This document shows positions 1 to 64,000 of a stretch of DNA of 64,000 nucleotides, in pieces. Location: positions 620,001 through 684,000 of the forward strand of contig WFMF01000048.1 in assembly GCA_011033025.1 (NCBI GenBank). Reading direction: 5' to 3'. How positions within the stretch are numbered: position 1 is the stretch's first letter; every line of letters starts with the position of its first letter. Made by a program: the position numbers and the translations under genes. The notes under the pieces are model-generated. The model was given only the letters and a program-made list of their open reading frames with translations. It was not told where the DNA came from and made no database searches. Source of the stretch: Beroe forskalii. Taxonomy: Eukaryota > Ctenophora > Nuda > Beroida > Beroidae.

Positions 1-1435
1 AACTTTCCTTTGTAGTATTTTTCTTTCGCATCCTTCCTAACCCTTTTCAGCCCTTTTCGATATTCTTTATACTTATTATACGCTGAGCGTTTTTTATTAC
101 ATATTTCGCATGAGCAACCACCTCCCCTGTCGTCCTTTTCCCCTTCTTTACATATCTTATTCCGACATTGACGCCAATTGTAATAAAGATTGTCACATTG
201 ATTTATCGACGCAATAATTCCATTAGTTATCCACGGGTTGTTCTGTATGGTGCGTTTTGAGCATTTAGGTACTCTGAGTCTACATGTTTTATCTAGGTTT
301 TCATGGAACATTTTAGTGAAAACTTCAAAGTTGCTTATACTGTTCTTGCCAATGTCTTCGCTTAGGGCTTCAATAAACTTTTCTACGTTAGAATTACAAT
401 AATCATAGTACTGCATCATTTTGTTATTGCCATTCAATTTGCTGGTAGTGCTTTCGAATATCGCAAATAGTTGATGGTGATGAGTGATGGTGTTAGGAAT
501 TGTTCCAGAGCTAATGATATTTTCTACGTCGTTCGTTATGATGTTGTCTATACAGGAGGGTTTACATCCCGGTTTCTCATGTGTTGTAGTGGAGATGGTG
601 GGGTAGAAACCGTTACTAAACAGCACGTCCTCTAGTTTCTCTACCTCGGTTGCTCTACTGTTGTGCAAATCGATGTTGAAGTCGCCAGCTATGTAGGTTT
701 GTTTGGGTAAACGTTCAAGAATTAATTTTAGTTCTTCCAGTGCCTCATCCAAATGTCCGCTTGGTGGCCTGTAAAGTACACCTATTGTAGTCGGTCGGTT
801 GCTATCACTACTTAGAGTAACAAAGTATGCTTCTAGATTTTCTGTGCATTGCGATAGTTCCGGCTTTTCAATTGCATTTAAGGAGTTGTGTATATAAAGC
901 GCAACACCAGTACCTTTACATTTTTCAGCCATTTTCTCGTGGTACTTGGATGTGTAATCAGTGATTTGATAAGTACTACCTTGTTCCGGACAAATATTAG
1001 TCTCAGCAATCGCGATAATCGGAAACTTTTGTGTGAAGCGTTCCAAAGATGAAACGAGAGCGTCAAAATTAGATTTAGCGCCATCAATATTCTGGAAAAA
1101 TATCGCCATATGGTCTTTCATTACGTCTGCATAAGAATTGTTGATTTCATTTACCTTATGAGCTGTACACGACGACATAAGCTGCGAAAAACTAAAAATA
1201 ACGTCGTCCTCATCAATATCATCATTTTCAAGATCCTCCTTGAATGGGTTATAACGTGTTATTGCTTTATGGTCGCAATTTTTGCAGTAAAAATTATTCT
1301 CAAAAATGTGTAAACTTTCTTGTTGAAGCATTTAGTGTGTATTACGCGGTCACAAACGTTACATTCATTAATTGATTGGCCAACGCTGATGCTTCCCGAA
1401 CAATGAACACATACCTCTTTAGTCAGTGCAGTCAT
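1..1435 (-). pseudogene. LINE ORF2 5' part: PHD-like finger plus endonuclease, one frameshift
   Basis: Reading the minus strand from ATG 1435, the first residues give a Cys/His finger (CVHC...CNVC...H..CF) of PHD type. A frameshift in a T-run near 1309-1314 breaks the frame. After it, one frame stays open to the window edge. It contains an exonuclease/endonuclease/phosphatase-type domain of non-LTR retrotransposons: FQNIDGAKSNFDAL, then AIAETNI (the catalytic Glu motif), VLYRPPSG, YIAGDFNID, and SCIDNIITND. The usual SDH motif is replaced by THHHQL, so the last catalytic His context is unusual. Beyond it are Cys pairs (CSCEICNKK) in a basic linker. The reverse transcriptase would lie to the left, outside the window. 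The start overlaps the upstream ORF stop by ATGA, suggesting coupled translation. The CR1/L2-like clade is an inference from the PHD, esterase and endonuclease combination. Confidence 0.85.
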
Positions 1436-3021
1436 GATACTTGGTAGCCATCACGCTGCTCCGGTATACCGCTTGCTGCCACATCCCGATAAGACGTCCC
1501 GTCAACCGCCCTCCTCTTCCGTCTGTCTACACCACCCGATTTCCTGAGGAGAACAGCATTCTTAATCAGGGACCCCAGCCTCGCCAATCCCCGCAAATTT
1601 AGGTGCAAGAAGTCCGGACGCTTGAATCTGTTCAGATCCCTCGACAGAGAACGGCTCAACAAGCCGTTCTCGTCGAGGAAATTCTGGAAGCCGTCCACAA
1701 ATGTCACACCAAAATTCGAGGGGATCAGCTCACCAATGATCATTCTGTTAAAACATACCCCCTTCCTATTCAGTTCCTCAAGTTTAGTGGGGAGGACTGG
1801 GCAAATGAAAATACGGGCTTTAGGGTTAATAGTCTGTATTAATGAGATTTTACTTGTTAAATTATTAAAAACCCCACGTACATCCCCAGGTGATCTAACG
1901 TTTTCTGATTTCAGGTCGTTGATTCCTGCCATGAGGACCACATTCGAGTAACCGATTGTGTCGCTCGCCTTGATGTCCTTGATGAGGGGCGCTCCAAACC
2001 GCCTACCTGGGAGAGCACGACCGAATGATTTCTTGGGGTCGTCCCCAAAGCTCAGCCCGGCGGTGTTGGAGTCCCCAATGATGCAGGTGGCCGCCCTGTT
2101 CCTCCAGCTGATGGACCGGAACGTGAGGCTGTACCGGACCCCTGCCCCCATGGAGCCCTGCTCGATCTCATGCGCAAATACCTCCTGACTCTTCCTTGTC
2201 ATTGAGTACAGGGAGCAGTGCTTGGCAAGGTGCTCCTTGACGACTTCGCCATTCCTCTTGTCCGTGAACCTGAGACCACACTCACTCCCTAGGGAGATCG
2301 TGAAGATCTTCGATTCAGGATGGATTGTAGGCTCATCGTCTGAATGGCGGGGGAGGTGCCCGGCAGCCCCATCGTACCTGTTCACAAGGCAGCTGTTCAC
2401 CTTTGGCTCATCACCTGTACAGAGTTCGTTGTTGATTCTCCGTGCCAGGGAGAACACCTCAGGAGGGAAGGACAGGTTGCTCTCATTGGAGGCCGATGAC
2501 CCAGTGTACCGGTACTGTTCCCCAAAATAGAGTACAGACCGGCCACTTTCAGCCTTGAACTCACTCTCCCGCTGGTCGAGGAGAGAAGTGAGCTGGTTGG
2601 CTGTAGTCTCCGTGATGAAGTCATCAACTGTGTTGAAGACTGCAGCCTCACCATGGCTGACCTCCTCAAGCTGGGTAGGGATTGGGCTACTGCTGGGAGG
2701 TGGGGATGGGGATGGGTCCGGTGATGCCCTGAAAGTCTCGAGTCTCTCTACTGCACTGGCAGCAGCAGAGGCTGCACTGTTGGCTGCCAATGTGGCCTCA
2801 ATGGCAGAGCTCTGGAGTGCGTCAACGGATGCCTTGAGGGTCTCAAGACCACTGGCGACATCAGGCTCTTCCTTGCAGATCATGTCCAGCCTCTCAGACA
2901 CTTCTGCGATCATCCTGTCGAGGAACTCTGGTGACTGGTTCTCCTGCTCTGAGTGGTTGGGCTTGCTGACAAACTCGTCCAGGGTTTCCTGAAGGGAATG
3001 TACCTGTTTCTCTAGGCCCAT
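1432..3021 (-). CDS. LINE ORF1: AlkB-like 2OG-Fe(II) dioxygenase fused to SGNH hydrolase
   Basis: I take the first in-frame ATG (MGLEKQVHS, 3021), giving 529 residues. Residues 1-100 are a probable coiled coil with an Ala-rich stretch. Then comes a Pro/Ser linker (about 100-117). Residues about 128-305 resemble AlkB: NRYDGAAGHLPRHSDDE supplies the H226-x-D228 metal pair, FAHE the distal His284, and RYSLTFR the R-x5-R 2-oxoglutarate signature (R296, R302). Residues about 313-510 resemble an SGNH/GDSL hydrolase: IIGDSN (Ser block, 316-319), MAGIND (366-369) and PDFLHLN (DxxH). Esterase domains are known in ORF1 of CR1-like LINEs. The AlkB part may help repair or modify element RNA or DNA, which is inference. 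The frame is intact although ORF2 is broken. It ends in TGA overlapping the ORF2 ATG. Confidence 0.88.
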   Translation of the reverse strand: MGLEKQVHSLQETLDEFVSKPNHSEQENQSPEFLDRMIAEVSERLDMICKEEPDVASGLETLKASVDALQSSAIEATLAANSAASAAASAVERLETFRASPDPSPSPPPSSSPIPTQLEEVSHGEAAVFNTVDDFITETTANQLTSLLDQRESEFKAESGRSVLYFGEQYRYTGSSASNESNLSFPPEVFSLARRINNELCTGDEPKVNSCLVNRYDGAAGHLPRHSDDEPTIHPESKIFTISLGSECGLRFTDKRNGEVVKEHLAKHCSLYSMTRKSQEVFAHEIEQGSMGAGVRYSLTFRSISWRNRAATCIIGDSNTAGLSFGDDPKKSFGRALPGRRFGAPLIKDIKASDTIGYSNVVLMAGINDLKSENVRSPGDVRGVFNNLTSKISLIQTINPKARIFICPVLPTKLEELNRKGVCFNRMIIGELIPSNFGVTFVDGFQNFLDENGLLSRSLSRDLNRFKRPDFLHLNLRGLARLGSLIKNAVLLRKSGGVDRRKRRAVDGTSYRDVAASGIPEQRDGYQVS

Positions 3022-4700
3022 GACAACTGGAACAATAGGTAACAATAGGAACAATAGGTAACACTAATATGCACCATTCAACTCAGGAGACCATTACTTA
3101 TTGAAAATATTCATAAATATTGATATGTTAAGAATATGGAATAAGTTAAGAGTATGAAATTCCTAAAAATGAAAAGCTAACAATAAAACATGAATTTTAG
3201 TATTAACTCGATTTAAAAATACTGGCCACATACTGTCATTATCAAACAAAATGTAAATAAAAATAAATTTAATACAATTACAATTAGGCGTGTAGAGTAT
3301 TAGCAATGAATGTTTATTCCTTTCTTCTTGGCTACAAAGGGATTATTTCTCAAGAAGTCATTAAACTAGACTTGACTACGAAGATGACTGTATTTGTTCT
3401 ACAAAGAAGAAGTTATTGAACTTTATTTTATTGGTCAAATATCCATCTTGCAATTAAAATAAAGCCATTTAAATAAAATAAAGTGTTTTGATGAACACAT
3501 CAACAATGTATTTGAATTAAAAAGAAAACTTTCTTCAAGACATAAATCTGCAAGACTTTTCTTCAACTCTGTACTTGAACTCCAACATGATCCCTTTAGG
3601 TAATGCGATGTAGAGAGCAGCAGGATCTAAATGAGTCACACCAAGATGAGTGGTGTGCAGGCATCTTCAGTCCAATACCTACCTCAGCTTTTGGGTGTTT
3701 AAATTGCAAGAGCTTTTTATGAGGTAGGCCCCCAGCAGTCACCCCCTGGTACCAGGGTATAGCACCGTCAAGTGCAGTGACCAACTGCCTGAATGAAACT
3801 GAAACTTGCTCTTTGGTCTTTGAATGTACTCCAAGCATCAAGAAATTAAGCAACAAACTTAGTGAAGAGGAGAAGAGGACCGGTGGATGGATCCGGGTTA
3901 TTTGTGTCCATTTACATTGCACATTGATAAATTAATGAGAAGTGGCATTACTCCATCTGGAATACTCCATCTGGAGGATCCAGCTTAATAACTGGATCCT
4001 CCAGCCACTAATTAAATTGATCATTAATTAATATATCTAATACACTCCTACTTGTGAGCCCAATGTACAAAAACACATGCAAAAATAAAGTAACAAAATC
4101 GAATTAGATCTCTCTACAAATATGACTGTATTTGTTTTACAAAGAAGATCTCTATTTGCACTAAATAATTTAATACTGCCTAAATTATGCAACTATTCTA
4201 CACATCACATACTATGCAAATCAAGAAAAAACATAAAAATAGAGTGTAAAATTCATGGAATAATGATTTAAGGTAGTTTATATTAATAATAATAAAAAGA
4301 AATAAGTTAGCAAATAAATACTGTACATAATTAAAAGCAACTTCCGTGGTTCATGGGTGTATATTAATTTAAGAGGTAAATGCAGTGAGAAAAAACATGA
4401 CCATCATGCTTAACAATCTAATCAAATTTAAAACTTTTAAACTTTACAAAATAAAATAAAATAAACAATTTTGATATAACATCAACAAATGTCACACAAC
4501 TGTTTCTATGATTCACTAGGCATTAAACTGGATCTTCCAGACCACAATAAGTATAGAAGATGAACATTAGAAAGAAAGGCAAGCCTAAGGAATGTCAACT
4601 AAGCATTAATTAATATACTAGAGACGCTTAGGGACATAAAAATCAAAATGTAAAAATTTCTCTAAAATTGACAAATTTGGTACCAAAAGAAAGCTCTTGT
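3022..4700. other. AT-rich stretch upstream of the LINE; probable LINE 5' UTR near 3521-3557
   Basis: No convincing gene is visible. The minus-strand sequence just upstream of ORF1 probably includes the LINE 5' UTR. A 37-bp block at 3521-3557 recurs with 35 of 37 identities at 48841-48877, upstream of the second LINE in the same orientation. The remainder is low-complexity AT-rich DNA. Confidence 0.45.
3971..4004. repeat. Short perfect palindrome, 13-bp arms
   Basis: CTGGAGGATCCAG at 3971-3983 pairs perfectly with CTGGATCCTCCAG at 3992-4004 across an 8-nt loop. No function is evident. Confidence 0.6.
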
Positions 4701-5353
4701 TGAGTAGATTACGAGATTGACTAGACGCAATCGCGATTCCACGTGTAAAGTGTCCATGCGCGGCTCAGAAGCGCGAGCGCGCGCGACGGCTGAAATCGGG
4801 TTATTACGTACATTTAATCTCATTTTTATGCTAAAAATTTTATATCATCGTTTTTCCGCAATTTTTTCACATAAGATACAGTTCAAAACTGGATTTATAA
4901 TTGGTACCATAAGATTTCAGATTTTTGAGTGCGCCGCGCGCAAAAGTTGTGATTTTACTCGACGCGTAAGTGTTACAATATTTGGGCGCTAGGTAAAAAC
5001 ATATTTGTAGGAAATCTGTATAAAACTGACTTTTATGCCATGTTAATGCCGATAACAGTGGTTATGCTTTATTTGGGTCTCATTTCATTATCAAATAATA
5101 TCAATGGCTGCATTATGAAGTCATTGCTATACTATTTTAAGGGAATAACTCCAATATGGTCTTGATGATCTAGTTTCATTTCAGTTAAATGTTATGAACA
5201 ATAAAATTACGAAGTTGCCATACTCTTGCTATACTCTTAGTTGTTAGTAAAATGTGTGATGTATTTATGAATACCTACAAATTGAAGAGCTGTGCTGTCT
5301 GTTTGAGCTTGAAGCCCTTGATCATGTTAGATTGTAAGAAAATTATTTCATTA
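4701..5353. other. No gene seen; short CpG-rich patch
   Basis: A small patch at about 4755-4785 is GC- and CpG-rich (GCGCGAGCGCGCGCGAC). Otherwise the stretch is AT-rich. Its 91-codon open frame has no recognisable motif. Confidence 0.4.
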
Positions 5354-5795
5354 CTAGCGTTTGCCCGCGAAGATTCGCGGAAACAATCAACCTGATACCT
5401 TTGGTTCATCTTGTATCTAGCAGCCAACAGCTACTTGCTTCATGACCTCATCTTGGAATTTGTTAAGTAATTGGATCACCATTACCGCTTACCGAGGATT
5501 ACAGATATTCGCGGAAATGCACCGCACAACATACTTTGTAATTTGAGATCACCTATATAGTATTGCCTTTCCATAGCATATATTAGCATTAGTAAACGCA
5601 TGATATTTATTATGCAAATAACTAATCAACGGATGGTCCAATTCAAATTTTCCTTAAATAGTAATAAGCCCCTTAATTGGGAGAAGATTTTCCCGAAAAA
5701 AACGATCAAAAATATCAAATGCACTTCTTAAATAGTCATTTTACACAGACAGACAGACAGATGCACGAACACTCTGAAATTATTAATATAGATTA
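5354..5795 (+). repeat. Dispersed SINE-like repeat, left copy
   Basis: It begins CTAGCGTTTGCCCGCGAAG. It ends in a CAGACAGACAGACAGA run followed by ACACTCTGAAATTATTAATATAGAT, a layout common in invertebrate non-autonomous retroelements. The first ~160 bp recurs in inverted orientation at 7494-7654 with only a few differences. SINE-like is my inference, because no A/B box was demonstrated. Confidence 0.5.
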
Positions 5796-6429
5796 GGTGG
5801 GATTCATTTGATATACATTAAATACTTTAAGTAATGCTGAATGATATCCTCCCTCAGTCCCTCATGTTCTCAGTAACGTTTTGAATTGAATGGAATGTCA
5901 TTTTACCAGTATCCTTGTTTACCAGTCACTCTAATAGCATGAACTCTGTACCTACTACAGATGGATGCAGTCTATAGAATGCAGGAGTCTTCATTGTTCT
6001 ACACCCTAATTCTGATGCCATGATGTAATGAATTAGTGCTATTTTTCCTCAGCATTTCCATTTCTCATTTTATTACATTTAAGCAAATTTTATTTGACCA
6101 ACTATTTATTTAATCATGTAGGTAGGTATTTATTTTATTCAATGGATTGTGAATACCTTGCGAAGGTATGTTATATAAGAGATACAAAAGTTGTGAGTAT
6201 TTACTTATTTTGGACACCTTGGATATAAGGTGTGGAAACGAAGGATGAAGTCTATTAGCTAATTTTTATAGAATGAATCGAGTTATTTTATAGTAAAATC
6301 ATTATATTATATTATATTATAAGCATTCGAAGGGAAGGGTTATAACAAATTCATACATTTTAACATTTCAAGCATTGAAGAGTTGAGGCAGTGCTTATAG
6401 TGTTGAGAAGTTGAGACAGTTGCACTGCT

Positions 6430-7370
6430 CAAAATCGGTCAGTAGGAAATATGGCAGGCGGAGAAGCAGTGGAAGGTGTAGTAACTTAGTAAGGTTGATA
6501 GGAACTCTGAAAGGCTGGAAAGCTGCACAAGGTATAGTAAGGTTTGTAGGAAATCTGACAGGCTGAGAATACCAGCAGAAAGTAGAGCAAAATTTAGGAA
6601 ACCTTGCAGGCTGAGAAGCAACAGAAAGTAGGTTTTCTAAGATTGGTAGAGACACTGGCAGGCTGAGATGTAGGAGAAGGTAGAGTATGGTTGGTAAGAA
6701 ATCTTACAGGCTGACAAGCAGCAGAAGGTAGGGTAAGGTTGGTAGAAAATCTGGCATTATGAGAAGCAGCACAAAGTAAAGCTTGGTTAGGAGGAAATCT
6801 GTCAGGCTGAGAAGCAGAAGGTAGAGTTAGGTTGGTAGGTAATCTGGCAGGCTGAGAATACCAGCAGAAAGTAGAGTTAAGTTTAGGAAACCTTGCAGGC
6901 TGAGAAGTAACAGAAGATATAGTAAGGTTGGTAAGACATCTGGCAGCGCTGAGAAGCAGCAGAAGGTAGAGCACCTAAGCCATAAGGTTAGTAGGAAATC
7001 TGGCAGGTGCCAAGCTGACAAGCAGCTGAAGGTAGATTAAGGTTGTTAGGAAATATTAAGGGTGACAAGGAGCAGAAGGTAGAGTAAGGTTAATAGGAAA
7101 TCTGGTAGGCTGAGAAGCAGCAGAAGGTGGAGTAAGGTAATGATAGGAAATCTGGCTAGCTGAAAAGCAGCAGAAGGTAGAGAACTAAGGTTGGTTGGAA
7201 ATCTTGTAGCAGCAGAAGGTATAGTAAGTTTGGACATCTGACAAGCGCGAAAGCTGCACAAGGTAAAATAAGGTTAATAGGATATATGGCAGGCCGAGAA
7301 GCAGCAGTAGGTAGAGTAAGGTTGGTAGCAGGGTGACAAGCAGCAGAAGGTAGAGAAAGGTAGAGAAAGG
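6430..7370 (+). repeat. 48-bp minisatellite
   Basis: About 18 to 20 diverged copies of a ~48-bp unit: AGGTTGGTAGGAAATCTGGC followed by AGGCTGAGAAGCAGCAGAAGGTAGAGTA. Leu/Pro-rich open frames on the minus strand are artefacts, because 48 is a multiple of three. The array lies between the inverted repeat copies at 5354 and 7654. Confidence 0.85.
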
Positions 7371-7493
7371 TCGGTTGATTATTTTGTTTTAAATTTGACT
7401 TAAAGGGATGGTATAGTTTTGGGCGCAAAAATAGATTTTGTTTATTTTAGCCTGAATGTTACCGAAATATCATATAAACAAGTATGAGATGTG

Positions 7494-7654
7494 CGAATAT
7501 CTGTTATAATCCTCGGTAGGCGGTAGCGGTGATCCAATCACTTTACACATTCCAAGATGAGGTCATGAAGCAAGTAGCTGTTGGCTGCTGGATACAAGAT
7601 GAACCAAAGGTATCAGATTGATTGTTTCCGCGAATCTTCGCGGGCAAACGCTAG
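7494..7654 (-). repeat. Inverted copy of the 5354 repeat
   Basis: The reverse complement begins CTAGCGTTTGCCCGCGAAG and follows 5354-5515 for ~160 bp with a handful of differences. With the left copy it makes long inverted ends around the 48-bp minisatellite. This could be one ~2.3-kb element (5354-7654) or two opposite insertions. Confidence 0.75.
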
Positions 7655-7699
7655 TTCATCAGGGTGCTGGCAAGCGCCCGCAGCCACGGGAAAAAAACA

Positions 7700-7894
7700 C
7701 CGAGGGCATCTGCCCGAAGGGCAGATGCCCTCGGCCCGAAGGGCCGAGGGCATCCCAGAGCCAGCATCCCCGGCCCGAAGGGCCGGGGATGCTGTCCGAG
7801 AGCATCTGCCCGAAGGGCAGATGCCCTCGGCCCGAAGTGCCGAGGGCAGCCGAACAAGCCAGCAGTCCCGGCCCGAAGGGCCGGGACTGCTGGC
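7700..7894. repeat. Cluster of six GC-rich hairpins closing on a GAA triloop
   Basis: Consecutive palindromes all have the form stem-CCC-GAA-GGG-stem. Pairing arms are 7700-7715/7719-7734 (16 bp perfect), 7724-7737/7741-7754 (14 bp), 7762-7776/7780-7794 (15 bp), 7802-7811/7815-7824 (10 bp), one near 7823-7847 with a single mismatch, and 7858-7874/7878-7894 (17 bp perfect). Stem sequences differ while the apex is constant. Open frames on both strands across this block are by-products of the palindromes. Confidence 0.9.
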
Positions 7895-8571
7895 CAGACA
7901 GTTCAAACAAGCCAGTAGTACCAGCATGAAGTGCTAAAAGTGGTAGCGGAACCGTTTTTCAAGTATTGAAAAATACGTTTGCCAGCGCCTACTATATAAA
8001 AATACAGTGAATTGCGAAAATCGCGATTTTTGAGTGTCGTTTAAAGTATGTTAATGAGCTCCGTTGGATACAAAAATTTGCACAGCGGTAGTTGACAACA
8101 GAATAAACAATCCCTGAAAATTTCATGAAAATCGGCCGAACCGTTTTTTCACAAAAAATTATCAAAAAAAGCCATTTTGCCAAAAATTAGCACATGGACT
8201 ACGACTATGATAAAAATAGTTTTTGAGTGTTCTCGAGAACCATATATAATAAAAGATAGAAACATAATAAATAATAATAAAAGATAGAAACATAATCTAA
8301 ACGGCATATGAAACTTCAGCATGATGTGCGTGCACTAGGCTATATAAAATTTTAAAACGAAAATTCCTTAATTGGTTAATTGGCCAATTAAATCAATTAT
8401 CGCAAATAACTCAAAAAGTAAAAATGATAGCGTCTTAGTTTTAACGGCATCATAAAATTTATTATAAGGTAAAAAACGGCAAAAAATGCCACGATCTGTG
8501 CAAAAATTATTTACAAAGGTTTTATTGTTGGAATGTGATCTAATGGGTCCCATGAAGGTCTCCAAAGAGTG
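7895..8571. other. No gene seen
   Basis: AT-rich sequence with no recognisable coding region. AAAGATAGAAACATAAT is duplicated near 8253-8295. Confidence 0.4.
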
Positions 8572-9480
8572 TTAAGGTGCTACCTTGAAGGGAAAAGTCA
8601 GGAGGGCCACGCCCTTTTTCGACCATGGGAAATTTTGAGGGAAAAATGAAAATTCAGTTTTTAAATGATATATGACATGTGGGTACCCTAAACCTATGTT
8701 TTTTGGGACGGGGAATCGATTCCAAACACTTTCAAAGTCGTATCTACCTTCCTTGACCCAAAACCGGCCATGCCCATTTTTATGCCAAGGCATTTTTGAG
8801 GTCTAAAAGCTATTTTTCAGATTAATGCGATATATGGCATGTAGGTACTCTAAACCCATGTTTTTTGGGACGAGAAATCGATTCCGCACATTATTAAAGT
8901 CGTATCTACCTTCCTTGCCCCAAAACCGGCCACACCCACTTTTTGCGTATGGGATTTTTTGACTGCCACAAAGATATTTTTCAGTGAAGTGCGATGTATG
9001 GCATGTGGGTGCTCTACACCCATGTTTTTTGGGACGAGAAATCGATTCCACACATTATTTAAGTCGTATCTACCTCGTATCAAAACCGGCCACGCCCATT
9101 TTTTCGTATTGGATTTTTCGCCCGCTTAAAGGTATTTTTCAGTGAAGTGTGATGTATGGCATGTAGGTACTCTAAATCCATGTTTTTGGGACGAGAAATC
9201 GATTCCACACATTATTAAAGTCGTCTCAACCTCCCTTGACCCGATACTAGCCACACCCACTTTTTGTGTATGAGATTTTTGGCCCACCAGAAAGTTATTT
9301 TTCAGTTAAATACGACATTTAGGATGTAGGTACCCTAACCCATGTGTTTGAATAAAGAAATAGAATCGATTCCACACATTATCAAAGTCGTACTGAACTT
9401 CATTGATCCGTTTGTGGTCACACGGCCACTTTTTGTGTAGGGTATTTTCGACCAGTCTAAAAGATATTGCTCAGTGACAT
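8572..9480 (+). repeat. Tandem repeat of about 160-166 bp
   Basis: Five to six diverged units. Each carries a CCACGCCCA(C)TTTT block, a GCATGTAGGTACTCTAAA-like block, CATGTTTTTTGGGACGAG and AATCGATTCC. The CATGTTTTTTGGGACG element recurs near 8694, 8858, 9020 and 9180. The same order of blocks appears in the foldback at 59.3-62.3 kb, so both share an ancestral module. Confidence 0.8.
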
Positions 9481-11344
9481 AAGATATGATGCATGTTGGT
9501 ACTCTTTAAAGCTTTAAACATGTTATCAGAATTGATTATTGATTATCTGATTATCTGGTCGAACTAGCTGCAGTAGTTTAGGTTAGTCATTCGAGGTAAC
9601 ACTTGTTGATTGTCTTCCCACATAAAAGTCCATTGGTCTGCTATGGTCGTCCTCTACTGGTGATAGACAAAATTCTGGAAACAAAAACCAACCCAGAAAT
9701 CAAGGAGGCGCGGCAGTCAACTAATGTTTAACCTATCAAAACGGGCAATGCATCCCTATTCCTCCCTTGGGAAAGAGGAATGAAATTTATTGAGCTGCTT
9801 TTCTGCTCCTGCCCGACCAGTTCCTTTCCAACTGCTACTGTCATAACTTTCTTCAATTCTCTGTTTGTTGTATGCTCTGCTAGATCGAGGCTCCGCTGTT
9901 ATTGAGGTGAAGAGTTTATCAATCCTCACTCACTGGCCTTAAATTTTTCTCTCAGTCTTTCACTGGGGTCGATCAATTCATTAAAATGTCAGACATTCAC
10001 TCCTCCTTTCCATCCTGGATAGAAAGGATAAATGGACACCCACCTATGTTAAATTCAATTCAATGCCCAGCTACCCTTCAAGATTTCTATAGCAGTGTAT
10101 TTGTCTGAATACTTCCTTGTCAGCTATCCCTGTAGGCATCCAACTTGATCCCCATTCTTCACGACATGCCAAACCTTAAAAACCTAACCTCTTGTTTTCT
10201 GTTCGGTCATTCTCTTAACCTGAGCACAGCGGGTTTTCTCTCTTTCCCTGCTTATCATTTCAGCCGTGCCCATCTCTTTAACCCGGAGCAGGTTCGTTGT
10301 GTCCCACTATCACGAAGCCATTCCCAAGCGACCTCAGCTCTGGAACCCTATCTTCTCGGCGAAATATCACTTTCAATGCTTCGTTGGCAAAATTCCTGTT
10401 GTAGTAGAATTTCTGAAATTCTGTGCGAAAGCATCCAGAAACCTGGTCAGCCGAGAAGTGAGTTCCTCACAATTGGTCTTTTCTGGTACCCCACATGTAC
10501 AAATCTAATTACCATCCATATCAAGATATCACAGTGATGCCGTGATGGCATGGAAATCTTTTAATGGTAAGATGGTAGAGAATGGATGTATCTCTACAAT
10601 TTATAGGTACTGGATTTAGAGTACATACTTACCTAAATGGGTGACTTATCACTTTTGGTCGCTGGGAAAGGAAATATGACGTCCGCTTGCTTACGTTAGG
10701 TGATCAAACATTTTATCTGGTAAAAACACTTTCTTGGAATGGAGCCAAATTCGGGTAGGTTTAGTGTTTGCTGGTTCTGCTGCACAACCAATACTCCTAG
10801 GCAAACTGCTCAACCTTTGACTTTATCAGTTTATCCCTGGAGAAGAACCCTCCACCCTTGCACACCATGTCCTGTCTATCCCCATGTATGCATTATGTAT
10901 GTGTGCACCTTGGTGGGTGCTGGATGCCGTGGCAAGACCCTTCACAAGCGACTGAGGGGTGGCGACATAGCTGCCAATTTGCCCTTCTTTCGCAGGGTGC
11001 CCTGCTTTGCCCTGCTTTTTGCCCTGCTTTGCAAACCGAGCCCTGCTTTAGCAGGGCAAATCAGTCCGAAAGGTACCTATAATTTCCTGTATCATGGGAA
11101 TAAGATATTCAAATCCATGAGTTAGAAAAATAAATACACACTTGATTATTACACCTGTAACCTGATTCAGTGATTCGTCAATCATCATGGGGATTACAAG
11201 CATCTTCATTGATGGCTTTATTGAATTTATGCAAAGTTAAGCATTTTTTGAAACGCGGAAATGCTGATGATTCTTGAAGAAGTTGGTATCGGCACTATCA
11301 GGTACCCATAGAGTATAGGGATATGCGCATTACTGGAGTTTCAA
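9481..11344. other. No supported gene
   Basis: A unique-looking stretch. Open frames at 10145-10537 and 10739-11125 lack recognisable domains. Near 10985-11065 the word CCCTGCTTTGC is repeated several times and a GCCCTGCTTTAGCAGGGC palindrome occurs. Confidence 0.4.
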
Positions 11345-14300
11345 AAAGGTACCCATAAATGATTGGTGTAACTGGTGGTTTAGAAAGTTACGGTCCATAA
11401 TTGGTTGCCGGTTGGTGTAACTGGTGGTTCAGAAAGGTACCCATAATTGGTTAGTGTAACTGGTGGTTAAGAAAAGTACCGATAATTGATTGGCTTAACT
11501 GGTTGTTCAAAAAGTACCCATACAGTAAGTGCTTGGTGTAACTGTTGGTTCAGAAAAGTACCCATAAGTGCTTGGTGTAACTGGTGGTTCAGAAAGGTAC
11601 CCATAATTGGTTAGTGGAACAGTTGGTTCAGAAAGGTATCCATAATTGGTTAGTGTAACTGGTGGTTCAGAAAGGTACCCATAATAGGGTGGTGTAACTG
11701 GTGGTTCAGAAAGGTACCCATAATAGGGTGGTATAACTGGTCGTTCAGAAAGGTACCCATAATAGGGTGGTGTAACTGGTCGTTCAGAAAGGTACCCATA
11801 ATAGGGTGGTGTAACTGGTCGTTCAGAAAGGTACCCATAATAGGGTGGTGTAACTGGTGGTTCAGAAAGGTACCCATAATAGGGTGGTGTAACTGGTGGT
11901 TCAGAAAGGTACCCATAATAGGGTGGTATAACTGGTCGTTCAGAAAGGTACCCATAATAGGGTGGTGTAACTGGTCGTTCAGAAAGGTACCCATAATAGG
12001 GTGGTGTAACTGGTCGTTCAGAAAGGTACCCATAATAGGGTGGTGTAACTGGTCGTTCAGAAAGGTACCCATAATAGGGTGATGTAACTGGTCGTTCAGA
12101 AAGGTACCCATAATAGGGTGGTGTAACTGATGGTTCAGAAAGGTACCCATAATAGGGTGGTGTAACTGGTCGTTCAGAAAGGTACCCATAATAGGGTGGT
12201 GTAACTGGTCGTTCAGAAAGGTACCCATAATAGGGTGGAGTAACTGATGGTTCAGAAAGGTACCCATAATAGGGTGGTGTAACTGGTCGTTCAGAAAGGT
12301 ACCCATAATAGGGTTGTGTAACTGATCGTTCAGAAAGGTACCCATAGTAGGGTGGTGTAACTGGTGGTTCAGAAAGGGACCCATAATAGGGTGGTGTAAC
12401 TGGTGGTTCAGAAAGGTACCCATAATAGGGTGGTATAACTGGTCGTTCAGAAAGGTACCCATAATAGGGTGGTGTAACTGGTCGTTCAGAAAGGTACCCA
12501 TAATAGGGTGGTGTAACTGGTCGTTCAGAAAGGTACCCATAATAGGGTGGTGTAACTGGTCGTTCAGAAAGGTACTCATAATAGGGTGATGTAACTGGTC
12601 GTTCAGAAAGGTACCCATAATAGGGTGGTGTAACTGATGGTTCAGAAAGGTACCCATAATAGGGTGGTGTAACTGGTCGTTCAGAAAGGTACCCATAATA
12701 GGGTGGTGTAACTGGTCGTTAAGAAAGGTACCCATAATAGGGTGGAGTAACTGATGGTTCAGAAAGGTACCCATAATAAGATAATAGGGTGGTGTAACTG
12801 GTCGTTCAGAAAGGTACCCATAATAGGGTTGTGTAACTGATCGTTCAGAAAGGTACCCATAGTAGGGTGGTGTAACTGGTGGTTCAGAAAGGGACCCATA
12901 ATAGGGTGGTGTAACTGGTCGTTCAGAAAGGTACCCATAATAGGGTGGTGTAACTGGTGGTTCAGAAAAGTACCCATAATAGGGTGGTGTAACTGGTGGT
13001 TCAGAATGGTACCCATAATAGGGTGGTGTAACTGGTGGTTCAGAAAGGTACCCATAATAGGGTGGTGTAACTGGTGGTTTGGAAAGGTACCCATAATAGG
13101 GTGGTGTAACTGGTCGTTCAGAAAGGTACCCATAATAGGGCACGGTGTAACTGGTCGTTCAGAAAGGTACCCATAATAGGTCGGTGTAACTGGTCGTTCA
13201 GAAAGGTACCCATAATAGGGTGGCGTAACTGGTGGCGTAACTGATGGTTCAGAAAGGTACCCATAATAGGGTGGTGTAACTGGTGGCGTAACTGATGGTT
13301 CAGAAAGGTACCCATAATAGGGTGGTGTAACTGGTCGTTCAGAAAGGTACCCATAATAGGGTGGTGTAACTGGTCGTTCAGAAAGGTACCCATAATAGGG
13401 TGGTGTAACTGGTGGTTCAGAAAGGTACCCATAATAGGGTGGTGTAACTGGTGGTTCAGAATGGTACCCATAATAGGGTGGTGTAACTGGTGGTTCAGAA
13501 AGGTACCCATAATAGGGTGGTGTAACTGGTCGTTCAGAAAGGTACCCATAATAGGGCACGGTGTAACTGGTCGTTCAGAAAGGTACCCATAATAGGGTGG
13601 TGTAACTGGTGGTTCAGAATGGTACCCATAATAGGGTGGTGTAACTGGTCGTTCAGAAAGGTACCCATAATAGGGTGGTGTAACTGGTCGTTCAGAAAGG
13701 TACCCATAATAGGGTGGTGTAACTGGTGGTTCAGAAAAGTACCCATAATAGGGTGGTGTAACTGGTGGTTCAGAATGGTACCCATAATAGGGTGGTGTAA
13801 CTGGTGGTTCAGAAAGGTACCCATAATAGGGTGGTGTAACTGGTGGTTTGGAAAGGTACCCATAATAGGGTGGTGCAACTGGTCGTTCAGAAAGGTACCC
13901 ATAATAGGGCACGGTGTATCTGGTCGTTCAGAAAGGTACCCATAATAGGGTGGTGTAACTGGTGGTTCAGAAAGGTACCCATAATAGGGTGGCGTAACTG
14001 GTGGCGTAACTGATGGTTCAGAAAGGTACCCATAATAGGGTGGTGTAACTGGTGGCGTAACTGATGGTTCAGAAAGGTACCCATAATAGGGTGGTGTAAC
14101 TGGTCGTTCAGAAAGGTACCCATAATAGGGTGGTGTAACTGGTCGTTCAGAAAGGTACCCATAATAGGGTGGTGTAACTGGTGGTTCAGAAAGGTACCCA
14201 TAATAGGGTGGTGTAACTGGTGGTTCAGAATGGTAACCATAATAGGGTGGTGTAACTGGTGGTTCAGAAAGGTACCCATAATAGGGTGGTGTAACTGGTC

Positions 14301-14354
14301 GTTCAGAAAGGTACCCATAATAGGGCACGGTGTAACTGGTCGTTCAGAAAGGTA
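11345..14354 (+). repeat. 39-bp satellite array 1
   Basis: The unit is GGTACCCATAATAGGGTGGT followed by GTAACTGGTSGTTCAGAAA, with KpnI-type GGTACC at each start. The left edge (11345-11650) is more diverged (AATTGGTTGG variants). Because 39 is 3 x 13, several frames stay open for hundreds of codons on both strands, and none of these is a gene. A variant unit with GGGCACGGTGT recurs at 13141, 13557, 13910 and 14326. The intervals are 416, 353 and 416 bp, a 769-bp higher-order repeat. Confidence 0.95.
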
Positions 14355-17032
14355 GGGTAAAACCTTAAAACGGGGTGGAGTGGGACAGGAGGTAAAGAGG
14401 GACAAATTGGGGTGAAATGGAACACCTGGGGGGGAAGTGGGACACTTAACGAAATTTCAAAAAACCTTCACCTATGCAAAGCTATGGTGAAGACTACACT
14501 TTGGGTAAAGAGGAACACTGTCAAAATGATGCATAAGACCGATATATTGGGTAAAGTGGGACAAATTTTCGAAAATTTTCCAAAGCAACACCCCAACAGT
14601 ATTTCATGCAATAAAAGCCACTGGGTAAAGTGGGACAGTCATATTTTGTATATTTTACCCATTGTGGGGTAAAGTGGTACAGCAATAACAATTGATTTTT
14701 ATGATGATCTAGACATTTATTTGTAATAATTTAGATGGAATGCTACTGCCAACAAGACTTTACAGGTGAGTAGGGAAAGTGGAACAGGAATTTAATCTTG
14801 ATTATTGGATAATGGGGTAATGTGGGACAATTGATAAAAAGTATGGAACTAATCGAAAATCGCCCTGTTTTTGTGACTTATGTATGTGAGAATATCAATA
14901 ATGCCTATTAAAACTTTTAATACAGCATCACGAATTAAAATTATTGATTTTTATTGAATTTTTGACAATTTTTGCGCAACTGTCCCACTTTCCCCCCAAA
15001 TTTATTATACCATATCATTTAGTGCTATTTTCAAGAAAAATAAAGTATACTACAACCAAAGTGAAAAATCTTGATGAAAAACAACCTGCATAGCATAACT
15101 GTTTCCTTAGGAATACATGATTTCATTTGATCTGACTTGACTGTCCCACTTTCCCCATTAACATAATTTTCAATGAAAATAAAATTTCATGCCTGAGAAA
15201 CTTATAAGGGATGTTTTAGTAAACAAATTATGAGTTGCAAATGCTTTTATTGCTTATATTGTGATAATTATCCTTGTTAACTATCAGTGTCCCTCTTTCC
15301 CCCACAACGTGTTAATTATAGGTAATTACATTTTCTCATTAAATTTCGTCATTTTGGGCTTCACTCAGATGGCAACTGAACCGTTGGAATGGAGAAAAAT
15401 CGATAAATGGCTCCCATACAACAAATTTACAAAGTTTTTAGGTGAGCGCAGGTAAAGTGGGACATTTTTAAAAAGGCTGTGAAATGACCAAAATTCTTGC
15501 CAAAGAGGTACTTATTTTCCATGTTTGGCCATATATGAACCTCTTTATGAAATTTGAAAGTTTAATGTCCGTATTACCCAACATGACCCTTAAAGACGAG
15601 CTCGTCTTTAAATTTAATAAAGGCGACCTTTAAAAAATTGAGAATTTAAAAATTTGAGGTATTACCCAACAAATTTAAGGTCGACTTTAAATTTAAAGTC
15701 CACCAAAATTTTACGTAAAGGTCACCTTTAAATCGACTCTTATTTGGTATTCCCCAACGAGGGTCGTCTTTAAATGATCAAAAAACCGGTTTGACCGGTT
15801 TTATGACCTCTCTTCACCCACACTTCTGAGTTCATGGGAAATTTACTTCCTATGCATGAGTATCAGTTTACGGAGTATCGGATAGGCGACTGAAATCATG
15901 GTGATAAATAATGAAATCATCCAAACTTCAGCTTCGCATGCCACAGTATTGTAAATACGATACGAGGCAAGTCTGAAAGCATCAAACGAATCAAGCTCTT
16001 GGCGAAGCTGTAAAATCTAACTATCAAATTTTAGTTGATATCAGAATTCCGATATACCATTTCATTTGTTGGTGTTACTAGACATAGTTTATGCTGATAT
16101 GTCTACAGTCAAGCCAAATTACTCGGACTCTCGGAATACTGGAGGTTTTCCTCTGATGGAAGTCGGCACACCAGCAGCCGCCAATTCTTTAATAGGTAAT
16201 TGTCGGCCGTTTAAATTTCATTCGAGAATTCAAAATAATTTCCCCTAATTCATGTGCATTGTTCTTCAATGGGTAAGCACCAGAAACTGCAGGGATCTAT
16301 CAATATTCAATAGGTATTCTGCAAACATAAGGCAAATTACAACGTAAAAGAGGATTTAAAGGTGACCTTTAAATTTAAAGTAGCTCCGAGGTCAGCTTTA
16401 AATTTTTACGATTTAAAGGTGACCTTTACCGAATTTAAAGCTGACCTCGTCTTTAAATTTGTTGGCTAATACCGTTTATTAAAGGTCACCTTTAAAGGTC
16501 ACCTTTAAATTTAAAGGTCACCTTTATGTTGTTGTTGGGGAATACGAACTCGTCTTTAAATTCATTTAAAGCCCACCTCGGCTTTAAATTTTGTTTAAAG
16601 ACGACCTTGAATGTTGGGTAATACGGACATTAGTTCCAAAGAATAAATTTTGGGGTAAAGTGGACCAATTCATTCAATTCTCCAATTTGCCCAATTAGAC
16701 TCAATCTTTCTCTGTTCCAAAGTGGTTTATTCGACTTATTCTAAAGAACTGTACATGTCCAATGAAGAAAAAGCTTCTCAAATGGTTATCTCAGGGCTAC
16801 AGAGACTGTCCCTCTTTACCTCCACATGAGGGGTGAAGTGGGACATGCTGCGGGGAAAGATGGACAGCTTTTTTCTATATGAAAACCATTGGTTGAGATT
16901 TTTTCGGCCAATTCTATGGAAAGAGGAAGGGTTCATTGCTAAAATCATCAACCAAAAATAAATTTTTCGTTAAAAGTGTGACTGTGGCACCTGAATATGT
17001 CTCAAATTGTCCCACTTCACCCCACTTTACCC
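14355..17032. mobile_element. 2.68-kb non-autonomous TIR element inserted at TA in the satellite
   Basis: It begins GGGTAAAACC and ends ...CCCACTTTACCC. TA is present on both sides (14353-14354 and 17033-17034), and joining the flanks restores the satellite sequence AAAGGTACCCATAA. The word GGGTAAAGTGGGACA recurs many times in the left half and in reverse complement (TGTCCCACTTTCCCC) in the right half, so the element is a degenerate palindrome. No transposase is visible. TA duplication suggests a Tc1/mariner-type mobilising enzyme (inference). Confidence 0.82.
15567..16628. mobile_element. 1.06-kb MITE nested in the 14355 element
   Basis: Inverted ends read GTCCGTATTACCCAACAT at 15567-15584 and its complement ending at 16628. 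Subterminal sequence is full of AAAGGTGACCTTTAAATTTAAAG-type palindromic words. AT flanks each side (15565-15566, 16629-16630). No coding capacity is seen. Confidence 0.82.
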
Positions 17033-17066
17033 TACCCATAATAGGTCGGTGTAACTGGTCGTTCAA
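17033..17066 (+). repeat. Last 39-bp satellite unit, separated by the insertion
   Basis: TACCCATAATAGGTCGGTGT followed by AACTGGTCGTTCA continues array 1 directly after the right end of the 2.68-kb element. The array ends at about 17066. Confidence 0.9.
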
Positions 17067-17591
17067 GGACCATTACACTGTACTGAAGTCCCCCATTTTA
17101 TTTTTACTACCACCTTTGTTTCCTCAAATAATTAAGATTAGTGAAAACCCGAGCTCTCTATCTGCTTTCTACACTGAGTTACAACGATATTAAGTGTACG
17201 TAATTCGATCACGCTGCTACGTCACTATTGACCACGCGCCAGGAAGAGGAATGTGTAACACTACGCTATATCATGTATTTTCTTGTGTGCGACATCATTG
17301 TTTGTTTATGATTGTACAGTTCCGCCTTGTTTTGTTTATTTCATATTCGATATTATGTACAAATTAGAAACTTTCTATAAATATTACGTAAATGTATAAA
17401 TTTTAAGTTGCATAACAATAAAATCATGCCAGATTAGTTTGATACAAAGCATAAAACTAGCCTTCAATAGTTCAATGTGTTCATATTCATAGTCAGTGTG
17501 AGTGAGTAGAAAGATATCAGTAAGATAATGTGAGTTCAGTAAGCGTAAATATAACACGGTACCACTTATTCTAGCCAGTTCAAATAGCTAA

Positions 17592-19999
17592 TTAATCCAT
17601 TCTTGACTTCTGCTTTTCAACAAGATCAGCCATAGGAGGAGCAGTTTGGCAGTGGAAGGTTTTAGGAACAGGTTCTCTGACATATGAGGATAAGTCAATG
17701 GCAACTTGATGTCCTTCCTTAATGTTATTCATGGCCATGTTGAGTAAATCTTTCTTGAAAGTAACATTGTCGTAGAAATTCCTGTTTTTCAAAATATGAT
17801 CCTTGTTAGCACTTGACCATGCAACCACAGGATAAGTTTTCAATTTGGCATCGCTCTGAAGATAGGTATTGTTCTGAATGGCTGCCAGCATGGTCATGAT
17901 AATAGTCTTAGTCAATCCAAATCCAGTTGACTTGGGCAAGTACAGTAATTTAAGACTGTGGAAACTTTCTAATTTACCCGTACGGGGGGGGGGGGGGATT
18001 CAGGTACTAAGTGCATGACACAGGGTGCACTAACTGAGTTTTTCTGAAAATTTTTAAACATGACCACCCACCCCTACACTTGGTATACTATACTAACTGT
18101 TTTTTGGGCTAAAAATTGGGGACCACCCCTTAATTACATTAAATCAGTAAAAAATCAGTAACTTTTGAGAACTAAGAGTGAAGTATCTATAGGTAATTCA
18201 GATGTGCAATAGGTAGTGAATTTAAAAAACAGCCACTACAGTATGATATTATAATTTTCAATCCAGTCGAATAATGATGTAGGTATTGAATACCTGTTTA
18301 ATCAATTATTAAGTACTGCTATTATGAATAGTTTGCCAATCAAACTTGACAAATCTAACATATTTGTGTTTTTATTAAATAGCCAGCTCTGATTTTTAGA
18401 TCTTTAAATTTTGGTAGTTTTCAAATAGAGATTTTTGCTATATTATGTTTATTGTCGGTCATTGTACCTATATTTCCTAATTTCTATTAAAGCACTTTCC
18501 AGCTAAGTGTCCATGACTGGGCGTTTTCAATCAATCAAATTTTACAAACCAGCTTTTTAGTCAGAAAAAATGTAAAGAACCACAAAATCTATTGCACTTT
18601 AGCAACTTTTTAGTCAGAAAAAGTCCTTGACTATCAAATTAAGTGTACACTGTACTAACTTTTTGGATACAAAATTGTGAAGGACCACCCAATTTAGTAC
18701 ACTATACTAACTGTCAAGGTACAAAAATTAAAAGGACCACCCAACTTAGTACACGATGACTAACTGTATTTCACTCTCAGCCGGGACCCACCCACCCACA
18801 GTCCACACCCTGTGTCATGCACTTAGTACCTGATGCCCCCCCGACCCGTATGAATAAATTTACTGCACTTTCTTGCATCGTTGCTGAACTTGGTTCCCGT
18901 GATGATTTTGAACAATGCCTTGAAATCATCGTCTTCAATGTTGAACCAACACGTACTTCTTGTGTCAACAACAAAATATAAATGAGTATGAAAACATTCT
19001 TTCACAAGTTGGGGTTTAGCAGGGTAAGGTCGCTTTCCCTCTCTCAAGTTGGCGAATTGCTCATGTATCTTTGTTCTCCTACTCCAATTGTGAATGTTCA
19101 GTAGATGGAAGAGGCAGGAGTGGAACATTTCCACAAGGAGATCTTGGTTCCCTTTACATGCCCTACAACTCCACCAAAAGTGATTGACCAATGCACGGGT
19201 CCATAGCTTTACTTTCGGGTGCTTCTTAGCACACGTTGTCAGTTTCTTCAGTAGACTTTTCCCCATATGCCAGACATCGTAGGCATGGAAAATATCCGGA
19301 AATTGCTCTCTCATCATAGCACCGATCGAAATATGACGATCAGTTACAAAATCAGATATATCCAGTTCTATTTCGTTCACTAGAATTTTCAGTAAAAGTT
19401 CACAGGCTTGCTTCTCTAGCTCTCCCTGATATTGTCCCTTCTGTATGACTACAAAATCAACGATTTCATTCGTACTAGCCATAGCAGAGTAAGTACAATA
19501 TTTAGCTGAGTAACCTGGAGAATCAAACTGTGCGTCCCCGCTAATTGTAAGCCCATCCCCATTCCCCAACTGCTTTTAATCTCGAAATGATGAGAGACTT
19601 TTGGTCAGTATACATCTTGTATATAACAGGGAATAACCACTTTTTCTGGTGATTATTAACTACTGTACTGCTCATATAGGGAAACTCGCACAGCTCCATG
19701 AAATGTTGCATAGCGCTATTACGTATACCACTGAGAGATACAGCAACTGACACGAGATTATTCAAATACGACCATTTGTGGTACGATGGACTCGATTGCC
19801 ACGTGTTCTGATGGCCAAAACTGCATACATAGTCGATAAGAGTTGATGCACCTCTAAAACGTATTCTCCGCCCAATTAACCTTTGTCCACATTGGAAGCA
19901 AAAAGAGAATAACAGAAGAAGCTGGTTGATATTGACCATTACCCAGCTGATTGGATATGTCTTCTCAGATTCAACACCCCCCTTCAGTTTTTGTTTCAT
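17592..19999 (-). pseudogene. DDE-like transposase of the THAP transposon, frameshifted and split by a MITE
   Basis: Three blocks are visible. Block 1 (19999-19541) has a CxxC (CFQCGQRL) and TWQSSP. Its frame shifts by one near 19570-19580. Block 2 (19569-18851) has ISGDAQFDSPGYSAKY, DFVTDRHISIG, HAYDVWHMGKSLLKK and NHFWWSCRA, the Asp-containing motifs of a family of animal THAP-associated transposases. It breaks at the codons for HTG, where the MITE at 17983-18843 lies. Block 3 (17975-17592) resumes in the same sense with KLESFHSLKLLYLPKSTGF, which would carry the catalytic Glu, and ends at a stop. The first block starts with ATG overlapping the THAP stop by ATGA, so another frameshift or a splice may separate the two. 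Inactive as it stands. Confidence 0.82.
17976..18850. mobile_element. 861-bp MITE with 7-bp target duplication in the transposase
   Basis: The element proper is 17983-18843. It begins CGGGGGGGG...ATTCAGGTACTAAGTGC and ends with the complement GCACTTAGTACCTGATGCCCCCCCG. It is flanked by exact 7-bp duplications ACCCGTA at 17976-17982 and 18844-18850. Internal words such as TTAGTACAC(T/G)ATACTAACTG and GACCACCCA repeat. Removing it reconnects the transposase frame. It shares end sequence and duplication length with the element at 50705. Confidence 0.92.
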
Positions 20000-20754
20000 T
20001 TTAGTTTTCCATCACATGCATCTTCCCAGGGAATTAATTCATCCAGTTCAGGGACATAGTCAGCGTCATCAGAGTCACTCATTTCAGGTTCAGACTCCAT
20101 GCAGTCATAATACTCTTCATTTCTAGGCTCCTCTGGCAAGACTTGCGATTTAGGCATTGGTATTTCCTTTGTCAGCGTTACTTTCTCGGAGCATGTACAA
20201 GTGCAAGTACACATTGTCTGAGTTCCTATATCAGTCTTTCTGGATTCCACTTCATTATCAGGGACTAAGTCTGTAGTATCATAGCCACTGTAATCTGCAC
20301 TCGGTTCCACCAATTGTTTTTCAGACACACTCTCAAGAAGCTTCTCTTGTTCTTCGATGAATGCATCGATTGAAGGTCCATCTCGTCTCACTCTTTCACG
20401 TGATCTCTTTGATTGAGTTTGAGATGGGGCAGAACCAATATTTGGTTTGATGAATGCCTTTGTCTGGCTGTCAGTATTTGGAACCGCTTCACTTTTGAGC
20501 TTAATGTGCATACCATCGTAATAGAAGTTCTTGATTTTTACAAAATTTTCAAAATCTTCATCAGCAAAATGATCGGAGCACACCTGCATTTTGTCCGATA
20601 TATCCTCAATCCTTCTTCCGATTCTCGATTTCCAGGTCTTTGCCATCTTTGGGTCAGAAGGAAAATTATAGAATCGGAGGAACTTCCGTCCTTCCACGGC
20701 ACTCTGCGATTTGGATCTCACATTTTTACAACCGAAAACAGCACAATAAACCAT
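19996..20754 (-). CDS. THAP zinc-finger protein of the transposon
   Basis: Start chosen at ATG 20754 (MVYCAVFGCKN), giving 252 residues. Residues 1-90 form a THAP C2CH DNA-binding finger: C4-x4-C9, Trp41, CSDHF with C60 and H63, and an AVPN motif where AVPTIF is usual. The rest is acidic and Ser/Thr-rich, with a CTCTCTC-like Cys run (TQTMCTCTCTCSEK) and a Glu/Asp-rich tail. THAP fingers bind the ends of P and Kolobok-type transposons. ATTATTTTTCAG directly upstream looks like a 3' splice site, so a 5' exon may exist. Its stop overlaps the ATG of the next transposase block. The open frame continues upstream to 21015, but that part is antisense to the neighbouring gene and unlikely to be real. 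Confidence 0.85.
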   Translation of the reverse strand: MVYCAVFGCKNVRSKSQSAVEGRKFLRFYNFPSDPKMAKTWKSRIGRRIEDISDKMQVCSDHFADEDFENFVKIKNFYYDGMHIKLKSEAVPNTDSQTKAFIKPNIGSAPSQTQSKRSRERVRRDGPSIDAFIEEQEKLLESVSEKQLVEPSADYSGYDTTDLVPDNEVESRKTDIGTQTMCTCTCTCSEKVTLTKEIPMPKSQVLPEEPRNEEYYDCMESEPEMSDSDDADYVPELDELIPWEDACDGKLK

Positions 20755-20800
20755 ATCATTCACCTGAAAAATAATTCTATCATTTACAGCAATTTCTGAA

Positions 20801-21466
20801 ATGAGCCACGCATCTGAGAGTGAATACAACAGTGAACAGGAGAGCGATGAAGAACTACTCCGCAGCATACTCGATGGATCTAATGCCACAGAAACGAGAA
20901 TGCAAGACATAAGTCTTGATCCCAAAGTAGATGTAAGTGACCATGAGGATGATCTTGAGTTAGCAACACAAGGGTATGGATCGTGTGATACAGATGAAGA
21001 GGACACATCTGGCAACTCTCTCGATGGAGTGCGCCATTTGAAAAACTCAGCGGATTCGTGGTGTAAATGTGGTAACTGCAGTGTGATGAAGACAGAGGAA
21101 GAATGTTATTGCTGCCAGGAAAGTTCCCACATTACAGGACTGATATTAGAGCGTGAAGAACTATCTTGTGTCACGCAGTGCGAGTTGTTTGTCAATGGAA
21201 TAAATAACAAGAAAATGTTAGAAATGTATGCGTTTGGCCTAATACAAAAGAAGATGGCTACTCACAATGACGGTAAAATTAAGCCCGAAGGTCTTCGTTA
21301 TGCTGCTTATAGAACATTTCTCAACATATGTGAACTCAGATTTATTGGCAAGAACCGACGGTACATTTTACCAGCATGTGTTGTCGCGAAAATTCGGTCA
21401 CAGTATCCATCACGAGATGGGAAATATAAAGATTTTGAAGCTTCTGAGTTTGTTTCAAGAGTATAA
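20801..21466 (+). CDS. P2X7-type cysteine-rich intracellular ('ballast') domain protein
   Basis: 221 residues. The N-terminal ~90 residues are acidic and Ser-rich. The C-terminal ~130 residues carry WCKCGNCSVMKTEEECYCCQE, then a Cys in LSCVTQCELF, LRYAAYRTFLNIC and YILPACVVAKIRSQYPS, ending with YKDFEASEF. This Cys pattern matches the zinc-binding C-terminal domain of vertebrate P2X7 receptors, which also exists as stand-alone proteins in many animals. No channel or membrane segment is present. It is divergently transcribed from the THAP gene, with start codons 46 bp apart. TATCATTTACAG just upstream resembles a 3' splice site. Its position inside the transposon suggests it is an accessory transposon gene (inference). 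Confidence 0.8.
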   Translation: MSHASESEYNSEQESDEELLRSILDGSNATETRMQDISLDPKVDVSDHEDDLELATQGYGSCDTDEEDTSGNSLDGVRHLKNSADSWCKCGNCSVMKTEEECYCCQESSHITGLILEREELSCVTQCELFVNGINNKKMLEMYAFGLIQKKMATHNDGKIKPEGLRYAAYRTFLNICELRFIGKNRRYILPACVVAKIRSQYPSRDGKYKDFEASEFVSRV

Positions 21467-21719
21467 TGATTAATGGTGATGTTAAGATAAGGCAAAATTA
21501 AATAATTATATACTTGATTATCGAGTGACGTTGGTATCAATGCAGTTTATGTATGTCATAATGTCAAATGTGTAATCTGTGTAAACAAAACACTCCACAA
21601 ACAAAACAAAATAGCACTTTACACAGTGTTTCAACGGTGAGCAGAGGCGTTGCAGCGCATCGTGTAATGTGATAGTGGTCAGTAGTGACGTCACATAGCG
21701 GAATACAGAGTTACACATT

Positions 21720-22021
21720 TACATGCCTGTATCTCCGGAATTAGATCACGTAGAGGGCTCGGGATTTCACTAACCCCTATGTTCCATGGCCATATTTTCA
21801 CTCATATATAAAAAATCCACAGGCATATAATAGCCCTCCCAACCCGTTTTTTATATCTCATAAAGTAGGACCTCCAAAACCGTTGGACGGTTGTCGTAGT
21901 GACCTCCTGCTAGTTGGGTGAGGTCAATCCATTTTGTCAGTTGAAACCAACGTAACTAAACTTCACGCAGTCCGATACAACGTTATTCTAACTTGGAATT
22001 AATAAAATTGACGTATTTCTT
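21720..22021. other. No gene seen
   Basis: AT-rich sequence between the transposon right end and the 144-bp tandem repeat, with no motif recognised. Confidence 0.35.
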
Positions 22022-22345
22022 TATTTCTACACCTCATCGACGTGAACTCACGTGCCGAAATACAGCATCCGGCTTCAATTTCACATGCATTGATTGTAAT
22101 CGAACTTGTTTCAATGTAATCAAGTCAAAAATCCCGTATAAATATAAATCCCTTTAAATCCCCTAATTTCTACAAATCGTCCACGTGAACTTACGTGCTG
22201 AAATATAGCAACTGGATCTAATTTCATGCACATTAGTCGTATTTGAACTCATTTCAACGTAATCAAGTCGAAAATCCCGTATAAATATCAATTTCTTCGA
22301 ATCCCCTAATTTCTACGAAACGTCCGCGTGAACTCACGTGCTTCA
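22022..22345 (+). repeat. 144-bp tandem duplication
   Basis: The block CGTGAACTCACGTGC recurs near 22037, 22181 and 22325 (spacing 144 bp). It is followed each time by AATCAAGTC(A/G)AAAATCCCGTATAAATAT and CCCTAATTTCTAC. About two full units and one partial. Confidence 0.8.
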
Positions 22346-23380
22346 CTAGTCCATCGTATATTTCCCATGCCTATTCACTATGGGACATGGAGAAACCACT
22401 ATCAGCTGTCCATCGTATCACAGAATAGGACTACATAACAAATTTTCGTTTTAAACGTAATTTCGAGCATTTTGCAGCTCCATATCCAAAGGCCTCTCAT
22501 GACAACATTTTTCGGCCGATTACCATGAAATTCGTTTTATAACTAAATCTCAAGGTATAAAAGCAGCATATCAAAGTAAAACATTATCCGATGAAAAGTC
22601 TTTGAGTTGGAGATGTCCAAAGTAGCGCAAAATAGCGTTATATCGCAAAATACGCTATTTTAGTGGTTTTACGCGATTTTGATGACGTCATCACAGCACC
22701 CAAATAGGCTCAAACCAACTTTCCATATAGCCTATCACACAATTCCACCTTAGTACAACATATTTTGACCGGTCTCAGCTCAAGATAAGTCGCAGTTCTT
22801 GACATCTCACTCGTTTAAATTTTGTCCTATAATTTGGAAATCGATTTTTCACCGTACAGTACCTTAGAAAATCGAGTATATCTCGATGAAAAATCGAGAT
22901 AGCCCAATGATCCATATGATTTTCTGAAAGCTCTTTAAATTTGCTAACTCCTATCCAAAAAATTCAAGAAGCTATCTCCATTCCTTCTTGGTGAAAAATG
23001 CGCTTGAAAATGGCCTATTTTCGCTAAAAAAGCAAGAAAATTTCGCTAAGTTGATGACGTCATAGTGACGTGATAATGACGTCACCAGAACTTCTCTTAT
23101 AGCCTATAACACTTTCCTATCTTAGATCAACAAAACCTGACCTCGATCATGGCTCTACCATTTCCCGTTCTTGAGATCTCGGCTTTGTAAGTTGGGTCCC
23201 GAATTATCAGCTCTTATTATTATTATTATCTTATTATTATTAATATTAATAATATATATTATTATACACCCTGTGACACCAAATTCTCTCTTATATACCC
23301 TGGCCAGAAACGTCTCTCAAATTTTTATTTTTTCTTATGCAGGAGGTCACCGCCCTGGCCAGGGCGGGAATGAGAATCTG
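22346..23380. other. No gene; palindromic TGACGTCA words
   Basis: CRE-like palindromes occur at about 22682 (TGATGACGTCATCA) and 23050-23082 (TGATGACGTCAT, ATGACGTCAC). A CGCCCTGGCCAGGGCG palindrome lies near 23351. No coding region is recognised. Confidence 0.4.
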
Positions 23381-24234
23381 TACACTCAGTTTTTTTTATA
23401 AGAAACTGTCTATAAGAAACTTAGCCTAGGATTTACGAAAATTTAAGAAACTTAGCCTAGAATTTCGGAAAAATTAAGAAACTTCACTGATTTACAATTA
23501 AGAAATTAAGAAACTTCTAGCCTAGAATTTTGAAATTTGTGTATAAAATCCTATTGCAACTGAAATTCTTTTAACATGATACGTCTGGCTTCTGGGGGCT
23601 GCGCCCCCAGACCCCCACTTTTTGATTGTGAACATTCCGAAACTAATCTAGTACTTCTATTGGACTTCTATTACAGTATTACACTGGATATGTGATAATT
23701 GATCATATTATGGAATATGAATTTAGAAAATGAATCTTTCATGATTTGTCGGTTTAAAGTAACATGTCAGATGCTAAAGCACAAAACAGAAATTTAGAAA
23801 TTGTTGTTGCGACAGGACACTATTACAGTTCCATATCTATTTCCAAAAGTTCCAAGCATTAAGCTCAGCTAGGTAAATCTTTAAATAGGATTAAGATATT
23901 ATCTAAATTTCAAAATTCGCGAACTTTTTTGGAAGAACATTTGATGAAGATCCCTGAACATTATTGTATACAGTTGCACAAATCTTTTAAAATAGGTACA
24001 TGCTTAAAAGTGTATAATTTACCTGAAAATATCAGAAGGTTCGATTCTAATCCGCAACTACAGTCTACACAGTAGGTTCCTATGTTGGCAATTTCGTAGA
24101 AATTTTGCTGTACGGTATGTCGGTATGTAGAATTAAGAAACCGATTAAGAAACTTTTAGGCTCAAAATCGTGAAAAAATAAGAAACTTGTAGCCTAGGAT
24201 TTCAATAAGTTTCTTATAAAAAAAACTGAGTGTA
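23381..24234. mobile_element. 850-bp MITE with perfect 25-bp TIRs at TA
   Basis: CACTCAGTTTTTTTTATAAG (continuing AAACT) at 23383 is perfectly inverted at the right end, 24232. TA flanks both ends (23381-23382, 24233-24234). Subterminal AAGAAACTT(A/G)GCCTAG words repeat on both sides. A GC hairpin CTGGGGGCTGCGCCCCCAG sits at about 23592. Confidence 0.85.
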
Positions 24235-24557
24235 AATAACAATATTAAAGAACCTGGATTGGTGATACTGAAACTCGATAATATACAGCGAGATATAATT
24301 AAAGTTTTTAAAAGATGCCCTCTGATCTGCATGGCGAGAGGAATTTGCGGTACATTCCTTATTTCCTTAAATCAATGATTCAATGAATGGTATCTGCGTC
24401 TTCCTGGAAACTATAATTCATTGCTTTGGAAGAGTGCGTACGTCATAAGTTAATGTCATGAAAGGTACTTGATACTGCCTAATCTTTGAACCTCGCCGCA
24501 GCATATTTGCTGAACAGCTTCCTACTTAGTGGATTTTTTATAATCTTTAACACCTCA

Positions 24558-24708
24558 CGCTCATACTTTATGGTATGAAATAATATACTCGCGTTGCTCG
24601 TATATTATTCCATAATTAATTCACTCACTTACGTTCGTGAATTAATCACATATAAAAGCCTTGGACCTGCGGTCCGCGGCTTTTATATAATGCCATAAAG
24701 TATGAGCG
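24558..24708. repeat. Cloverleaf palindrome A: outer stem plus three hairpins
   Basis: Outer stem 24558-24576/24690-24708 pairs at 18 of 19 positions (CGCTCATACTTTATGG...). Inside it are three hairpins: 24579-24588/24600-24609 (10 bp), 24615-24624/24637-24646 (10 bp) and 24651-24660/24678-24687 (10 bp). All inner stems are perfect and differ in sequence. It lacks tRNA-type promoter boxes. Confidence 0.85.
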
Positions 24709-24779
24709 TTCCGGTATTAAAGCTTATATTATATCAGTGATATTTATTTTCTGATATTTTTTACCCAAAATTGCAGTAG

Positions 24780-25450
24780 GACATAAATCGAAAGTGTACC
24801 AAGAATACTGCCGAAAGTAAGGTGTTTTGGTACAACAATTTTGCGAAAACTACTAGTCAGATTTTAAAGAAACTTTTCAGTTAAGTCAAGCTTGACCCAA
24901 AGAATATAGAAACGTCAAAAAATTGGTAGGTCTATGTGCTAACTTTCGAGATATAATCCAACACATGGAAATGTTATTTTAGCGATTTTTACGGTATTTT
25001 GGTACATCGATTACTCGAAAACTGGTCGTCACATTTTTATGAGAAATTCCAATTAGGTCGAATATGGCCCAACTAACATAAAAACGTCAAAAAATTGGGT
25101 GGTTTATGAGCTAACTTCCGAGCTATAACAAAACAAAAGAAAAATGGTATTTCCTTGTGTTCGGGGATATCTCGAAATTTAGCATATAGACCCCTCTATT
25201 TTTGACAGTTTTATGTTCTTCTAGTCATGCTCGACCTAACTGGAAAGTTTTATCAAAATGTGACGACCAGCTTTCAAGCAATCGCTGCACCAAAATACTG
25301 AGAAAATCGCTAAAATTACATTTTCCTGTGTTTGAATATAGCTCGTAAGTTAGCATATAGACCCCCAATTTTTGACGGTTTTATGTTCTTTGGGTCATGC
25401 TCGAGCTAACTGGAAAGTTTCATCAAAATGTGACGACTAATTTTCGGGTT
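24780..25450. repeat. Long inverted repeat of ~165-bp subunits
   Basis: The left half has units containing AAAACGTCAAAAAATTGG, GCTAACTT(T/C)CGAG and CGAAAACT. The right half has the complements (CCAATTTTTGACGGTTTTATG, CTCGTAAGTTAGC, AGTTAGGTCGAGCATGAC-like). The centre is near 25140. The two halves form a hairpin of about 300 bp per arm, with internal tandem duplication. Confidence 0.75.
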
Positions 25451-25497
25451 ACATACACTTGTACCAAATCCCATAATTTGGTACACTTGGTACACTT

Positions 25498-27245
25498 ACA
25501 CCCTTGTTCCATATGCATATTTTTAGTCGAATTTTTACTCGAATATCCGCGAGAGGAAATTCGAGTAAAAATTCGAGTCGAATTTCTGGGATATTCGGGC
25601 AAATATCCGCGCAAAATATCTGTCAACGTGTTTACAGATTTTCTCTGCTGTACTCGAATATTTGCGGTAATTGATACCTTGATTAGATCAGGCACCAATG
25701 CTAATTAGTCGGATATTTGGGTGAGATATTTGCTCTTGGTTCCATATGCATATTTTCTGTGAGATTTTCTCATGACGACCTTAATGAGATAATTAATATA
25801 TCTACACACAACCTATTACACGGCTGTGTTCTGCGTACAGTGTGTACCTACACACTCTTTGAATTAGAAACACACACGGACTTGCGTCGTTCGAAGAAGT
25901 GGATATTGTATAAATTTCTGCTTCTCTCTCAAAATTCATATAAATACTGACAATTGTACTCCAGTACTCAATACTTCAATAGTATTACCCTCTCAATAAT
26001 TTACGATGACAAAACTAATTGTAAAACTTAAGTTTAAATGATACGACTGGAACAGTTGGTATCGCTATTAAAAAGCTATCAGCTATCTTAACTTAAATCA
26101 AATCTTGTATAATGAATTAATCAAATCATGAGATTATCGTAGTGCGTCATCTCATGACCAAGACTTGAGCATACATTATGAAAGTATGAAAGTATAGTAC
26201 GGGGGAGCCCTGATAGTACAGAGGAGCCCAGATTTTACCGGGGAGCCCAAGTTGGTACGGGGGAGCCCGAGTTGGTACGGGGGAGCCCAAGTTGGGATGG
26301 GGGAGCCCAAGTTGGGATGGGGGAGCCCTGATAGTACGGGGGAGCCCAGATAGCATGGGGGAGCCCTGATACTACGGGGGAGCCCAAGTTGACATGGGGA
26401 GCACAAAAATGGGGGGAGCCCACGTTAGTTCGGGGGAGTCCAGATAGTACGGGGGAGCCCAGATAGTACGGGGGAGACCAGATAGTACGGGGAGCCCAAA
26501 TAGTACCGGGGAAACCAGATAGTATGGGGGAACCCAGATAGTACGGGGGAGACCAGATAGTACGAGGGAGACCAGATAGTACGGGGAGCCCAGATAGTAC
26601 GGGGGAGACCAGATTGTATGGGGGAGACCAGATAGTATGGGGAACCCAGATAGACGGTTTGTCCCGGTCATGTTTAAGTTTATGGCATCGTTCATTACAT
26701 CGACCAATTCATTAACAAAACAGTCTAATTGAGTGACAATTGAGCTAAGGAATATCTGATTAGATTGAAATTATACTATTATAGCTATAAATGCTATCAA
26801 AACACGTTGGTATCAATTTGTAATGTTCACGATACAAAATAAGGAATGCTGGTACTCCTTGCCTATACGTCATCACAAGGACCCCAAGAAAAATAATAAT
26901 TTCAATCGCATTCATTCCCTCTTCGCACTGATGTTTCCAGTTTCGGATCAGAAGTTGAACGCCATCAACCATATTGCGTGTATGATGCAAGTGTGTACAT
27001 ATAAGTCATTATACTATTACTCTATTACCCTATTACAATACATTGAGGTGATTATGATGTGCTCGCCCATCGATATCATTCTGCAGCCGTGTCGTCTTTC
27101 AAAATTGAATTACGATTCACCCTGCGTGCCAAAAGTTCGACTGGAAAATATGCATATGGAGCCCAGAGCGTCTCTGGGATTTTTTCAAGGTCAATTATTC
27201 GACTCGAATATTCTAGTCGAATATATCAATATGGAACAAGGGTGT
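25498..27245. mobile_element. 1.75-kb element with perfect 17-bp TIRs
   Basis: ACACCCTTGTTCCATAT at 25498-25514 is exactly inverted at 27229-27245. Subterminal DNA on both sides is full of (A/T)TTCGA(G/A)T words (ACTCGAATATT, TCGAGTCGAAT). No transposase is visible and no target duplication is clear. It contains the 19-bp minisatellite at 26190. Confidence 0.75.
26190..26655 (+). repeat. 19-bp G-rich minisatellite
   Basis: About 24 copies of GATAGTACGGGGGAGCCCA with variants (AAGTTGGGATGGGGGAGCCC). Pro/Gly-rich open frames on the minus strand are artefacts. Confidence 0.9.
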
Positions 27246-27589
27246 TAGGTCCCTCTCCATATTTTTACGATTTTATATATCTGATATAATTGATATTCGA
27301 CTGATATAATTCGGTCGAAAAAATATGTGCGAGCCGGCACATATTAAATTTTTTTACTCATATATATGGGTAGTTGTTGCCTAGATCGCCTTCTAATTGA
27401 TACGCTTAATTGAATTTTGACATGTACCCAGGTATACTTGTGTGTTAATGAGGTAATTGTTTACATTCAACACTCTACAACCGAGCTCGGGCTCGTTCAC
27501 CATTGACCTTGATCGAGGTGGATCGAGGAAATAAATGACAAAACTCTTGATTTTGCAATTGGGAAGTATGAAATATGCGTTGTAATAAA

Positions 27590-27990
27590 GTGGTGTCAAA
27601 GTAAAGTGGTGTCAGGGTAAAATCGTGAAAGGGTTAGGTGATGCCAGGGTCTAGTGAAGTCAGGGTAAAATGGCATCAGGTCGAAATGGTACCAGGGTAA
27701 AGTGGTGTCAGGATAAAGTAGTTCAGGGTAAACTGGCGTCATTGTGAAGTGGTGCCAGAATTCAGTGGTTCAGCTGTTCAGAGTCAAATAGTTTCAAGGA
27801 GACGGAGTTTCAGAACAAAACAGTGCCAGTGTTATTGTTAAGTTGTGTCAGGGCGAAGCGGTGTCAGAGTTTAGTGGTGTCAGAGTCTAGTGGTGTCACG
27901 GTTAGACTGGTGTCAAGTTAAAGTGCTGTCAGGGTAAAGCGGAGTCAGGGTCATGTTATGTTTTCAGGGTAAAGTTGTTTTGGGGTTAAG
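27590..27990 (+). repeat. Degenerate 16-17-bp array (GTGTCAGGGTAAAGTG)
   Basis: About 25 loosely conserved copies of a GGTGTCAGGGTAAAGT-like word. The same family recurs at 35680-36200, so the two arrays bracket the LINE ORF1 pseudogene. Confidence 0.75.
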
Positions 27991-28213
27991 TGGTGTTAGT
28001 GTAAATAGGTGTAAACTTCAGACAACGCTGAAATCTGAGCTAAAGAGTTACAGTGATGCTGTTGCTTCCAGTTTCAGTACCCAGGTTCCAATGGTTTCTC
28101 CCAAGGACATTGCTGGTGTTGTTGAGAACGTTGTGAAAACAGAGGACAGGAGCAAGAACATCATTCTGTTCGGTGTCAAGGAAGATGACGCCCTGATCAA
28201 TATCATTGAGAAC

Positions 28214-29409
28214 GGATGACCATATGGGGATGACCAAAACGTCATGACTTAATTACTTAAAATTAAAAATTTGCTGCTTGGTTTTCTTAATTTTCAATGA
28301 GTAAATAGGACAGCGAAATCCCCATACAATTCTTTTATCGCGCTTTAGAAATACGTTGAAAACATAGAAGCATTGCTCTCAGCTATTATAATGAAAGATA
28401 TAAAGGTAGGTAAGTACGAACAGTAGGCGGATGAGTTTTACATCATTATAGCGTTCTAATGTATTGAATTAGTGACGGTAAAAGGTTAAACAGAACAGCT
28501 ATCAATTTATTAAAGCTGCAGCAGATACTATTACGGATACAAAGCTCTGCTGGATGACCAGGAATGTGATTACCAAACGCTATATATTTTCTACTTTGAT
28601 CTATGTAAGTGATACTTTTTTGGGGTTCTGGAGGTGAGATTTGCGATTCTCACCTCCGTAAAGCCAGAAAATCATATATTAACGTTGGCAAGCTAATTAG
28701 ATTTGATCATAATGTATCTCTATGATTTTGGTCATCCTTGAGCTCTTGAGCGCAGAGGCATCATGATATCACATAATATATTTTTATCTACAAACTACAG
28801 TACAGAATTGCTGTAGTCCGTTCAGCCATGTCAATAAGGTTAATAAAGTATAATAAAGTTCATGCTACGGTTTAAGAAGTAAGTAACGAACTTATATATG
28901 CTCAGAATAAATAGGCAGTCGCAATGACGCCATCAACTTTGTGTGCACTGTCAAATTGTTGAAAATAACCGCTTATTTTTCGCGTGTGGGGTATAATTGA
29001 GTGATAATAAGATCTTACTTGGCTGGGACCGAATAGATACGCTGATATGGGCGAATTGGAATGTTCTCAATTGTATAGTATGCGAATAAATTTATCAAGC
29101 ACATGAACCACGAAAAACTTCACAGTGTTGTTTTGATACTAGCTCTTTTGTTCTAACATGTCGAAGTTCGCCCACAGGTAGGTATAATACATTTTAATTT
29201 ATTACCTATGACCTATGCCCATGTCAGCCAACCTTGTAAAAACTAACATAATGAATGATTGTTGATTATAACATAATCTATTTGTCTACAATCTTCGATC
29301 AAATTTCCTGAATACCATTGAGTTTTTAAGCTTAAAAATCAATATATTTTTTGTTACCGAAAAAAAAATTCAAAAAATGGATGACCAAATTTCACTTCGG
29401 GGATGACCA
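28214..29409. mobile_element. 1.18-kb insertion in the ORF1 pseudogene, flanked by GGATGACCA
   Basis: GGATGACCA occurs at 28214-28222 and 29401-29409, bounding AT-rich non-coding DNA. Extra copies lie just inside at 28228-28236 and 29379-29387. A 9-bp duplication is therefore plausible, but the inner copies make the boundary ambiguous. The inner DNA has no recognised gene. Confidence 0.5.
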
Positions 29410-29811
29410 ATTAGATACGATGTTGATATGGGAGATGACGGTGTTGAAGTGGAGAAGGTGGTTAGTGACTTGTTTTGTAAAGTTGGAGAAAAGCCTCACG
29501 TCAGCTTCTGTGAAAGGTTGGGTAGGAAGAACACTGACAGACCCCGTCCCATCAAAGTCTGTCTTACAAACTGTCCGTTTACGGAAATGCGGGAAAAGAT
29601 TGCGAGACATCCCGGCTACTTGGCGAGTGTTTGTGGCACCGGACCTGACTCATGAGGAGAGAGAGGAGCGGAAGAAACTGGTTGAACTCATGAAAGCGAG
29701 GAAGGCAGCTAACCCGGAGCACCACTTCTACATCTCAAGAGGTGAAGTTTGGTGTGATCAGTCACCAACAACCCGCAACCTTGTACCAGCTGCCAACTCT
29801 CAGACTGCTCC

Positions 29812-30108
29812 TACCCCCTCAAAGACCACTCCCACCCCCTCAAATCCTGCTCCCACCCCCTCAAATCCTGCTCCCACCCCCTCAAATCCTGCTCCTACCC
29901 CCTCAAATCCTGCTCCTACCCCCTCAAATCCTGCTCCTACCCCCTCAAAGACCACTCCCGCCCCCTCAAAGACTACTCCTGCCCCCTCAAAGACTACTCC
30001 TGCCCCCTCAAAGACCACTCCCACCCCCTCAAATCCTGCTCCCACCCCCTCAAATCCTGCTCCTACCCCCTCAAATCCTGCTCCCACCCCCTCAAATCCT
30101 GCTCCTAC
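29812..30108 (+). repeat. 21-bp coding minisatellite (PTPSNPA repeat)
   Basis: Units of CCCACCCCCTCAAATCCTGC(T) and a CCCTCAAAGACCACTCC(C) variant. The array continues at 35263-35420 beyond the large insertion. Confidence 0.9.
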
Positions 30109-30555
30109 TAGGAAACGACCGGTTACAGTTTTTCGAAAATTCCGGTTTCGGTTTCGGTTTCGGTTTACCAATTTATGGAATGTCGGTAACGGTTACGGTT
30201 ACGGTTTGCCAAATTCATTAACGTCGGTTACGGTTTCGGTTACGGTTAGTAACGGCCAAAAACCGCGGTTACGGTTTCGGTTACGGTTTGCTCAAATTAA
30301 CGGTTTTTTATTCGGTTCGGTTCGGTTAGTGGACATTTTAAAATCTTTGAATCAAAATTTTAAATAGTCTATCCTATAGTAGTGAAGTACCAATAGTAGT
30401 GAAGTACCTTTCATATATTTGTCGATAAACATAATATTATACATTATGCAAACTGTACCAAACGAGTTACAACATGCGAACTGCTGCCTCTCACTCTAAA
30501 TATCATGTTAACTTCAATATCTTCTATAGTTCTATCCATCCAGTGTATTCGAGTT

Positions 30556-30618
30556 GTTATTGGTCGGCTAATATCATCGAGTAGCGAAGCCACGAGATGA
30601 TATCAGCCGACCAATAAC
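30556..30618. repeat. Single hairpin, 23-bp arms, CGAAG apex
   Basis: Arms 30556-30578 and 30596-30618 pair at 22 of 23 positions. The apex is GAGTAGCGAAGCCACGAG, with the GCGAAGC core seen in the cloverleaf palindromes. Confidence 0.85.
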
Positions 30619-30767
30619 GCTCTTATTTTCCAACACGCAAGAACTTTTAACCAATAGCAGTTCGTTCATACCTTATCGGACATAATTATCATGGACTCTA
30701 GTTTCAGGGACATAAAACTTCACGGACATTAATATTCACGCTCGATCCAGCCAACTCAAATCAGTCA

Positions 30768-31319
30768 GTCAATCAGTCAGTCAATCAGTCAGTCAATCAG
30801 TCAGTCAATCAGTCAGCCAATTTGTCAGTCAATCAGTCAGTCAATCAGTCAGTCAATCAGTCAGTCAATCAGTCAGTCAATCAGTCAGTCAATCAGTCAG
30901 TCAATCAGTCAGTCAATCAGTCAGTCAATCAGTCAGTCAATCAGTCATTCAATCAGTCAGTCAATCAGTCAGTCAATCAGTCAGTCAATCAGTCAGTCAA
31001 TCAGTCAGTCAATCAGTCAGTCAATCAGTCAGTCAATCAGTCAGTCAATCAGTCAGTCAATCAGTCAGTCAATCAGTCAGTCAATCAGTCAGTCAATCAG
31101 TCAGTCAATCAGTCAGTCAGTCAATCAGTCAGTCAATCAGTCAGTCAATCAGTCAGTCAATCAGTCAGTCAATCAGTCAGTCAATCAGTCAGTCAATCAG
31201 TCAGTCAATCAGTCAATCAGTCAGTCAATCAGTCAGTCAATCAGTCAGTCAATCAGTCAGTCATCAGTCAGTCAATCAGTCAGTCAATCAGTCAGTCAAT
31301 CAGTCAGTCAATCAGTCAG
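30768..31319 (+). repeat. 12-bp satellite (CAGTCAGTCAAT), left part
   Basis: About 45 units with few variants. It is split from its right part (33692-34137) by the 31320-33691 element. Ser-Val-Asn-Gln open frames are artefacts. Confidence 0.95.
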
Positions 31320-33691
31320 GGACATGTTTCTTTAGTCACAGCACATTTTAGAGTTTTTTAGGTCAATACCTTTGACCAGAATTTTGAGGCATTAGATAAC
31401 GGACTGGAGGATTTGTTATATTTCAATATTGATCAGGAAGAACTAAAATATATCACACATTTTTTCATTTTGGTCTAAGTGCTTCACAGCTAAAGTTAGA
31501 CCCTCAAAAAGTTCGGTTTGTTAAATGTAACGGTAATGCTAACAAAAGACCTGGATTTTCATTAGCTCCACTTTCTAGCAAAAACACACGCATTTATGAC
31601 TAAATTATCATTCCAAAAGTTAGAATACATTGAAAATATAGTATTTTCTGTTAATAGTAGACCGCATTTCAGAGATAAATGTTACTTCCTAATGCTAAAT
31701 TTGGACCATTCAAAAATAAGTATGTTTTTGAATATCTGACTCTCGGAATAGCCATGATGAAAATTTCTGTTTGTTTCAGTCTCCCTGATGATGAGACGAC
31801 TTTAAAGATCGAATTGATGTTCAATTTTTACGTAAATGTTGACCCAAATGCTAAATATGGACCATTCAAAATCTGGTGGATTTGATAGCATTTTCCTATC
31901 AGGAACCACTCCCAAGGTCTATTTTAGACTTGTTATCAAGTTATACTTGCTTCAGTACATTTCAGTTCCATTTGCTCATCATTTTAACTTTGAAAATCTA
32001 TAAAATGTTCGGTTATGAGCTAAAAAGAGACCATTTTCTCGAAAAAGGGTGTTATTAAATTAGCATTTTATGATTTCTTTTTAATTTAAAACTGATACCA
32101 GGTGTAATTTTGACCATACCGAACCAATTAGGAACAATCAACTCAGTTATTGGGTACTTATGATGCTAAATATGGACCAATTTTTAGTCACTCATAGACG
32201 AGATTTCATTTGTGAGGTCAAATTTTACCGAGAATTCGTCAGCAATGGCCCTTTCTTAGCATTGTAGAATATTTTTATGGAACAAAAAGAAGCCAGTGCA
32301 TCATATTAGATCAAAATTAAATGATCTGTGATGAAATGGGATGCTAATAAAGGACCTAAACATAGCTTCATCCCCCCCCTAAGAAAAGGGGGGGGGGATA
32401 AAGATTTTGGGTCAGATAAGGTAGGTGGGGGGTTGCCCTAATTTCAATGATTCTGGGGGGACTTGGACTGAAGGGGGGAGTGAAAAAATTAAGGGGGGGG
32501 ATTGGGATCTGGCAGAAGAATTTCAAAATTTGAGATGAAAATCCTATTTCTGTGAGAAATATTTTTTCTCCGACCCTCTGGCTTCTGGGGGCTGCGCCCC
32601 CAGACCCCCGCTATCTTTTTTTAAGACTGCCAAATAACTACAATACTTCAATTCCCTGCCATTTTTAAGTGATATCAACTTAACTAATGTGTTTCTATGT
32701 TTTAATATTGTGTTGACAATATCCCTGAGGCTTGGTTTCATGTCATGATTCCCTTACAAGTGTCACTTCATAGCTTTAATTATATTCAAGGATTAATTTA
32801 CATTAAAATTGAACTTCATTACCATTTCAGTCATTAGAAATATTATATGTTATTAAAACTCAAAATTGACTAAATTTCTTGTCTGTCAGTCACATTTCAT
32901 AGTTTACATACTTTCATCTTGTCATTAAGTTTCTAGTTTCGATTGATTCTATTGTAAACATTTCAATGGACATATCTTTGAAAAATTTTCTAAGTTTTTG
33001 GTGGGGGGTTGTTAAAATTTTTGAAATTCAGGGGGCGGGTGGCCAAAAGGGGGGGGGGGATTGAGGATTTTGAAAATTCAGGGGGGAGGTTTTGTCAAGG
33101 GGGGAGTTGAAAAATTCAGGGGGGGGATTGGACCCAGGATGAAGCTATGGACCTAAACACATGAAATGTTCTTTAGCGACTCTAAATGAGGCAAGATGGT
33201 TCTTTTTTAGCTTATATTTCTACTGAAAACATTGGCTTCTGATAGAATTAGATTTGCTACCTCGATTATAATAGAATTTTAGTCAAAAAGGTATTAAACG
33301 TCTTGATTATTCCCAAAATGTTAAATTTTTCAGGCATAGGGATCAATATTAGCCAATCCACAACAATTATCAAGATAATTAGGACATTTAAAGTTTTTTG
33401 GGACTGAAAAAGGCTCAAAATGATTATCTAATTGACCAATTATATCAAAACACCATACATTTGTTGTTATCTATGTCACTAATGCTAAAAAAGGTGTTTT
33501 CTTAGCATAATTCTTTAACAATTATCGCAATCAATAAATTGAATGGCTTATATTTAGCATAATATCATTAGACACTATATCCCAAATTTTGAGACCACTT
33601 GGGCAATATATGGTCTTTTTATATAGCAATTTTTATAAATTTTCAGAATTTGAAAAATCCCAAAATGTGCTGTGACTAAAGAAACATGTCC
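31320..33691. mobile_element. 2.37-kb TIR element inside the 12-bp satellite
   Basis: GGACATGTTTCTTTAGTCAC (continuing to about 30 bp) at 31320 is perfectly inverted at the right end 33691. TCAG is present on both sides (31316-31319, 33692-33695), but the flanking array is repetitive, so the duplication length is ambiguous. Interior words TGCTAAAT(T/A)TGGACCATTCAAAA recur near 31693, 31848 and 32162. No ORF is recognised. Confidence 0.88.
32352..33158. mobile_element. 0.79-kb element with 12-bp TIR and 10-bp target duplication
   Basis: The element proper is 32362-33148, with ends ATAGCTTCATCC and GGATGAAGCTAT. GGACCTAAAC is duplicated exactly at 32352-32361 and 33149-33158. The interior is rich in G and C runs and holds the hairpin CTGGGGGCTGCGCCCCCAG (about 32586). 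A 10-bp duplication would suit a Mutator-like mobiliser (inference). Confidence 0.87.
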
Positions 33692-34137
33692 TCAGTCAAT
33701 CAGTCAGTCAATCAGTCAGTCAATCAGTCAGTCAATCAGTCAGTCAATCAGTCAGTCAATCAGTCAGTCAATCAGTCAGTCAATCAGTCAGTCAATCAGT
33801 CAGTCAATCAGTCAGTCAATCAGTCAGTCAATCAGTCAGTCAATCAGTCAGTCAATCAGTCAGTCAATCAGTCAGTCAATCAGTCAGTCAATCAGTCAGT
33901 CAATCAGTCAGTCAATCAGTCAGTCAATCAGTCAGTCAATCAGTCAGTCAATCAGTCAATCAATCAGTCAGTCAATCAGTCAGTCAATCAGTCAGTCAAT
34001 CAGTCAGTCAATCAGTCAGTCAATCAGTCAGTCAATCAGTCAGTCAATCAGTCAGTCAATCAGTCAGTCAATCAGTCAGTCAATCAGTCAGTCAATCAGT
34101 CAGTCAATCAGTCAGTCAATCAGTCAGTCAATCAGTC
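33692..34137 (+). repeat. 12-bp satellite, right part
   Basis: Same unit and phase as 30768-31319, about 37 near-identical copies. Long Ser/Gln/Asn/Ile open frames across it are artefacts of a unit divisible by three. Confidence 0.95.
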
Positions 34138-34295
34138 GCGAAAATTACCAACGTGCGGCTAATTTATACACCAAGCCTCGAAAGTTGGAGACACCGCTAT
34201 TATACAGCAACAGTTAATTGCGTACATTAGGTGCGTTGAGCAAATAGCTGTCGTGGTCAGGCATGAATACTTATCTTGTGCGATTATTAAGATGA

Positions 34296-34767
34296 TACCT
34301 TAACCTCCAATATTTTAGTCGTGTCAAAATATAGTCGGAATTATCATAGTCGTAAAATGTTAGTCACAGAGGGTTTGGGCATATAGTCGGCCGAAATTTT
34401 AGTCGGCATTTTTGGCGAATTATAGCCTCAAATTTCGATTTTCAAAGCGTTTTTTCTTAAATTTCTTTGATTTCTGATTACTGTATTGGAAATTGTAAAT
34501 TTTAGTATGGCTGACAAAGCACATCCCTACAACCATCTTAATTCTCCCAAAATGATATCGAACGTTAGAATGACGTCATAACAATCCATTTTCAGACCAG
34601 GTTGCTCTCTAATAATATGCTAAAGTGCGAAAAACTACACAAATTATGATTCTAAAAGTAAAGTCTGCGCTTTCTATAGTCGGTAATAATTATGGTTTCC
34701 CGAATTTATAGTCGAAATCCGAATTTGACTAAAAAATAGGCCGACTATATTTTCGGAGGTTAAGGTA
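34296..34767. mobile_element. 468-bp MITE at TA
   Basis: CCTTAACCTCC at 34298 is inverted at 34765, with TA on both sides. Interior TAGTCGG and TAGTCGAAAT-like words occur in both orientations. Confidence 0.72.
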
Positions 34768-34873
34768 ATGCTTTCATTAAAATTCACTCTCTCTATTCTA
34801 TTTGTAAAAATTGTAAAAAAAAGGTAATGCTTTCATTAAAATTCACTCTCTCTATTCTATTTGTAAAAATTGT
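34762..34873 (+). repeat. Exact 53-bp direct duplication
   Basis: The block starting AAGGTAATGCTTTCATTAAA at 34762-34814 is repeated exactly at 34821-34873, offset 59 bp. It begins at the last bases of the neighbouring MITE. Confidence 0.9.
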
Positions 34874-35679
34874 CCTTTAAAGCACCTCGTAGGTGTTTGG
34901 GTGATATCGGATAAATAGAATTAGATAATTTACCATGTCATCTCTAGCACGTTATTTCGAGCATCAGTCATTTCATGACAGCGAAACATACACAGGTTTC
35001 CAATTTAACACAGAGTGATTTCAATCATTATGTTCAATTTTAAAGGTAAATAACCGAAAAAGAAACCGGAAAAAATAAATAATTTTCCCGGTTTCGGTTT
35101 CGGTTTCGGTTTCCAAATTTGAAAAAACTCGGTTCCGGTTCGGTTCGGTTTTTTTGGATTCTGTCCAGCTCGGTTTCGGTTTCGGTTTCGGTTGGCCAAA
35201 AAGGGCCGGTTAACCGGTTTTTCGGTTTCGGTTCGGTTAACCGGTCGTTTCCTAATACCTACCCCCTCAAATCCTGCTCCTACCCCCTCAAAGACCACTC
35301 CCGCCCCCTCAAAGACTACTCCTGCCCCCTCAAAGACTACTCCTGCCCCCTCAAAGACCACTCCCGCCCCCTCAAAGACTACTCCTGCACCCTTGAAGCC
35401 TTCTACTGCCCCCTCGAAGCCTGCTCCTGCCCCTGACGCCCGTACTGGAGCAACTGGTGGCACTGCTGAGGGCTTACTCAAGAGAGCTCTGGCAATAAAT
35501 GCTAAGTTGCAGAGCAAAGCCAACGGCGCTAAATCATGAACTTTTGAGTTTTGCTGCCCAGCTTTTTCGGTGTTTGAAGACAGAGTGAATTTAATTGATG
35601 TATATTACGTCCAGACAGAAGTGTTAGTGGTTCTTCGGACAATTTATGTTTAATTCTGTTTAATTCTGTTTAATTCTGT

Positions 35680-36200
35680 CAAGTTGTGTCAGAGTAAAAT
35701 GGTGTAATGGTAAATTGGTGTCAGTGTTTACTGGTGTCAGGATAAAGAATTGTAAGAGAAAACTGGTGTCTGGGAAAAACTGGTGGCAGGGTGAAACGAT
35801 GACAGAGTAAAATGCTGTAGGTAAGGGTTATGTGGTGTCAGGGTTAATGGGTGACGGGTGTCAGGAAAAATTGGCGTGAGGGAAAACTGCCACCAGGGCT
35901 TAAAATGGTTTCAGAGTTTCAGGGTAAAATGTTGTCAGGGTTGAGTGGCGTCAGGTTTAACTTTTATTAAGTGGTTCCATAATAAAGTGGTTTCCGGGTA
36001 AAATGGTTTGCAGGTAAATTGGCGTCAGGGCAAAGTGGTGTCAGGGAAAACTGCAATCAGGGCCGGGCTTAGTGGTTTCTGGGTGAAGTGGTGTCAGAGT
36101 TGAGTGGTGTCAGGGTTAAGTGGTGCCGTATTAAAGTGGTGCCAGGGAAAAGTGAAGTCGGGGTAATGTGATGTTAGAGTAAAGTGGTGTCAGGAAACTT
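35680..36200 (+). repeat. Second degenerate GTGTCAGGGTAAAGTG array
   Basis: About 30 loosely conserved copies of the word seen at 27590-27990. It follows the ORF1 pseudogene stop (35539) after ~140 bp. Confidence 0.75.
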
Positions 36201-38649
36201 CTTCAAAAAGATGGTAAATTATCGGTATTATCGGTCAGATTTTATCGCCGATAACCGATAATTATTTTTCACGTTTTATTGCCGATTATATCGGTTGCAA
36301 ACCCTACTCTCTGCAACTGATATGTAATGTAGTGGCACCAAGGTGCCGGGGCATTCAAAAGTCTTGCCAATCCATGACTGACCGGTTCTCTCTTTTATAA
36401 AATTTGATTTTGGAATATGCGATTTTTCACTCTTGACAAAAACATATCTCAGTTTGCTGCTTCTTTGGACGTTGGCCGTGTATACTTTACCCTTCATAAG
36501 TTCATATAGGCTGCACTGCTGTAGTAGGCCTTGTCATTTAGAGTGTGCTGTGTGCACTTGGGTCTATGTGAACTTGAAGCGGAATAAAGATAAGACCAAC
36601 TTTACGTGCACTGAATAGAATTAGGTATTATGCTCGTAATATAGTATGGATAATACACTCATATTGCTCAATCTGATTGGTTTATGCACCAATCATCAGT
36701 TGACTGAATACTGATCTGTCTGATGGGTTAATGTTTCAATGCTTGGACCCCAGATCGATATCATAATTAATTGGTCGTCCCCAAAAATTTCAAAGGATGT
36801 CCTAATTGAATTAACTGCCATTAATTAGCGAATTTTTTGGAATTTACGAGAGTACAAGATGCATCATATAAATAAAGTAATCGCGTCAAAACAGCAACTG
36901 CAACATTAGCATCTGGTACCAATTATATAAAATTACAAATTATCCTAAGATTCAGTTAATCTGGCGATTTATGAATAAAAACCAGGATTTTTGAAACAAT
37001 TTGAACGGAACATTCTTTAGAACAGAACATGCTTGGATGGTCCCATGTAATAGATATCTTGAGAAAAAAGAAAATATGAAGCATAATATCCATAATTTAG
37101 CTAAATTATGTCGTCGATCGATGATATTCAGATTAGGATCTACTTTATTGAAGTACTCAAGTACTCAGCGACGTAAAATCAATGTGATTGAAATCGAAAA
37201 TTTATTAACATCCAATTAGTTAGCAGTGCGAAAAATTCAGTTTTGATATAGCAATGGCTCGGCTTTACAGCTCCCACTTTACAGCTTCTGCCAATTGCAC
37301 GAATTGCGACCTATCATGATAAAATTAGATTACATACTTACATAATACGCCATCTGAATATTATGGTATATGAATATTATCACAATCATTTTAAAGTTTT
37401 TGATCCTCCCTCATAGCCTTTCACATTTAACATATTCATTGCGGTTGAAAAAAATTAAAGTACTACATCGCATTATTATACACAAAGCTTGATATCCGCC
37501 AATATACCCACAAAATAAATCGGCGGTTAAAATGTCGTAATTATCATAGAAAGAGGTGTTGAGATGATTACGTTGAACCTTCACTTTTTCGCAACGAGGT
37601 GAGCAGAGGACAACATCAAATTCGATTAATTAAAGACGTCCTCCGATTCCAAAAATCATTAATATCATAGCTTTACGTATGGAAAGTTGGGAACGGCGCG
37701 ATACCGCGGGCGGGGGTAACGCTAGACTTATCGTCGGGAGTCCCAAGTAGAACACAAGAGAGAAAATTAGAGTACTACATCATATTATATGGCTCCCAAG
37801 CCCTTATTTGCTATCATGTACATAGTAGTATTGAAGGGTTACTAACCTGAACCAGGTTAATAACCCTTTATATTGAGTCCCTGAGACGGGTTATTAGTCC
37901 AGATCGACCGAATAACCCCAACGACATTAATATAAGAGTAAATTTTATCAATTGAACAATCTTAATCTTGGCTGCATAATCACATTCGTCGCAACAGCAA
38001 TTAGAGCTTCTCAGAGGAGTCAAAAATTAGGTGCTCTAAATCAGTCTTAATAACGAAATCCATGATAGCAAACGGCGATTGAAACACATACTGTTCATCC
38101 GGGCTTACAATTTATTTCCGGTATCACGGTTTGACATGACTCTGTACTCGAGAATCGAGATTCGAGATGAATCATGAACCACAATTAGAATGTTAAAACT
38201 TTCTGCCAAACAAATTAGCGGTAGACTCTTATAGCGTCATTATCATGCGTATAAACGTATACGTAGCGAATTCAAAGTACCGACCAAGCTCCCTTATAAT
38301 TATGTGATAGCCCAGGCTAATTCTGATGGAATTTTAAGAATTACCATGATGTTCAGGTGAAGAGGAAAAGGGTATCGCTTCATTAAGTTATCGATTCAAC
38401 ACATGAAGATGAACGAATTATCTAAACATCTAACTATAATCCGGTGTAATTCATTTTCATTCGGCCTGTAAATTCTGTGCTGTATATTAATTGAGTATTC
38501 GATACTTTAAAAACTAAATGTAATCAGCCCTGTGAATAAGATTACCAATGGCTCTTGCTTCCGGAAGTCTGCAGCTCCTATCGAAAGACCATTATTTTCC
38601 ATGTTTTAACTAGGTACGTTTTTAATGAGTGGTTTCGCCATATAATATC
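36201..38649. other. No gene recognised
   Basis: AT-rich DNA. TTATCGGT words near 36216-36295 resemble an eroded TIR end. A small AACCTGAACCAGGTT palindrome lies near 37846. Short open frames carry no motif. Confidence 0.4.
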
Positions 38650-38820
38650 ACTATTAACCTCAGTAGAGATAAGTAACATCTAGTTTTGAACTCGGCTTCG
38701 CCTCGTACAAAACACATCATTATTGAACTCGGCTTCGCCTCGTACAATAATGCATATATATGTCGCTCGCTGGCGCTCGCAACATATATCATGTTACTTA
38801 CCTCTACTTCGGTTAATAGT
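38650..38820. repeat. Cloverleaf palindrome B: outer stem plus three hairpins
   Basis: Outer stem 38650-38679/38791-38820 pairs at 27 of 30 positions. Three inner hairpins follow: 38683-38688/38708-38713, 38718-38725/38745-38752 and 38756-38763/38782-38789. The first two share the core GAACTCGGCTTCGCCTCGTA, but their distal stems differ and still pair (GTTTTG/CAAAAC against CATTATTG/CAATAATG). The core contains GGCGAAGCC on the minus strand. Confidence 0.88.
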
Positions 38821-39308
38821 TCTATATTATGTAGCATATTATACCACGATCACTGCATCAACCTCTAAAAATAATGCCATGTTGTGAGATATGGAAGGGG
38901 GGAAATAGGATGACATGTACCTACCTCTCTACCTATCAAGCATGGTGTACTATTTTCCAAAGAGCGAAAGTGAGTTTTTTTAGAACTTTTTCAATAAATA
39001 CTCAGTAATACCTATGACATAAAATTCTGTGAGATTTTGTCGTCCCCATTTAGACCTTCGTTCCCAATGATATCGATCAGGGGCTTGGACTGTGATTTAA
39101 TTACGTAATTTGCACAGCGCAAAAATTATATGGGCATGGAACAGGTTGAGCTGAAAAATATATTTTTCAGAAAAAATATGGCCATATTATTTCAGTGAAT
39201 TATTTGGCCATGGAACAAGAGGGTAATGTGTATCAATTGAAGTGCTTGTTGTTATTACGTAATTAAGAATTTAAATTAAAGATATCGATTCTATAGTGTA
39301 ATTGTCCT
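38821..39308. other. No gene seen
   Basis: AT-rich DNA. Near 39140-39225 a GGCATGGAACA / TGGCCATGGAACAAGAGGG pair resembles the ends of the 25498 element. Confidence 0.35.
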
Positions 39309-42300
39309 TTCAGAAAGGTACCCATAATAGGGTGGCGTAACTGGTGGCGTAACTGATGGTTCAGAAAGGTACCCATAATAGGGTGGTGTAACTGGTCGTT
39401 CAGAAAGGTACCCATAATAGGGTGGTGTAACTGGTCGCTCAGAAAGGTACCCATAATAGTGTGGTGTAACTGGTCGTTCAGAAAGGTACCCATAATAAGG
39501 TGGTATAACTGGTGGTTCGGAAAGGTACCCATAATAGGGTGGCGTAACTGGTCGTTCAGAAAGGTACCCATAATAGGGTGGTATAACTGGTGGTTCAGAA
39601 AGGTACCCATAATTGGTTGGTGTAACTGGTGGTTCAGGAAGGTACCCATAATAGGGTGGTGTAACTGGTGGTTCACGAAGGTACCCATAATAGGGTGGTG
39701 TAACTGGTCGTTCAGAAAGGTACCCATAAAAGGGTGGTGTAACTGGTGGTTCAGAAAGGTACCCATAATAAGGTGGTGTAACTGGTGGCCCAGACTCCTA
39801 AAAGGTACCCATGATAGGGTGGTGTAACTGTTGGTTCAGAAAGTTACCCATAATTGGTTGGTGTGACTGGTGGTTCAGGAAGGTACCCATAATTGGTTGG
39901 CACAACTGGTGGCGTAACTGGTGGTTCAGAAAGGTACCCATAATAGGGTGGTGTAACTGGTCGTTCAGAAAGGTACCCATAAAAGGGTGGTGTAACTGGT
40001 GGTTCAGAAAGGTACCCATAATAGGGTGGTGTAACTGGTGGTTCAGAAAGGTACCCATAATAGGGTGGTGTAACTGGTGGTTCAGAAAGGTACCCATAAT
40101 TGGTTGGTGTAACTGGTGGTTCAGAAAGGTACCCATAATCTCATAATTGGTTGGCGCAACTGGTGGTGAAACTGGTCGTTCAGAAAGGTACCCATAATAG
40201 GGTGGTGTAACTGGTCGTTCAGAAAGGTACCCATAATAGGGCACGGTGTAACTGGCCGTTCAGAAAGGTACCCATAATAGTGTGGTGTAACTGGTGGTTC
40301 GGAAAGGTACCCATAATAGGGTGGTGTAACTGGTCGTTCAGAAAGGTACCCATAATAGGTCGGTGTAACTGGTCGTTCAGAAAGGTACCCATAATAGGGT
40401 GGCGTAACTGTTGGCGTAACTGATGGTTCAGAAAGGTACCCATAATTGGGTGGTGTAACTGGTCGTTCAGAAAGGTACCCATAATAGGGTGGTGTATCTG
40501 GTCGTTCAGAAAGGTACCCATAATAGGGTGGTGTAACTGGTGGTTCAGAAAGGTACCCATAATAGGGTGGTGTAACTGGTCGTTCAGAAAGGTACCCATA
40601 ATAGGGTGGCGTAACTGGTGGCGTAACTGATGGTTCAGAAAGGTACCCATAATAGGGTGGTGTAACTTGTCGTTCAGAAAGGTACCCATAATAGGGTGGT
40701 GTAACTGGTGGATCAGAAAGGTACCCATAATAGGGTGGTGTAACTGGTGGTTCAGAATGGTACCCATAATAGGGTGGTGTAACTGGTGGTTCAGAAAGGT
40801 ACCCATAATAGTGTGGTGTAACTGGTCGTTCAGAAAGGTACCCATAATAGGGTGGTATAACTGGTGGTTCGGAAAGGTACCCATAATAGGGTGGCGTAAC
40901 TGGTCGTTCAGAGAGGTACCCATAATAGGGTGGTATAACTGGTGGTTCAGAATGGTCCCCATAATAGGGTGGTGTAACTGGTGGTTCTAAAAGGTACCCA
41001 TGATAGGGTGGTGTAACTGGTGGTTCAGAAAGGTACCCATAATTGGTTGGTGTAACTGGTGGTTCAGGAAGGTACCCATAATTGGTTGGCACAACTGGTG
41101 GCGTAACTGGTGGTTCAGAAAGGTACCCATAATAGGGTGGTGTAACTGGTGGTTCAGAAAGGTACCCATAATAGGGTGGTGTAACTGGTGGTTCAGAAAG
41201 GTACCCATAATAGGGTGGTGTAACTGGTGGTTCAGAAAGGTACCCATAATTGGTTGGTGTAACTGGTGGTTCAGAAAGGTACCCATAATCTCATAATTGG
41301 TTCAGAAAGGTGGTGGTGTAACTGGTCGTTCAGAAAGGTACCCATAATAGGGTGGTGTAACTGGTGGTTCAGAAAGGTACCCATAATTGGTTGGCGCAAT
41401 TGGTGGTGTAACTGGTGGTTCAGAAAGGTACCCATAATAGGGTGGTGTAACTGGTCGTTGAGAAAGGTACCCATAATAGGATGGTGTAACTGGTCGTTCA
41501 GAAAGGTACCCATAATAGGGTGGTATAACTGGTCGTTCAGAAAGGTACCCATAATAGGGTGGTGTAACTGGTCGTTCAGAAAGGTACCCATAATAGGGTG
41601 GTGTAACTGGTCGTTCAGAAAGGTACCCATAATAGGGTGGTGTAACTGGTCGTTCAGAAAGGTACCCATAATAGGGTGGTGTAACTGGTGGTTCAGAAAG
41701 GTACCCATAATAGGGTGGTGTAACTGGTCGTTCAGAAAGGTACCCATAATAGGGTGGTGTAACTGGTCGTTCAGAAAGGTACCCATAATAGGGTGGTATA
41801 ACTGGTGGTTCGGAAAGGTACCCATAATAGGGTGGTGTAACTGGTCGTTCAGAAAGGTACCCATAATAGGTCGGTGTAACTGGTCGTTCAGAAAGGTACC
41901 CATAATAGGGTGGCGTAACTGTTGGCGTAACTGATGGTTCAGAAAGGTACCCATAATAGGGTGGTGTAACTGATCGTTCAGAAAGGTACCCATAATAGGG
42001 TGGTGTATCTGGTCGTTCAGAAAGGTACCCATAATAGGGTGGTGTAACTGGTGGTTCAGAAAGGTACCCATAATAGGTCGGTGTAACTGGTCGTTCAGAA
42101 AGGTACCCATAATAGGGTGGCGTAACTGGTGGCGTAACTGATGGTTCAGAAAGGTACCCATAATAGGGTGGTGTAACTGGTCGTTCAGAAAGGTACCCAT
42201 AATAGGGTGGTGTAACTGGTCGTTCAGAAAGGTACCCATAATAGGGTGGTGTAACTGGTGGTTCAGAAAGGTACCCATAATAGGGTGGTGTAACTGGTGG

Positions 42301-45300
42301 TTCAGAATGGTGCCCATAATAGGGTGGTGTAACTGGTGGTTCAGAAAGGTACCCATAATAGGGTGGTGTAACTGGTCGTTCAGAAAGGTACCCATAATAG
42401 TGTGGTGTAACTGGTCGTTCAGAAAGGTACCCATAATAGGGTGGTGGTCAAAGTGTAACTGGTGGTTCAGAAAGAGTACCCATGTTTTGGCGTAACACAC
42501 CATATAACTGGTGGTTCAATGTTACCCATAATAGGGTGGTGTAACTGGTCGTTCAGAATTAAACCACCCATAATAGGATGGATGTAACTGGTGGTTCAGT
42601 GTGGTACCCATAAAAGGGTGGTGTTACTGGTGGTTCAGAAAGGTACCAGATAGTGCATTAGAATCACTGGTGGTTCAGAACGATATTTAATTTTATGTTA
42701 TAAATTATGGTTTTGAGTCTTGTAAAGTCAGAAAGGATTGAATAATTAGGATGAGATAATTGGTCGTTCAGAAGGTACCCATAATAGGGTGGTGTAACTG
42801 GTGGTTCAGAAATTCCTTAATTTGGCAATAAATTTCGTAACACAATAAATTGACTTAAATTGGTTAGAAAGGTACCCATAAAGGGTGGTTAACTGGTCGT
42901 TCAGAAAAAACCCATAATAGGTCATATATATAGTATTTGTTCTTAAAGTACCCAAAGGCGATGCCCAAAACCCTTAACAGGTGGTTCAGAAAGGATACCC
43001 CCATAAATTCCCCTACCATTTAACTGGTCGCTTGAAAGGTTATTTTGGGTGAAACCACTTGGTAGTTCAGACTCTGTACCCATATGGGGTGGTGTAACAG
43101 TATCAAGAACCATTCCCAACCCCTGGTGCTGTAACTGGTCGAAATTTCTTTAACATATTTAGGGTGGTAAAACTGCTCGTTCAGAAAGGTACCTGAAACA
43201 ATGTCAAAAGCTGATCAGATAATTAACTTAGTTTTGACAACTCATTATTGCAAAAACATTCTGAGTAAAAACCTTGTTACAGGTGGTGCAGAAATTTACC
43301 CAAAAAATCATTAGTAACATTCGGTTCAGAAAGGACCAGTGATGTTAAGTAACATTGTTTGGTTCAGAATGTTTTATAATTAAAAACCCATCGTGGTATC
43401 ATTAGATATCATAATCGTGTTAATCATGCTGTATATTGTTGAAACCCCATGTTACAGGTGGTGTAACTGGTGGTTCAAACATATTACTCAAGAATGGGAA
43501 GAATAGAAACTGGTGGTTAAGAAAAAAATCATCAACGTCACCTGGATGGAAACTTGGTGGTTCACCTGTAACAGAAGGTTACCCATAAAAGGGTGGTTAA
43601 ATTGACTAGGTAGTTCATGAAAATCAACTGGTAGTTAGCTCTTAGATATTTGAACACTGGTGGTTCAGAAAATTACCCATAGCGATGTTTTTGGTGTAAC
43701 TGGTGGTTCAGAAAGGTAACCATAATAACATCAGAATGGACATAATAGTACCCATAATAGGGGGTGTAACTGTGGTTTGAAAGATACCCATAATGTTATA
43801 ACTGGTCGTTGAGGTACCCAAATTTAACCAATTAAGAAAGCAAAATCTTAAATGGTTGTTCAGAACTTTAAACAAATGATTTAATAGGGTGGTTTAACTG
43901 GTCGTTCAGAAAATTACCCATAAAAGGTGGCCTTCTGGTCGTTCAGAGTGGTGTGATAATTTTGGCTTTGTTCACATTTGAAAGGGGCCCATAAAAGGGC
44001 ATTGTAACTGGTGGTTCAGAAAGGTCAACCCATAATTGGGTTGGTGTAACTGGTCGTTCATGCAATTACATGTTTTGGGTGGGAAAACTGCTATAAATAA
44101 CTGGTGGTTCAAAAGGTACCCATAATAGGGTGGTGAAACTGGTGGTTTTGAAAGGTACCCTAATAGGGTGGTGTAACTGGTGGTTCAGAAAGGAACAAAG
44201 TTTTCAATTGTGGTTAACTGGTGGTTAAGAAAAACCAACAATAGGGCAAATGGTAACCCTGGTAGTTCAATTAGTTAATGTTGGGTGCGGCAAAATATCA
44301 TATTTTTAGCATCTGATTTTCAACTGGTGGTTCAGAAAGGTACCCATAACAGGGTGGATAACTGGTCGTTCAGAAAGGTACCCATATCATACTGGTCGTT
44401 CAGAAAGGTACCCATAATAGGGTGTGTAACTGGTGGTTCAGAAAGGTAGATAATGGGTGGTGAACTGGTGACCTGTAAAAGGTACCCATAATATTGGTGT
44501 AACTGGTCGTTCAGAAAGGTACCCATAATACAGGGTTTGGTGTAACTGGTGGTTCAGAAAGGTACCCATACCCAGGGTGGTGTAACTGGTGGTTCGAAAG
44601 GTACCCATAATAGGGTGGTGTAACTGGTCGTTTAGAAAACCCATAATAAACTGGTCAGGTTGGAGGTCGTTCGAAAGGTACCATAATAGGGTGGTATAAC
44701 TGGTGGTTCGGAAAGGTACCCATAATAGGGTGGCGTAACTGGTCGTTCAGAAAGGTACCCATAATAGGGTGGTATAACTGGTGGTTCAGAATGGTCCCCA
44801 TAATAGGGTGGTGTAACTGGTGGCCCAGACTCCTAAAAGGTACCCATGATAGGGTGGTGTAACTGGTGGTTCAGAAAGGTACCCATAACTGGTTGGTGTA
44901 ACTGGTGGTTCAGGAAGGTACCCATAATTGGTTGGCACAACTGGTGGCGTAACTGGTGGTTCAGAAAGGTACCCATAATAGGGTGGTGTAACTGGTGGTT
45001 CAGAAAGGTACCCATAATAAGGTGGTGTAACTGGTGGTTCAGAAAGGTACCCATAATAGGGTGGTGTAACTGGTGGTTCAGAAAGGTACCCATAATTGGT
45101 TGGTGTAACTGGTGGTTCAGAAAGGTACCCATAATCTCATAATTGGTTGGCGCAACTGGTGGTGTAACTGGTCGTTCAGAAAGGTACCCATAATAGGGTG
45201 GTGTAACTGGTGGTTCAGAAAGGTACCCATAATTGGTTGGCGCAATTGGTGGTGTAACTGGTGGTTCAGAAAGGTACCCATAATAGGGTGGTGTAACTGG

Positions 45301-46231
45301 TCGTTGAGAAAGGTACCCATAATAGGATGGTGTAACTGGTCGTTCAGAAAGGTACCCATAATAGGGTGGTATAACTGGTCGTTCAGAAAGGTACCCTTAA
45401 TAGGGTGGTGTAACTGGTCGTTCAGAAAGGTACCCATAATAGGGTGGTGTATCTGGTCGTTCAGAAAAGTACCCATAATAGGGTGGTGTAACTGGTCGTT
45501 CAGAAAGGTACCCATAATAGCATAATAGGGTGGTATAACTGGTGGTTCAGAAAGGTACCCATAATAGGGTGGCGTAACTGGTCGTTCAGAAAGGTACCCA
45601 TAATAGTGTGGTATAACTGGTGGTTCAGAAAGGTACCCATAATAGGGTGGTGTAACTGGTGGCCCAGACTCCTAAACGGTACCCATGATAGGGTGGTGTA
45701 ACTGGTGGTTCAGAAAGGTACCCATAATTGGTTGGTGTAACTGGTGGTTCAGAAAGGTACCCATAATTGGTTGGCACAACTGGTGGCGTAACTGGTGGTT
45801 CAGAAAGTCAGAAAGGTACCCATAATAGGGTGGTGTAACTGGTGGTTCAGAAAGGTACCCATAATACTATAATAGGGTGGTGTAACTGGTGGTTCAGAAA
45901 GGTACCCATAATTGGTTGGTGTAACTGGTGGTTCAGAAAGGTACCCATAATCTCATAATTGGTTGGCGCAACTGGTGGTTTAACTGGTCGTTCAGAAAGG
46001 TACCCATAATAGGGTGGTGTAACTGGTGGTTCAGAAAGGTACCAATAATAGGGTGGTGTAACTGGTCGTTCAGAAAGGTACCCATAATAGGGTGGTGTAA
46101 CTGGTCGTTCAGAAAGGTACCCATAATAGGGTGGTGTAACTGGTCGTTCAGAAAGGTACCCATAATAGGGTGGCGTACCTGATGGTTCAGAAAGGTACCC
46201 ATCATAGGGTGGTGTAACTGGTGTTCAGAAA
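39309..46231 (+). repeat. 39-bp satellite array 2
   Basis: Same unit and orientation as array 1. Units alternate GGTGGTTCAG and GGTCGTTCAG variants, with insertions such as GGCGTAACTGGTGGCGTAACTG and AATTGGTTGGCGCAACTGG. Blocks of several hundred bp are reiterated (40990-41296, 44836-45142 and about 45690-45950 share the same order of variants), indicating higher-order units. Long frames on both strands are artefacts. The right edge at about 46231 abuts a truncated LINE. Confidence 0.95.
42480..44690 (+). repeat. Decayed core of satellite array 2
   Basis: Here 39-bp units survive only as scattered fragments (AACTGGTGGTTCAGAA, GGTACCCATAA) separated by irregular AT-rich insertions and deletions. 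Regular units lie on both sides. Either old sequence trapped in a homogenised array or consensus error. Confidence 0.7.
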
Positions 46232-46838
46232 AGCTCTCATTATAGATATCCCTAGTCAACACAAAGTCTAGAGTGCCTCCACAGATATGAGTAGGTTCCT
46301 GTATATGTTGTTGAAGATTATACTCTGACATTATTGCCATAAATTTCATGGTATCTGGGTCATTTTCCTTCTCATAATGAATGTTGAAATCTCCAGCAAT
46401 CACCAATTTCCCATTTGCCTCACACATGTATGACAAAAGATCATTGAATTCCTCAAAAAATTCCTTGGTGTTTCCATGTGCACCAGTTCCAGAGCGATAT
46501 ATGCAGATTATTCTGAGATTTTCATTGGTCTGGGATTTTGCAAAGCATTCTATGTGCTCAAATGACTTGTAAACTTTGCAGTATTTCTTAGATATTTTTA
46601 TGTTCTTCTTGAAAACAACAGCGACACCACCCCCACGGCCAGGTCTTGAAACATGGTGAATTAGGTAACCAAACTCTTTCATTTCTGCTATTTTGGAAGA
46701 ATCACCTTTTCTAAGCCATGTTTCTGTTAGGAGACAAAAATCTATATCAAGATCTTTCAGGTATTCCATAACAGCCATGGTTTTATTGCACAATGACCTA
46801 GGATTAAAAACACAAACATTTAGTATATGACATGATTT
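46232..46838 (-). pseudogene. LINE 2 ORF2: endonuclease fragment truncated by the satellite
   Basis: The minus-strand frame begins within the end of ORF1 (overlap in another frame) with HILNVCVFNPRSLCNK, then LLTETWL (catalytic Glu), GGGVAVVFK, IICIYRSGTGAHG, VIAGDFNIHYE and GGTLDFVLTRD. These are successive motifs of the LINE apurinic-like endonuclease. The frame then runs directly into the 39-bp satellite near 46231. The SDH motif and the whole reverse transcriptase are missing. A recombination or array expansion boundary is likely. Confidence 0.88.
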
Positions 46839-46840
46839 CC

Positions 46841-48583
46841 CTACAAGTTTTTTGAGTAGTCTGTTCTGTCCATTATCTTTTTTTGTTCATGAATTATAGT
46901 GGGGCATTTATCAGAACCAGAGTGATGAGACCCACAAGATGCTTTAGTTTCTGGATCTTTGGACTGAGCACAGTTCCTACATTTGTGGGCTGCTACATTC
47001 TTTTTGTGGGGACAGGTACTTGTAGTATGACTTGCACTGCAATACATACAGATTGCATGATCTTCATTGCAATCTGTTGATATATGTCCAATCTTCTGGC
47101 ACTTATAACATTGTTTTATATGAAATCTATCAACAACTGGACAAGTTGTATTGCCAATGAAAATTCTTTTCCTAGTGAAAATGTGGTCTCGGATAGCTGG
47201 TGAAACTTTTATTCCTAATGTAGAATACTCCTTCCCAACATTAACATATACAATATCAAACGTCTTGCCATCATCATGAAGTTTTGAAACTCGTTCATTC
47301 TTTTCCATTATTTTTGATTTAAGATGGGACTTGAGCTTTTCCCTATATTCAACAGGGGTGAGATTATCTTTTTCAGACAGGATGTAAGACACCAACTGAT
47401 TTGGAACATTAGATATTGTGATTTTAGGGAAAATTTTCTTGGCATCATTGATGTCGTAATTATGAGCATGCAATGTTTCACATCTTTGTAGTATTCCTTT
47501 ACCAGTATCAGCTGTGCTTTGGTTAGGAAACTTAAGGATGATTTTTTTGTTTAATGGATTTTTCTTTACATAGCTGAATGGGATTGTTCTGAATTGTTCA
47601 TCTATGTTTTTTGAGACCTCTGAGAGTTCAAAGTCCCTTGAGTTGGTTGAAAGAACAACAACATGATCTTTGGGCATGGTTTTACTGTCAGAACATGTTG
47701 CACCTGTGATAGAACTAATGTCTGATTCTACAATGCTTGAGGATCCCAATTCAGGTAATGAAGTGGATGGAGAGAAGGAAGAAATTGCACTGTCATGAGA
47801 ACTTCTTCTCTGCAGCCTTGGACCCTTAGCAACAGTTGAAGCATAAGTTGGCAATAAAGGGGATTGATCACTGCTTTCAGGTTGGAAGTTTGAAGCCTTC
47901 ATAAAACTGAGCTTTGAATCCATCATAAATTCAACCTCACCCAAGATTTTGGTTTTCATTTCAGTTAACATGTTAGCAATACTTCCTATGACAGAAATTT
48001 CCTCTGCTGAGCTTCCTATCTCAGAAGTCATATTATCATTTCTTTTGACCAGAGCTTCATTCACTGCAGTTTGACATTCATTATCACAGAAATGCAATTC
48101 ATTGGTCTGAGTATAAGATTCAGCATAACTTTTATCATTGTTTCTGAATTTTTTCTTTTCAAGAAGAACAGAGCATGAGTTGCACACAAACATGAAGTGT
48201 CCCCATCTTTCACTGCTTGCCCCATATTTTGCAATGATTGGTCTTATCTGATCAAGTGCAGTCTTAGTTGAGATAGAGGTACTCATTATATTACCTTTTT
48301 TATCCCTACAAAGACCATGAAATAAATCTTCGCAAAGAGAACAAGCAATTGATTCCTCCCTTATGTTAGAGGAACTACATTTACAACAAATACCTTTGTC
48401 ATTAAAGCGTGGGACTGCAGGATTAGCTGGGGACTTCTTCTTCTTTTTCTTGGACTTCCCCTTTACAGTCTTGTCCTCTATAGCACTGCTTTGAACTGCC
48501 ATGCCATTAACATTGGCCTTGTCATCCTGTAATGGATCTGAGGACTCCGCCTTTTCCTCTCCTAACTCACTTTCAGGTGACAT
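46841..48583 (-). CDS. LINE 2 ORF1: PHD-like finger, RRM-like middle, zinc knuckles
   Basis: 580 residues from ATG 48583 (MSPESELGEE) to a TAG near 46841. Residues 41-50 are a Lys-rich run. Residues 66-92 form a PHD-like Cys/His cluster (GICCKCSSSN...ACSLCEDLFHGLC), with a further CNSC near 155. The Ser-rich middle precedes an RRM-like stretch (HVVVLSTNSRDFEL...KKIILKFPN, about 305-365). The C-terminus has CYKCQKIGHISTDC (CX2CX4HX4C), CMYCSASHTTSTC and further Cys/His pairs. This is a nucleic-acid-binding ORF1 (gag-like) chaperone, expected to coat LINE RNA. The full reading frame suggests recent origin, though ORF2 is lost. Lineage is uncertain, but a 5' block is shared with the first LINE. 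Confidence 0.87.
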   Translation of the reverse strand: MSPESELGEEKAESSDPLQDDKANVNGMAVQSSAIEDKTVKGKSKKKKKKSPANPAVPRFNDKGICCKCSSSNIREESIACSLCEDLFHGLCRDKKGNIMSTSISTKTALDQIRPIIAKYGASSERWGHFMFVCNSCSVLLEKKKFRNNDKSYAESYTQTNELHFCDNECQTAVNEALVKRNDNMTSEIGSSAEEISVIGSIANMLTEMKTKILGEVEFMMDSKLSFMKASNFQPESSDQSPLLPTYASTVAKGPRLQRRSSHDSAISSFSPSTSLPELGSSSIVESDISSITGATCSDSKTMPKDHVVVLSTNSRDFELSEVSKNIDEQFRTIPFSYVKKNPLNKKIILKFPNQSTADTGKGILQRCETLHAHNYDINDAKKIFPKITISNVPNQLVSYILSEKDNLTPVEYREKLKSHLKSKIMEKNERVSKLHDDGKTFDIVYVNVGKEYSTLGIKVSPAIRDHIFTRKRIFIGNTTCPVVDRFHIKQCYKCQKIGHISTDCNEDHAICMYCSASHTTSTCPHKKNVAAHKCRNCAQSKDPETKASCGSHHSGSDKCPTIIHEQKKIMDRTDYSKNL

Positions 48584-50697
48584 TGCACACTTGATTGCTC
48601 AAGTAAACACAGCAATGCCAAACTTCAAGCAGGTTATTTGATTTCAATTTGGGGTCCTCAAATTTGATTGTATAAAGTAGTGTTGTAAAGTTTAAAACTT
48701 TGCCTTCGGCGAGGCAAGACATTGATCAACCCCATGTCAGAGGAAATAGATGGGCAACGTCCGTCGAACAAAAGACATGGAAACTGCAGCTCAAACTGTC
48801 ATCATTTGACTAGATAATGAAAATGATATATTCAAATCATAAAGAAAACTTTCTTCAAAACATCAATCTGCAAGACTAATATCTTAATGACAATTTCGTT
48901 AGGGTGTGTGAATTATGTCTGTGTGGACACTGGAGTTAAATTCGAGCTTGTCAGGAAATTATCTAGAGAAATGAAGGCGTAAGGGAGAAAAAAGGTGCTG
49001 TTACTATGGAGATTGGATATTTGTGCATTATATGCAACAATGAGTAGTTGGTTAAGTGTGGTTTCTGTTGCATCCTTAATGCAGTAGAGTTGATTTTTTT
49101 AAATGTTGTTGTAGAGACATGGTGGCAGTTAATGCTGTGTTAGCTGTTTTGAAATGGCCACATTATTTTTCTTATCATTTTTTGAGATGAAGCTAATTTC
49201 TGCAAACAAACACAACCAAATGTACTTACTTAGCATAAACAAGAACTGCACTTGCCAGCACATTTCTTGTGCCTGTTGTTCCCGTATGCAGGTGCTTATT
49301 CCTGTTCCGGGTTCCCTGGGGCTGGTATTAAAACATGTCATCATTTGATCGTTGACCATTGTTTGTATCGCTTACTCATACTGACCTGATGAGTTGATGA
49401 TAAAACACTCTATCTATCAAGTGTCACATAACAATACTAACATCATTGAATCAATTTTATAAATTATATTCCATTTGTTAGTATAAGCTGAAAACAATAA
49501 TTGATCTTGTTTTCTTTAACCTTGGCGAGTGCTTTAATTTCATGAAACAATAAAGGTTGTATAATGTATGTGATCACAAGTCACATGTGCATTTTACTGC
49601 ACATGCAAATTAATTCAACTCCTGCTATGTTCTGTTTGCGCATGTACACATTCATTCTTGGTTGTTTCCTTTTGAGTTTCGTGCCCACATCAAGCATTGT
49701 GCATTATCAAGCATTTCCATTGATAAAAATAATTATATCATATGAAATCACATTATTTTTTGTTCTTAAAAGTGTCTGCATTTTGATTTGATGTTGCTCA
49801 GATACCACAGTCAGAGGCCAGAGCTCACTTTAAAAGAAAGACTTGATCAAGGATATTTGCTCATGGCGACTATTGATATTCAACAGTTCAACTAAATGCA
49901 ATGTTCTTCCTGAGCATCGAAATTTGTGATCAACTATGCCAACTTGAAGATAAAGAGAAGGATTATTAGCCAAGATTGAAGATTCAGATATTGTAAATTC
50001 ATTAGATAGGTACAGGGACAAAAAAATTGATTGATTAAACCAACCATTGCCTTTTTACTAAGACTAAGACCAGGACAAATTTTCATCTGTTACTTTCCTC
50101 AGCAAAATTGCTAAGGTCAATCAAAGGAACTCAAATTGCTCATTGTCAATTGTCTCCTGCTTAAAGAAAAATGATAATTTGATTGAAACCTAATCAAAAT
50201 TTGATGGAGAGTTCCAAGAAAATCGATAGACATTCATGCACCACTTATCATTGAAAAGATTGATGAAATTGAAGGATGATAAGGTTTTTGAAAAATAATC
50301 AATATCCAAGTTTCAACATTAGGAATTAGGATGAACAGAGCATTGAACTTGAATAACTGTAAGCTAGCTGCAGTGCACACTGTACAGGATGCCACTACAC
50401 CAAGCTATATTGGCACGAGTGATATCATAAAGGAACAGTTGGATGCTTGAAAATGATCACAAAAGTGACATACATACATACATACATACCACACACATAC
50501 AACCAAAATTGGTTGCATGCAGCACCACCACCTATTTCAAATTTAACAGTACATGTAATGGTAGTATACACACAACCCCCTCGAACCATGATCTCTGCTA
50601 TCCTTTTTCTCAATGCCTTTTTGTAAAACAAAAACACAATTGGGAACAGGAATAAATTAGTATGGATTTAAACTTCAGGCAGAAAAAGTCAAAATTT
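48584..50697. other. LINE 2 5' flank and AT-rich intergenic DNA
   Basis: 48841-48877 matches 3521-3557 at 35 of 37 positions, in the same relation to ORF1. A TGCCTTCGGCGAGGCA hairpin lies near 48702. A short TACA microsatellite is near 50472. No other gene is recognised. Confidence 0.45.
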
Positions 50698-51621
50698 ATT
50701 TGAACGGGGGGGTTCAGCAGTAAGTGGGAGGACGGCATCACCCTATCTGGTCGAGAATCCCAACCACCCACCCACCCACCAGATAGCGGCATGCCTGTAA
50801 CTGGTCAAGCTGAACTGAAAATTAGACCCACCCCTACAAGCTACAGAAATTGTTTCAGGGACCACAAATTGGTTGCAAAAAGCGACCCTTTGTTTCATAT
50901 AATCTTAGTTTCTCACTCTTATCAAATATATAAAGTCACTTACTCTTTACGAAGTGATTCCTTTCTAGGGACACAATCAATTTAATACCCAAAATTGCTA
51001 CAGATTTTAAAAACACAAGAGAATTTTACCATACAACTGCCTAGATATCTAGATACCTAGAACTATCTAGACTGCACTGGGTGCAATGGGTAGGTATTGA
51101 TGTGACCCGCAACATTTTTTACGAACTCAAAACTTTTTTACTAACTACTCTTAGGTACTAATCAACTTGAAACTTTGAAGTCTTATCTACATAGTAACAT
51201 TTATGTCACGTGAATTCTTCAAACAATTGTGCCAAATCATTGGCATATATCATCGATATTAGAAATCAGCTGGTTACGTCATCTTTTGTAGCATGTAATA
51301 GTCCATGATGACGTCACACCAATTTAAGGTTAAGATTCCTGATTCATAATTAAATTTACTTAAGAGCGCTAGGAGCAGCCGAGAAATCCAGTTTCAATAT
51401 CAAAATTTCTGAAAATGGGCATTTTTGACAAATTTTTCACAAATTTCGTAACAAATTTAGTGGATTTACTGCATTTTACCCTAAAATTTATACCATTTAC
51501 CGTCTGCCGCTATCTGGTCGCTAGTTCGAAGTACCCAACTACCCACCCACCCCCCATGCCCTTAAGTGTGATGCCGTCCATACCACTTACCGCTGAACCC
51601 CCCCCCCCCCCCCGATTTGAA
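50698..51621. mobile_element. 910-bp MITE with 7-bp target duplication ATTTGAA
   Basis: The element proper is 50705-51614. Left end CGGGGGGGTTCAGCAGTAAG; right end CTTACCGCTGAACCCCCC...CCCG. ATTTGAA is exactly duplicated at 50698-50704 and 51615-51621. Subterminal GACGGCATCAC and CTATCTGGTCG words are inverted. Same family as the partial copy at 63577, and end-related to the MITE at 17983. Confidence 0.92.
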
Positions 51622-51659
51622 TGATAAATAAATCTGGGATCAATTTAAAAACTGATAAT

Positions 51660-52375
51660 TTTTCCAGTGCTTCTTTTTCTGTCCCAAATGTCCCAGTTGT
51701 CCCATTTGTCTCATATAGGGGGGGGGGGGTGTCACTGTCCCAATTGTCCCAAACTCAAGAAAAAGTGGATTGGGACAGGGACAATTGAGACAATTTGGAC
51801 AAATGGGACATTTGGGACAAATGGGACAGTGAAAATGCAATAAATGGGACTCAAAACAGTGAATGCGGACTGGGACAATTGGGACATTTGCGACAAATGG
51901 GACAATTGGGACAAATGGGACAGAGAAAATGGACCAAATGGTACTCAAAAACGTGAATGCGGACTGTGACAAATGGGACATTTGGGACATTTTGGACAAT
52001 TGGGACAAAAGTGACAGAGACAACTGGGGCTCAAATGATTTTGTTTTGCAAAGAAACACAACCAAAATACGTACTTAGTATAGTAGTAGGAAAGTAGGAA
52101 TATTACTTTCATTTCAATGATAGAAAAACTTGGATCAATGTAAAAAATGATAAATGACTGATTTTTTCAACTTTTTGTTTGTCCCAAATGTCCCAGTTGT
52201 CCCAATTGTCCCAAAAACCAGTCCCAAACTCAAAAAAAGTAAATTGGGACAGGGACAATTGGGACAATTGGGACAGTGACACTCCCCCCCCGCCCCGGCC
52301 CCCCCCCCATATAACAGTTCTAAACTCAAAAAAAGTTAATTGGCACTAGGACAATTGGGACAGTGACATTCCCCC
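51660..52375. repeat. GGGACAATT minisatellite with inverted blocks
   Basis: Runs of TTGGGACAA/TTGTCCCAA words change strand several times (51672-51712 minus, 51775-52030 plus, 52180-52225 minus, 52245-52370 plus). The larger block starting AAAAA(C/T)TGATAA...GTCCCAAATGTCCCAGTTGTCCC occurs twice (about 51645, 52140). Confidence 0.75.
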
Positions 52376-52502
52376 ATTGTGGTTACAAAGAAATATTAAT
52401 TTTATAGCAATGACATTTATATATTATAGCAATGACAATATAAGTTTGATTTCATATTTTATTCATTATCAGCACAATAATTTGCAGAAGGAAAGCTATG
52501 GT

Positions 52503-55401
52503 ATGAAAGCCTCATTTCACATGATCAGACTACAATTGTTGATTTTTCAAGTGATATTGATTAAAGCCCAAAGATACTCTTTTTCTGAAAACAATGAAAT
52601 TCAAAACTTGATATATGACAAATTAGGAAAAAGGGTATTTGTTGGTGGAACCAATAAGATCTACAGACTCTCAGTAAGTGTATCTTATTTCATTGTTTTG
52701 ATTAATTCATCAATTAATGATGATTTAATTCAAGCTTACTATTATCCCATACCTATTATATGTGCAGAAGGATTGTTCTATTAACTTATTATTAAGGGAT
52801 TGAGGAAGACATGCAATTTTGCCAATCCTGTTTACACTTTCGATAGTTCAATTGATCACTTATGTATGATCCATATTCACATACACACTTTTTATTTTCA
52901 AACTTTTCAGGATGAATTACAAAAATTGTCAGACAAAAAAACTGGACCTGAAATGGACAGTGCTAATTGCTATGAATATGATCATAACGATTGTATAAGA
53001 GGGAATAATATCGATGATGTTTTCACAGATAACGTCAACAAAGTTTGTATTTATGTTTTTCTGAATGAATCAATCATGGCAATTGATAACTTCTTTGCTA
53101 ACTACCTACAATCAATTTCAATCAATCTATGTTTATTTCCTAATTTCAGATATTATTGATCAATAAGGGATTACTCATATTTTGTGGTTCTGTGTATGGT
53201 GGGAGATGCACTGCTACTGATGCCTCTAACCTAGATCAAGTATGTCATTGTACTTTCAACATAATATAAGTAGACACTCATCCCTTATGGATTAGATTTA
53301 TGGTGATGATTTGATGAAAATTATTTTGTGTTTGCACAAATATGATTCGAGAATGCTATGCCTATTGCCTATATATACTTATATACTTATAGCTTTATAG
53401 GTATTTAAAGGACGAGTAAAGCGAAGAAATTTTGTTCAAATATCGTTCTGAGACGTTGTACACAGAATCTAGGGCAATTCTCTAATCTAATCGTTAAAAA
53501 ACGAAGATTCTACCACACCCACAAGACGAGATATTCCCTTCCATATATTTATCATACATAACATGCATTTGATGTCGGAATTTGGTCCCCTTCCTATCCA
53601 CGCAACGTTGCATGTTATGTATTTTGCATGTTATTAATCTTGCGTTTTGGTATAATTATCCATCCCATATGAGTGGTTAAACACTGTTTTAATTCGTCTA
53701 GTGGAATTCTCAATTCTATAAGTCAATAATAAAAACCAACAAATCCATCTAATTAGTAATCGAGGCGTGAAAAAATCAATCAAGACCGTCAAAAACAGTG
53801 GAATATATACTGTGTTTACATAGTGAACTCAGGGTGTAATTTGATACTGGGGACCATAATGCATCATATTTTGCGCCTAGAATTGCTCTTTGATTTAGCT
53901 ATGGCGTGCGGTAGGAAGTGAATAGAAACATCGGACTTTGACTAAAGTGCTTTTAATTATGATACCTATCATAATATGAAATATTTTGTAAACCTTAAAT
54001 TTCGCTTTACTCGTCCTTTAATATATTCTCTTGGTAGCTAAGTAGGTTTAGTATTGGTTCTTCAAGTTGATTTTAATTAGAATCAATGAGCCTATTAGAA
54101 TTCTTGTATCAAAATTCAGGTAAAAGAATATGAAACAAGTTCGAGAACCAGATTTGACATAAAATTTTGGACAGCAAGCAGTAACTCTAAAACACTTGCT
54201 ATAGCAGGTTCTGGTCTTCAAAACAATGAAGGCCTGTTTGTTGCAATTGAAAATGGCTACCAACCAATGTATGGTACAATGCCATTTATAGCATCTTACT
54301 ACATTAATGAAGGAGCATCAGGTACAATGTTTGAGAGAGTAAAAAATGGCTTCTGGGTATACTTCAAGGATAATGTTAAGTTCTACTACATGTTCAAATC
54401 AGCAAGTTCTTATTTCCATACTGTTGGAAAGTTCAAGAATGAATATCCATTCATTTCAAGGACATGTATGTCAGACATGGGGAGGAAAGACCCTTATTCT
54501 ACAATGAAATACAAGTCATATGTTCGGATAAAGTTCAAGTAAGTAACGAATATAATACCACTCCAGTCTCCAGTGCAGATAACCACAATGCAATATATCA
54601 GGGCATATCGCACTGGTCATGGTATTATACGCTAATCTAACTCCCCAGAAGTGATATTGTTGCACTAATATGCACTCGGCTGACGCCTCGTGCACATCAG
54701 TCTACTAATCAACACTCGGCTTCGCCTTGTGTGATTAGTACACTTATTGGCACTCGGCTTCGCCTCGTGCAATAAGTGCAACAATACCACTATGCGTCGT
54801 TAGATTAGCGTATATAATTATATACCGAATACAATCATAAATTCAGCAAAAAACAATTTACATGCTGTGCTACTCTCTATCATGCTGCTTTCTAAAATTG
54901 CTGTTATTATCTTGTGCAACATGATCTAATGTTTCAGATGTGAGGGTAAAGTAAACGGCAATTACATAGAATTCAAGACACTTCTAGGTGTCACTACTGG
55001 GAAGTTGTCTGTGAACCTATCTGGAGATCTATTTGGTAACTCATTTGGACCGAGCCCTCCAGGGGATGATGTTCTCATTGCAGTGTTCTATGATGAACCA
55101 ACAGATACCAGTGCTGTGTGTCCGTATCTCATTAACACAGTTAACAATAAGATTGATAATGTCACCACCGAAGAGGGGCGGTGTTCATACCTAGAAATGC
55201 ACGAAAATCGCTATAATCTAGAAGGTGTGATAGATTCAGAGCCTCTCGGAACGTTTAAAAGTAACAATGTGACATCGTTGCTTTTACTTAACGTTAAGGA
55301 CGATAATATTCTTGTTACGGGTACCAAGACTGGTGAGATCAGGAAAATTCTAATGCGAAAGAACGGACTTAGGCATACTGTCAACAAGATTGAGCAAACT
55401 G
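52503..55401 (+). CDS. Plexin-type sema-domain protein, first five exons
   Basis: Proposed exons: 52503-52673 (phase 0), 52911-53042, 53150-53239, 54120-54538, 54938-55401 (ends phase 1). They give about 425 residues in one frame. Exon 1 encodes a signal peptide (LQLLIFQVILIKAQ), then LIYDKLGKRVFVGGTNKIYRLS, the first sema blade. Exon 2 has TGPEMDSANCYEYDHNDC and TDNVNK; exon 3 ILLINKGLLIFCGSVYGGRC. Both match plexin rather than semaphorin order. Exon 4 ends with FISRTCMSDMGR and the SYVRIKFKC strand. Exon 5 reaches VTSLLLLNVKDDNILVTGTKTGEI near the sema end. Acceptors have TTTCAG tracts. The exon 2 donor (GTTTGT) is weak. The PSI/IPT and GAP regions are not found downstream, so the gene continues past the window or is truncated. 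Plexins are surface receptors for semaphorin guidance cues. Confidence 0.85.
53405..54021. mobile_element. MITE in intron 3 of the plexin-like gene, TTAA-flanked
   Basis: AGGACGAGTAAAGCGAA at 53409 is inverted at 54017. TTAA lies on both sides (53405-53408, 54018-54021). A TTAA duplication suits piggyBac or Kolobok-type mobilisation (inference). No coding region is seen. Confidence 0.85.
54626..54814. repeat. Cloverleaf palindrome C: outer stem plus three hairpins, in an intron
   Basis: Outer stem 54626-54641/54799-54814 is 16 bp perfect. A second stem 54655-54666/54775-54786 is 12 bp perfect. Inside are three hairpins: 54671-54694 (TGCAC...GTGCA), 54703-54740 (TACTAATCA...TGATTAGTA) and about 54742-54775 (CTTATT...AATAAG). 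All have CACTCGGC(TTC/TGAC)GCC apices. Lies in intron 4 of the plexin-like gene. Confidence 0.88.
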
Positions 55402-55454
55402 GTGAGTGCTGTGTTCCCAGCTCAGTATTCAATAGAATATGTGGGAAATAATGA

Positions 55455-55935
55455 AACATTTTGAAATACGCATTATGCACCTTCCAGGCATGTTTATGCT
55501 ATACGTATTCAAAAACCCTTTGGGCACCAGGGTATCGTGCGCAATAAATTATTACGCACTTTAGTGCCGAAATCCGGATTTATTACACACTGTAGGTCAT
55601 AATAATATATCATGGTGCAGTAGAACAGTGCGTAATAATTTATTTCGTGTGTACCTTCATATCTTAATTTAAAAACATTTCCTTGTGTTTGAAAATATTG
55701 CCATTTTCGATAAAGTCGGTGCATAATTCAGTTTAATAGCTCGTACTAAACTCTGTATTAAAAACCTCAGCCTTTGGCCTGGTTTTTTAATGCCATATTA
55801 CACTCGGGCCTTCGGGTGCATAACGTTTCACTTTTTAATAACCCTTCATTATGCCTATAAAGTCACCGGCCAACGGCCGCGTCTAAAAAATTTGGTGTTT
55901 CATTGGCCGTTGGCCGATTGGCCGTTTTTCGTTTT
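55455..55935. repeat. Irregular multi-hairpin region
   Basis: Pairs include CATTATGCACC (near 55471) with GGTGCATAATT (near 55721); AAATTATTACGCACT with AGTGCGTAATAATTT (near 55546 and 55627); and hairpins with apices CCTCAGCCTTTGGCCTGG and CACTCGGGCCTTCGGGTG. GGCCAACGGCC and GGCCGTTGGCC follow at 55870-55925. The layout is less clear than in the three cloverleaves. Confidence 0.55.
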
Positions 55936-56374
55936 TATCCTGGTTTCGGCCAGAAGCATTTTAGTTGAAAGTTGTGAGAGAAAAAGTTGTTACAATTTTT
56001 ATAACCTACATTTTCCCGCTAATTTGATCGGTGGGGGGTGTCAAATGTGTCAATTGAGGTCGTTTAAACAGTCGAAATTTGCCCTGTACTTGAAGAAGGC
56101 TCAAGCTCCATACATTTTTTATATAATGCTGTTTTGAATGTTGCGAAAATCAAAGAAAGTAAGAAATCTGAAAGTTACTAATGAGCTAATGGTCTAGGAC
56201 ATGCAGTTCAGGTGGTGACCATCCCTACTGTAAGTTTCTCCTCTTATCTTCTTATAGCTTTATACTGTACTGTAGTCATATAAATCCATTCCAGTATAGT
56301 CAATAGTCATATTGTTGTATCCCTAATTCTAGAAGCCTGGAACTATATACATTTTTTATATAAGGGTGTTTTAA

Positions 56375-57735
56375 TGTCACCAGGGGGTCACCAGGACAGC
56401 AGGGGTTCAATAGGGAGTCACCAGGAGATAGTGGGTTCACCAGGGGGTCAGAAAGGGTTAGTGGGGGTGAGTGGCGGTCACCAGGGGGTCACCAGGGAGT
56501 CAGTATGCTGTATGGGGTCAGCAGGGGTTCAATAGGAGTTCTAATAGGAGTTCACCAGGGAGTCACGGGGGTCAATAGAGGTTCACCAGGGGGTCAGCAG
56601 GGGCCAGTAGAGGGTCAGTAGGGACAGTAGGGGGTCAGTAGGAGTTCACCAAGGAGTCAGCAGGGGTCAGTAGGGGTTCACCAGGGGGTCAGCAGGGGTC
56701 AGTAGAGCGTCGGCAGGGGTTCAGCTGGACAGCAGGGGTTCAATAGGGAGTCACCAGGGGGATAATGGGGTCACCAGGGGGGTCAGTAGGAGTTAGTGGG
56801 GGTCAACAGGGGGTCAGTAGGGGTTAGTGAGGGGTCACCAGGGGTCAGTAGGGGTCACCAGGCGGTCAGTTGGGGTTAGTGGGGGTCACCAGGGGGTTAG
56901 TGAGGGTCACCAGGGGGGCCATCAGGGGGTCAGTAGGGGTTCATCAGGGGTTCAGTATGGGGTCAGTAGGGGACAGGGGTTCACCAGGGGGTCTGCAGGG
57001 GTCAGTAGGAGTTCACCAGTGAGTCAGTACGGGTTCACCAGGGGGTCAGTAGAGCGTCAGCAGAACAGCAGGGGTTCAATAGGGAGTCACCAGGGGGTAG
57101 TGGGGTCACCAGGGGCAGCAGGGGTAAGTGGGGGTCACCAGGGGGCAGTAGGGGTTAGTGGGGATGTCACCAGGGGATCAGTAGGGGTTATTGGGGTCAC
57201 CAGTGGGTCAGTAGGGGTTAGTGGGGGTCAGTAGGGGTTAGTGGGGGTCACCAGGGGGTCAGTAGGGGTTCACCAGGGGTCAGCGGGGGTCAGTAGAGGG
57301 TCAACAGGGGATCAGTAGGAGTTCACCAAGGAGTCAGCAGGGGTCAGTAGGGGTTCACCAGGGGGTCAGCAGGGGTCAGTAAAGCGTCGGCAGGGGTTCA
57401 GCTTGACAGCAGGGGTTCAATAGGGAGTCACCTGGGGGATAGTGGGGTCACCAGGGCGTTAGTAGGGGTTAGTGGGGGTAAGCAGGGGGTCAGTAGAGGT
57501 TCACCAGGGGTCAGCAGGGCGTTAGTAGGAGTTCACCAGGGAGTCAGTAGGGGTCAGTAGGGAGTCAGCAGGGAGTCAGTAGGTGGTCAGCAGACAGTAG
57601 GAGTTCACCAGGGGGACAGCAGGGGTTCAGTATGGGGTCAGCGAGGGTTCAGTGGGAGTTCACTAGGGATTCAGCTGGGGGTCAGTAGGGGTTCATCAGG
57701 GGGTCAGCAGGGGTTCAGTAGGGAGTCAGTAGGGG
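56375..57735 (+). repeat. G-rich minisatellite (GGGGTCACCAGGGGGTCAGTA)
   Basis: About 60 loosely conserved copies of GGGGTCA(C/G)(C/T)AG-type words with no fixed period. Larger blocks (for example GGGGTTCA(C)CAGGGGGTCAGCAG) recur. The 135-codon open frame inside is an artefact. Confidence 0.85.
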
Positions 57736-58073
57736 GATGGACTAGGAATCCATTGGGAAAAGACTGACGAAGAGACTAGGTAGAAGACTCAGAAGGAAGT
57801 TGAGGAGCAGTGGCTGGTCATGAGGAATCATGAGGCCAAGGTACTTAGGTGAGACAAGGCTAGGGAATGCATGGTGCTATAGTGTGAGGGGCACTTTCAG
57901 GGCTAAATAGGGGCAAAGAAGACTGTACTGGAGGCAGGAGGTGAAGCTGAAGGAAGCACTGCTGGTGTAGTAGGTAATATTAGTTGTGGAAAGGTGATAC
58001 TAGTGGAGGAAAGGCCCCGGAAGTGGGAGCAGGAGTGGATTTAACTGGTTGCAGGGCCTTGGGGTTGACAGGA
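57736..58073. other. No gene seen
   Basis: Moderately G-rich transitional DNA after the minisatellite, with no motif. Confidence 0.3.
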
Positions 58074-59323
58074 TGGGGGGGATCATGATTTTTTTGTATA
58101 ATTGTCCAATGTGTACCCTGTTTTCTGAAGTTGGACAAAAAATTCGTTGGACAAAAAAATACAAATATATACAAAAATATACAAAAAAATACAAAAAATA
58201 TTGAAAAATTTATATTGTCATTCAGACATTTCCATCTATGTATTGAGTGGATTAAATTAACAATGAATCGTCTCTTATTACAATTACATTGTTTTGGTTA
58301 TTAACAAACCAAACCACATAACAATTAGGGCATATTATGCCTTAGGTCCGCCTTCCCGATGAGGTTCGCCGAAGCTGAACAGCTCTTTGATAAGATTATT
58401 GAGCCCTGTGGGGACTGTTCAAGGAATGTTTCATGATTATATAATTTCAGAGTAACGTTATGAAGTCACAAGTTCAATTTAATCGAAAAATCGTGATCAG
58501 TGCATTTTCTAGTGCAGATGGACACTTTCTTACCGCATTTTGTCTATTTTGTCCAATTGTGTGGTTGTACCAATTATGGGGTGAAGGAATCGGTTGCATT
58601 GATGTAACAGCTAAAGCTACAGTGCACAATGTAACTGCATTTTACCTACTTCTCTACTTGTATCATTGTATGGAATGGGAAGTCAGGAATGAGGAGCCCC
58701 AATTTCCAAAACGCAAATTTGGGACTCTTCGTACACAGGATCATCCTTCAAATATTGGGTTGTCCCCAGGTGTGAGCTCCATCATACTACGCTAGGGTCA
58801 TAATTGCGGGCAATCCCGTGTGTAGGAGAGGCTCTGCGGTCTGCCTATATAAGCATCTCAATATTTAGTTTTTTAGCCCGTGTATCCAAAATAGAAACAA
58901 TATGTGCTCCCTTAATTTACCTGCCCCAGTGATAGAATGCTACACTAATACCTATCCTTAATCCTACTACTTCAAGGTTTTTGGTATTTTGTGCCCAAAA
59001 GTTTTATCAAGCTTACCTACATCAAAAATCACTAACTTGTGTGAAGTTAAGTTTTCTTGCAATCCAGATAATTTCATATGAAAATGACACAAGATCAATT
59101 GGGCAAAGCCACAAACAGAGATATGGCCTCTTTTTTATGGGCTAAAATGGTTAGATTACATATCCAATTCACTTGCACGGGGAAATGTTGCATGGTCTAT
59201 AATGGACTCAAGGCCACCCTCAAATTGTAGTACCTGTTATTGGAGCTCAACAACAATAATAAAATCAATTAAAAAACAATTCTAATTTTATAGTAAGGTG
59301 ATATTAGATAAAATTTTTGCATA

Positions 59324-62258
59324 ACCGGGAAAAAATTGATACAAGCATGAAACCTTCACTAAGAGTTAGTTTTAGGTCTAATAAACATATCCTGAAAGTT
59401 CTCAAACTCAGATACCTTGAGAACATTTTTTATGGGCCACGCCCTTTTTTGGACTGCCCCAAATTCCCCAAAATTGCCAAAAATTTAATTTCAGCCCGAC
59501 TAGGCATGTAGGGTGTCTAGAATAGGGTTTTTGATGACGCTGAATCGATTCCCGATGTCAGTTTTTCATACTGACCTTCAGGTGAGGCCCTACATGGGAC
59601 CACGCCCATTTTGAGGCCCGGCAGTAAGCCTAAATTATCAACAACCATACTTTGATCAATACCATACATATAGGTAGTCAAAATTATGGTTTTTGAGGAC
59701 GCTGAGTCGATTCCCGATGTTTGTTTGCACTCAGACGTTCCTATATGGCCCTAGCCTTGACCACGCCCATTTTCACCAAGGCGCGTTGGGCCCAAAATTA
59801 CACAATTGACTTTACAGTCGATATAATGCATGTAGGGTGTCTAGGATATGGTTTTGATGGCGCTGAGTCGATTCCCGCTGGCAGTTTTTCATACCGACCT
59901 TCCTGTGAGGCTCTTCATGCGACCACGCCCACTTTTGAGGCCCGCATAAGCCTCAAAATACCATTAACCACAATTCGATCAAATGCATGAATGTGGACAA
60001 TCAAAACTTTAGTTTTTGATGTCGCTGAGACGACTCTCGATGTTTGTAACTGTGGACTCAGAACTTCCTATCAGGCCCCAGCCAGCCTTGACCACGAGTG
60101 AGGCCGACAGTCAACATAATGTATGTAGACCAGTGTCGAAATATTATGGTTTTGGTGGTGCCTGAATGGATTGCTAGTGCCAGTTTTGCTGTTTTGTATT
60201 CCAACCGCTTCTTGAGAATGAGGATCTATTGACTACCGCACCTACTTTTGATTGCTGAGTAATTATAATGCACGTAGGTTGTCTCTGTTATGATTTTCTT
60301 AGTCACCGGACCAATTCCAGGTGATAGTGCTGCAAATTGCACCCAGATCTCACCTTTTAAGGATTCAGCATCAAACATTCCCATTTCAAATTTTAGGTGT
60401 TCTGAATGGAGGCCTAGAAGTGCCAGCTTCAATTTTACTGAACCTTCTAATCAGGGGATCCTCGTGGTTAATCTTCGGAACTATCCCAAAGTTCAAATCC
60501 TTCTCGGGCTCTATTATTCATGCCTTCATGATCAGTGGTCATTCATTTCGAAGGTTTTTTCTTCTCTTCCACCAATGACAGGAATCGAAGGATTCAAGTA
60601 TATCAAGCCAGTGACGGTTTAGTTAGTGTAATACTTGCCTTAGACCTCGCTACAACTCCTTATTTCTTTATAATGTGTAATCCAGCATCTTTCTATTGCA
60701 AAGCAAAACACACTATGTTGCAATAGTAGTTTATTGTTATTTACTGTTACTTTCTTACTTTATGATTACTAATGATACTGTTTAGATAGGTCCCTTAGTA
60801 GCTAACAAGAAGTTTCACTGAGTACGAACTCTGACCCGTTAGACCTACCAATACACCAACTGACAAATGACAACAGTGATAGTCATGAGTCTGACCCGGT
60901 TTGGGTACCAATGCCATTCGCACTAGGTATGCTGTTGTGCTAAGGAAGAAAGGATGACAGATTCTTCTCAACCGAAGCAGCCGCACAGTTCACTCAGGTG
61001 AGGAAACGGAGCAGCTGCTGGTTATATGAAGAAATACTGATCATTGATAAGTGTTTAAATGATTGGATGGGCCAATGACGTAGAATCAACTAGGCCGGGT
61101 GGCACACATGCCAAGCCCAGACTCATACTTACTGTTTCTTTGACAGAGGATGAAGGACGTGTACTCTTAAGTAGCTGTACTACTGAACACTGAACATGTT
61201 GCTCCTATCCTTCCATCCATGTTCCAAGTTCAGAAATCCAAACCAGTGCCTATGAAAACTTCTCGCCTTTCACCTGATTGTCGCCTGTGGATTAGCCCTC
61301 GGCATAAATTGCTAAGGGATGGTGCCTGGCTCTGAGCAGTGAGCAGCAGAGTTTGCAAGGGTGAGGGACGAGGGTGAAGGAGGACTGAGTTAAAGGGTGA
61401 GAACTGAGGGAGCACTCAAGGGTTACCTGATTATTAGGATGATACCGAAGACCAATACCAATACTATAAAGTATAATAAATTTACTCCTCGTCAAGCCTG
61501 CGGCCTGATAGAAAGTTCTGAGTCCACAACAAACATCGAGAGTCGTCTCAGCGACATCAAAAACTAAAGTTTTGATTGTCCACATTCATGCATTTGATCG
61601 AATTGTGGTTACGGTATTTTGAGGCTTATGCGGCCTCAAAAGTGGGCGTGGTCGCATGAAGAGCCTCTACAGGAAGGTCGGTATGTGAAAACTGCCAGCG
61701 GGAATCGACTCAGCGCCATCAAAACCATATCCTAGACACCCTACATGCATTATATCGACTGTAAAGTCAATTGTGTAATTAATTTGGGCCCAACGCCGCC
61801 TTGCTGAAAAATGGGCGTGGTCAAGGCTAGGGCCATATAGGAACGTCTGAGTACAAAAACAAACATCGGGGAATCGACTCAGCGTCCTCAAAACCATAAT
61901 TTGACTACCTATATGTATGGTATTGATCAAAGTATGGTTGTTGATAATTTAGGCTTACGCGGGCCTCAAAAATGGGCGTGGTCCCATGTAGGGCCTCACC
62001 TGAAGGTCAGTATGAAAAACCGACATCGGGAATCGATTCAGCGTCATCAAAAACCCTATTCTAGACACCCTACATGCCTAGTCGGGCTGAAATTAAATTT
62101 TTGGCAATTTTGGGGAATTTGGGGCAGTCCAAAAGGGCGTGGCCCATAAAAATGTTCTCAAGGTATCTGAGTTTGAGAACTTTCAGGATATGTTTATTAG
62201 ACCTAAAAAAACTAACTCTTAGTGAAGGTTTCATGCTTGTATCAATTTTTTCCCCGGT
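59324..62258. mobile_element. 2.9-kb foldback element with ~755-bp inverted arms
   Basis: Left arm 59324-60078 starts ACCGGGAAAAAATTGATACA. Right arm about 61501-62258 is its complement, ending TATCAATTTTTTCCCCGGT. Each arm comprises four diverged ~180-bp units with CCACGCCCATTTT, GCATGTAGGGTGTCTA, GGTTTT(T)GATG(G/A)CGCTGA and TCGATTCCCG blocks. The ~1.4-kb spacer has no recognised gene. Arms are highly similar. No clear target duplication is seen. Confidence 0.85.
60079..61500. other. Spacer of the foldback element
   Basis: Short open frames on both strands lack recognisable motifs. No gene is supported. Confidence 0.35.
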
Positions 62259-63349
62259 TCAACTCTATTATGACCTTACTATTGTGAATCTGGTTCCACA
62301 CTCACTCTTTATAATTGATAATTGGCATAAATTGGGGTATAAATCACTGATAATCAGTGATTTATTATCGTTGTTGAACTCCAATTGATAGTTCATGGAG
62401 TGGGATATTGCATTTGCAGATCTTTTTTCTTGCAAACATCTTATGTCCATGGAAATACGACTTGAACTTCGGCCATTTTCAGAACTTTGCCTGCGGCCAA
62501 ATTTCTGAAGCCTAAATCAATCCCAGTTTATTTCATAGCTGTCCTTGTTGACTTAAATTGGTTTGCAGTCGCCAAAATTTCAACCAACTGTCAAGTTAAA
62601 AAATTGTTAGAATTCAAAAAATTAATGAATTATAAATCCTGAAAATTGAAATTTGGCAATTTTCTACCGTTTCTGAAGTTTTTTAGTTATTATTTCAAGA
62701 ATATGAATTTAATCATGATTTTGAACTATCATTCAGATTTCGGACAATATGTTTTGCAATCAGACTTCGGCCTATCAACTTATCAACTGCCGAAGTTAAA
62801 TTGCTGAAAAATTTGTCCAACTTTCATGATCAAATTCATCATCAAAGCCGAATTTGCCTTTTCATGACCGAAGCCGATGTCAGGACCTAATAAAGTAATA
62901 GCTTCGGCTTGATCTTCAAGTGGCCAAAATATTAATTTCGGTCGTTTCATACCTTCAATGTTTTTTTTCCAATATTTTGATTTTTGGATGTAGAAAGATA
63001 CTGTAGCTTAAATAGAATGATTCCCAAATTTTAAATCCTCTTGTAGGAGACTTAATTAACCAAAATCGTGTTTTTGGACTATAAAAAACAAAATATTTAC
63101 ACGATATATTACGGGCCTGATTAATTGTTTTTGATGCTGATTATGATTTTATTATTAGTGTATTATTTTGACGAGGATCTTGGCAATGAAAGGATGACTC
63201 TTATAAACATTATATAAAAATTATGTTTTTGTATTTTTTGTATTTTTTGTATTTTTATGTCCAAAGTGTACCCTATTTTTCAAAATTGGACAAAAAATTG
63301 TTGGACAAAAAAATACAAAAAAATACAAATAAAACATGATCCCCCCCCC
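62259..63349. other. AT-rich DNA without a supported gene
   Basis: AAATCACTGATAATCAGTGATTTA at about 62340 is a perfect palindrome. (A/G)CTTCGGCC and GCCGAAG words recur at 62466-62910 in AT-rich surroundings. Confidence 0.35.
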
Positions 63350-63576
63350 AGGATTCTGGGAAGCCAACATTAGCTCCAATAGTCTAATGACAATGTCAGT
63401 GTGAGTGATTCCTTACAGGGCTCTGTGCTGCAGTCTTTATTAGCAAGCCCTTTCATCAGAATTAAGGAGCCCTCATGCAAGGAGATTTCCTTTTAAGTAC
63501 TCCAATACTTTCCTGGCCACTGGAAAATATTCAATACCTCTTGGTGAACCTATTGAGATTTTAACAGTAGTACTGG

Positions 63577-64000
63577 CGGGGGGGGTTCAGCGGTAAGTGG
63601 TATGGACGGCATCACACTTAAGGGCATGGGGGGTGGGTGGGTACTTCGAACTAGCGACCAGATAGCGGCAGACGATAAATGGTATAAATTTTAGGGTAAA
63701 ATGCAGTAAATCCACTAAATTTGTTACGAAATTTGTGAAAAAATTTGTCAAAAATGCCCATTTTCACAAATTTTGGATACTGAAACTGGATTTCTCGGCT
63801 GCTCCTAGCGCTCTTAAGTAAATTTAATTATGAATCAGGAATCTTAACCTTAAATTGGTGTGACGTCATCATGGACTATTACATGCTACAAAAGATGACG
63901 TAACCAGCTGATTTCTAATATCGATGATATATGCCAATGATTTGGCACAATTGTTTGAAGAATTCACGTGACATAAATGTTACTATGGAGATAAGACTTC
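63577..64000. mobile_element. MITE of the 50705 family, inverted, cut by the window edge
   Basis: It begins CGGGGGGGGTTCAGCGGTAA. It then follows the reverse complement of 51614 back through TGGTATGGACGGCATCACAC and AGCGACCAGATAGCGGCAGA for over 400 bp, with few differences. The other end lies outside the window. The 7 bp preceding it is GTACTGG. Confidence 0.9.

Follow-up and report, generated by a model that had tools for sequence, protein, structure and literature searches.

Three loci in a 64,000-nucleotide stretch of genomic DNA from the ctenophore Beroe forskalii (contig WFMF01000048.1, positions 620,001 to 684,000; the window) each carry a stem that encloses three hairpins in a row, and they raise the question of why this cloverleaf shape should recur on unrelated sequences. 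Each cloverleaf is the 3′ tip of a short, apparently mobile, non-coding repeated DNA element, and the three elements represent three families, E1, E2, and E3 (Table 1). It is the fold, not the sequence, that is common to the families: three capped hairpins and an adjoining internal complementary region (ICR) that can pair with the element's own ends. Little is known of how eukaryotic elements that lack terminal inverted repeats (TIRs) specify their ends and bring them together. Here, an end consists of a conserved fold plus an internal splint, and a single genome holds numerous copies together with empty sites and nested deletion derivatives, which makes the notion of 'shape, not sequence' directly testable.

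Table 1. Positions of the elements, ICRs, and cloverleafs in the window (^ marks the joint between the two halves of an ICR).
Feature	Position	Strand	Details
E1 copy, 5′ end region (TATAAAAAATCCACAGG...)	21807-21870	+	C558:641807-641870; 94% match to first 65 bases of L004 E1-copy query
E1 copy, remainder to 3′ end (...TTAAAGCTTA, then TA)	24231-24726	+	90-95% match to L002, L003, L004
E1 ICR GTGGATTTTTTA^TAATCTTTAACACC	24529-24554	+	complementary to 5′ end and 3′ end; gap 0
E1 cloverleaf	24558-24708	+	outer stem with hairpins 24579-24609, 24615-24646, 24650-24688; 36 genome matches, some partial
E2 element, 1,040 bp	37785-38824	+	TA both sides (37783-37784, 38825-38826); 30 copies with flanks compared
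E2 ICR GCCATATAA^TATCACTATTAACC	38637-38659	+	gap 0; 179 nt from 3′ end
E2 cloverleaf	38640-38830	+	hairpins 38683-38713, 38718-38752, 38756-38789
E3 element, 260 bp	54553-54812	+	TA flanks (54551-54552, 54813-54814); 30 copies with flanks compared
E3 ICR TGGTATTA^TACGCTAATC...	54620-54640	+	gap 0; 185 nt from 3′ end; 5′ half is one of two tied placements
E3 cloverleaf	54626-54814	+	hairpins 54664-54701, 54704-54739, 54742-54777

Cloverleaf folds and a shared hairpin tip

The presence of a stem enclosing three hairpins at each locus, first described in an earlier note on this DNA, was confirmed. Hairpins at all three loci were located by reading the letters and the folds. Inverted-repeat detection independently identified the arms of E1 (24557-24583/24683-24709; 27 nt, 89%) and E2 (38639-38679/38791-38831; 41 nt, 83%), and the DNA fold of E3 has an outer stem of 16 consecutive pairs. 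Compared with dinucleotide shuffles, the z-scores of the DNA folds are −11.46 for E1 (24540-24728), −9.29 for E2 (38640-38830), and −11.42 for E3 (54626-54814), with none of 200 shuffles as good at any locus. Folding of this kind is beyond chance, and the proposal that structure, rather than sequence, is the constant is supported. A strict scan for an outer stem with exactly three simple hairpins found one of the three loci (E2), with one match in 40 shuffled windows. The minimum-energy fold of E3 pairs hairpins 1 and 3 together; its three-hairpin form is weaker by 4.4 kcal/mol on the plus strand and 4.2 on the minus strand.

The stems are indeed unrelated in sequence between loci, as stated earlier, but most of the hairpin tips have a common motif. 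Seven of the nine window hairpins, on unrelated stems, carry a tandem TC/TC mismatch (GA/GA on the other strand), mostly capped by a GNA or GNNA loop. TC/TC or GA/GA occurs in 177 of 384 mismatch hairpins, compared with 4 of 323 in two shuffled sets. Tips that combine GA/GA with GNA are stable DNA folds, and the strand with the GA tips folds more strongly at all three loci (−54.2, −43.1, and −59.8 kcal/mol for E1, E2, and E3, against −48.6, −38.2, and −51.1 for the opposite strand).

Three hairpins are found in all six families examined (E1, E1′, E2, E3, E4, and E5). Some repeats with one hairpin and the same tip are also present; E5 was dropped as a one-hairpin family, its full element ending in three. 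Comparison of E1 with E1′ reveals compensatory pairs, for example one pair changed from U-A to A-U in 6 of 12 sequences. These 12 were obtained from 28 E1-type copies by leaving out nine in which a search allowing up to 3 mismatches in each arm recognised no outer arms, five that are near-identical (L003, L004, L007, L093, L096), and two with hairpins rearranged or partly lost (L083, L089).

Element ends, complementary regions, and insertion sites

Neither a stand-alone cloverleaf element nor a replication or recombination site in its own right, both suggested previously, is supported; the E2 and E3 cloverleafs are the 3′ ends of elements that start 1,040 or 260 bp upstream. Copies of E2 and E3 lie at many loci with sharp, fixed ends, and the genome contains the exact E2 5′ end at 65 places and the exact 3′ end at 68. 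The ends of the compared E2 and E3 copies have no TIRs, and the two ends of each element are unrelated, so that the loci are not unrelated parts of ordinary TIR elements. E2 has no overlapping open reading frame above 75 aa and is a non-autonomous copy. The E1 5′ end region is separated from the remainder of the copy by later insertions, and E1-type copies include internal-deletion derivatives. A mariner-like MITE with 27-bp TIRs (23381-24234) adjoins E1 and looks quite different. E3 lies between two open stretches, only one of which has a Sema domain match (54930-55448).

Further loci were fetched by similarity to E1-E3, by tip, or beside enzyme matches, and counts among them are not a random sample because of this choice. 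Shared flanks mark four pairs as duplicates of one insertion (L009/L010, L015/L018, L041/L050, L049/L062). Substitutions per site in E2 are 0.010 in the cloverleaf and 0.023 in the interior (231 pairs, 22 copies), from which no inference is drawn, since the copies had been picked by their cloverleaf. No autonomous copy, having an enzyme gene as well as both ends, was found among the fetched loci. An exact 3′ end follows within 12 kb downstream of 55 of the 65 exact E2 5′ ends and is absent from that range at the other 10; in those 55 pairs the spacing is 900-1,100 bp in 40, longer in 11, shorter in two, and a tandem-neighbour artefact (distance 1) in two. The three longest were rejected as autonomous E2 elements: L075 holds a nested LINE-like insertion, L076 tandem repeats, and L077 an uncharacterised insertion.

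Directly 5′ of each cloverleaf is the ICR, which corresponds to the reverse complement of the two element ends joined together. The match extends over 25 of 36 positions in E1 (L004 copy), 27 in E2, and 27 in E3, where the best of 300 shuffles reached 22, 23, and 21, respectively. E5 also matches at 27 of 36, and an E4 copy (L105) at only 22, with the joint shifted by one base. A gap of 0 and a distance of 179-190 nt from the 3′ end are common to eight sequences of six families (four of them assembled from two copies). The outer stem itself accounts for 22 of the 36 ICR positions; what remains is the inverted 5′ end, perfect over 14, 11, and 10 bp in E1, E2, and E3.

Paralogous empty sites and flanks of E2 and E3 point to a preferred target, TANNNNN[TA]TWA, with TA gained on insertion. 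All of these empty sites lie within other repeats and are not allelic. In five of six E3 comparisons the difference is two bases, which are TA in the three made with L067; L057/L044 gives no clean TA, and in L061 the two extra bases are not uniquely placeable. The E2 empty site is an uninserted tandem unit beside L038. T occupies position −8 in 16 of 19 (E2) and 19 of 20 (E3) distinct left flanks, and in right flanks the third base that follows TA is A in 26 of 29 (E2) and 26 of 27 (E3), with only identical 12-base flanks removed; as background, TTA or TAA follows about 5% of the window's TA sites. TA forms the flanking repeat, which lengthens to TATTA at targets that match. Head-to-tail dimers occur for E2 (C341, C414, C691) and E3 (L048), and tandem junctions have an extra TA that is unexpected from direct ICR-templated joining.

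Proposed routes of movement and candidate enzymes

A structure for single-strand or rolling-circle-like transposition, one of the possibilities raised previously, gives the best reading. We consider it probable (about 0.6) that three related non-autonomous families have the cloverleafs as their 3′ termini and transpose by way of a DNA intermediate, either single-stranded or circular. The strand with the GA/GA tips would fold, and the ICR would bring both element ends side by side at one point; in the folded single strand the ends would abut. The three capped hairpins may provide a body for nucleation and recognition beside this joint. A nuclease supplied in trans, reading the fold and not the sequence, could then cut and join the abutted ends, giving a circle or a transferred strand for insertion at TANNNNN^TATWA. 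Allelic empty sites would be expected to read TANNNNNTATWA, with no bases lost. As the candidate enzyme, a Helitron2-type HUH RepHel is slightly favoured, with a Crypton-type tyrosine recombinase second.

The elements could well, at a little under even odds, be non-autonomous Helitron2/Helentron-like rolling-circle elements mobilised by RepHel in trans; on this view, the asymmetric terminal inverted repeats would be the 5′ end plus its inverted copy, and the cloverleaf a 3′ hairpin that has become enlarged. The 14, 11, and 10 bp of 5′ terminus repeated in inverted form directly upstream of the 3′ structure follow the Helitron2 arrangement as given in extracts of PMC3627910, and short, abundant non-autonomous copies, tandem copies, and compensatory changes in the structure are likenesses to DINE-1 and HINE elements of this group. 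Extracts of PMC5148889 describe joined ends in FoHeli1/2 (Helitron2 group), and place insertion between TNAT and A in the text or TNAT and T in a figure legend. However, the inverted copy here lies 179-190 nt from the 3′ end rather than about 20-60 bp in the portions of the Helitron2/Helentron descriptions consulted, which mention no cloverleaf, and the 3′ structure has three hairpins in 150-190 nt in place of one short hairpin. The target is TA rather than TT or T-runs, although FoHeli1/2 insertion is reported at T^A in the same extracts (PMC5148889).

The genome has 20 Helitron_like_N matches, and 10 loci were fetched beside them. None of these 10 shows an E1-E3-type end on an intact element; beyond their region of homology, L070 and L071 share a simple hairpin (46 bp, 91%) resembling an ordinary Helitron end, a different simple hairpin is present at L113, and the remaining loci do not reach or show an end. 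A diverged E1 cloverleaf lies about 1.7 kb past the helicase frame at L069, and no cloverleaf was recognised in the RepHel flanks of L110-L113. Canonical Helitrons were rejected as partners, as their ends look different. The Helitron1 features (5′-TC, CTRR-3′, a single subterminal hairpin, A^T insertion) are not found in the E2 and E3 ends and empty sites.

A doubtful alternative is that the elements are non-autonomous Crypton-type elements, in which a tyrosine recombinase (DUF3504/Phage_integrase) would recombine a circle with a TA-containing site, the ICR copying the circle's joined ends and the cloverleaf acting as a folded recombination site, functionally like integron attC. On C493, a recombinase gene (137404-137796) lies between the 5′ part (139353-139511) and an internal 3′ part (136962-137056) of E1, all in the same order and strand. 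E1-type copies with different deletion joints hold sequence adjoining this gene: C110 joins pieces from both sides (45 bp at 100% and 34 bp at 97%), and C301 has 98 bp of the upstream side at 89%. The order and these joints indicate that a Crypton-type tyrosine-recombinase segment was once part of mobile E1-type elements, whether as engine or as cargo. Against the former, the C493 copy lacks the first ∼50 bp of E1 and the cloverleaf, and E1 may thus have captured the gene as cargo; no copy was seen with the recombinase and both ends. L004 was dropped as an intact 'recombinase plus cloverleaf' element: its gene homology ends at base 1074, beyond which E1 forms a unit of its own. Recombinase loci L114, L115, and L116 have no cloverleaf within about 2 kb, the link is seen for E1 only, and by sequence the recombinase fragment has no relative in the PDB.

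Like animal Cryptons (CryptonA type), the elements have internal-deletion derivatives and no TIRs; extracts of the 2011 survey report no terminal repeats in animal Cryptons and short direct repeats of 4-6 bp at both ends for Cryptons (PMC3212892), where the flanking repeat here is TA or TATTA. Its main text contains neither 'hairpin' nor 'palindrome' (PMC3212892), and the recombinase is no more than a candidate for moving the present elements. DIRS1-like recombinase elements likewise have, close to the 3′ end, an internal region that is complementary to both the left and the right end; it is proposed as a template for circle formation in an extract of PMC3266345, which describes no cloverleaf. 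Here, the spacer between ICR and end is a structured cloverleaf, the elements span 260-1,040 bp, and inverted repeats at both termini are absent. DIRS1-like elements encode reverse transcriptase, RNase H, methyltransferase, and a recombinase. No reverse transcriptase was seen here, where E2, with no overlapping frame above 75 aa, and the 260-bp E3 are non-autonomous copies.

Recognition of a folded single strand, by which structure persists while sequence drifts, is a feature of integron attC sites and of the ends of IS200/IS605. These systems are bacterial, and Y1 transposase (PF01797) has no matches in the genome by a search that was positive in 5 of 14 control genomes. By analogy with bacterial integrons, it is conceivable, if rather unlikely, that a superfamily of animal elements uses a folded single strand as its recombination site, has three stable-tip hairpins and a splint that copies the circle joint, and is mobilised by a shape-reading Crypton-type tyrosine recombinase. 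Titles and the starts of abstracts of open-licence PMC papers gave no matching description of the tip sequence or of cloverleaf or hairpin transposons.

Ordinary MITEs of a TA-inserting DDE family (Tc1/mariner), palindromic inside by chance, would account for the gain of TA and are strongly disfavoured: TIRs are lacking, the 5′ end has its inverted partner inside the element, the target consensus is not centred on TA, and the adjoining mariner-like MITE is quite unlike these elements. Structured RNA genes or RNA-mediated retroposons, suggested by the tRNA-like shape, are the least probable source, as Rfam returned no families at gathering threshold in the window, no poly(A) tail was seen in the flanks of the compared E1-E3 copies, and the GA/GA and GNA tips are of a kind known as stable folds of DNA.

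Cloverleafs at the 3' ends of mobile elements

The cloverleafs of the window, each an outer stem around three hairpins, are real, well above chance and mobile. As the earlier note had proposed, they are genuine structures: all three loci, belonging to the repeated elements E1, E2 and E3, fold far better than shuffled sequence. For E3 another nested fold is optimal, by about 4 kcal/mol, and E2 is the sole cloverleaf recovered by a strict detector of an outer stem plus three hairpins.

Within the 216 Mb genome searched, of which the window is part, there are 36 matches to E1 (some partial); a first look gave 336 candidates for E2, and 374 were obtained for E3, 40 of which were scored. Among the best 40 of 336 scored for E2, five full-length matches to the 191-bp query are 100% identical, including the window's own copy and locus L009, whose flanks are those of the window copy. 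Fetched copies of the whole E2 element mostly have 90–97% identity to the window copy. When copies were compared together with their flanks, homology broke off sharply on the right-hand side of the cloverleaf in both E2 and E3, and leftward it ran on for 1,040 bp in E2 and 260 bp in E3; the cloverleaf is therefore a 3' terminus. A stand-alone cloverleaf transposon is not supported; in E2 and E3 the cloverleaf is the end of a larger element. A search of E2 for open reading frames longer than 75 aa found none.

Two further families were seen. E4 (L100–L105) has a three-hairpin cloverleaf, the 3' end AAGCGTA-TA and the 5' end TTAGCCAATTTTGAGG; L102 retains its right side only in part. E5, at L109 (reverse strand, about 280–1120), has both ends in common with E2 and an interior of its own; of the 190 places with the shared E2/E5 5' end pattern, subtraction leaves about 125 that are not E2.

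Between E1 and its relative E1', the outer stem and hairpin tips can be aligned and both sides of the hairpin stems are altered. Double changes at 7 of 40 predicted pairs (12 sequences) bear out the claim that structure is constant over sequence; they are few events, mostly between two clades. Hairpin 3 is unpaired in the E1/E1' consensus because the third hairpins of the two clades are unrelated, and each can, judged from its letters, fold alone. By eye, stems also changed between E2 and E5 with structure kept. Some copies have decayed: outer arms went unrecognised in 9 of 28 copies of E1 type.

Splint, insertion site and hairpin tip

Directly before the cloverleaf lies a second, inverted copy of the 5' terminus, and next to it, without a break, the outer arm that can pair with the 3' terminus; the two make up the reverse complement of the joined element ends, a splint or internal complementary region. 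The gap in the splint was zero in 8/8 sequences from six families, 179–190 nt from the 3' end, four of them being the 5' end of one copy joined to another copy's 3' part. L101 replaced L105 for E4 in this count; L105, with one extra base, gives 22/36 with the joint displaced by one. The 5' half of the E3 splint scores 8/10 at two places, the zero-gap placement among them. Folding would bring both element ends side by side on one template.

Uninserted paralogues of the repeat containing E3 read TTTC-TA-TTAGCGC, and the filled site reads TTTC-TA-[TAATACC...TTAGCGTA]-TA-TTAGCGC. The difference is two bases in five of six E3 comparisons and one base in L057/L044, where the left end is atypical. 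For E2 in L038, the adjoining uninserted tandem unit reads acatga-TA-TTACAT. The TA is either duplicated on insertion or carried inside the element without duplication; the preferred site is 5'-TANNNNN[TA]TWA-3'. Head-to-tail dimers were found three times for E2 and once for E3. At least three copies out of 60 (L024, L031, L059) carry two or three repeats of their last 8–14 nt, suggestive of slippage on a template during copying.

The tip is a tandem TC/TC mismatch near the hairpin loop (GA/GA on the other strand). Among 384 hairpins with 2x2 mismatches near the loop, from a 270-kb pool that over-represents cloverleaf families, 163 carry TC/TC and 14 GA/GA, compared with 3 and 1 of 323 in two shuffled sets. 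The tip occurs on the GA strand of 21 distinct 7-bp stems, 15 of them with a GNA or GNNA loop (read from the list by eye). Seven of the nine window cloverleaf hairpins have TC/TC, the others being the third of E1 (TT/GC) and the second of E3 (TC/TT); the first mismatch in the E2 splint helix is TC/TC again. Across the genome, exact matches to ACTCGGCTTCGCCTCGT number 812, and those to its reversed control 0. GCGAAGC is a classic DNA mini-hairpin of extraordinary stability, and tandem G.A pairs of the PyGAPu type are stable in DNA. Passages of PMC10527192 support no more than the notion of such stable DNA hairpins. At all three loci the GA strand folds better than its opposite, which argues for single-stranded DNA as the working form. 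A lone 30-bp hairpin at 30556–30618 of the window has a similar tip (CGAG...CGAG), without a cloverleaf.

Known systems and candidate enzymes

The inverted-repeat layout of E1–E3 is the asymmetric one outlined for Helitron2 in passages of PMC3627910, PMC5148889 and PMC4067079, and their splint corresponds to the internal complementary region of DIRS1 in sections of PMC3266345. Neither these portions of the Helitron2 and DIRS1 literature nor the listings from targeted literature searches contained a description of a multi-hairpin 3' structure. Compared by these descriptions, the cloverleaf elements would work like both systems yet belong to neither. Their mechanism is likely of a single-strand or circular class.

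A search of the genome for recombinases gave seven places. At C493:136962-139511, a DUF3504/Phage_integrase gene lies between the 5' and 3' internal parts of E1; E1-type copies on contigs C110 and C301 retain differing amounts of this interior, and that on C110 fuses stretches from either flank of the gene. Because of this flanking and these partial interiors, E1 is an internally deleted derivative of a mobile element which once carried this gene. The gene may be either the engine or captured cargo, since the gene-bearing copy is without both true E1 ends. The recombinase at L004 and the E1 cloverleaf just downstream were considered as one element, and proved to be separate units on comparison with a second copy, L117. 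Y1 transposase (PF01797) was absent from the genome searched. Helitron_like_N gave 20 genome matches, at two of which the element apparently terminates in a simple hairpin. Near a Helitron_like_N match, L072 (C802:1490900-1495000) has a perfect inverted repeat with 95-nt arms at 1–200 of the reverse strand.

Other features of the window

Features of the window and splint sequences
Feature	Position	Strand	Details
Mariner-like MITE	23381-24234		27-bp perfect TIRs TACACTCAGTTTTTTTTATAAGAAACT; TA-flanked; inside E1 copy
Further ~1.5 kb between E1 5' end (21807-21870) and remainder	21871-23380		ends near CCGCCCTGGCCAGGGCGG
Open stretches flanking E3 on both sides	54099-55451		one with Sema-domain match
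ORF, 543 aa	1435-3063	minus	2OG-Fe(II) oxygenase + GDSL-like domain (GDSL-like just below cut-off)
Long tandem repeats with several open frames	11507-14456 and 39263-46224		YYGYLSE.PVTPP / MGTFLN.QLHHPI
LINE-like ORFs	45936-48598	minus	zinc knuckle protein + endonuclease
Splint E1			GTGGATTTTTTA^TAATCTTTAACACC
Splint E2			GCCATATAA^TATCACTATTAACC
Splint E3			TGGTATTA^TACGCTAATC

Reading frames of the window contain Sema and THAP domain matches, from which the genome is probably that of an animal. E3 probably lies in an intron, given the open stretches on both sides and the Sema match in one of them. The 543-aa reading frame is probably that of a retroelement. L004 provides an empty site for the mariner-like MITE.
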